Below are positions 1 to 36,382 of a DNA stretch of 36,382 nt, piece after piece. Each line of letters starts with the position of its first letter. The first letter of the stretch is position 1. The position numbers were made by a program, and so were the translations under genes. Under the pieces are notes generated by a model. That model searched no databases. It was not told the DNA's origin and was given only the letters and a program-made list of their open reading frames with translations. Source of the DNA: Clostridiales bacterium (lineage in GTDB: Bacteria > Bacillota > Clostridia > Lachnospirales > Lachnospiraceae); the NCBI GenBank assembly GCA_020860365.1, contig JAJBUL010000156.1, forward strand, positions 1 to 36,382. Reading direction: 5' to 3'.

Positions 1-112
1 AAATGCGCGGCAAAAGCACGCGCATTTTTTACATCTCACGAAAGTTCAAAATCTCGTCCGTCTTCTCCACCCCGTGAATAGTAACGCCTAAGTTGCCAAA
101 AGCTTTCACACC

Positions 113-1375
113 TCAACTCTGCCACACCTGAACCCCCTGTACTATCAGGCGCGTAGCACTATTCCCATTACATGTAGACAGTGTTACCGCTTTCTTTCCG
201 ACCAGGGCTGTAATACCCGTATCTATTTCAGAAGTGTCCAGCATCTCATAAAACCATTCCGTATACCCCTCATATCCATCAAATTCCAATGCATAGCCGT
301 TGCCATCAGCATTGACAGAATGAACCGAAAAGATACGGTACAGATAGTCCCCATCTGGCGTATAAATCCAAAGTAAGGGCAGAAAACCAACACTTCTGAA
401 TCCCTGAACTGCTTCAGCTTTGCAAACATACTCCCGTCCCTCATGTTATGCCCGTAAATAACTGTATTGTAATCTTCCAAGTAAGAATCATTCTGGTAAT
501 CCATGAAAATACTTCCGGCGTATATGTAATTGCCATCTGGTGAGCGGTGGAGGTAATAATCATTGTCCTCTGCCTGCATCACCGGATAGGAAATCTCCAC
601 AGCCGGAATCTGAATCCATGCGACACAATCATCGTAACTTGCCGACAAAGCATCCCAATAGATACTCACGCCGGCGGCGGTAGCTTCCTTCGCTTTTACA
701 GAAAACGGAATTTCCGTCTGAAACACATTGATTTGTCTTCCATAGGTGTCCCGGAGCAGCGTCGCCGTCTCCCTCGCAAAATTTGTCCGCTTGTCCACCA
801 TCGTCAGTAGAATCCCGTCTATTTGCAGTGTCGGATTGATCTGCCGCCTGACCTTTCCTACTGTCTGCAAAAGCTGTTCTAATCCTTTCGCCGGAAGGTA
901 TTCTGCCTGCACAGGCACTATAATGCGAGTTGCCGCCGCCAGTGCATTGACCGTAAGCATTCCCAATGAAGGCTGGCAGTCAATCAGAATATGCGAATAC
1001 TTATTCTTTACAGTATCCAAATACTGCCGCAGCACCGTCTCCCGGCTGATCATATTCACCAGTGACACCTCCATACCGGAAAGTTGGATATCGGCAGGCA
1101 TCAGGTCAACACCTTCCGCATGATGCAGTATTCCTTCTCCGGGGCTGACAGGCTGATCGGTCAGAATCTTCCCTAAAATCGTCGATACCGTCACCAGAAG
1201 CTGATCCGGCTGTGGTATTCCCAGACTGATTGTCGCACTGACCTGCGGATCTAAATCTAAATCCACAATCAGGACTTTTTTCCTGCTGCGCCAGACCAAT
1301 ACCAAGGTTTACACAGGTAGCTGTTTTCCCTACCCCACCCTTCTGATTTGCGAGGCAAATAATATGAGCATTCAT
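113..1375 (-). pseudogene. ParA/Soj partition ATPase fused to class B sortase, frame-broken
   Basis: Remains of a ParA-type partition ATPase joined to a class B sortase. The ATG ending at 1375 opens with Walker A KGGVGKT. The frame is lost near 1280 in an A-run and continues one frame over with DLDLDPQ and LIDCQPSLGMLTVNAL, both typical of ParA. Near 655, just after GVSIY, ParA sequence stops and the same frame runs into sortase B sequence (VAWIQIP, DNDYYLHRS, YGHNMRDGSMF with the catalytic His). A second frame loss near 375 in a T-run leads to the active-site motif TLSTC and a stop at 113. The ParA C-terminus and the sortase signal/membrane anchor are missing, so a deletion joined two genes. 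Both families are common cargo of integrative conjugative elements. The two single-base losses lie in homopolymers and could be sequencing errors; the fusion itself is in frame. Confidence 0.75.
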
Positions 1376-1475
1376 TCCTTTCCATCCCCCTTTTCATCGT
1401 AATTCTTATTATTTGTCCTACAGTTTCGCTGTGGGACGTGGACCTCACCATTTCTGCGGTCTGCATTCCCGGCAG

Positions 1476-1547
1476 CTAAGCACATACACACATCGCCACA
1501 ACTCCGAAAAAACTGCTCAAACAAAAAGCAACAAAATGAGTAATCAT
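1476..1547 (-). CDS. Short DUF3789-like membrane peptide
   Basis: A 23-residue peptide starting MITHFVAF and containing SSFFGVVAMCVC, one hydrophobic helix. The pattern of an aromatic/hydrophobic run, FGV and MC resembles the tiny DUF3789 proteins found in Tn916-like conjugative elements, which are usually somewhat longer. A G-run lies 5-11 bases upstream of the ATG and serves as ribosome site. It sits just upstream of the ParA-sortase remnant in the same orientation, which fits mobile-element debris. Function unknown; family assignment is from recall of the pattern. Confidence 0.4.
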   Translation of the reverse strand: MITHFVAFCLSSFFGVVAMCVCA

Positions 1548-1723
1548 AAAATCCCCCCCGTTTCCTGCACTACATGAAATGGATACAACCGAAGCGCAGG
1601 CAGCAGATCTGTCAGATTTTTTCGCGGCCGTATGCACAAAAAAAGATGCTCCATTATGAACATCTCTCGTTATTCGGTATACCCGGTTCATGATTCACTT
1701 GTAATTTTCCTGTAAACAGAAAA

Positions 1724-1752
1724 AGCGCCCAGTAATATTTCTACTGAGCGCT
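1724..1752 (-). terminator. Hairpin with T-run, minus strand
   Basis: Inverted repeat AGCGCCCAGTA / TACTGAGCGCT with one mismatch and a 7-base loop. Read on the minus strand it is followed by TTTTTC, the form of a Rho-independent terminator. It would end transcripts coming from the Fic side. Confidence 0.55.
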
Positions 1753-1890
1753 CTCTAATAAATTCATTTTCTTTTGGTCAAATTTTGTCAGACTATGACA
1801 AACTGTTCGATGTGAAAAAGGCCTTCAGAAGGGCGCTCTTGCTGAACTGCGGAGCGCGACGAGCCGCTTTGAGGCCGTATTGGCCATTTT

Positions 1891-2010
1891 TTAGAGGCGT
1901 TTTTCCTTGATTTTAAAGGATTCTTGCGGAAGCTGCTTCCGTTTTGCCCACCTCATTAACAGTAAAAAATGGGGCAGTAAGGCGTCGCCGGATCCTGTTA
2001 TGGAGTTCAT
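1891..2010 (-). CDS. Possible 39-residue ORF, unassigned
   Basis: A 39-residue frame beginning MNSITGSGDALLPHF and ending with a basic tail (FKIKEKRL). Only a distant AAGGTGAG lies upstream of the ATG. It fills part of the gap between the Fic gene and the terminator at 1724-1752. I see no domain. It may be a relic of mobile-element sequence or not coding at all. Confidence 0.2.
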   Translation of the reverse strand: MNSITGSGDALLPHFLLLMRWAKRKQLPQESFKIKEKRL

Positions 2011-2038
2011 CAAGATTTTATTCTCACCTTTTTACAAC

Positions 2039-3079
2039 TCAGATTCTGACATAAGCAGTTGCCGGTCCTGCCCCGACCTTTGCAATATAACCACTCTTAA
2101 CCAGGTCGGTAAGAGTACGCTCAACTGTTGTCTTACTTATGTCCGGACAGGCTTCCATAATTTCCCTCTTTGTGATTTTTCCTACCTTCTGGTCGATCAT
2201 AGCCCTGATTCTTTCCGGTTTGGAAAGAGTACGGGTTTTCAGATGTTCCACACGGCTTTCAAATTCAGTGTACGCTTTCAGTATAATACCAAGATAGTAT
2301 TTCAGGAAAGGCTCATAGCTGTTTGCGTTTTCATGCCAGCCGGCCGAACTCGCCTGTAATGCTTCATAATAGGTTTCTTTGGTTTTTTCAATCAGCATTT
2401 CCACACTGATATACTTACCAACAATATATCCCGCTTTATAAAACAGCAAAAGGGTCAACAGTCGGCTCATACGACCGTTTCCATCGTTGAAAGGATGGAT
2501 GCAGAGAAAGTCCAGAATAAACATCGGAATCAAAATCAGTTTATCAATATAATCTGCTTCCCAGGCCTGTAAAAACCGGCTGCATAGTTCTTCCATTGCA
2601 TCTGCGGTCTGAAACGCAGGAACCGGAATAAATCTTGTTTTCTGGTGTCCTTCTGCATCTGTTTCAGCGATTACATTATCAGAATTTTTATAGTTTCCAC
2701 CCGAACCCGCATAGGAGTACAAATCACGATGAAGCTGCAAAATAATATTAGGTCTTGGATTGATGTATTCGTAGCTTTCATGTATTGTGGAAAGTACTTC
2801 TCTATATCCGGCGATTTCCTGTTCCGAACGGTTTCTTGGTTCAGCCTTCCCGCTGACCAATTCTTCCAATCGTTTGTCTGTAGTGTAAATACCTTCAATT
2901 CGGTTGGATGCACCGGTACTCTGAATCAGCGCAACTTCTAACAAGGTTTTCAGTTCATCCATATTCGCTTCGAGAAACAATTCCTGTTTCCCCTTATGCT
3001 CATGAATACTTCCAATCATTTGGACGATTTCAGGTGTTAAGAGTTTTTCTGGCTCTTTTATATAATCAAATGTCCTCAT
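2039..3079 (-). CDS. Fic-domain protein (predicted AMPylase) with C-terminal winged helix
   Basis: A 346-residue Fic family protein, expected to transfer AMP from ATP to a hydroxyl side chain of a target protein. The core motif HPFNDGNGR is at residues 195-203 and is intact, including the catalytic His and the anion-binding loop. An N-terminal inhibitory-helix motif, STGASNRIEG (54-63), matches the (S/T)xxxE(G/N) type, so the enzyme is probably self-restrained (class II). The C-terminal ~60 residues (KITKREIMEACPDISKTTVE) look like a winged helix, common in stand-alone bacterial Fic proteins. The length is normal. The promoter region carries three copies of one operator-like sequence (3101-3160), so autoregulation through the winged helix is plausible. 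An XRE gene lies just upstream in the same direction. Confidence 0.92.
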   Translation of the reverse strand: MRTFDYIKEPEKLLTPEIVQMIGSIHEHKGKQELFLEANMDELKTLLEVALIQSTGASNRIEGIYTTDKRLEELVSGKAEPRNRSEQEIAGYREVLSTIHESYEYINPRPNIILQLHRDLYSYAGSGGNYKNSDNVIAETDAEGHQKTRFIPVPAFQTADAMEELCSRFLQAWEADYIDKLILIPMFILDFLCIHPFNDGNGRMSRLLTLLLFYKAGYIVGKYISVEMLIEKTKETYYEALQASSAGWHENANSYEPFLKYYLGIILKAYTEFESRVEHLKTRTLSKPERIRAMIDQKVGKITKREIMEACPDISKTTVERTLTDLVKSGYIAKVGAGPATAYVRI

Positions 3080-3100
3080 TATTATCTCCCTGTTTTTTAA

Positions 3101-3160
3101 AATATCTCCGTCATTTTAAACTAAAATGACGGAGATTTCAATAGAATGACGGAGATTTTA
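3101..3160 (-). promoter_or_regulatory. Fic promoter with triple operator repeat
   Basis: Three copies of the core ATGACGGAGAT: one inverted (3104-3118, forming with 3122-3136 a 15-base perfect inverted repeat around 3 bases) and a third at 3145-3160, with 21 bp (two helical turns) between the two direct copies. On the minus strand a promoter fits inside: TTGAAA (3136-3141), 17-base spacer, TAAAAT (3113-3118). The copies flank or overlap -35 and -10, the arrangement of a repressor site. The third copy overlaps the stop codon of the upstream XRE gene. Confidence 0.75.
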
Positions 3161-3538
3161 TGTTTCTTCTTCAAATCTGCCAGTCAGAGGCTGAGATCCA
3201 TCGGTATTATCAGGAGTATTAGTATTATATCTCCACATATCGTATTCCTCTTTTGTAAACTCTCCATTTTCCATTTTCTGATGCATCTTTAGCCATTCCA
3301 TAACCGTTTCGGATAACTCACTGTCCATATCAGGCGGCGAGATAGCAGCTGGATTGACATGAAGTGCTCTTGCAAGGGACTCCCGGAGAGGCTTCTTCGG
3401 ATGCCTGCCTTCGCTTTCGTACTGTGTGATCCTTACATCCGCGTTTTTCTCTGACATACCGGCAGCAACCGCCAGCTGCGTCTGTGTCATACCCCGCATT
3501 TTTCGGAAATATTTTATTTGCGCGAAGCAACGAGCCAA
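3158..3538 (-). CDS. XRE-family HTH regulator, probably truncated
   Basis: A 126-residue frame with an N-terminal XRE helix-turn-helix (IKYFRKMRGMTQTQLAVAAGM, then RITQYESEGRHPKKPLRE). The C-terminal part (NGEFTKEEYDMWRYN) is a short acidic helix typical of a small Clostridia regulator family, but the middle looks shortened. The only available start is a TTG without a clear ribosome site, so the true 5' end is probably lost. It lies 78 bases upstream of fic, same strand. It may be a partner repressor or a decaying gene. Confidence 0.65.
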   Translation of the reverse strand: MARCFAQIKYFRKMRGMTQTQLAVAAGMSEKNADVRITQYESEGRHPKKPLRESLARALHVNPAAISPPDMDSELSETVMEWLKMHQKMENGEFTKEEYDMWRYNTNTPDNTDGSQPLTGRFEEET

Positions 3539-3827
3539 GTATCATTGTCCCTGGCAGGTGTCATGGCCGGACCGCTTGCGAGACGATCATCACAGCCAGA
3601 GGAATCGCTGCCAGCTTAAGGCTGGGTCACGGCGCGCCGCTGATAGGGCTGTCCCTGTCAGGAAAGTACCTGAAGAATGTATATGGAATTTTCAAAGTAC
3701 AGAGCGCGCCTTTTTGTCGGCCGCAAATAAATTGTATCGGAATTCAATCCGCTTTTTTAGAGACCAATGGACACATAATGTGACCATTGGCAGCTTGCCA
3801 TAGCTGTTTACGCATTCATAAAAGAAA
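3539..3827. other. Intergenic stretch with near-palindrome
   Basis: I recognise no gene here. At 3764-3790 lies a 27-base near-palindrome, CCAATGG A CACAT A ATGTG A CCATTGG, broken at three positions only, which resembles an operator or the stem of a terminator. A GC-rich part (3600-3660) contains short hairpins. Confidence 0.4.
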
Positions 3828-4169
3828 TTAAAGACTATCTCTGAACGATTGCAGCCGACATATAAGGTCATCCATGTTTTCTTTCAGCAAGTTGGTATCT
3901 GCTTTCGTCATCTTACCGGTGATCAGATAATCCAGAGAAATATTGAAAATTTCAGAAACCCGGATATACAGATCCTCCAGTTCCTTTAACGATTTTGCAA
4001 GCATCGTATTGGAAATACTTCCCATTTTCCGCTTGATATCATTGTACCTGGTTGCACCATCGTTAGACAGGGAGCACAAAATAGACATTTTCCACCTTCC
4101 ACCTATCGCACTCATTGCTTTCTGCAAAGGGCAGCCCACTGTGCAGGGACAAATATGCTCATTCGCCAT
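3828..4169 (-). pseudogene. HxlR-type regulator N-terminus fused to an XRE-regulator C-terminus
   Basis: A 113-residue chimera. Residues 1-66 are a clear HxlR winged-helix half: CPCTVGCPLQKAMSAIGGRW, then KMSILCSL, ending SLKELED. Instead of the HxlR wing (normally VEYSLT) the chain goes on with LYIRVSEIFNISLDYLITGK, the typical C-terminus of an XRE-family regulator. A deletion has therefore joined two regulator genes in frame. The first Cys pair (CPCTVGC) resembles redox/aldehyde-sensing HxlR members. It is transcribed away from the flavodoxin gene, the usual place for its regulator. Whether the chimera still binds DNA is doubtful because the wing is gone. Confidence 0.7.
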
Positions 4170-4223
4170 TTTATTTCCTCCATAAATCAGTTTTTTCTTA
4201 CCTGCTCCACAAAAACTGCGTGG

Positions 4224-4300
4224 TTGACTGAAACACGCCTCATAGCTATAATGAGCATTGTATCAGATAACATTTTAAGAGTAAAGCACTTTTTAAGAGT
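4224..4300 (+). promoter_or_regulatory. Promoter and direct repeats ahead of flavodoxin operon
   Basis: TTGACT (4224-4229), a 17-base spacer and TATAAT (4247-4252) form a near-consensus promoter. Downstream are two copies of TTTTAAGAGT at 4273-4282 and 4291-4300, 18 bp apart. They lie within the leader and could be a regulator site, for example of the HxlR-type protein encoded divergently. Confidence 0.65.
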
Positions 4301-4343
4301 GTTAGACAACGAAACAACATACAGATATAACCGGAGGAATGCA

Positions 4344-4769
4344 ATGGAAAAAACAAAAGTGGCCGTACGCTACTTTTCCAGATCGGGAAACACGAAACGG
4401 CTGGCAGATGTAATTGCAAAAGCAACTGGCAACAGAGCAGAACAGGTATCCGTACCGGTAGACAATTATGTAGATATTCTGTTTCTGGGAGCTTCTGTCT
4501 ACTGGGGCGGTATCAGTTCTGAAGTCAAGGCGTATATTCAGACACTGGAAAAAGACCAAATCGGAAAGGTTGTAGTTTTCTCTACTTCTGCCTTGGCAGA
4601 GCGGGCATTTCCGCAAATTCAGAAAAAATTACAGGACAGGGGAATCAAAACTGACAGCAGAAATTTTTACTGCCGCGGAGAATTTGCCACACTTCATAGA
4701 GGCCGGCCAAATCAGGATGACCTGGATGCCGCAAAGAAATTCGCGTTAGAAATAATGGAAAGGAAGTAA
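4344..4769 (+). CDS. Flavodoxin-domain protein
   Basis: A 141-residue flavodoxin fold protein that should bind FMN and carry electrons to or from a redox enzyme. The phosphate-binding loop is YFSRSGNTKRLADVIA near the N-terminus, followed by LGASVYWGGISSEVK, the second flavin loop. The ATG at 4344 has GGAGG seven bases upstream; longer in-frame starts lack this. The radical SAM gene begins 6 bases after the stop, so the two are co-translated, and the flavodoxin is a reasonable electron donor for that enzyme. A strong promoter lies 90 bases upstream. Confidence 0.85.
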   Translation: MEKTKVAVRYFSRSGNTKRLADVIAKATGNRAEQVSVPVDNYVDILFLGASVYWGGISSEVKAYIQTLEKDQIGKVVVFSTSALAERAFPQIQKKLQDRGIKTDSRNFYCRGEFATLHRGRPNQDDLDAAKKFALEIMERK

Positions 4770-4775
4770 CATCGG

Positions 4776-5873
4776 ATGGCAGAAAAAGAATTTAACCTGG
4801 GGGAATACATGACCGGCGGTGTGGAAAAAATCGTCAAAGGGGCGGTTCGTGCAACCTTAAAGGACCCGAAGGAAAGCGTCTTTATGGCGCGCTATGCGCT
4901 CGCAAGCAAGGAATCCTCAAAACGCCGTGCTGAGCTGGAAGAACAGGGAGAGCATATTCCGCCATTTCTGATTGCCAGCATTACCAGCAATTGCAATCTA
5001 CACTGTGCCGGCTGCTACGCAAGAGAAAACCATATCTGTTCTGATGAAAAGGCATATGCACAGCTTTCGGCAGAAGAATGGGACTCAATCTTTAAGGAAG
5101 CCAGGGACTTAGGGGTAGGCTTTATTCTTCTGGCTGGCGGAGAGCCTATGATGCGCAAAGACATTCTGCTGAAGGCAGCGGAAATTCCGGAAATTCTGTT
5201 TCCTGTTTTTACGAACGGAACGCTGATGAATGACAGCTACCTGCAGCTTTTTGACAAGGCCAGGAATCTGGTTCCTGTCTTCAGCATCGAAGGCGATGAA
5301 AGGAAAACCGACGAGCGCCGCGGAGCCGGAATCTATCAGAGCCTGATCCGCGCGATGGATAAAATCAAGGAAAACCATCTGATTTTTGGCGCGTCTGTTA
5401 CTGTTACAACATCCAACCTGCATGAAGTAGTTTCAGATGATTTTATTTCTGTCCTTCAGGAGCGTGGCTGCAAAGTTGTGATTTATGTGGAGTTTGTACC
5501 GGTTACAGAAGACAGCACAGAACTGGCTCCGCAGGATACAGAACGGGAATTTTTAAAAAATAAACTAATGGAACTGAGAGAGCAATATCCTGAAATGCTT
5601 TTTATCTCTTTCCCTGGAGACGAGGAAAGCTCCGGCGGTTGTCTGGCTGCCGGAAGAGGATTCTTCCACATCAATTCTCACGGCGGTGCGGAACCATGTC
5701 CATTCTCTCCATATTCGGACATCAATGTTCGTGACACATCCGTCAGAGAAGCACTGCATTCAAAACTGTTTACTGCATTACAGAGCGGTGATGTGCTGAT
5801 GGAAGATCATGCCGGCGGCTGCGTTTTGTTTGAGCGCAGAGATCAGGTGGAGGCACTACTGCCTGTAGAATAA
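4776..5873 (+). CDS. Radical SAM protein with C-terminal cysteine region
   Basis: A 365-residue radical S-adenosylmethionine enzyme. The [4Fe-4S] motif CNLHCAGC is at residues 73-80, and the SAM-binding GGEP follows at 121-124. Three further cysteines (289, 308, 349), as in GGCLAAGRGF and EPCPFSP, resemble the C-terminal cysteine regions of SPASM/twitch-type enzymes and may hold an auxiliary cluster. The substrate cannot be told from sequence; no small precursor-peptide gene is next to it. It follows the flavodoxin with a 6-base gap, with the ribosome site inside the flavodoxin 3' end. A hairpin at 5922-5957 closes the unit. Confidence 0.85.
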   Translation: MAEKEFNLGEYMTGGVEKIVKGAVRATLKDPKESVFMARYALASKESSKRRAELEEQGEHIPPFLIASITSNCNLHCAGCYARENHICSDEKAYAQLSAEEWDSIFKEARDLGVGFILLAGGEPMMRKDILLKAAEIPEILFPVFTNGTLMNDSYLQLFDKARNLVPVFSIEGDERKTDERRGAGIYQSLIRAMDKIKENHLIFGASVTVTTSNLHEVVSDDFISVLQERGCKVVIYVEFVPVTEDSTELAPQDTEREFLKNKLMELREQYPEMLFISFPGDEESSGGCLAAGRGFFHINSHGGAEPCPFSPYSDINVRDTSVREALHSKLFTALQSGDVLMEDHAGGCVLFERRDQVEALLPVE

Positions 5874-5921
5874 CACCGCAAAATGGAATGCCTGACAGGT
5901 CGCATAAAGAGCCCTTTCCTT

Positions 5922-5957
5922 ACTCCGGGTTTTGCAGAAATATGCATTTCCCGGGGT
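5922..5957 (+). terminator. GC-rich hairpin after radical SAM gene
   Basis: ACTCCGGG pairs with CCCGGGGT around a loop that itself contains GCA/TGC. It stands 48 bases after the stop codon. No clear T-run follows, so it may be a weak terminator or an mRNA 3' stabiliser. Confidence 0.4.
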
Positions 5958-6016
5958 AACCATCGGGTCGAGGAATCTTTCACTTCTCAAAATCTTTATT
6001 GTTTATATAATTTCCC

Positions 6017-6582
6017 TTACAGCCACTTTCCCTTACAACTGAACTCGGAGAGGATACAGAAATCATGCTCCGGATGTTTTGTATAATTCCGCGGATTGAT
6101 AACCACCGCGAAACCAGCGTTGCGCTTATTATACGGAACAGCCATGATGGAATGAATTCCAATCTGTTCCATGCGCAGGGACTCCTTTGAGCCTTCTTTC
6201 AGAAGACGTGATACATCTGTGTAAGGAATGGCCAGATTACCTTTGGCAACCGCACGGATCGCTGCCAGAATTCCCGGATAATCCTTCAGATCCATCGGCT
6301 CGGTGCCGCAGACAGGAAGGAATCCTTCTCTGTGTGTCTCAAACTCCGGTTTTGCAATCATCAGATCCGGGTCAACACTAATCACCAGAGCGCTGTCAGC
6401 ATCATAAAAATTCATTGTTGTTGTCAGGGTATCCGTAATGATCTCCTGAAACTGATAGCCGCCGCGCAGTCTCGCCTCCAGCGTCGTAACCGTGTGCTCG
6501 TAATCTACGCAGTATGTAGTTCCTGATCAATCCCGGCTGCCTCTAATGTTTTAACCATACCTTCAATATCTGCTGCGCCCAT
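6017..6582 (-). pseudogene. GAF-like sensory-domain protein, frameshifted fragment
   Basis: The ATG at 6582 starts MGAADIEGMVKTLEAAGIDQ, then the frame is lost near 6510 and continues one frame over as DYEHTVTTLEARLRGGYQFQ and MNFYDADSALVISVDPD to a stop at 6017. The central part (FYDADSALVISVDPD, EQIGIHSIMAVPYNKRNAGF) looks like a GAF-type ligand-binding domain as found in front of GGDEF or HTH output domains. No output domain remains, so the gene is both frameshifted and truncated. Partner and ligand are unknown. Confidence 0.55.
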
Positions 6583-6735
6583 ACTTTTTGCCTCTCTTTC
6601 CTCTTTGAAAATAAAAAAACCGCAAAGCTGCCCTATCTATTTCAGACTGGCAACCCTGCTGTACCAAACAGTTTCAACGGCTGCCGTCTCGAAATTGGCC
6701 ATAACCGTATATTGTGATCTCTGTTTTGTTTGTAA

Positions 6736-7158
6736 TTATGTAGTTGACTTTCTGTCTCTGTCACCTTTGGAAGTAGATGCAGCGATCACCTTATTTCCGG
6801 CACCGGCGAGCTTCTGCGCGTTGGATTTACTGTACATGCCGCCAACCCACCAGGTATTCAGACCGAGCGACTACGCATACAGCATAATGTCCGCGCTGCA
6901 GTAGCCTAACTTTTCATCAACACCCGGCTGATCAGGTCCTGCCAGCAGAAAGTAGTTTTTGACGCCCTTTGTCATCAGCACTTTCAGAAAACCGGGAATG
7001 GCGCCGCCGTCATTCGTGATCAGTTTTATGCTGAGTCCGTGATTCTGATTGTTCTGTGCCACCCGGTCATTCAGCTTTTTCACAATGTCTGCAGGCAGTG
7101 GTGTATCTTTATACTTTCTGACCGTATGTCTCTGCTTCATAGCTTCCTGTAATGTCAT
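6736..7158 (-). pseudogene. Nitroreductase-family flavoenzyme with in-frame stop
   Basis: The first 95 residues (LQEAMKQRHTVRKYKDTPLP, the FMN-contacting RxTVRxY motif) are nitroreductase. A TAG at 6871-6873 interrupts the frame, after which the same frame continues SLGLNTWWVGGMYSKSNAQK, clearly the next part of the family, before breaking down near 6800 where the typical IxxGxG segment should be. The gene is therefore dead by a nonsense change and a damaged C-terminus. It belongs to the short putative-nitroreductase group. A GGAGGG site precedes the ATG. Confidence 0.75.
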
Positions 7159-7201
7159 TTCAAAACCCTCCTGTTTATGTTTTATGTAAACCGCTTGCGG
7201 T

Positions 7202-7279
7202 TCAGTTCCGGTAATCCAGATAGTGCAGCCCGGTTAATTCTTCCGAGACTTCCCAGAGTTTTGCGGCGGTCACAATCAT
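7202..7279 (-). pseudogene. C-terminal scrap of a short-chain dehydrogenase
   Basis: Twenty-five residues ending at a stop: AAKLWEVSEELTGLHYLDYR. The pattern LWEVSEELTGL is the usual end of a short-chain dehydrogenase/reductase of the retinol/daunorubicin type. Nothing upstream in this frame extends it to a Rossmann fold, so only the tail remains, between the HXXEE gene and the broken nitroreductase. Confidence 0.5.
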
Positions 7280-7391
7280 CACCTTACCGGAAAGAAGCGG
7301 TATATCCCATCAATGACCAGCTCATAACTAACCTTCCTTCCGTTCCAGAAGTCGGAGCTTCTGAATCCTGATCTATAACAATCCTTTTCTT

Positions 7392-8060
7392 TTACTTCTC
7401 ATATTTCTCAAAGTAACCTTTGTCCCTGAAAGCATACTCTTTGCTTTTCACTCTCATAGATACAGCAAATGGCAGAAGAATCAGGCAGACCGCGATACCC
7501 AGGAATATGCCTATTCCGCCGAGTACCTGAAGAAAAGTCGGCCCATAGCCGGTCAGCCATTTCAAAGCGACGGTTCCCAACGGAATCATGATACACCAGG
7601 AAGTGATGAGCCCCGGTCCATAGATCGTCTTTTTGCCTTTCTCTTTATATTTGCGGTACATCATAATGCCGCTTCTGGTATGGTTCAGAGTTTCCCCCAA
7701 GCCAAAGAATACAACCAGTGCCATAGCACTCGGCTCGATCTTATGAACATGGAAGGTGACCAGAATCAGAACAATTTCCGCGCCGAGATTTGTAACCATG
7801 TTAGTACAGCGGTTCTGCGGATAAGCCATAGGCTCCTTCGATCCGAAGCCTATATTATTCATATAAAAGAAGCCTGCCGGAAACGTATTTTCTTCGAAAA
7901 TATGCATGGGAACGACAATAGCAAGCATACAGGCCAGCTTCTGCGTAATCGCCCATGTATCCCAGTTCCACAGCATGATACAAGTCATGCAAATGCCAAG
8001 AAAATATACCGCGTAGAGCCAAAGCTGGTCACACCAACGGCTGAAAAAGTTTTTATACAT
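7392..8060 (-). CDS. HXXEE-domain integral membrane protein
   Basis: A 222-residue protein with about six hydrophobic helices. It carries HIFEENTFP (residues 53-61), the motif that names the HXXEE family, followed by NH(T)R and ETLNH segments whose His and Glu could bind metal in the membrane; the biochemical role of the family is unknown. The start at 8060 is chosen because GGGGGA stands seven bases upstream; the longer frame to 8147 has no site. A promoter with a built-in inverted repeat lies at 8163-8192. Downstream are SDR and nitroreductase remnants. Confidence 0.8.
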   Translation of the reverse strand: MYKNFFSRWCDQLWLYAVYFLGICMTCIMLWNWDTWAITQKLACMLAIVVPMHIFEENTFPAGFFYMNNIGFGSKEPMAYPQNRCTNMVTNLGAEIVLILVTFHVHKIEPSAMALVVFFGLGETLNHTRSGIMMYRKYKEKGKKTIYGPGLITSWCIMIPLGTVALKWLTGYGPTFLQVLGGIGIFLGIAVCLILLPFAVSMRVKSKEYAFRDKGYFEKYEK

Positions 8061-8162
8061 GTTTCTGTCCCCCTTCCAGCAGCCGTTTTTTACAAGTCTG
8101 CTGATGCTTTTTTTGAGTGGTGAAGCTGCTTCATGAACTCGCACCATCCTATAAATTAAGGT

Positions 8163-8192
8163 ATTATATCATTTTTTTGATATGTCCATCAA
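8163..8192 (-). promoter_or_regulatory. Promoter with inverted repeat for HXXEE gene
   Basis: On the minus strand TTGATG (8187-8192), an 18-base spacer and TATAAT (8163-8168). An inverted repeat ATATCA/TGATAT (8166-8183) overlaps the -10 and spacer, suggesting a repressor site. Confidence 0.5.
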
Positions 8193-8376
8193 CCAACGAT
8201 TTTCGCATAAGTGTTGTGCGGTTCGGAGGAAATCTCAGGCTATGCAGAACATCTTATATGATGTCCGGACTGAAAATATTCTCGTAATTTGTCGAACGAT
8301 TTTTGTTGCATTCTGTCAACGAAAATATTACGATAGTGGCGGCAATACTATCTTATTTTTCACGGAGGAAGAAACT

Positions 8377-8733
8377 ATGGAGGGACTAGAGGAGAACATC
8401 TATCTGAAGGCAATCGGGGAAATAGACCCGGAAAAGGATGACGTACCGGCTGAACTTGGTGTCGAAGATGCGTTTGAGGATGGAAGCGACTGCGACAAAG
8501 CATACGAAATCGTCTACAATCTCAAGACGGAGATCGTGGATGAACTGTATAATCGTTACCAGACGACGAAATCTCAGGCTGACCTGGAGAAATGGCATCG
8601 CTATGAAGGATCTCTGGAAAAGATCACCAGCCAGATGACCAAAATACAGGATATCTTGGGAGAAAGAATGTACCTGTACGGCAAGAGAGCATACGCTCTG
8701 GGATATGATACCGACCTTGGGCAGGAGCCCTAA
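8377..8733 (+). CDS. Small helical protein, function unknown
   Basis: A 118-residue acidic, helix-rich protein (MEGLEENIYLKAIGEIDP at the start, ERMYLYGKRAYALGYD near the end). The layout, with an N-terminal IxP turn and a C-terminal LYGKRAYALGYD helix, recalls the small DUF6809-type proteins of Lachnospiraceae, but I cannot assign it firmly. The ATG at 8377 has GGAGG eight bases upstream. It is followed by an XRE gene on the same strand with its own promoter, so a regulator pair is possible. Confidence 0.6.
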   Translation: MEGLEENIYLKAIGEIDPEKDDVPAELGVEDAFEDGSDCDKAYEIVYNLKTEIVDELYNRYQTTKSQADLEKWHRYEGSLEKITSQMTKIQDILGERMYLYGKRAYALGYDTDLGQEP

Positions 8734-8760
8734 ATTTTTTATCCGTTATGGCGCAACTTT

Positions 8761-8787
8761 TAAGTATTATACTTACACTCGTATAAT
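8761..8787 (+). promoter_or_regulatory. Perfect palindrome and -10 box ahead of XRE gene
   Basis: TAAGTAT T ATACTTA (8761-8775) is a perfect 15-base palindrome placed where a -35 box would be, six bases upstream of TATAAT (8782-8787). This is the expected arrangement for an autoregulating XRE-type repressor; the XRE gene starts 65 bases downstream. Confidence 0.6.
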
Positions 8788-8852
8788 CTAACCGGTCAGA
8801 TAATTTAAAGGTAGAATACAGATATCATATGCGGAAGCGAGGTGAATGATAT

Positions 8853-9173
8853 TTGCTGCCTGAGAATTATTATGTGGATCGAGTAGAAGAATTACTGAAA
8901 CAGCGAGGGTGGACCAGATATCAGTTGGCGCAGAGATCCGGCATCGCGCAGTCATCCGTGACCACGCTTCTGAACCGGAAGAATGTACCTACCTTTCAGA
9001 CGCTGAACAAGATTTGCGATGGATTTGGTATCACGATGGCGCAGTTCTTCGCACCCGGCAAGCGGCTTGATCTGACGGATGAACAGGAACAGTTGCTGGA
9101 CAGCTGGGATGCCATGGATGACCGGGATAAGGAACTCGTGAAGACCTACATTCAGGGAATTACACGGCAATAG
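8853..9173 (+). CDS. XRE-family HTH transcriptional regulator
   Basis: A 106-residue DNA-binding protein with a classic XRE fold: VEELLKQRGWTRYQLAQRSG, then SSVTTLLNRKNVPTFQTLNK, followed by an acidic C-terminal helix (LTDEQEQLLDSWDAMDDRDK) that may dimerise. The start is TTG at 8853, decided by GAGGTGA about nine bases upstream; no ATG fits. The palindrome at 8761-8775 is a candidate operator. A strong terminator follows the stop. Confidence 0.85.
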   Translation: MLPENYYVDRVEELLKQRGWTRYQLAQRSGIAQSSVTTLLNRKNVPTFQTLNKICDGFGITMAQFFAPGKRLDLTDEQEQLLDSWDAMDDRDKELVKTYIQGITRQ

Positions 9174-9177
9174 AATT

Positions 9178-9213
9178 AACACCTGCAGAAGAGCTGATTT
9201 TTCTGCAGGTGTT
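9178..9213 (+). terminator. Rho-independent terminator
   Basis: AACACCTGCAGAA pairs perfectly with TTCTGCAGGTGTT around a 10-base loop and is followed by TTCATTT. It starts a few bases after the XRE stop. Confidence 0.85.
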
Positions 9214-9270
9214 TTCATTTCTTTCAGTTATAGATTGATTTTTGAATGCAATGAATTTAAAATGATATCC

Positions 9271-9298
9271 AACTACGAAACCTGCCACCGGCAGCTTT
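9271..9298 (+). repeat. Interspersed repeat, copy 1 of 2
   Basis: AACTACGAAACCTGCC followed by ACCGGCAGCTTT; a near-identical copy is at 28076-28103. It contains a CTGCC/GGCAG hairpin. The stretch 9219-9476 holds no other recognisable gene, only fragments (for example one frame with SLGCVALGVLCANRKE near 9375-9430). Confidence 0.5.
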
Positions 9299-9476
9299 CT
9301 GCGTATGTTAAGGCAAATCAAAAGAAATTATGATCATCTTTACCTTAAGAAGGGAAGGGAGAGCGATCACCAGTCTGGGCTGCGTAGCTCTTGGAGTGCT
9401 CTGTGCAAACAGAAAAGAGTGCGAACTGTTTCTGTGAAGCGCAGGCTCATTGCAATTGTGTTAAAGAAGGTGCTGA

Positions 9477-9950
9477 ATGTTCGATATACAAAAGCTTCAG
9501 ACGGCTATACAAAGTTTGAACAGAGAGGGACGCTTTGCATCGGAAAAAACATTCCTGCATCACAGGAAAATAACTGTATATGACCACAGTGTTCATGTTG
9601 CCGAGGTCAGTCTTAAAATAGCATATTTCCTGCCTGTCACCGTTGATGAAGATTCACTGATCCGGGGTGCGTTGCTCCATGATTATTTTCTGTATCACAG
9701 AAACGAAAGCGTGAAAACTTATGTTCTGCATGGATACCGGCATCCCATGATGGCAGCAGAGAATGCGAAGAAGGATTACGGAATCAATGACATCGAGGAA
9801 AATATCATAAGGCGGCACATGTTTCCGCTGACACCCATTCCGCCTAAATACAGAGAGGCTTGGATTGTCTGTATCGCGGATAAATATTGTGCCGCACTGG
9901 AATATCTGCCTGCAAGACTCATGAAAAATAATCTTACAGATGCGCTTTAA
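9477..9950 (+). CDS. HD-domain phosphohydrolase
   Basis: A 157-residue protein of the HD superfamily, metal-dependent phosphohydrolases. The metal ligands are visible in order: H37 or H40 in YDHSVHVAE, HD at 68-69 in GALLHDYFLYH, H89 in YRHPMMAA and D135 in CIADKYCA. FPLTPIPP (116-123) is typical of the small Clostridia HD proteins of this kind, whose substrate is unknown. The ATG has GAAGG nine bases upstream. It ends about 20 bases before the tRNA-Arg gene, which is on the other strand. Confidence 0.85.
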   Translation: MFDIQKLQTAIQSLNREGRFASEKTFLHHRKITVYDHSVHVAEVSLKIAYFLPVTVDEDSLIRGALLHDYFLYHRNESVKTYVLHGYRHPMMAAENAKKDYGINDIEENIIRRHMFPLTPIPPKYREAWIVCIADKYCAALEYLPARLMKNNLTDAL

Positions 9951-9969
9951 TCACAGTTATATTTAGCAG

Positions 9970-10041
9970 CACTCTGAACAGGAATCGAACCTGTATTTCC
10001 CGGTTCGTAGCCGGGTGTTCTGTCCGTTAGACTATCAGAGC
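9970..10041 (-). tRNA. tRNA-Arg (ACG)
   Basis: Cloverleaf on the minus strand: acceptor GCTCTGA/TCAGAGT, anticodon stem CCCGG/CCGGG with loop CTACGAA (anticodon ACG), T arm ACAGG TTCGATT CCTGT. The D stem has one mismatch. CCA is not encoded. Last of a minus-strand tRNA array. Confidence 0.9.
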
Positions 10042-10044
10042 AGA

Positions 10045-10126
10045 TGGGCAGGGGGGGACTCGAACCTCCGGTGTTTCCGTGTGGCTGATTTACAGTCAGC
10101 TGCCTTCGCCGCTGGGCCACCTGCCC
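10045..10126 (-). tRNA. tRNA-Tyr (GTA)
   Basis: Acceptor GGGCAGG/CCTGCCC, anticodon stem GCTGA/TCAGC with loop CTGTAAA (anticodon GTA), and the long variable arm expected of tRNA-Tyr. T loop TTCGAGT. Three bases separate it from tRNA-Arg. Confidence 0.92.
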
Positions 10127-10132
10127 GTAAAA

Positions 10133-10205
10133 GGTGACTGGCGGGATTTGAACCCGCAACCAATGGTGCCACAAACCACCGCTCTGCCATTTGAGCTACA
10201 GCCAC
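10133..10205 (-). tRNA. tRNA-His (GTG)
   Basis: Acceptor GTGGCTG/CAGTCAC, D stem GCTC/GAGC, anticodon stem GTGGT/ACCAT with loop TTGTGGC (anticodon GTG), T arm GCGGG TTCAAAT CCCGC. Discriminator C, as usual for tRNA-His. Confidence 0.92.
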
Positions 10206-10224
10206 AGTGACCCCAGTGAGATTT

Positions 10225-10280
10225 GGTCTACGCTCCGCTTCGGTCGGCGCTAAGCGAACGTCCACTGGACGTTCAGCGCC
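10225..10280 (+). repeat. Palindromic element, type A
   Basis: Head GGTCTACGCTCCGCTTCGGT, then outer stem GGCGCT/AGCGCC, a 4-base bulge AAGC, and inner hairpin GAACGTCC-ACT-GGACGTTC. The same plan with different stem sequence is seen at 10303-10355, 17129-17184 and 23330-23383. It sits in the T loop of the tRNA-Glu gene. Confidence 0.8.
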
Positions 10281-10302
10281 TCAACATTTCCGCCTTGAAA
10301 GG

Positions 10303-10355
10303 TTGCCAGGTGCCAGTGGCACCTGTTTGGCAACGACCGAAGCGAAGCGTAGACC
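10303..10355 (-). repeat. Palindromic element, type A (inverted)
   Basis: Read on the minus strand: head GGTCTACGCTTCGCTTCGGT, outer stem TTGCC/GGCAA, bulge AAAC, inner hairpin AGGTGCC-ACT-GGCACCT. The head matches the element at 10225 at 19 of 20 bases while both stems differ completely yet remain paired. It sits in the anticodon stem of the tRNA-Glu gene. Confidence 0.8.
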
Positions 10356-10390
10356 GATGTCCTGACCATTTAGACCACGGAGCCATATCT

Positions 10391-10415
10391 GGAGCGGATA
10401 AATTTCATCCGCTCC
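10391..10415 (+). terminator. Perfect hairpin between XRE gene and tRNA array
   Basis: GGAGCGGAT pairs with ATCCGCTCC around 7 bases. On the plus strand GTTTCTCTT follows; on the minus strand there is no T-run. It may be a weak terminator or an RNA processing barrier between the XRE/rtcB unit and the tRNA array. Confidence 0.5.
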
Positions 10416-10422
10416 GTTTCTC

Positions 10423-10674
10423 TTATGCACTGGCGACGATATTATCGTCTGCAATTACCAGAATATCATCCACCTTTACGCCAAACACAGCGGCCAGCAC
10501 TACCATGTTATCAATCGTTGGCAGTGCCGTCCCGTGCTGCCACTTGTACAGTGCCTGCGGTGTGGAAAAGCCGAAAATATTCTGCAGATCCTTCACCGAT
10601 AATCCCGCCTGTATTCTCAGATTCCTGATATTCTGCCCCGTCTTGACCATATCAATGGCCGGGATCGTAAACAT
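10423..10674 (-). CDS. XRE-family HTH regulator downstream of rtcB
   Basis: An 83-residue protein that is essentially one helix-turn-helix domain: NIRNLRIQAGLSVKDLQNIF, then PQALYKWQHGTALPTIDNMV and a final hydrophobic helix. The start at 10674 is preferred to 10698 because AGGAGG lies eight bases upstream. It begins 48 bases after the rtcB stop on the same strand, so it probably regulates, or is co-transcribed with, rtcB. Confidence 0.85.
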   Translation of the reverse strand: MFTIPAIDMVKTGQNIRNLRIQAGLSVKDLQNIFGFSTPQALYKWQHGTALPTIDNMVVLAAVFGVKVDDILVIADDNIVASA

Positions 10675-10722
10675 TTCATTTTCCTCCTGTTCCGGCATCT
10701 GAGAGCCGGAACAGAATCGTCC

Positions 10723-11925
10723 TCAGTCAGATGCCTTAAAATTATAGATCGGTTTCAGTACATCAATCACGTCCACAGAGTCCCGGATCACATCAATGAT
10801 ATCATCCAGAGATTTGTACGCCATCGGTGCTTCATCCAGCGTCGATTCATTGACAGAAGTAGTGTATACTCCTTCCATCAGGTGGCGGTAATCCTCCATG
10901 GAAAGTGTTTCTTTTGCTTTTCTGCGTGACATCAGACGGCCTGCGCCATGGGGTGCGGAATAATTCCATTCTGCATTGCCCCTGCCTGTCGCCAGAATGC
11001 TTCCATCCTTCATATTGATTGGAATCAGCACCCGCTCACCTTCATGAGCCGCGATTGCACCTTTTCTCAGGATCATCTCTTCCGTATCAATATAATTATG
11101 AATGGTGTGGAAAGCATCTGTGCCGGTCATGCCGGTTCTTTCCAGAATAATTTCCGCCATTTTTTCGCGGTTTCTCCTGGCAAATGCCTGGCATATTTCC
11201 ACGTCATGCAGGTAATCCTCAAAGTAAGTCCCATACAGCCAGCACAGATCTTCCGGAACTGTCGTTTCTCTTGCACTCCATGAAATTGCTTTCAGTGCTG
11301 CCTGTATTTCTTTTCTTCGTCCTGTCTCTTTGTAAGTACGGATGATTTCATCGCGCTCTTGGAAATAAGTTTCTTTCCCCTTATTCAGGTCAATCGCAAG
11401 TTGCTGATACAGTTCGGCAGTCTGTTTTCCCAGATTACGGCTCCCGGAGTGAATGACCAGATAATTGGTGCCGTCCCGAGCCTGATCTACTTCGATGAAA
11501 TGATTGCCACCGCCCAGAGTACCCAGGCTTCGTTCCAGTCGTTTTGTATCCTTCAGGTTCCTGTAGCAGCGCAGTTCTGTCAGATCAAATCGTTCCTGCC
11601 TGACTTCCCACACATTCATTCCGGACGGAATGTAATGCGCGGCTTCATCAAGCCGCTCAAAGTCAATCGCCGTTTTGCCCAGATTAACCGTATACATTCC
11701 GCATCCAATATCGACACCAACAATATTGGGAACTGCTTTATCCACAACCGTCATCGTTGTACCGATGGTGCAGCCTTTTCCTGCATGGACATCAGGCATA
11801 ATACGAATCCGGCTGTCTCTGGTAAATTCCTGGTCACACATTCTGCGGATCTGTTCAATAGCTTCATCCTCAATGATTTTCGCATAGCATATTGCTGTAT
11901 TTACTTTTCCTTTAATCTCCAGCAT
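10723..11925 (-). CDS. rtcB: RtcB family RNA ligase
   Basis: A 400-residue RtcB protein, which joins a 2',3'-cyclic phosphate (or 3'-phosphate) RNA end to a 5'-hydroxyl end using GTP and manganese, for tRNA or other RNA repair. Metal and active-site segments are present in order: GVDIGCGMYT, LGTLGGGNHFIEV, HSGSRNLG, and APHGAGRLMSRRKAKE, which holds the histidine that takes up GMP in characterised RtcB. The length matches the ~400-residue bacterial subgroup. The start at 11925 has GAGGAGG upstream; the open frame continues to 12093 only through the tRNA-Lys gene. Its place between tRNA-Lys and a tRNA array, with an XRE gene behind, is notable. No rtcA, archease or prfH lies nearby. Confidence 0.95.
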   Translation of the reverse strand: MLEIKGKVNTAICYAKIIEDEAIEQIRRMCDQEFTRDSRIRIMPDVHAGKGCTIGTTMTVVDKAVPNIVGVDIGCGMYTVNLGKTAIDFERLDEAAHYIPSGMNVWEVRQERFDLTELRCYRNLKDTKRLERSLGTLGGGNHFIEVDQARDGTNYLVIHSGSRNLGKQTAELYQQLAIDLNKGKETYFQERDEIIRTYKETGRRKEIQAALKAISWSARETTVPEDLCWLYGTYFEDYLHDVEICQAFARRNREKMAEIILERTGMTGTDAFHTIHNYIDTEEMILRKGAIAAHEGERVLIPINMKDGSILATGRGNAEWNYSAPHGAGRLMSRRKAKETLSMEDYRHLMEGVYTTSVNESTLDEAPMAYKSLDDIIDVIRDSVDVIDVLKPIYNFKASD

Positions 11926-11960
11926 TGTCTGCTCCTCCTCTCTCGACAGTTCCGGATAAA

Positions 11961-12032
11961 TACCCCATATGGGATTTGAACCCATGGCTCCCCGGTTAAA
12001 AGCCGGGTGCTCTTCCGCTGAGCTAATGAGGT
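11961..12032 (-). tRNA. tRNA-Lys (TTT)
   Basis: Acceptor ACCTCAT/ATGGGGT (one T-G pair), D stem GCTC/GAGC, anticodon stem CCCGG/CCGGG with loop CTTTTAA (anticodon TTT), T arm ATGGG TTCAAAT CCCAT, discriminator A. The first acceptor pair is A-T, unusual for tRNA-Lys. It lies 35 bases upstream of the rtcB start codon, on the same strand. Confidence 0.88.
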
Positions 12033-12039
12033 TCACTCG

Positions 12040-12089
12040 GCTTGCGCCTCGTTGAACGCGGTGCTCGTCAAACATCCAAGCACGCAAGC
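12040..12089. repeat. Probable palindromic element next to tRNA-Lys
   Basis: Outer stem GCTTGCG/CGCAAGC encloses an inner stem GTGCT/AGCAC with a 14-base bulge, the outer/bulge/inner plan of the other elements here, but with longer loops. It starts eight bases from the 5' end of tRNA-Lys. Less certain than the other copies. Confidence 0.4.
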
Positions 12090-12198
12090 GCACTTGTCTG
12101 CTTTCCTCGCTACTCGCGCAAAAAATACCGCCTACCCCATACAGGATAAGCGGTTCTCTTGAAATATATGTAACCCGCGATATTCACTCAGCAGGCAA

Positions 12199-12327
12199 TC
12201 ATAAAATATCCCATCTCAATCGACTTTTTCTTACCCTATATGGACGCATCAAATCAAGACCCTGTTTTTTATCCAGTGCCGGCTCATGTCGTTCATCACT
12301 AAGGTAATATAAAAAGTTGACTGCCAT
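12199..12327 (-). CDS. Possible 42-residue ORF
   Basis: MAVNFLYYLSDERHEPALDK and a basic C-terminus (PYRVRKSRLRWDIL). AAAGGAAAG lies a few bases before the ATG, a usable ribosome site. No family recognised; it may be the start of a truncated gene. The remaining sequence 12090-12391 shows nothing else I can support. Confidence 0.3.
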   Translation of the reverse strand: MAVNFLYYLSDERHEPALDKKQGLDLMRPYRVRKSRLRWDIL

Positions 12328-12391
12328 TATTCTTTCCTTTCCGGACTCCTGAAGCCCTTTTCCTGTTTCTGAGCGCATTATAACCTATTTT

Positions 12392-13597
12392 TCAAAGATT
12401 GTCATTATACTTGTGGTATAAAATTTCAGATTTTACCTGAAAGGAAATGCGTACGCTCGTGTTCCTTCCTATGCCGTAAAAAAACACATCCATAGGTTCG
12501 TTATAAATCCTGTTGATTTTTTCGATGCTCTGCACGAAGGGCACTGTACAGTTCATCGATGTCTTAATCAGACGGTACATAGCTTTATCAGTTTTCGCTG
12601 TTGTCCTGTCATTAAGCTTATTACCTGTAGAAACCAGTGCCTCATCAACTGGTCCTTTACTGATAATCGGAATTTTGGAAATTGCCTTTCCGGCATTTTT
12701 ACTAATACCGGCAGCTCCACTCGTCAAAAAAGTCTGAATTGAAGATTTTGAAATGCCTTCAATCCGATTATAGCAATCTGTGTACAACTCACGATACTGG
12801 AATGCCAGTTCCTCTATCCTGTGCACAGTACTTTGCAGATACTGCTCATCAAAATTCCCCAAAAGCATGACTTCAAGGAAAGATGCAAAGGAAAACTGAT
12901 AAAGTGCCATTTGATAATCTCTGAAAGCATCCTGTGTTTTTTTCAATTTTGTATTTACTTCCTGATCACTATGTATCAGACTGTTTTTCTCCATTACAGT
13001 CCGAATCTGTTCTCGATACAGCTGGATATCCTGTTCAGCTTCCCGTCGGATATCCTGTACAAGAATATGCTTATTCGTTTTATATTTCTCATTATTCCAG
13101 TTAAATTTATAGTTGTTGACAACATCGATCAACGTGTTAATATTCCCTCGCAGCTTCGCTTTTTCCTTCGCTTTCAGAAAGTCCATCATTTCCTGCTGCA
13201 TCTCCTGAATATTATCCAGTTTCTTCTCAATATTCATCAGAGCTGCCGCCATGCAAAGCATAGTCGGATCACAGGCAAGCTGTGTGAGGTGCGCCTGTCC
13301 ACCGCCCACTGCACCAGTTTCTGTAGTCAGGCTGCCCAGATAGTCAGAACTGTTGGCGAACTGCATCATTTTCAGTCCCTTTGTGTTGACATAATATAAA
13401 CCACTGCCTCCACCTCCTCTAACTATGGATTGAACACCGGAAACTAACGGCTGAAATGCAGTTCCCAATGCAGTTAGATTAGCCAGAGGATATTTCTGAT
13501 ATGTTCCTGCCCTCAGTTTTTCTTCTGGGATCGATGGTAAATATTCCACATCCAGAGTTTTTAATGCCACCTGTTGTCTGCTTTCCAATTCTTCCAT
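12392..13597 (-). CDS. Coiled-coil protein of unknown function
   Basis: A 401-residue protein I do not recognise. It has a Gly-rich segment near residue 60 (RGGGGSGLYY), a long helical coiled-coil stretch from about residue 120 (MNIEKKLDNIQEMQQEMMDF) to 215, and a second helical part to about 300. There is no signal peptide or clear membrane segment. The ATG has GGGGGA upstream and lies 12 bases after the stop of the COG3910 ATPase gene, so the two are one transcript. Candidate roles are a structural partner or an effector controlled by that ATPase; neither is shown by the sequence. The last ~15 residues may have been altered by a late frame change. Confidence 0.7.
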   Translation of the reverse strand: MEELESRQQVALKTLDVEYLPSIPEEKLRAGTYQKYPLANLTALGTAFQPLVSGVQSIVRGGGGSGLYYVNTKGLKMMQFANSSDYLGSLTTETGAVGGGQAHLTQLACDPTMLCMAAALMNIEKKLDNIQEMQQEMMDFLKAKEKAKLRGNINTLIDVVNNYKFNWNNEKYKTNKHILVQDIRREAEQDIQLYREQIRTVMEKNSLIHSDQEVNTKLKKTQDAFRDYQMALYQFSFASFLEVMLLGNFDEQYLQSTVHRIEELAFQYRELYTDCYNRIEGISKSSIQTFLTSGAAGISKNAGKAISKIPIISKGPVDEALVSTGNKLNDRTTAKTDKAMYRLIKTSMNCTVPFVQSIEKINRIYNEPMDVFFYGIGRNTSVRISFQVKSEILYHKYNDNL

Positions 13598-13609
13598 ACC
13601 TTTTCCCCC

Positions 13610-14326
13610 TCATAAAAGCCGTCTTAAAAGCTGCTCCCGGTTATTGATAAACATCTCCGTGACCTGATAGCTGTCCGTATCCTCATAACTGCAAGGGTGA
13701 ATCTGCCCATCATCAAAAGAGAGTATTTCCGCATCAGGTATACCCAGCAGGATTGGAGAGTGTGTTGCTATGATAAACTGAGAGTCTTCTTTCGCGCAGT
13801 TGGCAATCTCCAATAGAAGCGTCAACTGTCGCTGTGGGGATAACGCTGCCTCTGGCTCATCGAGGATGTACAATCCATTTGGTTTAAATTGTTCCTGTGC
13901 AATAAGCAGGAAACTCTCCCCGTGCGATCTCTTATGCAGTTCATCGGATGGAGCACCGAACGGGCCTTTTGAATATTCTTCTTCCTGTGTCGCCACATTG
14001 TAGAAACTTTCAGCCCTAAGAAAGTAGCCCCAGCCAGCCTTTCGCGGCGATCTGGAAAGGCGTATTGCGTCACACAGTTCTGAATGCGAATCGTAAGTGG
14101 AAAACCGATAGTTCTTCGTACCGCCTTCCGGATTGAAACCCCAGGCAACTGCAATCGCCTCCAGCAGAGTGGATTTTCCACTTCCGTTTTCTCCTACAAA
14201 GAATGTGACCGGCTTCCGGAATTCAATGTAATCCAGACTTGTCAATGCCTCGATCTTTCTGAGATAGCTGTACTCACCGATTTTGCCCCAGTCTATGTAA
14301 GCACCCTGTAAAAGCTGGTTGTTCAT
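13610..14326 (-). CDS. ABC-type predicted ATPase (COG3910-like)
   Basis: A 238-residue ABC-class ATPase of the soluble, SMC/Rad50-like kind. Walker A GENGSGKST, a signature-like SHGESFL, Walker B GLYILDEPEAALSP and the switch ATHSP are all intact and in order. The pattern AVAWGFNPEGGTKN and LRAESFYNVAT matches the predicted ATPases grouped as COG3910, a complete family of about this length. The start at 14326 is chosen because GAGGT lies eight bases upstream, inside the end of the helicase gene five bases away. Role unknown; a DNA- or stress-related function is likely by analogy. Translational coupling with both neighbours is probable. Confidence 0.88.
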   Translation of the reverse strand: MNNQLLQGAYIDWGKIGEYSYLRKIEALTSLDYIEFRKPVTFFVGENGSGKSTLLEAIAVAWGFNPEGGTKNYRFSTYDSHSELCDAIRLSRSPRKAGWGYFLRAESFYNVATQEEEYSKGPFGAPSDELHKRSHGESFLLIAQEQFKPNGLYILDEPEAALSPQRQLTLLLEIANCAKEDSQFIIATHSPILLGIPDAEILSFDDGQIHPCSYEDTDSYQVTEMFINNREQLLRRLL

Positions 14327-14331
14327 TTGTT

Positions 14332-15828
14332 TTACCTCATCTGTCTCTCGATCCACTCCATCAGCACGTTTACCACATATTCCTGTTGCTCCGCCGTCAG
14401 TTCAGCGCCTTTTGGAATTCTGTGCCATTTCTCCAGGCAGCCCCTACAGCAGGTGGCAGTAGCGTGCTGGGCGATAAACACCGGGTGTCCCTTCATCGGC
14501 GTCTGTTTGCCGTCATTCGCAGGTTCTGCAGGAGCAAGGCGCTTGCTCACAAAATCCTGCGCGTGAGAACGCATCGTGTCCATCCCTTTTTCCTTCACAT
14601 AAGCTCTGTCATTTGCTTTCAGAGAAAAGCTGCTCCGGAATTTTGACTGTGCGAGGCGGTCGAAGAGATTGCTGATGCCGTATTGCATGGGCGGTTCCGC
14701 GACCATCAGGGTCTCAGTATTCTGATCCGGGAAATATGTGACCTTGTTCCTTACGGCATTCTGAATCTGCACAGGCTGCTGAGTGGTAGTGGTTTGCTTT
14801 GTATCCGCAGTCTGCACAGTCTGCCGCGTAACTGTCGGCGCAACAGAAGTATCACGTAGCCTTTCTGCGAGTTTCGTATTTCTTGAGGTAGTTGTCTCAT
14901 TCCTGACCGCATAGGAAATTGCTTTTTTCTCACCAATCAGTACAAGAATCTTCTTTGCACGTGTGACACCGGTATACAGAAGATTGCGCTGCAGCATGAC
15001 ATAATGGCTCATGGTGAATGGCATGAGCACGATAGGATATTCGGAACCCTGCGCCTTATGGATTGTCGTGGCATAGGCCAGCACCAGTTCAGTCACATCG
15101 TAAGTCACTTCACGTCCATCGAAGTCAACCGTAAGTTCTCCATCCTCTGTATCCACACGGGCAACAATCCCGATATCCCCATTAAAGACTTCCTTATCAT
15201 AGTCATTTTTGATTTGCATCACCTTATCATGCAGCCGATACTGTGTGCCGCCGCGTTTCAGAAAAATATTAGTCGGGTTCATAGCTTCCTGCAGGAGTTG
15301 ATTTAAATTCGCCGCGCCACAGATACCACGCTGCATGGGCGTCAGTACCTGTATATCACGAAAGGCGTCCGCGTGATAATACCGCGGGAGATTCTGTGTG
15401 CAATATTTTACCACCAGATCAGCGGCAGCCTCATTGGTTTCCTGCGCCGCAAAGAAAAAGTCGGAATCCCGGCCGCCGCGCAGGTCCGGCATCTCTCCGT
15501 GATTGATCCGATGCGCGTTCATAATAATCCGGCTTCCCTGCACCTGCCTGAAAATGCGTGTCAGACGCACAACAGGAACAGCGCCGGATGCGATAATGTC
15601 TTTCAGTACATTACCTGTTCCCACGCTGGGAAGCTGATCGGTATCGCCCACTAAAATCAATGTCATAGAATCCGGCAGCGCTTTCAGCAGATTATACATC
15701 AGCATAATATCAATCATGGAGCACTCGTCCAGGATCAGGACATCCGCTTCCAGAGGATTTTCCTCATTCTTCTGATAGCCCTCCGCGGGCTGATATTCCA
15801 GGAGACGATGAATGGTCTTTGCTTCCAT
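14332..15828 (-). CDS. RecD-type helicase, N-truncated, fused to DUF4186
   Basis: 498 residues. The first ~310 are the second half of an ATP-dependent 5'-3' DNA helicase of the RecD/RecD2 type: ILDECSMID (Walker B, 32-40), [10 protein letters not shown] (61-70), [10 protein letters not shown] (254-263) and YTGVTRAKK (285-293). The P-loop half is missing, since the frame begins at [13 protein letters not shown] right after a palindromic element. A Thr/Gln-rich linker (330-360) leads to residues 390-497, a DUF4186 domain ([49 protein letters not shown]) with a probable Cys/His metal site. This helicase-DUF4186 joining is unusual. Without Walker A the helicase part should be inactive. The element end supplies AGGACAAGG just before the ATG, so the fragment may still be translated. 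The COG3910 ATPase gene follows 5 bases later. Confidence 0.8.
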
Positions 15829-15832
15829 GCCT

Positions 15833-15906
15833 TGTCCTGCATCGGAGATGCAGGACGTAGGCCACGCCTCGCGCTTTAGCGCGATTCCAAATGGCGTGGC
15901 TCACTA
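15833..15906 (+). repeat. Palindromic element, type B, at a deletion junction
   Basis: Hairpin TCCTGCATC-GGA-GATGCAGGA, linker, outer stem GCCACGCC/GGCGTGGC, inner hairpin CGCGC-TTTA-GCGCG, and a bulge ATTCCAAAT. A second copy lies 400 bases away (16298-16376). It joins the cut-off small gene at 15904-15966 to the beheaded helicase gene. Confidence 0.85.
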
Positions 15907-15966
15907 GAATCCCCTGTCAAGCATCATTTGATACAGCTCCTGACTGATCTCAGATTTTGTCTTCAT
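15904..15966 (-). pseudogene. Truncated start of a small gene
   Basis: Twenty residues, MKTKSEISQELYQMMLDRGF, then a TAG made by the first bases of the palindromic element. GGAGAG lies a few bases upstream and the gene begins 20 bases after the histidine phosphatase stop, so this is a real gene start whose remainder was deleted. I recall similar starts in ~75-residue Lachnospiraceae proteins of unknown function. Confidence 0.5.
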
Positions 15967-15986
15967 ATCAATCACTCTCCATATTT

Positions 15987-16602
15987 CTACCAGGTATAGG
16001 TTCTTACTTCACAGTTCCCAATACCGAATGCGGCAAATTCTTCGTTGGTCATATCATAAAAATAAGACTGTATCACGCGGGAAATGCCGTTATGCGCCAC
16101 CAGCAGATAAGTTCTGTCATCTGCCCGGATATCATCAATGAGATTATATACCCGCTGGCATAGCTGCATCATTGTCTCCCCGCCGTCATAATGATCCAGA
16201 AAATGCGTCTTCGCGATCTGAAATTCTTTCCCGTCTCTGGGAGTGGATTCATACCGGCCAAAGTTCTGCTCCTTCAGCCGCGGCTCCATCCGCAACATGT
16301 CCTGCATCGCTTTTTGATGCAGGACGAAGGCCACGCCATCGCGCGCAAGCGCGATTCTAAATGGCGTGGCTCACTATCGGGATACCGGTTTCCTCTGAAA
16401 TATGGCGTGCCGTCTCAGACGCCCGCACCAGAGGTGAATACAGTATCTCATCCACTGGTAGTTTCTCGGCGGCAAGCCGTCTGCCAAGTTCAATCGCCTA
16501 TGTATGGCCAAGCTCCGTCAGTGCAATGTCGGTTGCCCCGCAGATTTTATTCTCGACATTCCAGACTGCCTGCCCGTGTCTGGTGAAATAGAGTGTCCCC
16601 AA
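15987..16602 (-). pseudogene. Histidine phosphatase family protein with stop and palindromic insertion
   Basis: Starts at TTG 16602 with GAGGAGG upstream: MGTLYFTRHGQAVWN holds the catalytic RHG motif of phosphoglycerate-mutase-like phosphatases. A TAG at 16498-16500 (codon 35) cuts the frame. The same frame then gives DEILYSPLVRASETARH and breaks at the palindromic element 16298-16376 after TGIPI. Beyond it, one base out of frame, EPRLKEQNFGRYEST, HYDGGETMMQL and AHNGISRVIQ (second catalytic His) complete the family. Deleting 88 bases between two GAT triplets restores PMEPRLKEQ in frame. The second half could be made separately from a GTG inside the element. Confidence 0.8.
16298..16376 (+). 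repeat. Palindromic element, type B, in phosphatase gene
   Basis: Same plan as 15833-15906: hairpin TCCTGCATC/GATGCAGGA, outer stem GCCACGCC/GGCGTGGC, inner hairpin CGCGC-GCAA-GCGCG, bulge ATTCTAAAT, end CTCACTA. The two differ mainly in the hairpin loops, in the bulge (C versus T) and in the outer linker. Confidence 0.85.
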
Positions 16603-16646
16603 TTTCGTATCCTCCTCAAGACTTCATTGATTTCCCGAGTGATCTT

Positions 16647-17057
16647 TCAGCCTGTATAGGCATCTTCCGCACTGTTCGAGAAATTTTGTCTGGCGAGCCA
16701 TGCTTTTTCTTCTTCAGTTTCCGGAATATCAATCCTCTCGATTTTAAATATAACAGGTCTTGTTCCATCATTACAGCAGGCGATCATCATTCTGTCATCG
16801 TTCGTCCATTTTTTCATAATAGAGCCACCCTGCAGAGCAGTATAGACATATCGACTGATGGCATCCCATGCCTCTCCGCAGAATTTTCCATCCATCAGAT
16901 GATAGAAGTCGTCTCTCTCAGGTGTCCTTTTTAACAGAAATGTGTCTCCCGCATGAAAGCATGGACAAGGACCGGATTTGGGGTCAGCCAGATATTTCTC
17001 CTGATAATCCTCAAACACTTTTGTTTCCAGTACTGTTATTTTGCATTCATACTGCAC
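16647..17057 (-). CDS. TIGR04076 family protein
   Basis: A 136-residue protein. It begins YECKITVLETKVFEDYQEKY and has GPCPCFHAGDTF, AISRYVYTALQGGSIMKKW and CCNDGTRPVIFKIERI, which together match the small TIGR04076 family (function unknown; conserved Cys residues suggest metal or redox binding). The ATG is preceded by GGAGGC. It lies 44 bases upstream of the histidine phosphatase remnant and about 190 bases downstream of the SRAP gene, all on the minus strand. Confidence 0.75.
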   Translation of the reverse strand: MQYECKITVLETKVFEDYQEKYLADPKSGPCPCFHAGDTFLLKRTPERDDFYHLMDGKFCGEAWDAISRYVYTALQGGSIMKKWTNDDRMMIACCNDGTRPVIFKIERIDIPETEEEKAWLARQNFSNSAEDAYTG

Positions 17058-17128
17058 TGTATTGCCTCCTCACAATCGCGAATCAATGACTATATCATGA
17101 GCAAAGGACGCTCATGATCCAATTCGCC

Positions 17129-17232
17129 GGTCTCCGCTTCACTACGGTCCGCGCTAAGCGGATGTCTCCCGGACATCCAGCGCCGCCGGACGTGCACACC
17201 CGAAGGGCGTCCCTTGCGGAAGCACGCCCTTC
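17129..17232 (+). repeat. Palindromic element, type A, plus adjacent hairpin
   Basis: Head GGTCTCCGCTTCACTACGGT, outer stem GCGCT/AGCGC, bulge AAGC, inner hairpin GGATGTC-TCCC-GGACATCC (17129-17184). A second hairpin, GAAGGGCGT/ACGCCCTTC, follows at 17202-17232 and may be the SRAP-gene terminator or part of another element. Together they fill the SRAP/TIGR04076 intergenic region. Confidence 0.75.
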
Positions 17233-17245
17233 TCGCTTGCGCTCA

Positions 17246-17914
17246 TTATATCATTCCGAAAAGACTCTGCTGTTCATATTCCTGTGTTCGCTGTAATGGC
17301 ACAGGAATTTTCTGCAGAAAATCCTGTGTCTGTTCACTGTCACAAATCCAGTTTTCTACATCCTCTTTCTCCAGGATCAGAGGCATCCGGTCATGAGCGC
17401 CGGCCAAACGCGAAGCGTTTCTTTTGTTGTCGGCGCGACCTGCCGCCGAACGGATGTGAGGGGGCATTTCCTCGACCGGCGATACGGATGGATTTGCCTG
17501 CGTGGTCAATATTACGAATCGGATCTCGTCTTGCATCATATTAAAAAATCCGGCCATGTACAACACCGAACCACTATTCCGCAGAAAACTCACTTTATTT
17601 TTTGAGGCATCCCACTCATAAAAATGCCGAGCCGGTATCACACAACGCCGATGCAGAACGCTCTCGCTGAAAGTTTTCTTCTGCAGGGCTGTTTCTGCAC
17701 GTGCATTTATGAATAAGCCCTTCCCGCTGTATTGTGGGAAGCCCCATTTCATTTCATCGAGCTGCAGGCCCGAATTTCTCTTCATTATAATCGGAGCTGT
17801 TTCACCCGGATGCACATCCCTTGCAGTCCATTTCAATCCGGGACTTTTCCTGCCCGTAAGCAGACCGGAGACTTCATCCAAAGTGTCATCATCAATATAA
17901 TATCTGCTGCACAT
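17246..17914 (-). CDS. SRAP-domain protein (YedK/HMCES-like) with in-frame insert
   Basis: A 222-residue SOS-response-associated peptidase-type protein, which forms a stable bond to abasic sites in single-stranded DNA. The essential Cys2 is in MCSRYY at the start; FINARAET (68-75), ARHFYEW with the catalytic Glu (95-101) and AHDRMPLIL with the active-site His (173-181) are present. Between ANPSVSPV and HDRMP lie 26 extra residues (148-173), encoded by a hairpin-rich 78-base insertion that keeps the frame. In relatives these two segments are adjacent. Low-complexity charged residues in the insert (GRADNKRNASRLAGA) suggest an exposed loop next to the active site. The protein may still work. ATG at 17914 is followed directly by the Cys codon, so the start is certain. 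Confidence 0.9.
   Translation of the reverse strand: MCSRYYIDDDTLDEVSGLLTGRKSPGLKWTARDVHPGETAPIIMKRNSGLQLDEMKWGFPQYSGKGLFINARAETALQKKTFSESVLHRRCVIPARHFYEWDASKNKVSFLRNSGSVLYMAGFFNMMQDEIRFVILTTQANPSVSPVEEMPPHIRSAAGRADNKRNASRLAGAHDRMPLILEKEDVENWICDSEQTQDFLQKIPVPLQRTQEYEQQSLFGMI
17396..17473 (-). repeat. Palindromic element inserted in frame in SRAP gene
   Basis: 78 bases, a multiple of three without stop codons. On the minus strand: outer stem GCGCCG/CGGCGC, bulge ACAACAAAAG, inner hairpin AAACGC-TTC-GCGTTT, preceded by a head with GGCGGCAGGTCG. It follows the outer-bulge-inner plan of the other elements but is translated. Exact ends and any target duplication are unclear. Confidence 0.6.
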
Positions 17915-17937
17915 GTGTGCATGACCTCCCTGTGATC

Positions 17938-18067
17938 TTAAATGTCCTCTTCATATTCCACACGCATTTTTGCCAGAGCTTGTCCGTCTTTTTCGTTCGC
18001 GTCACCATTTGTATTCAATATTTGTGGCCATCCAAAATCAGGTCAGAAGGCCATTGAAAACCAGGTC
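17938..18067 (-). mobile_element. Possible insertion-sequence remnant
   Basis: Two near-identical 19-base direct repeats (18026-18044 and 18049-18067, GGCCATCCAAAATCAGGTC versus GGCCATTGAAAACCAGGTC), 23 bp apart, followed on the minus strand by a coding tail NGDANEKDGQALAKMRVEYE ending at a TAA at 17938. Repeats of this spacing are seen at IS21-type ends; the identity is a guess. The second repeat overlaps the GNAT stop codon. Confidence 0.35.
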
Positions 18068-18656
18068 ACAAGTTTTCTTCCTGCACATAAGGCTTGCACA
18101 ACCGGCCATAGACCGGGCGATAGATTTCCCGGTACAAATCTTCTATCGCGCAGTGCAGCTGTTCCGGTGCAGGATCAGTGTTGTCCGCCCTGCCGATATA
18201 CAGAATATTATAATCCACGCCAAACAGCAGGCACTTTGTATTTGTCAGCACAGCGCCGTTTGAAAGATAAAAATGTATTCTCCTCTGGCGGAGTGCTGCT
18301 TCCTCTTCAGACTTTGCAGAATCGTGGCTTTCCGCCTCAATGAACGCGCCGCTTTTTGCCGGAAGTATACCTTCCAGTTTCTGCAGGAATTCGCTGCCGA
18401 TTCCGTGACCGCGCAGTTTGGGCACGACAGCGAAATAATCCAGAAGCGCATACATTCCATTCTCAGTCAGAATATAGCAGGCATAAGCCAGCAGGCTGTC
18501 ATTGTCATAATAACCGAAACTTATGTATTTTCCAGAGTTTGTCATTTTCTCCATGGACGAATAAGGGCGGCGCTCACTGCGGGGGAAATCCTCTTTCACA
18601 TGCGTTTTGTAAATCTGCTTCAGTTCATCCGGTTTCAGTTCTTTTATCTGTTTCAC
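18066..18656 (-). CDS. GNAT family N-acetyltransferase
   Basis: A 196-residue acetyltransferase. The acetyl-CoA pyrophosphate loop is LRGHGIGSEFLQKLE, preceded by the typical beta strand ALLDYFAVVPK. The start is placed at GTG 18656 with GGGA upstream, since the longer frame begins at a TTG without a site. N-terminal IKELKPDELKQIYKTHVKED and ERRPYSSMEKM suit a small-molecule or peptide acetylating member; substrate unknown. It follows the nitroreductase gene by 64 bases. Confidence 0.8.
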   Translation of the reverse strand: MKQIKELKPDELKQIYKTHVKEDFPRSERRPYSSMEKMTNSGKYISFGYYDNDSLLAYACYILTENGMYALLDYFAVVPKLRGHGIGSEFLQKLEGILPAKSGAFIEAESHDSAKSEEEAALRQRRIHFYLSNGAVLTNTKCLLFGVDYNILYIGRADNTDPAPEQLHCAIEDLYREIYRPVYGRLCKPYVQEENL

Positions 18657-18720
18657 AGCAGTCCCTTTTCCATATAGCTGCGGAATCCTTTTCGGAGATT
18701 GTTCCGTTATCAGCCGCAAA

Positions 18721-19302
18721 TTATCTGATATAGTCCACCTGCATTCCGGTTCTTGGCTTTACAGGCTGTTTTTCATCATAATTTCCCAGAGCCAGCGCGC
18801 CGCATATCGTTTCCTCCGCCGCGATTCCCAATGGCTCCAGAAACTCACGAATGGACTGATTTTCATCCAACCAGTGCAGCTGATTGATCCAGCAGGAGCC
18901 GACACCCAGGCTTTCCGCTTCCAGCATCATATTCTGCAGTGCGCAGGCTGAGTCCGCGACCGCATTCGGATATCCCTTCCGGTTTGCAACCACAACCAGG
19001 ATCGGAACATGGTAATCAAACGCATAATTCCCGCGCCTGGACAACCGGATGGAATTCTGGATGCTGGCGTACTGATCATCGGAAAGCTCCATCTGTAAAA
19101 AAGCCTCCTGAACCAGTCCCCGCAGGTTCTCCCTGATTTCAGCATTCATAAGCACCACAAAGTGGACTGTCTGGCAGTTCCCACCGGTCGGAGCATAACG
19201 CCCGGCTTCCAGAATATCAGTCAGTTGTTCTTCCGTGACAGGTTTGTCATTATATTTCCGTGTGGAACGACGTTCCATAATTGTCTGCAGCATCTCGTTC
19301 AT
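18721..19302 (-). CDS. Nitroreductase family protein
   Basis: A 193-residue FMN-dependent NAD(P)H oxidoreductase-type protein. MERRSTRKYNDKPVTEEQL is the N-terminal FMN-binding helix; RYAPTGGNCQTVHFVV and ALQNMMLEAESLGVGSCWIN are the conserved cofactor and dimer segments. Full length for the family, with GGAGG upstream. Fourth member of its family in this window (others at 6736, 23499, 28201). Probable members of a minus-strand unit with GNAT downstream. Confidence 0.9.
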   Translation of the reverse strand: MNEMLQTIMERRSTRKYNDKPVTEEQLTDILEAGRYAPTGGNCQTVHFVVLMNAEIRENLRGLVQEAFLQMELSDDQYASIQNSIRLSRRGNYAFDYHVPILVVVANRKGYPNAVADSACALQNMMLEAESLGVGSCWINQLHWLDENQSIREFLEPLGIAAEETICGALALGNYDEKQPVKPRTGMQVDYIR

Positions 19303-19337
19303 TCTATTTTTCCTCCCGTCAAATTCTGAAAAGATGG

Positions 19338-19679
19338 TTAATCATCCATAAAAGCCTCATATTCCTCTATGCGGTCGATCCAGTCCAGGTCATCTTTCTT
19401 CTTTTTCTCTTTCTTTTTCGGAGTGCCTGTAACTTCCAGTATTTTCTCTTCGCTGAACGGAAATGACTTTACTGTTATTTTCAGCCAGGGCTTCCCGTTC
19501 TTTCCCTGCTCCAGTCCCTGAGAAATCGAAACATTATTATATTGACCTAAAAGCAGGACAGCAATCCGTTCGATATCATTTGCATCAACCGTATCCCGTC
19601 CAAATACATGTTTATGTACATACGGTGAGATTGCTTTCTGTACCTTGCTCATTGTAGTTTTTACTCTTCTGACAGTCAT
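19338..19679 (-). CDS. Hypothetical protein
   Basis: A 113-residue protein I cannot assign. VQKAISPYVHKHVFGRDTVD, an alpha/beta-looking middle (ISQGLEQGKNGKPWLKITVK), then a Lys-rich linker (PKKKEKKKKDD) and an acidic tail. GAGGGG six bases before the ATG supports translation. It lies 47 bases after the membrane-protein gene and 35 before the nitroreductase gene, so it is part of the same transcript. Confidence 0.65.
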   Translation of the reverse strand: MTVRRVKTTMSKVQKAISPYVHKHVFGRDTVDANDIERIAVLLLGQYNNVSISQGLEQGKNGKPWLKITVKSFPFSEEKILEVTGTPKKKEKKKKDDLDWIDRIEEYEAFMDD

Positions 19680-19726
19680 ATAACACCCCTCATCATTCCT
19701 TCACTCCGAAGTGCTTTTGTAAGAAG

Positions 19727-20308
19727 TCAGTTGTGGGAGAGCACTGCCCCGGCCGTGACCACAGCCATCATGACAGCTACCAGAAGAAGCGGTATCATGC
19801 CGTCTACATAGCCCTTCACCTTATCAAGGCCATAATAAAGCAGATAACAGATCATGCTGACAACAGCGAAGATCAGTGTTATGACAAGAAGTAAGATCAC
19901 TGTTGATTTCGTAAACTGTCCCTGCGCAAACAGAGCATTCAGTTCCAGAAACATCAGAATTGTCCAGCCAACAATGAGGAACAGCTCCGTCGTCACCTGC
20001 CGCTTTAAAAGGACACTGGTTCCCACCAGCAGGATGATATAAACAACTACGCCGCCGATCAGCACCATATTTCTCGGAAACAGCAGTGCACTGCTCTCCA
20101 CGGCACTGCTGCTCTGAACAATCTGGATCACCGCAGCCACGCCAAACAGCAGAGCCGGGATCAGAAGCCAGCCGCTCCGCAGACCCTTAACTGCGCCTTG
20201 CGGCTTAAACGCGATCAGCCACCATGCCAGGTAAAAGACACAACAGCCAATCATCAATAGATTTCCCGTCAGCATCTGACGGGTCTGCACATCAAAATCT
20301 GAAAACAT
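19727..20308 (-). CDS. Six-helix membrane protein, unknown function
   Basis: A 193-residue, very hydrophobic protein with about six membrane helices (for example LMIGCCVFYLAWWLIAF, VLIGGVVVYIILLVGTSVLL, LLLVITLIFAVVSMICYLLY). No transporter motif seen. Its ATG overlaps the stop of the PNPOx-like gene (TGATG), with GAGGAAA upstream, so it is translated together with it. Confidence 0.75.
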   Translation of the reverse strand: MFSDFDVQTRQMLTGNLLMIGCCVFYLAWWLIAFKPQGAVKGLRSGWLLIPALLFGVAAVIQIVQSSSAVESSALLFPRNMVLIGGVVVYIILLVGTSVLLKRQVTTELFLIVGWTILMFLELNALFAQGQFTKSTVILLLVITLIFAVVSMICYLLYYGLDKVKGYVDGMIPLLLVAVMMAVVTAGAVLSHN

Positions 20309-20832
20309 CAGGTTTCCTCCCCGCTGCAGTCATAGTGTTGGCGGCTGTCATAACCATCCTCTTTGAAATCAGAATTCAGGAAGTCGATCTCCACAGGAAT
20401 AATCTTGATCAGATTCATGGTGAACGGAAGCTTTTTCAGCGCATCCACCGGGATTTTCTTCCATTCAGCCGCATGGACGTATTCTGCAGAAAACGGCTCC
20501 ACGATTTCCGCCTTGCCGGAAACCTGCAGTCCCTTCAATCTGCCAAATCCATCGTATCGGTCGTAAATGGCAAGACAGACGGATTTATTCTTCTCCAGCC
20601 CGACAAATTTCTGCCCGCCTTCCGAGAACATCCAGAACGCACCGTCATGCCAGGCATATTCAATGGGCGTGCAGCGAATAAAGCTGCCGCTGCCGGTTGC
20701 GAGAGCACAGGTATTATTGGCCTGGATATAGTTTTCAATAGCAACCCACAGCAGGTCTGCGGGCATCTTTTTTGATGCAGCGTCTTTCTCAATCCAGTGA
20801 TTTGCCGCTGCTTTGTATTCTTCATTGGTCAT
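20308..20832 (-). CDS. Pyridoxamine 5'-phosphate oxidase-like flavin-binding protein
   Basis: A 174-residue split-barrel protein of the PNPOx-like group, expected to bind FMN or F420-like flavin cofactors. TCALATGSGSFIRCTPIEYA, AFWMFSEGGQKFVGLEKNKS and GLQVSGKAEIV are the usual strands. The start at 20832 has AAAGGA upstream. It overlaps the following membrane protein and lies 17 bases after the ThpR gene, inside an operon. Confidence 0.85.
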   Translation of the reverse strand: MTNEEYKAAANHWIEKDAASKKMPADLLWVAIENYIQANNTCALATGSGSFIRCTPIEYAWHDGAFWMFSEGGQKFVGLEKNKSVCLAIYDRYDGFGRLKGLQVSGKAEIVEPFSAEYVHAAEWKKIPVDALKKLPFTMNLIKIIPVEIDFLNSDFKEDGYDSRQHYDCSGEET

Positions 20833-20849
20833 ATTGTCGCATCCTTTCA

Positions 20850-21383
20850 TTAGCCTTTAAAACGGGCTTTTTCTATCGGCAGATATCTCAGTTTACCACC
20901 TGTCCGATCACTTTGAAACAGTGTAATTTCATTTATACGGAATACAGCATTCTTCTCCGGCCAGTTATTTAATGCTTCCGCTTCAATCCTGGCCTTTCGT
21001 GCAAGGGTAATGTGTGCCCGGAACAGTTTTTTATCAAAAGAAATCTCTTCCTCCTGCAGCGCACTGCGAAGCCGATTGTCCAGATCCCATAACTGCTTCC
21101 ATCCGTCAACAGTCATGTGAAGAAGCGCATTCTCCCTTTTCCCGAAATATCCTGGGTGGCCAAGTCTCAGTTCGACTGAAGGCTGCCCTTTCACAGCAAC
21201 ATTCATAGCCCATTTAATGCCTGTAACGCCCTTCTGATCTGTTTCCCCGATAAACACCATCGTAATATGGTAATTATCTCTCGCAACATACCTGCCCGGA
21301 ATGGTTTTATGCAGCTTTTCTGTATCATCGGCCAGAGTGCAGCGAATGTTGTCCGGAAGAGCGATACCGATAAATACTCTCAT
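20850..21383 (-). CDS. thpR: RNA 2',3'-cyclic phosphodiesterase (ThpR/LigT, 2H family)
   Basis: A 177-residue two-histidine phosphoesterase. The two signature motifs are HITM (39-42, in DNYHITMVFIG) and HITL (124-127, in FRAHITLARK). Characterised members open 2',3'-cyclic phosphates to 2'-phosphates and can reversibly ligate 2'-5' RNA ends. The ATG at 21383 overlaps the esterase stop (ATGA) and has GGAAAGG upstream; the longer frame inside the esterase is not needed. Its RNA-end chemistry is related to RtcB at 10.7 kb, though the two are not in one operon. Confidence 0.92.
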   Translation of the reverse strand: MRVFIGIALPDNIRCTLADDTEKLHKTIPGRYVARDNYHITMVFIGETDQKGVTGIKWAMNVAVKGQPSVELRLGHPGYFGKRENALLHMTVDGWKQLWDLDNRLRSALQEEEISFDKKLFRAHITLARKARIEAEALNNWPEKNAVFRINEITLFQSDRTGGKLRYLPIEKARFKG

Positions 21384-22093
21384 TTTTCTGCCGCCTTTCC
21401 GCGCCGCTGTGCCTGCAGAAGCCATAGTATTCCATTTACAAGCCGCGCATCCGCATCTGCGAAATGTCCGCCCTTATTCCATTGCAGGGTAATTTTTTTC
21501 ACTGCGGGATTTTTCTTCAGACAGTCGTAAGTCTCCCTGGTACAGTCACCGACTGTGGACATCAGAAGGTTTTTCGTCCTTTCTTCCCTGCTTCCCAGGC
21601 TCAGATAGATGAGAGCATCACAGGAAAGCTTTTTATCTCTGATATAATCCATCCAACCGTCGATCCAGAGAGATCCGGAACAGGATGCCGCACCATCAAA
21701 AATGTCAGACTCCAGAAGAACCCAGAGTGCAAAAAGTCCGGAAAGAGAATATCCTGCTGTATACTGCGGGACGCCCTTTGGTATCAATTCCGCTTCTTTT
21801 AGCCGGGGAATACATTTGTCAGTCAGCCAGGCAAGTTTTTCTGATCCTCTGCCGGCAAACATCTCTTCTCCAAACGCAGCTCTCGCAGGCCAGGGAGACA
21901 GCTGCGCATTCCAGTCAGCCACCTCATACACAACCAGTGAATAAGCTGCATTCCCGGCTTTTTCAGCAAGTCGCTCCGCAAGATTATCCGCGCTTCCTGC
22001 TTCCCGGTCAGATTCAGCCACATAAAAACAGGGGCCGTTCTCGCCGTGCTGATAAATATTGACACGAATATCATTTATCTCTCGAATCATTCC
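21380..22093 (-). CDS. Alpha/beta-hydrolase esterase-like protein
   Basis: A 237-residue hydrolase resembling the putative esterase (Esterase D/IroE-like) group. The nucleophile elbow GYSLSG carries Ser115; a late His in NKGGHFADADAR (near 209) completes the likely triad. No signal peptide. The start at 22093 follows a GGGGGGAAGGGA site; the longer frame is not supported. First gene of an operon with thpR, PNPOx-like and membrane-protein genes, expressed from the promoter at 22152-22180. Confidence 0.85.
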   Translation of the reverse strand, partial: GMIREINDIRVNIYQHGENGPCFYVAESDREAGSADNLAERLAEKAGNAAYSLVVYEVADWNAQLSPWPARAAFGEEMFAGRGSEKLAWLTDKCIPRLKEAELIPKGVPQYTAGYSLSGLFALWVLLESDIFDGAASCSGSLWIDGWMDYIRDKKLSCDALIYLSLGSREERTKNLLMSTVGDCTRETYDCLKKNPAVKKITLQWNKGGHFADADARLVNGILWLLQAQRRGKAAEK

Positions 22094-22142
22094 CTTCCCC
22101 CCGTTTCTGCAACAGTCCAAATCTGCCCTGGTGCTCGAGATC

Positions 22143-22180
22143 ACCTTGTATATTATAACAATCAAGGTAACTGAATTCAA
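22143..22180 (-). promoter_or_regulatory. Promoter of the esterase operon
   Basis: On the minus strand TTGAAT (22175-22180), 17 bases, TATAAT (22152-22157). An inverted repeat ACCTTG/CAAGGT (22143-22148 and 22163-22168) brackets the -10, a possible operator. Confidence 0.65.
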
Positions 22181-22362
22181 TCATGGATTATATTCATCAC
22201 AAAAGAATAGTGACTAAGAATTGTCCAGAAATAGCATCTACAGAATTTCTTCCAGATGTATTGTTTTTTCAATATTTTTTGACAGCGACAGAACGCTTTT
22301 TTGCTGTCCATTCTCCGGAGGATATGCTATACTTCTCCTCGAGAGAAAGAGAAGGTGACGCT

Positions 22363-22803
22363 ATGTCAAAACAATATAATTTTTACGGTTGGGAAAACGC
22401 AACAGTCCCTGCAGTTACGGATCAGTACACAGGCATCCGGACGCCGCAGGATCTGTATGACGCATTATCAGAACTCTGGTGCGCGGACACATGCGCTCCC
22501 AGGATGCGTTCAGACTGGATGCCAGAAAATAAAACGTTGGGGCAGTGTTCCATCACGGCGTTTCTGGCGCAGGACATTTTCGGCGGCGAGGTCTACGGAA
22601 TTCTGCGGCCGGGCGGCAACTACCATTGCTATAATGTGATCGGGGACTGCGTCTTCGATCTGACCAGTGAACAGTTCGGAGACGAGATCCTAGATTATTC
22701 TGACAATCCCATACAGTCAAGAGAGGTTCATTTTGCCAAAGAGGAAAAGCGCCTGCGCTATGAAAAGCTGAAAGCGGATCTGCAGGCACTCTGTAAAAAA
22801 TAA
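22363..22803 (+). CDS. YunG-like protein
   Basis: A 146-residue protein. LWCADTCAPRMRSDW, GQCSITAFLAQDIFGGEVYG and CVFDLTSEQFGDEILDY match the YunG-like family; conserved Cys and His (CADTC, GQCS, YHCYNV) could form a papain-like or metal site, but no activity is known to me. The ATG at 22363 with GAAGGTGA upstream is chosen over the longer frame to 22183, which runs through the promoter region of the divergent esterase operon. Confidence 0.75.
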   Translation: MSKQYNFYGWENATVPAVTDQYTGIRTPQDLYDALSELWCADTCAPRMRSDWMPENKTLGQCSITAFLAQDIFGGEVYGILRPGGNYHCYNVIGDCVFDLTSEQFGDEILDYSDNPIQSREVHFAKEEKRLRYEKLKADLQALCKK

Positions 22804-22844
22804 TCGAGTCATCTATGTGGAAATGGGAAGGAAGGCTGACCGAC

Positions 22845-23315
22845 ATGAGCGACCGGTTAAATTTTATCATAAAAACAAAAGAAGGCTTGATCGAGGCTAT
22901 TCACCAGGTCGGTTTTCTTCCGGTGTTTCAAAATTCTCTTCCCGGTTTTTCCGTTGAAGATCACGTCGATCCGTCGATATGGTTTACCGATGAGACCGGC
23001 GTATGGGAATGGAAAGGGCCGGTTATTCAGGAAGCAAACTGTGCCTATGGAAAGTTTTTTGAGAACAGGGCTGCGTTTATCAGCGCGGAGTGGTTCCTGG
23101 ACTTTGCGAACTATCGCCGGGACGGCTATGACTTTGACGCGCGATTCGATGATGAGCTGGCATCCTACAAAGGCGCTGGACGTCCACCGGCCGTCCAGCG
23201 CCCCCAATCCCCGTTTGAACATCACCGCTGGGGATGGCCTGCGCGTCTCCGCTCTGCTCCGGTCGGCGAATATCCCGTCCGCTCTTTGGACGGGATGCCA
23301 CCCGGCGAGGGCTAA
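22845..23315 (+). pseudogene. AlkZ-related/winged-helix protein, 3' end replaced by palindromic elements
   Basis: True sequence runs from MSDRLNFIIKTKEGLIEAIH to about ARFDDELASYKG (near 23170): QVGFLPVFQNSLPGFSVEDH, EWKGPVIQEANCAYGKFFEN and EWFLDFANYRRDGYDFDARF recall a family annotated as AlkZ-related or winged-helix proteins (possible DNA-repair glycosylases). After that the frame continues 48 residues through GC-rich palindromes and stops, so the remaining domain is lost. A short frame after the elements (EECFYEILTKKY, 23398-23430) could be its tail. An alternative start is 22815. Confidence 0.6.
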
Positions 23316-23397
23316 ACGAACGTCCACTGGGTCTCCGCTTCGCTCCGGTCCGTCCTAAACGCGTGCCACTGGCACGCAGAACCGTTCAGCGCCCGGA
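23160..23397 (+). repeat. Cluster of nested palindromic elements
   Basis: Hairpin GCGCTGGACG/CGTCCAGCGC (about 23170-23198), then a type A head GTCTCCGCTCTGCTCCGGTC (from 23245), a hairpin ATCCCGTCC/GGACGGGAT, the half element GCTAAACGAACGTCCACTG, a complete type A element at 23330-23383 (outer stem GTCCT/AGAAC with one mismatch, inner GCGTGCC-ACT-GGCACGC), and finally GTTCAGCGCC, which completes the interrupted half element. So one copy has inserted into another. Confidence 0.65.
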
Positions 23398-23431
23398 GGA
23401 ATGCTTTTACGAAATTCTGACAAAAAAATAC

Positions 23432-23474
23432 AGCCCACAGGCATCTTGTGAATGATCAAAGATGCCCGCGGGCT
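23432..23474 (-). terminator. Terminator of nitroreductase unit
   Basis: AGCCC-GCGG-GCATCTT pairs with AAGATGCC-TGT-GGGCT on the minus strand and is followed by GTATTTTTTTG. It lies 25 bases after the nitroreductase stop at 23499 and so ends the sirtuin cassette. Confidence 0.8.
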
Positions 23475-23498
23475 TCAATATTTCCGTAATTCGATTTC

Positions 23499-24029
23499 TT
23501 ACACGATTATATTTTGACTGATCCGATCTGTCGGTATCTCCCGTTCAACATACTTCTCCTCTGTTAAGCCAGTGGCCAGCCCTGCGCTGGGGGTAAATCC
23601 TTCCGGCAGATGAAGTTTGGCCAGCAAATCGGGCTTCATCCGAATGGCGGCTACCGCGCCGTAAATATAGACGCAGCCAACGCCAAGTTCTGTAGCAGCA
23701 AGCGCCATATTATGATCTATCATAGCAGCGTTTGCATGACCGGCGCTTTCTGTTGAAGGGTTGAATTTCACAGATACGACAATCAGTTCAGGTGCGCCGT
23801 AAAGCGGATGCGAATCCGGACGCTTCATAAGTGCTGCTGCTGTGCTGTCAATTTCAGAAAGCAGTTCTTTATTTTTGATAATAGTAAGATGAACTGTGTC
23901 ATATTGGCCCATACCAACGGGCGCAGCGTTAGCCGCTTTTAAAATCAGAGCCTCCTGTTCAGGAGATATCGGCTCGCCAGTGTAATTTCTGATTGATTTC
24001 CTGCTGAAAATTGTATTGAGAGTATCCAT
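23499..24029 (-). CDS. Nitroreductase family protein (end of sirtuin cassette)
   Basis: A 176-residue member of the small nitroreductase group. FSRKSIRNYTGEPISPEQEA and ANAAPVGMGQYDTVHLTIIK form the FMN site; NMALAATELGVGCVYIYGAV and LPEGFTPSAGLATG complete the fold. It is clearly a relative of the protein at 28201-28731. The ATG at 24029 has AGGAGGT nine bases upstream. It is the last gene of the minus-strand unit that contains the sirtuins and the macrodomain protein, with a terminator behind. Confidence 0.88.
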   Translation of the reverse strand: MDTLNTIFSRKSIRNYTGEPISPEQEALILKAANAAPVGMGQYDTVHLTIIKNKELLSEIDSTAAALMKRPDSHPLYGAPELIVVSVKFNPSTESAGHANAAMIDHNMALAATELGVGCVYIYGAVAAIRMKPDLLAKLHLPEGFTPSAGLATGLTEEKYVEREIPTDRISQNIIV

Positions 24030-24048
24030 TGTTATTACCTCCTTCGTT

Positions 24049-24429
24049 TTACTCCTTATCCCACAGGCGGAATGTCCGCCTGTACGCGCAGTCATTTGGC
24101 AGTGTAGGATTAAATAATGCTGTAAACAGATTCACTTTTCCGCAGTGATTACATTTGCGGAAACGATCTTCATAAATTTTGCACAGGTGCGTTTCTTAAT
24201 TCAGATTTTCGCACGGGTCGTCAAAATGAATCGACACCCGGCCCTCTGCCCAGACAGAGCGGGCGTAGCAGCATTTCCCACAGCGATTGCATAACAAATC
24301 CCAGTCCTTTCGCCATTTGAGCCAGAGCGTGTCGTCAATTGCGAAGCGATTTTCTAATACGACACGCGACCTGGCAGGTACGCGTCAGCCGTGCGTGCCG
24401 TTTCCACTTTTAAAAATACGAATCCACAT
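24049..24429 (-). pseudogene. YkgJ-type cysteine-cluster protein, broken
   Basis: Starts MWIRIFKSGNG (ATG 24429, GGAGG eight bases upstream) and hits a stop after residue 14. Past the palindromic element 24327-24367 the family returns: LWLKWRKDWDLLCNRCGKCC with the CxxCxCC cluster, DPCENLN, a TAA, then THLCKIYEDRFRKCNHCGKV and NPTLPNDCAYRRTFRLW to a stop at 24049. Such proteins bind a metal or Fe-S centre through eight or so cysteines. At least two stops and an insertion make it inactive. It sits between the third sirtuin and the nitroreductase. Confidence 0.65.
24327..24367 (+). repeat. Palindromic element in YkgJ-type gene
   Basis: Outer stem GCGTGTCGT/ACGACACGC, inner hairpin ATTGC-GAA-GCGAT, bulge TTTCTAAT. 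The plan and the TTCTAA bulge match the type B elements, with unrelated stems. The neighbouring hairpin of type B is not obvious here. Confidence 0.65.
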
Positions 24430-24449
24430 TTCATATGCCTCCAGGTGTA

Positions 24450-25024
24450 TCAGACAATCAACCGGAAAACCTCATCCGCGCCCGCACGGATATTGATAGA
24501 CGCGTAAGAGTCAAAATTGGTTTCACCCGGATTGATCTGAATGATTTTCGCGCTGCGTTTTCTGTAATTCGATGCACACGACCGCACATGGAATGGCTGC
24601 TTCGCAGCCTTGCGGTCGGCGCAGATGGAAACGACTAATGTCGTTTCCTATAAAATGCATTCCCGTAGGAACCGTTAGCACCGATTATTAAAATCAGCTC
24701 AGCTTTTGAAATCCAGTCCTGTGCTTTCTTCAGATTTTCCTCATGAAGTCCGACACCGCTGTAGAACGGGAATGTCCAGATCACGTCTCTGCATTCATCA
24801 CATCTGGGAACGGTTCCCTGGTTCCAGATATGGTAATCGTCAAAATGTTTGCCGCACTTCGTGCAGCGATTGATTTGAAGGCTCCCCTGGATTTCCGCCA
24901 CATTTTCATGGTCAAAGTTCATGCCGCCTGCGGAAAAGGATATCCCGGCGCCGGTGATGGCGACAGTATACCGGCTTTCGTTCAAAGCCTTTTTTAACTG
25001 AAGTGCCTGTCTGGAAATATCCAT
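24450..25024 (-). pseudogene. Sirtuin (third copy), internally deleted and interrupted
   Basis: Starts MDISRQALQLKKALNESRYT, VAITGAGISFSAGG, then jumps to HENVAEIQGSLQINRCTKCG. Compared with the two intact neighbours about 85 residues are missing, including the TxNxD catalytic segment. The zinc site (CTKC, CDEC) and ELILIIGANGSYGNA remain. The palindromic element at 24577-24654 then breaks the frame; beyond it NYRKRSAKIIQINPGETNFD leads to a stop at 24450. Joining at the repeated TGCAT gives GNASNYRKRSAKI in frame, matching the intact paralogue's SAYWNYRRSDAVI. It cannot be active. It begins 17 bases after the macrodomain gene. Confidence 0.85.
24577..24654 (-). repeat. Palindromic element, type B plan, flanked by TGCAT duplication
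   Basis: On the minus strand: hairpin GGAAACGAC-ATTA-GTCGTTTCC, linker, outer stem CGACCGCA/TGCGGTCG, inner hairpin GGCTGC-GAA-GCAGCC, bulge ATTCCATG. Part for part this is the type B plan with different stems. TGCAT occurs on both sides (24655-24659 and 24572-24576 on the plus strand), a likely target-site duplication. Confidence 0.8.
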
Positions 25025-25041
25025 TCAAAGTCCTCCTTCCG

Positions 25042-26142
25042 TTACTTGCTGTTTCCGACCGTGCAGGAGGCTTCCTCCTGTGAGAAATTTCTGCAGAATT
25101 CTCTGTAGTTGTAATCTTTCCCCGGACGGCAGAGCACAGCAAAATCGATGGAGTCAAACAGCTGATTACTTCCTCTGCCATCAAAGGAAAGGTTCTGTAT
25201 CGCATGATAAAATAAGTTGGACACAACAGCCGCGTCATTCCCATACACGCCGCAGCCGAAGGCACCGAGAATCAGATGGCGGTAGTTCTGCGATGCGGCG
25301 GCGAGCAGCATTCCCTGAATGCGGTGGCAGAGCATCACTTCATATTCCTGCTGCGACATTCCTTCCAGTCCCAGGCGGATCATCGGAGCCGCGCAGCTCA
25401 TGACGGAAATCAGGAACGGCTCGGAAAGCGTCTCAGAGGAAGCATCCTTGAGAACCTCTACACAGGGTGAAATCATCACACCGTCAGAGCCCATGTGCGT
25501 CTTGCGGGCATTGTTGTAATCATAATATTTCTTCGCCTCGTCACTCTCCAGGGAAAGCAGGAGAGATGTCCTGCGGCAGAGGTCTTCCTCCTGGGCGCTG
25601 GCACCTTTGCGGGTCTGACCGCCCGGATGCGTAGAGCTGGCCAGATTCAAAACTAAAACTTTGGGGGCAGATTCTCCACTTTCTTTTAATTCCAGATACT
25701 TTTTCTGTGCGAGAACCAGCGCATCGATATTTTCACAGCCAAACGTGCAGCTTGACATTGCCTGCGCCCGGCTGCTATCGATTTCCGCATCGTCTTCGGC
25801 AGCGGCAGTATTGAAAGCAGAGACAGTCTCACAAGCAGAACTTTCCTCTGTCCGCAGCACCTCAATATCCTCCGGCAGAAACACCTGTATTTTCCGCATC
25901 TGTTCTGAAGAGAACTGCAGCTTTATCTCCTGCCCGTCTTTTTCAAAACTTCCTTTTTCCAGAATCCCCAGAGTGTCCTCCAGTGTCTCAATATTCTTTT
26001 TTCTGCGCATTTCCTTCTGTCGTTCTCTTTCCTGAATTTCTTCTTTGGAAAGCCCTTTGTATTCCGCGCCCCGCATCTGCGCCGCCATCTGTTTTATGCG
26101 TTCTTCTTCTGATAATTGATTGTTCGTCTTCAGCTCAGCCAT
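25042..26142 (-). CDS. TIGR02452 macrodomain protein, bacterial-type poly(ADP-ribose) glycohydrolase
   Basis: A 366-residue protein. The catalytic signature of bacterial PARG enzymes is present: HPGGQTRKGASAQEEDLCRR, with GG at 174-175 and QEE at 184-186 holding the catalytic Glu. GAFGCGVYGND (293-303) is the macrodomain phosphate loop. The first ~110 residues are a charged helical extension (LSKEEIQERERQKEMRRKKN) usual for this family. Such enzymes release ADP-ribose from modified proteins. The ATG overlaps the end of the upstream sirtuin gene by eight bases, a strong hint that writer and eraser are made together. A third sirtuin follows 17 bases later. Confidence 0.92.
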   Translation of the reverse strand: MAELKTNNQLSEEERIKQMAAQMRGAEYKGLSKEEIQERERQKEMRRKKNIETLEDTLGILEKGSFEKDGQEIKLQFSSEQMRKIQVFLPEDIEVLRTEESSACETVSAFNTAAAEDDAEIDSSRAQAMSSCTFGCENIDALVLAQKKYLELKESGESAPKVLVLNLASSTHPGGQTRKGASAQEEDLCRRTSLLLSLESDEAKKYYDYNNARKTHMGSDGVMISPCVEVLKDASSETLSEPFLISVMSCAAPMIRLGLEGMSQQEYEVMLCHRIQGMLLAAASQNYRHLILGAFGCGVYGNDAAVVSNLFYHAIQNLSFDGRGSNQLFDSIDFAVLCRPGKDYNYREFCRNFSQEEASCTVGNSK

Positions 26143-26851
26143 TTCCGTTCCACCTTTCTATCAGCTTGTGAAAGACATCATCGCACGCTTCCCGGATATT
26201 AAAGTCTGCGGCCCGGTCAAAGCCGGTATGTCCCGGATTAATCTGGACAATAACGGCATCGCTTCTCCTGTAATTCCAGTACGCGCTGCTGTAATAACCA
26301 TTCGTCCCGATCACAAGGATCAGATCCGCTCCAGAAATCCATTCCCTGGCTTTCTGAACACCCTCGTCCCAAAGGCTGATGTGGCTGTAAAGCTCCCATG
26401 GCAAAATTCTGCCTCCGCAGGATTCACAGGTTGGCAGCTCGTCCTTTTCCCAGATTTCATACCCGTCATAGTGGCGGCCGCATTTCGAACAGCGGTTGAC
26501 TTGAAATCCTCCCTGGATTTCCGCCACATTTCTGGATCCCGCCATGGTATGCATGCAATCCTCGTTTGTCGTAATAATTCCTGTCAGTTTTCCGGCTGTC
26601 TCCAGATCACGCAGCGCGTAGTGGCTGAAACTGGGCTTATAGCTGTGCATGGCCTTAACATAAGAGCGCAGGAACTCATCGCTTCCAAAACCTCCCGCAC
26701 GAACCGTTTTAAAAAGCTGGCTGTATGTAATGCCTCCACCGGCAAGAGAGATACCGGCTCCGGTAATGGCGACCATGCTTTGGCTCTGGTCAATATAATC
26801 CGCCAGCTGCTGTATTTTATCTACGTTCTGATTTCCTCTGGCAAATCTCAT
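26135..26851 (-). CDS. Sirtuin of the macrodomain-linked (SirTM) type
   Basis: A 238-residue NAD-dependent Sir2-fold protein. VAITGAGISLAGGG binds NAD. The catalytic strip reads TTNEDCMHTMAG and then EIQGGF; ordinary deacetylase sirtuins have TQNID and E(L)HG, so the catalytic His is replaced by Gln. This Asn/Gln pattern is that of class M sirtuins (SirTM), shown in Staphylococcus and Streptococcus to ADP-ribosylate proteins rather than deacylate them. The zinc ribbon has CSKC and CESC. LILVIGTNGYYSSAYWNYRR and VQINPG complete the Rossmann half. ATG 26851 is preferred (AAGGA ten bases upstream); GTG at 26860 is possible. Its stop overlaps the macrodomain gene start. Confidence 0.92.
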   Translation of the reverse strand: MRFARGNQNVDKIQQLADYIDQSQSMVAITGAGISLAGGGITYSQLFKTVRAGGFGSDEFLRSYVKAMHSYKPSFSHYALRDLETAGKLTGIITTNEDCMHTMAGSRNVAEIQGGFQVNRCSKCGRHYDGYEIWEKDELPTCESCGGRILPWELYSHISLWDEGVQKAREWISGADLILVIGTNGYYSSAYWNYRRSDAVIVQINPGHTGFDRAADFNIREACDDVFHKLIERWNGNG

Positions 26852-26864
26852 AAGCGTCACATCC

Positions 26865-27590
26865 TTATTCGTTCATAACTGCATCCAGTACCTGTGCGGC
26901 ATCCGCCCGGATATTCAGATCCGTCATCCGGTCGAACTGCGTCTCAGACGGGTTGATCTGCACAAGCTTTGTTTCCTTCCTCATGCGGCTCAAATATTCA
27001 TTGCTGTGGAATCCGGTAGTGCCGATCACAATCACCAGATCCGCCTCAGAAATCATGGCGGCGGCTTTGTACATGCTTTCACGTGAAACCTCTTCCCCGG
27101 TTTTAAAATCCCTGCAGAAGCTTGTGGGCATCAACGGTGCACCGCATTTTTCACAGCGCGGCTCATGTCCCTCATTCCAGATCTGATAATCGTAATAACG
27201 GCTACCGCAGTCCGTGCAGATGTTATCACGGAAGCTTCCCTGGAATTCTATCACATTCTGAGAGCCTGCGATGGTATGCAGGCAGTCCAGGTTCTGGGTG
27301 ACGATGCCATAGAGCTTCCCCTGTTTTTCCAGCTCTGCAAGCTGCTTATGAACAGGCCCCGGTCCCTTGACAAAAGTTGCGTCCAGAAAAGCATTCTTCA
27401 TAACCTTGTAGAACTCCTCCGGATTTTTGCGGACATAGGAAACAGAGAAGATTCGTCCGGCATTCAGTCTGCCGACGCTCTGTTTCAACCTGCTCACGCC
27501 ATAAAGATAAGAGATTCCCGCGCCTGTTACGGCAACGGTCTTATTGCTCTGATCCATATATTCTTTTAACTGGCTGTATTCACTCTTCAT
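26865..27590 (-). CDS. Sirtuin of the macrodomain-linked (SirTM) type
   Basis: A 241-residue paralogue of the next gene. VAVTGAGISYLYG (NAD loop), VTQNLDCLHTIAG with Asn100, then EFQGSF with Gln117 in place of the usual catalytic His, zinc Cys in CTDC (125, 128) and CEKC (146, 149), and LVIVIGTTGFHSNEYL. As with SirTM, protein ADP-ribosylation is the expected activity. ATG 27590 overlaps the flavodoxin stop (ATGA), with GGAGG upstream; the longer start is not needed. Fourteen bases or so separate it from the second sirtuin. The two intact sirtuins differ well outside the core, so they probably have different targets. Confidence 0.92.
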   Translation of the reverse strand: MKSEYSQLKEYMDQSNKTVAVTGAGISYLYGVSRLKQSVGRLNAGRIFSVSYVRKNPEEFYKVMKNAFLDATFVKGPGPVHKQLAELEKQGKLYGIVTQNLDCLHTIAGSQNVIEFQGSFRDNICTDCGSRYYDYQIWNEGHEPRCEKCGAPLMPTSFCRDFKTGEEVSRESMYKAAAMISEADLVIVIGTTGFHSNEYLSRMRKETKLVQINPSETQFDRMTDLNIRADAAQVLDAVMNE

Positions 27591-28048
27591 GATTTGCCGC
27601 CTCCATCGAGCCATTTCCTGACTGTTTCTTCATGAATCTTATTCAAACGCAGACCGGAATGGACGTTTGCGCCGGCACAGGCCTTCTTAAGCTGCTCTAC
27701 CGCGGTTTCAGGGCCGCTCATCCCGCTGGTGCAGAAAGGATAGACTTCTTTCCCGCTGAAATCATACTGCGATATAAAGGACAAAACCAGCTGAGGACAT
27801 TTACTGTACCAGATCGGAAAGCCGATCAGAATACGGTCATAGGAATCAAAGTCCCTTACCTGATCCACGACCTTTGGCAGTTCATTCACAGAGAATTCCT
27901 TTCTGGAAACCCCGAGTGCAGTGAAATAATTCCCATAATTTTTCTCACCTTTAATCTCAAAAATATCTCCGTTCGCAATTTTTTGCAGTCCCTCCGCTGC
28001 TTTCTTTGTAGCGCCTGCTCTTGAATAATAAGCAATCAGTGTTTCCAT
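27587..28048 (-). CDS. Flavodoxin
   Basis: A 153-residue FMN-binding electron carrier. LIAYYSRAGATKKAAEGLQK is the FMN phosphate loop and LIGFPIWYSKCPQLVLSFIS the second flavin loop; PFCTSGMSGPETAVEQLKK matches the third. First gene of the cassette, overlapping the first sirtuin by four bases, with AAAGGAGG upstream. Its place suggests that flavin redox and sirtuin ADP-ribosylation are jointly expressed. It may also be a target of the sirtuins (inference). Confidence 0.9.
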   Translation of the reverse strand: METLIAYYSRAGATKKAAEGLQKIANGDIFEIKGEKNYGNYFTALGVSRKEFSVNELPKVVDQVRDFDSYDRILIGFPIWYSKCPQLVLSFISQYDFSGKEVYPFCTSGMSGPETAVEQLKKACAGANVHSGLRLNKIHEETVRKWLDGGGKS

Positions 28049-28075
28049 GATGGCCTCCTTTTCCTAAGTTAGGAT

Positions 28076-28103
28076 AACTATGAAACCTGCCTCCGGCAGC
28101 CTT
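28076..28103 (+). repeat. Interspersed repeat, copy 2 of 2
   Basis: AACTATGAAACCTGCC followed by TCCGGCAGCCTT, 25 of 28 bases equal to 9271-9298. It is followed by a second hairpin ATATCC-TTC-GGATAT (28107-28121). It lies in the leader of the flavodoxin-sirtuin unit. Confidence 0.55.
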
Positions 28104-28134
28104 GCATATCCTTCGGATATTCTTAACATATATG

Positions 28135-28180
28135 AAAAAACAGCACCCATCAAAGAGAGGTGTAATCTCTGGTGAGTGCC
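28135..28180 (-). terminator. Terminator of nitroreductase gene
   Basis: On the minus strand GCACTCA ... TGGGTGC forms the outer stem and AGAG/CTCT an inner stem, followed by TGTTTTTTC. It separates the Rrf2-controlled nitroreductase from the flavodoxin-sirtuin unit. Confidence 0.7.
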
Positions 28181-28200
28181 GCTTTTCGTCAATGATTGTT

Positions 28201-28731
28201 TCAGATGTAATTTACAGCAAGCGAAACGGACAGTTCCCGTGCCTCGGCGCTGCCGCTCTTGCTGTATCCGAGTGCAGCAGCGGAAACCGGCTTAAAGCCT
28301 TCCGGAATGCCCATCTTCGCGCACAGATCCGCGTTCTTCGCCAGAGCCTGCACACCACCCCAGAGATAAATGTTGTCCACACCGGCGTCCGTCGCTGCGA
28401 TCAGCATATTCTCGATCACGCATGCGGCGTTCGCGCATTCAATCCCCGGTGCCATCTGTTTCTCTGAAGCGGAGACAATGATCACAGCGGGTGCGCCATA
28501 GAAGAAATCTCTGGGCTCCATTTTCATGGCAGCAGCGGTGGTCTGATTGATTTCGCTTAAAAGCTCTTTGTTCCGGCATACCGTCAGGTGAAGAGATTTC
28601 CGGTCATTCCCACCGATCGGGGCCTGACAGCCTGCCTTCACAATCGTGTCAATAATTTCCTCAGGAATTGCCTTATCCGGGTCAAAATCCCGTGTTGATT
28701 TTCTTTTCGCAATCGCTTCTAAAGTCTGCAT
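28201..28731 (-). CDS. Nitroreductase family protein, divergent from Rrf2 gene
   Basis: A 176-residue FMN-binding oxidoreductase. RKSTRDFDPDKAIPEEIIDT and CQAPIGGNDRKSLHLTVCRN form the FMN site; CVIENMLIAATDAGVDNIYL and IPEGFKPVSAAALGYSK are the conserved ends. Close to the protein at 23499-24029. AGGAGG stands upstream of ATG 28731. A consensus promoter (28767-28795) overlaps likely Rrf2 sites, so it is probably controlled by the divergently encoded Rrf2 protein. Confidence 0.9.
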   Translation of the reverse strand: MQTLEAIAKRKSTRDFDPDKAIPEEIIDTIVKAGCQAPIGGNDRKSLHLTVCRNKELLSEINQTTAAAMKMEPRDFFYGAPAVIIVSASEKQMAPGIECANAACVIENMLIAATDAGVDNIYLWGGVQALAKNADLCAKMGIPEGFKPVSAAALGYSKSGSAEARELSVSLAVNYI

Positions 28732-28759
28732 CAAAATTACCTCCTTAATGTAATTTAAG

Positions 28760-28806
28760 TAGCTACATTATATTGCGATATAAAAGTAATGTCAAGAGCT
28801 ACATTT
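28760..28806 (-). promoter_or_regulatory. Consensus promoter with repeated operator half-sites
   Basis: TTGACA (28790-28795), a 17-base spacer and TATAAT (28767-28772) on the minus strand, a perfect sigma-A promoter. The sequence AATGTAGCT occurs twice on that strand, just upstream of the -35 and overlapping the end of the -10 (where it extends to the palindrome GTAGCTAC). This is a likely Rrf2 binding region. Confidence 0.8.
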
Positions 28807-28870
28807 GATTTTTCAAAATAAATCTGCTATACTCATTTCAATATTTATGTCGGAGAAAGAGGGTAGTTCT

Positions 28871-29353
28871 ATGCGTGTCAGCAGACGATTCCCATTGGCA
28901 GTTCACGCATTACTGTTTGTTGCGGTTCTGTCGCCCAAAAAACGTGTGACCAGTACACTTGTTGCGGAAAGCACCGGTGCCAACGCGGTCACGGTCAGAA
29001 ATCTGTTCCTTGAATTATCTGACAGCGGCCTTCTGATCGCAACCGCAGGCAAAAACGGCGGTGTGCAGCTGGCCAGGGAGCCGGAGAATATTACCTTATG
29101 GGACATTTATCAGGCGGTGGAAACGCCGGATGCGGATGAAATTTTCAAAATGTATGAAGGAAGCGATACCTGTCCTGTCGGGAAAAATTTTTATCAGATC
29201 CTGTATCCGCACATGGAGTCAGCTGCCAATGCCATGAAAGCAAGTCTGGAACAGGTGACGCTGGAGACGCTGAAGGAGGAGCTGCAGCCTCTGCTGAAGG
29301 AACTGCACGCAGAGAAGTGCCCATCTGCTTTAACAGACACAACATCAGAATGA
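28871..29353 (+). CDS. Rrf2 family transcriptional regulator
   Basis: A 160-residue winged-helix regulator. RRFPLAVHALLFVAV and KKRVTSTLVAESTGANAVTV give the helix-turn-helix, and GLLIATAGKNGGVQLAREPE the wing with the family GKNGGVxLAR motif. One Cys (DTCPVGKNF) is present rather than the three that bind Fe-S in IscR, so it is probably a redox or small-molecule sensor without a classic cluster. ATG 28871 follows AGAGGG. It faces the nitroreductase gene. Confidence 0.9.
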   Translation: MRVSRRFPLAVHALLFVAVLSPKKRVTSTLVAESTGANAVTVRNLFLELSDSGLLIATAGKNGGVQLAREPENITLWDIYQAVETPDADEIFKMYEGSDTCPVGKNFYQILYPHMESAANAMKASLEQVTLETLKEELQPLLKELHAEKCPSALTDTTSE

Positions 29354-29385
29354 TCAGAACTCTGAGAGCGCCAGTTCTGTACTTT

Positions 29386-30048
29386 TCAGCAGGTTAATAT
29401 CTCCCACACAAAAGTCACGGTGTCGCTCACATCAATATCATCCGGCTCGATGTCAATGCCCCTGGGAGCCGCCGCATAGGGCATACATTCTTCGGACAGC
29501 TTATACTGGGTGTTGGAGTAAATCTCCAGTTCGCCCCAGTTATAATCAACATTCAGGAGTTGTCCCAGCTTTACCCCGGAGGCCTCGCACAGGATTTCTG
29601 CTTTGCACCGCGCGTTCACAGCTGCTGACTGGAGCATTTCTTCATTCACTGCAGAGGCATCCTTTACAGTAAATCAGATGGACAGATCCGGATTTGACAG
29701 ACAGCCGGCAATCGCGGAGAGTGCCTTTGATAATCTCTGCATCTCAAAATCAAATTCCAGCTTCAGACTGTGGTCCGCCACGTAGCCGTTAAAGACTCGA
29801 TTGTATTTTCCGTTCCGGTCTTTGACATTCTGATAATCCGTATGGACATTGAAGCTTGCCGTTTTCAGATCGTTTTTCTCAAATCCGATCGCGCAGAGTG
29901 TTTCTGTAAGACGCTGAATGTGCTGACCGGCCAAATCCATCGCCCGGTCATAATTATTGTCCCGCATATGCAGCGACATGGAAATCACAACCTGATCCGG
30001 TCTTGCTGATGCTTTTCCAATTCTTTTAACTGTTATGACTCTTGCCAT
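29386..30048 (-). pseudogene. SIMPL-domain (DUF541) protein with one in-frame TGA
   Basis: MARVITVKRIGKASARPDQV, SMSLHMRDNNYDRAMDLAGQ and VHTDYQNVKDRNGKYNRVF are the N-terminal SIMPL part. After NPDLSI a TGA (29674-29676) interrupts, and the same frame continues FTVKDASAVNEEMLQSAAVN to IEPDDIDVSDTVTFVWEI. Only one codon separates two intact halves, so this is a single nonsense change or an error. No SECIS-like reason for readthrough is evident. GGAGGAAAAG precedes the ATG. Confidence 0.8.
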
Positions 30049-30108
30049 TTACTTTTCCTCCTCTGCCTGAAACAAAATCCGGATTAACTTCTTGTCCATC
30101 AAAAATGA

Positions 30109-31188
30109 CTACCCCCATGGATTGATGATCACGCCGGCTACATTGTCCATATCCAGAACCTCCTTCAGATGGTCTTCCATGGAAATCACCAGCGTAGATG
30201 TTGCCTCACCTTTATGGACTTCTTCATCACTTGTGAATGCCGCAAGCCATTCCCTGCCGTCCTTCGTCTGGATTTTTCTCAGTCGGAAATGTAAATCTTC
30301 CTGTGCTGTGATTGTATCGCCCACCTTCAGATGTGCCGGATCAAATAAATCAAACACGGCTTGAGACGGTTCGACCGCCGCGATCAACTGTCCCTGCTGC
30401 TCCATGCGTTTGCTGATCACTGCCAGGATCTGAACCAGGTTTTCTTTTGTGGAAGCTTCATAGAAAATCGAGATTGCCTTTTCAAGATAGCGATTATCTT
30501 TCAGCCCGGCAGTTGCTTCCTCCGTATCGCAGTCGCCGCCGAGAGAAACCGCTGTGCGGATGACATCTTCAAAATCATTTCCTTCCAGGAAAGCGGTGAT
30601 GGCTTCCGGTACTGTCTCCTGGCAGCTTTCCACATGATGATAGTAAGGACGTATCTCGTCGCAAGTTCTGCTCAAATTGTATCTGAATTCCTCTGTCACA
30701 TATTTTCTGATCTGTTCTTTACTGTTTCCTGTTCGTGCCAGAAAAATAACAGCAGCAACAGACTCCGCTCCTTTGATTCCCTCCGGATGATTGTGCGTCA
30801 CGTCAGCAGTTGCCCTGGCGGCTTCTCTGGTTTGCTTCAGCGTATCATACAGCCATCCTGCAGCCGACACGCGCATCGCGGAACCGTTTCCGTAGCTCCC
30901 ATACGGCGCAGGATTTTTCTGCGTCAGCCAGACACGGAACCGGCCGCCATATCCAGCATGAGGATATTTTCGTCCCCATTTCTGCATGGATTCGGTCACA
31001 AGCGCCCTGATACGGTCAACAGGTGCATCTTTTCCTGCATTCAGCAGAGCTTCAGCCACTGCGATTGTCATCACGCTGTCATCTGTAAACTCTGCTTCTT
31101 TTCCGAACAGTTCAAATTCCTTTGTTTTATTTCCTCTGTCAAACTCATACGGGCTCCCGATGATATCTCCTAAAATCGCTCCATACAT
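30109..31188 (-). CDS. ADP-ribosylglycohydrolase (DraG-type) fused to SseB-like domain
   Basis: A 359-residue protein. Residues 1-222 are an ADP-ribosylglycohydrolase: AILGDIIGSPYEF, EFTDDSVMT (34-41, Mg ligands), GNGSAMRVS (100-108), THNHPEG (131-137) and VSLGGDCDT (214-222, Mg ligands). The family normally continues ~50 residues after this motif; here the chain goes directly into a linker and then an SseB-like N-terminal domain (278-359, ending GVIINPWG). The metal residues remain, but the shortened end may weaken the fold. It should remove ADP-ribose from arginine or other residues, or from ADP-ribosyl nucleotides. ATG 31188 is preferred; the longer frame runs through a palindromic element. 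Confidence 0.85.
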   Translation of the reverse strand: MYGAILGDIIGSPYEFDRGNKTKEFELFGKEAEFTDDSVMTIAVAEALLNAGKDAPVDRIRALVTESMQKWGRKYPHAGYGGRFRVWLTQKNPAPYGSYGNGSAMRVSAAGWLYDTLKQTREAARATADVTHNHPEGIKGAESVAAVIFLARTGNSKEQIRKYVTEEFRYNLSRTCDEIRPYYHHVESCQETVPEAITAFLEGNDFEDVIRTAVSLGGDCDTEEATAGLKDNRYLEKAISIFYEASTKENLVQILAVISKRMEQQGQLIAAVEPSQAVFDLFDPAHLKVGDTITAQEDLHFRLRKIQTKDGREWLAAFTSDEEVHKGEATSTLVISMEDHLKEVLDMDNVAGVIINPWG

Positions 31189-31220
31189 TTCGTTGTACCT
31201 CCCTGTCCTTTTGATGCGCA

Positions 31221-31285
31221 GGGCTGCGTAAGGAAATTTTCCGACTAAAGCCGGACGCAGCCCGCGCGGGCGAGTAGGAGCCGGC
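31221..31285 (-). repeat. Palindromic element upstream of ADP-ribosylglycohydrolase gene
   Basis: Outer stem GGGCTGCGT/ACGCAGCCC, inner hairpin GGAAA/TTTCC, a 12-base bulge, and a tail GCGGGCGAGTAGGAGCC. It has the same outer-inner-bulge-outer-tail order as type A elements read in reverse. It sits in the leader of the gene, 33 bases before its ATG. Confidence 0.6.
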
Positions 31286-31325
31286 AAGCCGTTTCCTGCT
31301 CGATATATTCAGTTTATCAGAAAGC

Positions 31326-31368
31326 AAAAAGGAAGTGGTCGTCTGAAAAGCGACAAATCCACTTCCTT
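31326..31368 (-). terminator. Terminator of macrodomain gene
   Basis: AAGGAAGTGG pairs with CCACTTCCTT on the minus strand and is followed by TTTTTGC; a small inner GTCG/CGAC pairing is in the loop. It begins 16 bases after the macrodomain stop. Confidence 0.85.
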
Positions 31369-31383
31369 AGGAATTCAATATGG

Positions 31384-32508
31384 CTATTCCCCAAGAATAG
31401 GCTGGCCATGTTCAAACAATGCCAGGTTGATGCTGTAGATATCATATTCCTGCCTGCTGATAAAATACTCGATGATCAGATCAGATTTACTGCTGGGTGA
31501 AAGCGCCAGTTCCGCCCGTTTCAGCAAATCAACTGTGTCGTCAAGACTGAGCTTTAATGCAATCGCGAGGGCAGGAGCCGTTTTCTTTTTCGGTTTGTAA
31601 TTCTCATTGCACCTGATTTTGGAAAACAGCTTCCGGTCCATGTTGGCGCGTTTATAAACGTCCACATCGCTCAGACCTTTTTCGTCAATCAGATGTAAAA
31701 GTCTCTGCTGAAAGGTTTCCCCGACATTTCCCAGCGCGTCGTCCAGACTCATTTCCGGAGACATTGAGATTGGCGCGGACATTTTCGGAGAATAAAGTGG
31801 TTCCGGTTCCGGGCAGGTAATGGACTCCATCATATCTGATGAAGACTGCTCAGAATCATTTAAAACCCTGCGGCTTTCAGCCAAGCGCAGCCGTCTGCTG
31901 CGTTCTATTATTTCTGCCGTATCCGGTTCACTGTCGAAAGACTGATCCGGATATAAGTATTCTTCCTTTCGCTGCTGTGCGACATAGTTTTCATCAATAA
32001 AATCATCGACATCCTGGAACAGCTTCCCGGACAGTTCAAATGAGTGCCGGTCGAAGACAACCAGGATCACCTGCATATCATGCGAAAGCAGAAAGCGGCT
32101 GATGACAGAAACGGCAATCTGCAGAGCCCGGTCCTTCGGAAATCCATACACGCCCGTCGCAATCAGCGGAAAGGCGATGCTGCCGCATTGAAGCTCCACG
32201 GCTTTTGCAAGGGCGTTTTCATAGCAGTCCGAGAGAATGTCAAATTCCCCGTGTTTTCCATCTATCCAGGCCGGTCCGACGGTATGGATAATGTACTTCG
32301 CAGGAAGTAAAAAAGCGGAAGTCACCGCCGCCTGGCCGCGTTCAATCTTTCCGATCTTTTTCCGCTCTGCCAGCAGAAGTTCCGCGCCGGCAGCTTTGTA
32401 AATAGCCGCGTCCGTCCCTGCCGCATAGGTTGGATGCGGATTGGCTGTATTTACAATAGCATCTGCTTTTACTTTTGTGATGTCGTTGCGGATGATTTTA
32501 AATGGCAC
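31384..32508 (-). CDS. Macrodomain protein with C-terminal HTH-like helical domain
   Basis: A 374-residue protein. Residues 1-170 form a MacroD/YmdB-like macrodomain: NDITKVKADAIVNTANPHPT (ADP-ribose pocket Asn), GTDAAIYKAAG (31-41) and PLIATGVYGFPKDRA (114-128). It could bind or hydrolyse ADP-ribose, O-acetyl-ADP-ribose or ADP-ribose 1''-phosphate. A disordered Ser/Glu/Pro-rich linker (185-255) leads to a helical domain (260-370: DEKGLSDVDVYKRANMDRKL, FSKIRCNENYKPKKK) that looks like a degenerate XRE-type f old and is often attached to macrodomains in Firmicutes. The start is GTG 32508 with GAGGTGA upstream. A terminator isolates it from the downstream glycohydrolase gene. Confidence 0.9.
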   Translation of the reverse strand: MPFKIIRNDITKVKADAIVNTANPHPTYAAGTDAAIYKAAGAELLLAERKKIGKIERGQAAVTSAFLLPAKYIIHTVGPAWIDGKHGEFDILSDCYENALAKAVELQCGSIAFPLIATGVYGFPKDRALQIAVSVISRFLLSHDMQVILVVFDRHSFELSGKLFQDVDDFIDENYVAQQRKEEYLYPDQSFDSEPDTAEIIERSRRLRLAESRRVLNDSEQSSSDMMESITCPEPEPLYSPKMSAPISMSPEMSLDDALGNVGETFQQRLLHLIDEKGLSDVDVYKRANMDRKLFSKIRCNENYKPKKKTAPALAIALKLSLDDTVDLLKRAELALSPSSKSDLIIEYFISRQEYDIYSINLALFEHGQPILGE

Positions 32509-32531
32509 TGGTAATCACCTCGCTTCCTGCA

Positions 32532-32768
32532 TTATTTTCTGTTTCGATTTCCCCAATCGCATAACTGATCCAGTACCTGGACAAGAGAATGTCCTCTTTC
32601 CGTCAGGGAGTATTCCACCTTCGAAGGAATTTGGGGATAAACATTCCGGATGATAAGGTCATCCGCTTCCAGTTCCTTTAAGTTTGCACTCAGTGTTCTG
32701 TATCTTTCCTTCCTTACACTGTGCCTCCACGGTTTTGGCCAGAGTTCCGTAAAGGAAAGCCGAGCCAC
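32532..32768 (-). pseudogene. HxlR-type regulator, C-terminal remnant
   Basis: The part TLSANLKELEADDLIIRNVY and PSKVEYSLTERGHSLVQVLD is an intact HxlR recognition helix, wing and C-terminus. The first ~30 residues (ELWPKPWRHSVRKERYR) do not fit the family, so the N-terminal half has been lost by frameshift or rearrangement. It lies downstream of the MATE fusion gene. Confidence 0.6.
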
Positions 32769-32835
32769 GTTTTACATTGACCACGCTGCTTTCAGAAATG
32801 AATACTTTTCCAGCGTTGCCTCTCCTTCGCCCAGA

Positions 32836-34914
32836 TTAAGATAATATCCCTTTCTTTCCTGTGTCAGTCGTGGTCTGCCCAAGCACTTCCAGTATTATGT
32901 TCACCGCTCCTTCAATTCCTAATTTATCAGTATCGAGGCAGATGTCATATGTACTCGCAAATCCCCACGCGGAATCAGAATACTGATTGTAATAGGCGGC
33001 TCTTTCCCGGTCGACCTTTTCAATTTTCTGCCTGCTCTCAGCAGGCGAGATTCCGTCCCGCTCAGATACCCGTCTGGCTCTTGATTCAACGGATGCAGTA
33101 ATAAAGACAGTCAATATCTTCTCTGTATCATGAAGAACCCGGTCGGCCCGGCGACCTATGATAATACATGAACCCTGCCCGGCGGTCATCTTTATCACTT
33201 CCTGCTGTGCCTGATTCGCCAGATTTTCAAGGGCAGAGTCATGTCCGAAATTGAATCCCACATATTGATATAGCCCGTTTGTTCCCAGAGATTTTTCATC
33301 CATGCTTGCAAGATACTTCCGGTTTAATCCGGAACGCTTCGCTGTTTCTTCCAGTAGAGCCGCATCATAACAGGGAATGTTTAATTTTTCTGCAAGCAGC
33401 TTCCCAACAGAACGGCCGCCGGAGCCGTAGGATCGTCCAATCGTAATGATATAATCTGTCCGTGCAGGCTCCGCAGAGGGGATGAATTCCCCGGTTTCAC
33501 ATACTTTGTCATTCCCTGCGGCCGGGTTCTCCAGTTCTTTCTTTATCCGCAGAAGTACAACTGCAACGGCAATAAAAGTCACAGTGTCGGCAGCTGGCAT
33601 AAAGAACGGCAGGGCATAAAGTCCCCAGATCATGGGAAGCAACAGCGCAAAGCCAACGCCAAATACAAACTCACGGGCCACGGACAGAACAGAAGATTCC
33701 TTTGCCTTCCCAAGCGATTGCAGGAAAATAAAGCTGCCCTTATTCAGACACGCGAGAGGAAGCAGGCAAAGCTGTCCGCGGATGAACCATACCGCAAACT
33801 GTGTATAATAAATGCTTTCATTTTCTGAGCCGAAAATCAGCATAAGCTGGCTGGGGAACAGCAGGAAAATAACTGACGAAACCAGACCCAGTAATGCTTC
33901 ACACGCCATCAGCCGTTTCATCAGCCCCAGGACACGATCGTTGCGCTTTGCGCCGATGTTGTATCCGGCAATCGGAATACACCCGGCAGCCAGACCGGCA
34001 GAAATAGAAATAATAATCTGGAAGAATTTCGACACAATCCCCGCAATCGCGGTTGGAATCTGGGCATATTCCGTCTGCCCGAATACAGAATCCATCGCGC
34101 CATATTTCACAGCCATATTGATCGTTGCAGCCATAGAGAGCACGATTGAAAACTGTGAGAGAAAGCTCGCAAATCCAAGGGTCAGGATTTGCCTTACGAG
34201 CCCTGGCTGAAAGCGGAAGCAGCTTTTATTTAATGGGGTCGCCTTACTTCTGAAAAGGTACATGGCCGCCATAACTTCCGATAAAATCTGACCGCCGATG
34301 GTAGCAATGGCAGCCCCCATCATCCCCCATTTCAGAACATAGATGCAGACAGGATCAAAAATAATGTTAAAGGCAGCGCCCATCAACAATGTCGACATTG
34401 CAAAACGCGGACTGCCGTCTGAACGTATGATGGGGTTTAAAGCCTGGCCAAACATATAAAACGGGATTCCTAACGTAATCCAGAAAAAATACTCCTTCGA
34501 GAGCCGGAATGTTTCTTCATTCACATCTGCACCGAACATACGAAGAATCGGTTCCTGAAACAGAAGATAAACTGCTGTAAGAGCAAGGCTCACTGCCAGA
34601 ACAGAAACCACAGCGTTTCCGACGCCGCTTGCGGCATCATCACTTTTTTTGCTTCCGAGGCTGATACTGACAAATGTGCAGCATCCGTCCCCGATCATGA
34701 CGGCAATGGCTATGGCCACCACTGTCATCGGAAAAACGACCGTGTTGGCTGCATTTCCATATGAACCGAGGTAAGATGCGTTTGCGATAAAAATCTGATC
34801 GACAATATTGTAAAGTGCTGCTACCAGCATGGAGATCACACAGGGAAACGCATATTTTCGCATGAGCCTTCCCAGGCTCTCCGTTTCAAGATAGTTAGTT
34901 GTCTCAGCTGACAT
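32836..34914 (-). CDS. MATE family efflux protein fused to cytidylate-kinase-like domain
   Basis: A 692-residue fusion. Residues 1-455 are a twelve-helix MATE transporter (RLMRKYAFPCVISMLVAALY, NPIIRSDGSPRFAMSTLLMG, AGCIPIAGYNIGAKRNDRVL), expected to export cationic compounds using an ion gradient. After a 30-residue linker, residues 487-692 form a cytidylate-kinase-like P-loop domain: IITIGRSYGSGGRSVGKLL, IIIGRRADRVLHD and ASVESRARRVSERDGIS. This pairing is known in some Clostridia; the role of the kinase part is not. ATG 34914 is chosen for AGGAAGGG upstream. Confidence 0.88.
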   Translation of the reverse strand: MSAETTNYLETESLGRLMRKYAFPCVISMLVAALYNIVDQIFIANASYLGSYGNAANTVVFPMTVVAIAIAVMIGDGCCTFVSISLGSKKSDDAASGVGNAVVSVLAVSLALTAVYLLFQEPILRMFGADVNEETFRLSKEYFFWITLGIPFYMFGQALNPIIRSDGSPRFAMSTLLMGAAFNIIFDPVCIYVLKWGMMGAAIATIGGQILSEVMAAMYLFRSKATPLNKSCFRFQPGLVRQILTLGFASFLSQFSIVLSMAATINMAVKYGAMDSVFGQTEYAQIPTAIAGIVSKFFQIIISISAGLAAGCIPIAGYNIGAKRNDRVLGLMKRLMACEALLGLVSSVIFLLFPSQLMLIFGSENESIYYTQFAVWFIRGQLCLLPLACLNKGSFIFLQSLGKAKESSVLSVAREFVFGVGFALLLPMIWGLYALPFFMPAADTVTFIAVAVVLLRIKKELENPAAGNDKVCETGEFIPSAEPARTDYIITIGRSYGSGGRSVGKLLAEKLNIPCYDAALLEETAKRSGLNRKYLASMDEKSLGTNGLYQYVGFNFGHDSALENLANQAQQEVIKMTAGQGSCIIIGRRADRVLHDTEKILTVFITASVESRARRVSERDGISPAESRQKIEKVDRERAAYYNQYSDSAWGFASTYDICLDTDKLGIEGAVNIILEVLGQTTTDTGKKGILS

Positions 34915-35039
34915 AGAATATCCCTTCCTTAATTTCATATTCCAGCCCGGTGTGTAAACTCTCTACCCGTAGAATGCGAATTGGAATCTATCCATGACCA
35001 GTGCATCTATTCTACTCTGATCTTTTGGGATATTCAACT

Positions 35040-35267
35040 TTAATATTTAAATGTCAGAGTTAAATCGTCCTTCCAGAAGCACTTGCAACGCTGCCCGTTT
35101 TTCACCTTGCAGGCCAGACAGGAGTGGCAGCCGGTAAAGCTCAGATTATAGATGTCAATGTATTCGGTTTCATTGCCAGCGTCCCGTGCTCCTTTTTCGG
35201 CGGATTTCAGCAGTTGTGCAGTGTTCCAGTTCTTTCTTGGGCTTGCGTTCAAAATGATGGTTTTCAT
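35040..35267 (-). pseudogene. Flavodoxin-like NAD(P)H-dependent oxidoreductase, N-terminal fragment
   Basis: MKTIILNASPRKNWNTAQLL carries the FMN loop (SPRKxxNT) and YNLSFTGCHSCLACKVKNGQ the cysteine pair of the NADPH-dependent FMN reductase/iron-sulfur flavoprotein group. The chain ends at residue 75 after KDDLT, where a full protein would continue another ~100 residues. GGAGGC is upstream. A second, related remnant is just upstream (35286-35832). Confidence 0.7.
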
Positions 35268-35285
35268 GATTTTGCCTCCTGGACT

Positions 35286-35832
35286 TTAATTAAGAGATTT
35301 CCCCAGCGCTCTTGCCTGAGCTGCACCGACTGTATCATCGGCTTTCCCAATACCGAGATTGCTTCCTGCACCGTTTATGACACCAAGATTCTCCCATCCG
35401 CCGTACTGTTCAAAGAAACTGTACCAACCGAGTGCCTGAGCAGGCGCTTGCGACGCAGAAGATAAAATGAGAGCGGATTTCTTTGCGGGAGCTGGGTCTC
35501 CGGAAAGATAATGCTTATTCCAGTAAGAAAACATACGATCATTTACCATCTTGAGAAGACCGGTAATGGAGTTGAAGTAGATGGGGGATGCAAACACGAT
35601 TACATCGGCCCATTCCATCGTAGACAAGGTACATATCATCTTTCTGAACACAGTTGCCACCATTTCTGGTGCAGGCCGTGCAGCCCATGCATGTATGGAT
35701 AGCTTTGTCTGCTAAATAGATATCCCGTACTTCATTCTGATTTTCCAGCGCGCCTTCGGTAAAGGCACAAATCAGGTCAGCAGTATTGCCATTCTTGCGG
35801 GGAGCGGCATTCAAGATTAGTATTTTAGACAT
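35286..35832 (-). pseudogene. Flavodoxin-like NAD(P)H-dependent oxidoreductase, frameshifted
   Basis: MSKILILNAAPRKNGNTADL, then IHTCMGCTACTRNGGNCVQK; the frame is lost near 35620 (about two bases missing after YLVYD) and continues in another frame as MEWADVIVFASPIYFNSITG to a stop at 35286. Together they make a full-length family member of ~180 residues. One small indel is the only visible damage, so a sequencing error is possible. It follows the HxlR gene, which is the likely regulator. Confidence 0.8.
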
Positions 35833-35894
35833 AGGTAGTGTTCTCCATAATCGTTTTTCAGGTTAAAGACATTTCGCCATTCCATGGGCATGCT

Positions 35895-36218
35895 TTACTG
35901 CGCATTATATTCAATCGCCCATTGTTCAAGAGCTTCTAAAACAGGAATGAACTTTATTCCGATCGCAGTCAGCGAATACTCCACTCGTGGAGGGACTTCC
36001 CTATAGACTTCTCTGTGAACAAGGCCATATTCCTCAAGCGCTCTCAGCTCTTTTGTCAGGTTTGCCTCCGTAACATTGGGGAGTTTGCGTTTTAATTCAC
36101 TGAAACGCAGCGTTCTCTGACTTAGAAAATAGATGATGACCATTGTCCATTTTCCGTGTACGATTTTCTGAACACTGGCAAGAGGACAGTTTTCTATTTC
36201 TTCACTGTAACCTTTCAT
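35895..36218 (-). CDS. HxlR family transcriptional regulator
   Basis: A complete 107-residue winged-helix regulator: CPLASVQKIVHGKWTMVIIY, LRFSELKRKLPNVTEANLTK, ELRALEEYGLVHREVY and PPRVEYSLTAIG. The single Cys near the N-terminus is where family members such as YodB sense quinones or electrophiles. ATG 36218 is chosen because GGGGG lies six bases upstream. It is followed by the flavodoxin-like gene on the same strand and preceded by strong inverted repeats. Confidence 0.9.
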   Translation of the reverse strand: MKGYSEEIENCPLASVQKIVHGKWTMVIIYFLSQRTLRFSELKRKLPNVTEANLTKELRALEEYGLVHREVYREVPPRVEYSLTAIGIKFIPVLEALEQWAIEYNAQ

Positions 36219-36232
36219 CATGAACCCCCATT

Positions 36233-36296
36233 ACTATCAATAAAGATAGTACCTATCAAATAATAATGTACTTGTACATCGACATTGTACCAAGTA
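36233..36296 (-). promoter_or_regulatory. Inverted repeats upstream of HxlR gene
   Basis: GATAG TAC CTATC (36245-36257) is a perfect palindrome with further ACTATC at 36233-36238. Farther upstream TACTTGTACA (36269-36278) faces TGTACCAAGTA (36286-36296), a second inverted repeat with one extra base. Both suit autoregulation by an HxlR dimer. Confidence 0.6.
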
Positions 36297-36382
36297 TAAT
36301 TTGAAATGTAAAGTGAAAACAACGTGTGGGGTGTAGATATAAATATTTGGTAAAAATGCTTTACAATCATCTCATATTGTGG

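Follow-up and report, generated by a model that had tools for sequence, protein, structure and literature searches.

Background

To our knowledge, palindromic elements that invade genes in frame have been discussed chiefly for Rickettsia. Integron attC sites are recognized as folded single strands whose structure is kept while the sequence varies, and the name of the Rfam family GA-cis (RF02987) implies a cis-regulatory position before genes. According to the accessible part of PMC10969869, Rickettsia palindromic elements (RPEs) are short palindromes that lie in frame in unrelated genes and form several families. The CGTC class of REP sequences, which includes RPE-4 and RPE-6, carries CCA tails and has no known dedicated transposase in the available portion of PMC3733652.

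The window analysed here is a stretch of 36,382 nucleotides from a Clostridiales bacterium of the Lachnospiraceae (contig JAJBUL010000156.1 of the source genome, assembly GCA_020860365.1). An earlier note on its sequence had listed at least ten places with small palindromic elements and seen in them a logic like that of the Rickettsia palindromic elements or of REP/MITE sequences. The likeness is supported by empty sites and by insertion in frame (see below).

Element classes in the window

Each of the ten places proved to contain an element (the one at 31221 by folding and by eye), and three classes could be told apart: type A, the GA class and type B. Type A has a conserved head followed by two stacked stems, and the anatomy originally described for it (head, outer stem, AAAC/AAGC bulge, inner hairpin) was found again. 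Its net insert is 51 bp, that of the GA class mostly 78-81 bp (72 bp in ValRS) and that of type B about 82 bp. The idea that type A length is always a multiple of three was given up because the core from TCT to the stem has 52 or 54 bases; the same rule for every class was abandoned on the type B value of about 82 bp, which comes from match coordinates and is consistent with the frameshift in its host gene. The stems, said to be wholly different within each type, do differ in type A and in the GA class, whose 113 copies show 67 different 5' arms, but the two type B copies, 15833 and 16298, have GCCACGCC/GGCGTGGC in common. In the eight parsed type B copies the outer stem has GTAG (four copies) or GAAG (four copies) at its 5' foot; inspected by eye, the outer stems of type A and the GA class were not preceded by GT[AG]G.

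The places 10225 and 10303 both fall within one minus-strand tRNA-Glu gene remnant (10208..10384, read against loci L002 and L003), which is split by two type A copies; it was recognized by reading the sequence and was not called as a tRNA in the scans. One copy (10227..10280, plus strand, TCT head to 3' outer arm, 83.7 bits in the R1 match) occupies the T-arm region. The other (10302..10355, minus strand) lies at the border of the anticodon stem and loop, where 54 bases replace 3 of the intact tRNA-Glu(TTC) gene on contig C55 of the source genome. At 23309..23394 (plus strand) a type A copy is split by another, the nested copy at 23332 (23332..23383, plus strand). The stretch 23311-23393 is itself dispersed across the genus. 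The stem-loop that goes with a type A-like head at 23242..23298 (plus strand) is unusual.

A GA-cis insertion of net 78 bp (17396..17474, plus strand) lies in the SRAP gene 17246-17914 (minus strand) and keeps its frame. It matches RF02987 (17390-17475; 52.6 bits, gathering score 34.7), so the earlier statement that the elements match none known to its author is not supported, one class being GA-cis; the other elements gave no Rfam match in a permissive scan of 10000-31400. The place 24327 was reassigned to the GA class: the insertion (24326..24408, plus strand, net 81 bp against genome G020 and contig C184 of the source genome) has a different tail hairpin, the same ends as the class (AGCG...GTTTCCA) and the plan of RF02987, yet no match to the model.

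Type B at 15832..15906 (plus strand) consists of a 5' hairpin, GTAG, the outer stem, the inner hairpin and the 3' bulge ATTCCAAAT. The second copy (16295..16375, plus strand, net about 82 bp by match coordinates) disrupts a histidine-phosphatase-like gene by shifting the frame and adding a stop. This site is empty in six loci of the genus, some of which may be paralogues, and filled in two; a second copy of the gene, on contig C135 of the source genome, is empty. A type B-like insertion of net about 82 bp against G020 (24570..24650, minus strand) contains the stop of ORF 24635-25024 (minus strand). Compared with contig C184, the difference at this site is about 86 by coordinates.

Copy number and spread

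The genome search suggested earlier turned up many further copies. The source genome holds at least 38 type A matches and 42 GA-cis matches, 38 of the latter above the cut-off (the copy at 17396 and 37 others). Type A was present in 68 of 150 Lachnospiraceae genera; with a stricter cut-off it was found in 6 of 10 genomes of the same family and in 8 of 281 others of the class sample. Records of Coprococcus catus and Butyrivibrio, too, contain type A. GA-cis occurred in 24 of 47 genus genomes with 633 matches in sum and at most 62 per genome, and nested as well as tandem copies were seen. Among the literature matches listed, in which subscription journals are thinly covered, no title names such elements in Lachnospiraceae, and a search of the same coverage for GA-cis with RNA motif returned none.

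Empty sites and element ends

That the elements are insertions follows from orthologous sites that lack them, and judged by these sequence comparisons they are real, repeated and mobile. The net length was 78 bp for the GA class at SRAP, PheT, RecD2, GH2 and L163, and 51 bp for type A in ValRS of G017 relative to G000 and at loci L008 and L006; the total of 129 bp at L006 is 78 + 51. Intergenic DNA, tRNA genes, protein genes and other elements all served as targets. At the resolved sites the GA class runs AGC...TTTCC (TTTCCA at several of them) and type A TCT...GCC; the terminal CGTC tag, assigned to RPE-4 and RPE-6 in PMC3733652, was absent by eye from the resolved ends in the empty-site alignments. 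The ValRS site is filled in G000, G020, G016 and G017 and empty in G014, G018, G019 and G021, although the flanks of the latter four are nearer to G000 than are those of G016 and G017. This patchy filling requires loss, recombination or repeated insertion.

Conservation of the fold

Pairing was tested on 164 type A candidates picked by the head alone, with an inner-arm length of 7 or 8 chosen by best pairing. The outer stem was perfect in 89 (mean of 200 shuffles 33.9, maximum 45) and the inner stem in 117 (mean 17.1, maximum 26). Two-sided changes were seen at 11 of 16 pairs compared with 5.4 after shuffling, both figures being inflated because the 33 type A copies used had been preselected for perfect stems. 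The test proposed in the earlier note found stems paired beyond shuffles. Its view that selection or the spreading mechanism acts on the fold gains support from this excess of pairing, from the diversity of the GA arms and from the constrained loops of a mini-hairpin.

This mini-hairpin, d(GC-GNA-GC), is found in both type A and the GA class. In type A, where the parse was anchored on CGGTC, the bulge and the stems, the mini-stem was Watson-Crick paired in 166 of 171 parsed copies; of 156 three-base loops, 154 were GNA, and all 14 four-base loops were GNNA. In the GA class, 104 of 113 copies have GNA and 112 of 113 the GC/GC closure. The pattern used for fetching loci L029-L144 fixed head bases 6, 7 and 9 and so imposed the three-base GNA loop on these loci; the four-base variants and the 5-11 covariation are unaffected. 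The accessible text of PMC4686876 gives the GNA/GNNA rule and a melting temperature of 78 C for GCGAAGC. Since such loops form unusually stable DNA mini-hairpins, the form under selection is probably a single-stranded DNA fold. The rule is not fully independent evidence for DNA, as the loop letters are also common by descent, and the selected fold may have an RNA form as well.

Placement in genes and alternative readings

In-frame GA-cis copies are present in ValRS, PheT, RecD2 and other genes, and the in-frame reading is also backed by Pfam domains of the host proteins. ValRS is open in G000, G020 and G017, the last with GA-cis and a nested type A. Per GA copy 4.32 of the 6 frames are open, compared with 3.17 after base shuffling, while 33 of 113 copies are not a multiple of three in length by the analyst's end rule.

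Taken at its name, GA-cis would be a structured cis-regulatory RNA, and both the match at gathering level and the strong stem covariation agree with that. We consider this very improbable for the elements. The expected position before genes was not found: 75 of 113 GA copies are within long ORFs, 41 in plus and 34 in minus orientation, which is about equal to random windows (324 of 470). Moreover, orthologous sites are empty, a genome can have up to 62 matches, and copies are nested and in tandem. By the sequence data, the reading of GA-cis as a Rickettsia-like, gene-invading palindromic element is preferable to that of a cis-regulatory RNA. If the elements were tiny introns, cut from the RNA, or were skipped by the ribosome in translational bypass, this would suit insertions at the tRNA-Glu anticodon stem/loop border and within essential genes. 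However, the tRNA-Glu gene has lost 3 host bases, so that an excising element would not restore the tRNA. In GA copies, moreover, the frame is mostly kept and stops are avoided, neither of which would be required of an element that is skipped. On this evidence the intron reading was rejected; introns and bypass elements together are scarcely credible.

As to how the copies spread, the bulged hairpin, the small size and the dispersed copies are also features of REP/REPIN-type elements driven by an IS200/IS605-like Y1 (RAYT) transposase. The GTAG (four copies) or GAAG (four copies) at the stem foot of type B resembles the REP guide described in the available parts of PMC6006769 and PMC3733652, and Y1_Tnp matches occur in 88 of 150 genera. 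This origin, suggested in the earlier note as a REP-type or HUH transposase, is nevertheless unlikely and was rejected for type A, because over the 150 genomes type A and Y1_Tnp were not associated (41 with both, 27 with type A only, 47 with Y1 only, 35 with neither; p = 0.74), and 6 of 17 genomes with at least 8 type A copies had no Y1_Tnp match (8-27 copies in those six). The source genome itself has one partial match, at a contig end. The transposase search, made with Y1_Tnp against type A, did not reveal a mobilizing gene. Spread might also proceed without a dedicated enzyme: replication would switch templates between sequences that are similar or rich in hairpins, and quasi-palindrome correction would keep the stems perfect. 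In line with this, 10 of 97 non-tandem GA copies have a repeat of the 5' arm right behind the element (mean of 500 shuffles 1.3, maximum 5), the 5' arm resembles the target at RecD2, L163, GH2 and ValRS (weakly at SRAP), and 11 of 125 type A junctions fall in perfect hairpins of at least 6 bp (300 shuffles: mean 2.1, maximum 7). In contrast, similarity to the target was absent at PheT, 24326 and 24570, and the repeats of L146, L160 and L412, three of the ten, continue as far as the inner hairpin, so they may be tandem copies in part. At L153 the similarity is confined to the repeat after the element, the empty sites of relatives being without it. Target repeats were lacking for type A at L008, possibly 2 bp long at RecD2 and PheT, and longer at L163 and GH2. 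The near-constant net length of each class, together with end motifs that do not vary, points to a defined reaction, and we regard spread without a dedicated enzyme as doubtful.

Probable non-autonomous mobile elements defined by their fold

We think it likely that the elements are non-autonomous mobile DNA, about 51-82 bp in size, and that their fold rather than their sequence defines them. A conserved part on one side (head or tail) adjoins an outer stem that varies but stays paired, together with the inner hairpin and the asymmetric bulge. The recognized and copied form would be single-stranded DNA folded with the d(GC-GNA-GC) mini-hairpin, and a structure-specific enzyme would move the elements in trans. 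In the GA class, a length that is mostly a multiple of three and the scarcity of stop codons may let copies persist in genes. A more speculative proposal, to which we give a small chance, is that the element takes part of its fold from the target. The (duplicated) target would become the 5' outer arm, and the 3' arm would be made as its complement on integration of a GNA mini-hairpin element into single-stranded DNA. Every insertion would in this way create a new stem, and the mobile element would be self-templating, guided by structure and local complementarity.

The GA class is similar to RPEs in being inserted in frame in unrelated protein genes, whereas type B at 16295 is out of frame. The elements described here differ from RPEs in size (about 51-82 bp as opposed to about 150 bp), in phylum, in the GNA mini-hairpin and in their ends. 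The copy at 17396 and the 37 further matches belong to RF02987 by score, but behave as mobile elements in coding genes, not as cis-regulatory leaders. Like the CGTC/GTAG REPs they are small imperfect palindromes; type B has GTAG or GAAG at the stem foot, and the GA-class ends are reminiscent of the CCA tails. Here, however, type A and GA stems vary freely, the mini-hairpin is conserved, and the GA class is in genes at about the random-window level. Like MITEs they are non-autonomous, but in type A and the GA class neither terminal inverted repeats nor a clear duplication of the target were seen. By analogy with attC sites, a folded single strand may be recognized, with structure kept over sequence; the copies here are dispersed, and no cassette array was noticed.

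If the GNA mini-hairpin is the recognized part, the fold described for aptamers (in the accessible text of PMC4686876) would have a natural genomic role and offer a handle for tracing the missing enzyme. Lachnospiraceae carry dozens of small hairpin elements that have entered genes, essential ones included, often with the frame preserved; their fold persists although the letters vary freely, and one Rfam RNA family is re-read as mobile DNA. Such palindromes reach tens of copies per genome in bacteria common in the gut and the rumen and are present even in two aminoacyl-tRNA synthetases, so that hosts which can be cultured now allow a test of how proteins evolve through hairpin insertion.

Composite and related elements

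The type A copy at 17131..17184 (plus strand) is part of a composite insertion (17092..17254) whose two ends carry the 8-bp direct repeat TATATCAT. The site is empty in the genus genomes G017, G018, G021, G007 and G013, and the composite, with its 8-bp target repeat, could be a MITE carrying type A. A further hairpin-pair element (31206..31300, minus strand), folded and recognized by eye, lies at the start of ORF 30109-31287 (minus strand). By eye, its family hosts nested type A copies at L014, L015, L024, L041, L053, L114 and L119.

Anatomy and occurrence of the elements

The elements lie on contig C139, one of 337 in a 4.28 Mb assembly; near relatives of the contig among named records are Lachnospiraceae. 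Hairpin elements could be read at all ten places where an earlier note had reported them. The note assigned them one folding plan in two types, A and B; the anatomy of outer stem, bulge and inner hairpin was confirmed, but the elements fall into three classes (A, GA and B). The note knew no match for them, but one class is a known family: the GA-class member at 17396, in the SRAP gene 17246-17914(-), is GA-cis (Rfam RF02987).

Type A consists of the head TCTMCRCTYCGYTYCGGTC, an outer stem of 6 bp, a four-base bulge and an inner hairpin with a stem of 7 or 8 bp and a loop that is mainly ACT, ACC or CCC; of 138 copies, 114 have the bulge AAAC and 18 have AAGC. The GA class has the order outer stem, inner hairpin, 3' bulge, 3' outer arm and a conserved tail bearing its own hairpin; the element at 24326 is a relative of the 17396 member with a different tail hairpin. 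In type B a 5' hairpin and GTAG or GAAG precede the outer stem, inner hairpin and 3' bulge.

The genome search proposed in the same note returned many further type A and GA-cis copies in this and related genomes. Type A was found in 68 of 150 Lachnospiraceae genera, with at least 38 copies in the genome studied here (G000) and 27 in two others. A sample of Clostridia searched with a stricter cut-off contained it in 6 of the 10 listed genomes from the same family and in 8 of 281 further genomes, five of which belong to a single family; only the best first-look candidates were scored, and absences hold at that sensitivity. Named carriers among the matches listed include Coprococcus catus, Butyrivibrio, Roseburia porci, [Eubacterium] cellulosolvens and the complete genome GAM79. 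Of the 47 genus genomes, 24 hold GA-cis, with up to 62 matches per genome; within the family it was matched in 10 of 150 genera, and 14 control genomes gave no GA-cis match.

Conservation of the fold

The view that the fold is what is kept, the stems differing in sequence yet staying paired, was borne out for type A and the GA class. Among 164 type A candidates taken by the head alone, with inner-arm length (7 or 8) set by best pairing, the outer stem was perfect in 89 (200 partner shuffles: mean 33.9, maximum 45) and the inner stem in 117 (mean 17.1, maximum 26). An alignment of 33 copies gave 57 cells with two-sided changes against 12.7 after shuffling, and in the same alignment sliding the partner by 1-3 columns reduced paired cells from 99.8% to 30-43%; these figures are inflated because the copies were chosen for perfect stems, and the head-only test is the fairer one. 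The 113 GA copies have 67 distinct 5' arms.

Empty sites and insertion lengths

Genus relatives have empty sites for the elements at 16295 (type B, where some of the empty loci may be paralogues), 17396 (GA-cis), 24326 and 24570, for the composite 17092-17254, which is bounded by 8-bp repeats TATATCAT, and for copies elsewhere in the genome, in the ValRS, PheT, RecD2 and GH2 genes and at loci L163, L006 and L008. These empty sites show that the elements have moved. The composite is MITE-like and carries type A; for a second such composite of about 237 bp (L019, G000:C86:3500-4400), G020, G021 and G018 have an empty site at which the match coordinates overlap by 7 bp.

Net lengths, read off alignment gaps or match coordinates, were 78 for GA-cis in SRAP, PheT, RecD2, GH2 and L163, 72 in ValRS, and 81 for the element at 24326. 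Type A added 51 at L008, where TTC is replaced by 54 bases, in the copy nested within the ValRS element of G017, and in the 129-bp composite at L006 (78 + 51); likewise, relative to the intact tRNA-Glu(TTC) on contig C55, 54 bases replace 3 in the tRNA-Glu copy of the window. Both type B sites, 16295 and 24570, gained about 82, and the 16295 insertion shifted the frame of a histidine-phosphatase-like gene and added a stop. A phosphatase-like gene of G008 (L181, G008:C49, 380-465 and 572-640) holds both type B and GA-cis insertions.

Type A lies inside GA-cis hairpin loops (L006, L025), inside other type A copies (23332, L021, L036, L080) and in elements of the 31221 family. Its junctions fell in a perfect hairpin of at least 6 bp in 11 cases (125 non-redundant sites of 152; 300 shuffles: mean 2.1, maximum 7); the preference for hairpin targets is real but minor. 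By eye, type A at L013, L045, L092, L113 and L139 adjoins or lies within apparent tRNA 3' halves, several at the same place; ARAGORN called no tRNA in L013, L092 or L113.

GA-cis within coding genes

Stop-to-stop frames of at least 300 codons read through 19 of the 30 GA-cis loci examined in G000. Pfam hosts include ValRS, PheT, RecD2, GH2, adenine deaminase, ABC transporter, glycerophosphotransferase, peptidase M3 and SRAP; among ten host proteins scanned, that of L163 had no Pfam match. Over several genomes 75 of 113 GA copies lay in long ORFs, and so did 324 of 470 windows placed at random in these loci; coding DNA is therefore not clearly avoided. By our own end rule, length was a multiple of three in 80 of 113 copies (59 of 75 within ORFs, 21 of 38 elsewhere), and an element had on average 4.32 of six frames open, against 3.17 in base-shuffled copies. 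Membership in the Rfam family is true by score, but the position in genes differs from the regulatory reading of GA-cis and argues against a regulatory RNA.

The ValRS insertion is present in G000, G020, G016 and G017 and absent from G019, G018, G014, G021, G013, G008, G015 and G010. The gene is open in G000 and G020, and the stretch fetched from G017 remains open even with type A nested in the GA-cis. By their flanks G014, G018, G019 and G021 are nearer to G000 than G016 and G017 are; this patchiness may reflect loss, recombination or repeated insertion. In ValRS of G016 (L337) the GA-cis base pairing has, by eye, decayed, which suggests an old insertion surviving as coding sequence only.

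Mini-hairpin loops

In the type A head mutual information peaks between bases 5 and 11 (138 copies: GC 98, AT 40; the 164 head-only candidates: GC 112, AT 48, other 4). A re-search anchored on CGGTC, bulge and stems only gave 178 copies, 7 of them unparsed (the parse requires CTNC upstream); the 2-bp mini-stem was formed in 166 of 171 parsed copies and absent in 5. On the complementary strand three-base loops were GNA in 154 of 156, a form imposed in loci L029-L144 by a retrieval pattern fixing head bases 6, 7 and 9, which imposes neither the four-base loops nor the covariation of bases 5 and 11. Four-base loops on that strand were GNNA in 14 of 14 (GGTA 5, GGCA 4, GCAA, GAAA, GGAA, GACA and GATA 1 each), and one parsed copy had a five-base loop. 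The GA-class inner hairpin, on its own sense strand, terminates in GC-GNA-GC: the loop was GNA in 104 of 113 copies (GAA 80, GGA 10, GCA 10, GTA 4), AAA in 7 and otherwise in two, with GC/GC closing pairs in 112.

GNRA loops are the type stable in RNA, and several type A GNNA loops fall outside it. PMC4686876 describes DNA mini-hairpins with GNA or GNNA loops as extraordinarily stable when at least two G-C pairs close the loop; GCGAAGC melts at 78 C. We take these loops, several of them non-GNRA, as evidence that the selected form of the elements is probably single-stranded DNA.

Candidate mobiliser and related elements

To follow up the REP-type or HUH transposase suggested in the note, Y1_Tnp (PF01797) was compared with type A and showed no association: it matched in 88 of 150 genera, 41 having both, 27 type A only, 47 Y1_Tnp only and 35 neither (p = 0.74), and gave no match in six (G048, G102, G113, G136, G161, G186) of 17 genomes holding at least 8 type A copies. 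An IS200/RAYT enzyme is therefore not required for type A abundance, though one could have been lost since. RAYT-sized frames (about 240-315 codons) matching Y1_Tnp occur, 1-2 per genome, in about 16 listed Lachnospiraceae genomes (e.g. G112, G091, G184, G162, G131), with no obvious link to type A. According to PMC3733652, REPs with a CGTC tag, among them RPE-4 and RPE-6 of the Rickettsia palindromic elements (RPEs), seem to have no transposase of their own. PMC10969869 describes RPEs as about 150 bp long, forming ten families and often lying in frame within genes, and suggests that similar elements might exist in other prokaryotes. The present elements work alike but are set apart from RPEs by their ends.

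Origin of the variable stems

At L163 the arm TCAGCAGCTG bounds the insert on both sides, and G021 and G020 carry it in genes that lack the insert. For GH2, host sequence of G018 accounts for 25 bases, inner hairpin included; RecD2 has host GCGCCTGCC against element arm GCGCCAGCC, and ValRS has GAGCAGCGCC in G008 and G015 against GAGCAGTGCC. The 5' arm had no host match at PheT, 24326 and 24570. As a lead, either insertion favours locally similar sites or the arm may derive from the target. The 5' arm was repeated 3' of the element (at least 8 of 10 bases) in 10 of 97 non-tandem GA copies (500 shuffles: mean 1.3, maximum 5), although in three of these (L146, L160, L412) the repeat continues with inner-hairpin sequence and could be an incomplete tandem copy. 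Tandem GA-cis with a 78-bp unit is seen within one ORF at L170/L173 (G000:C170:6761-6921).
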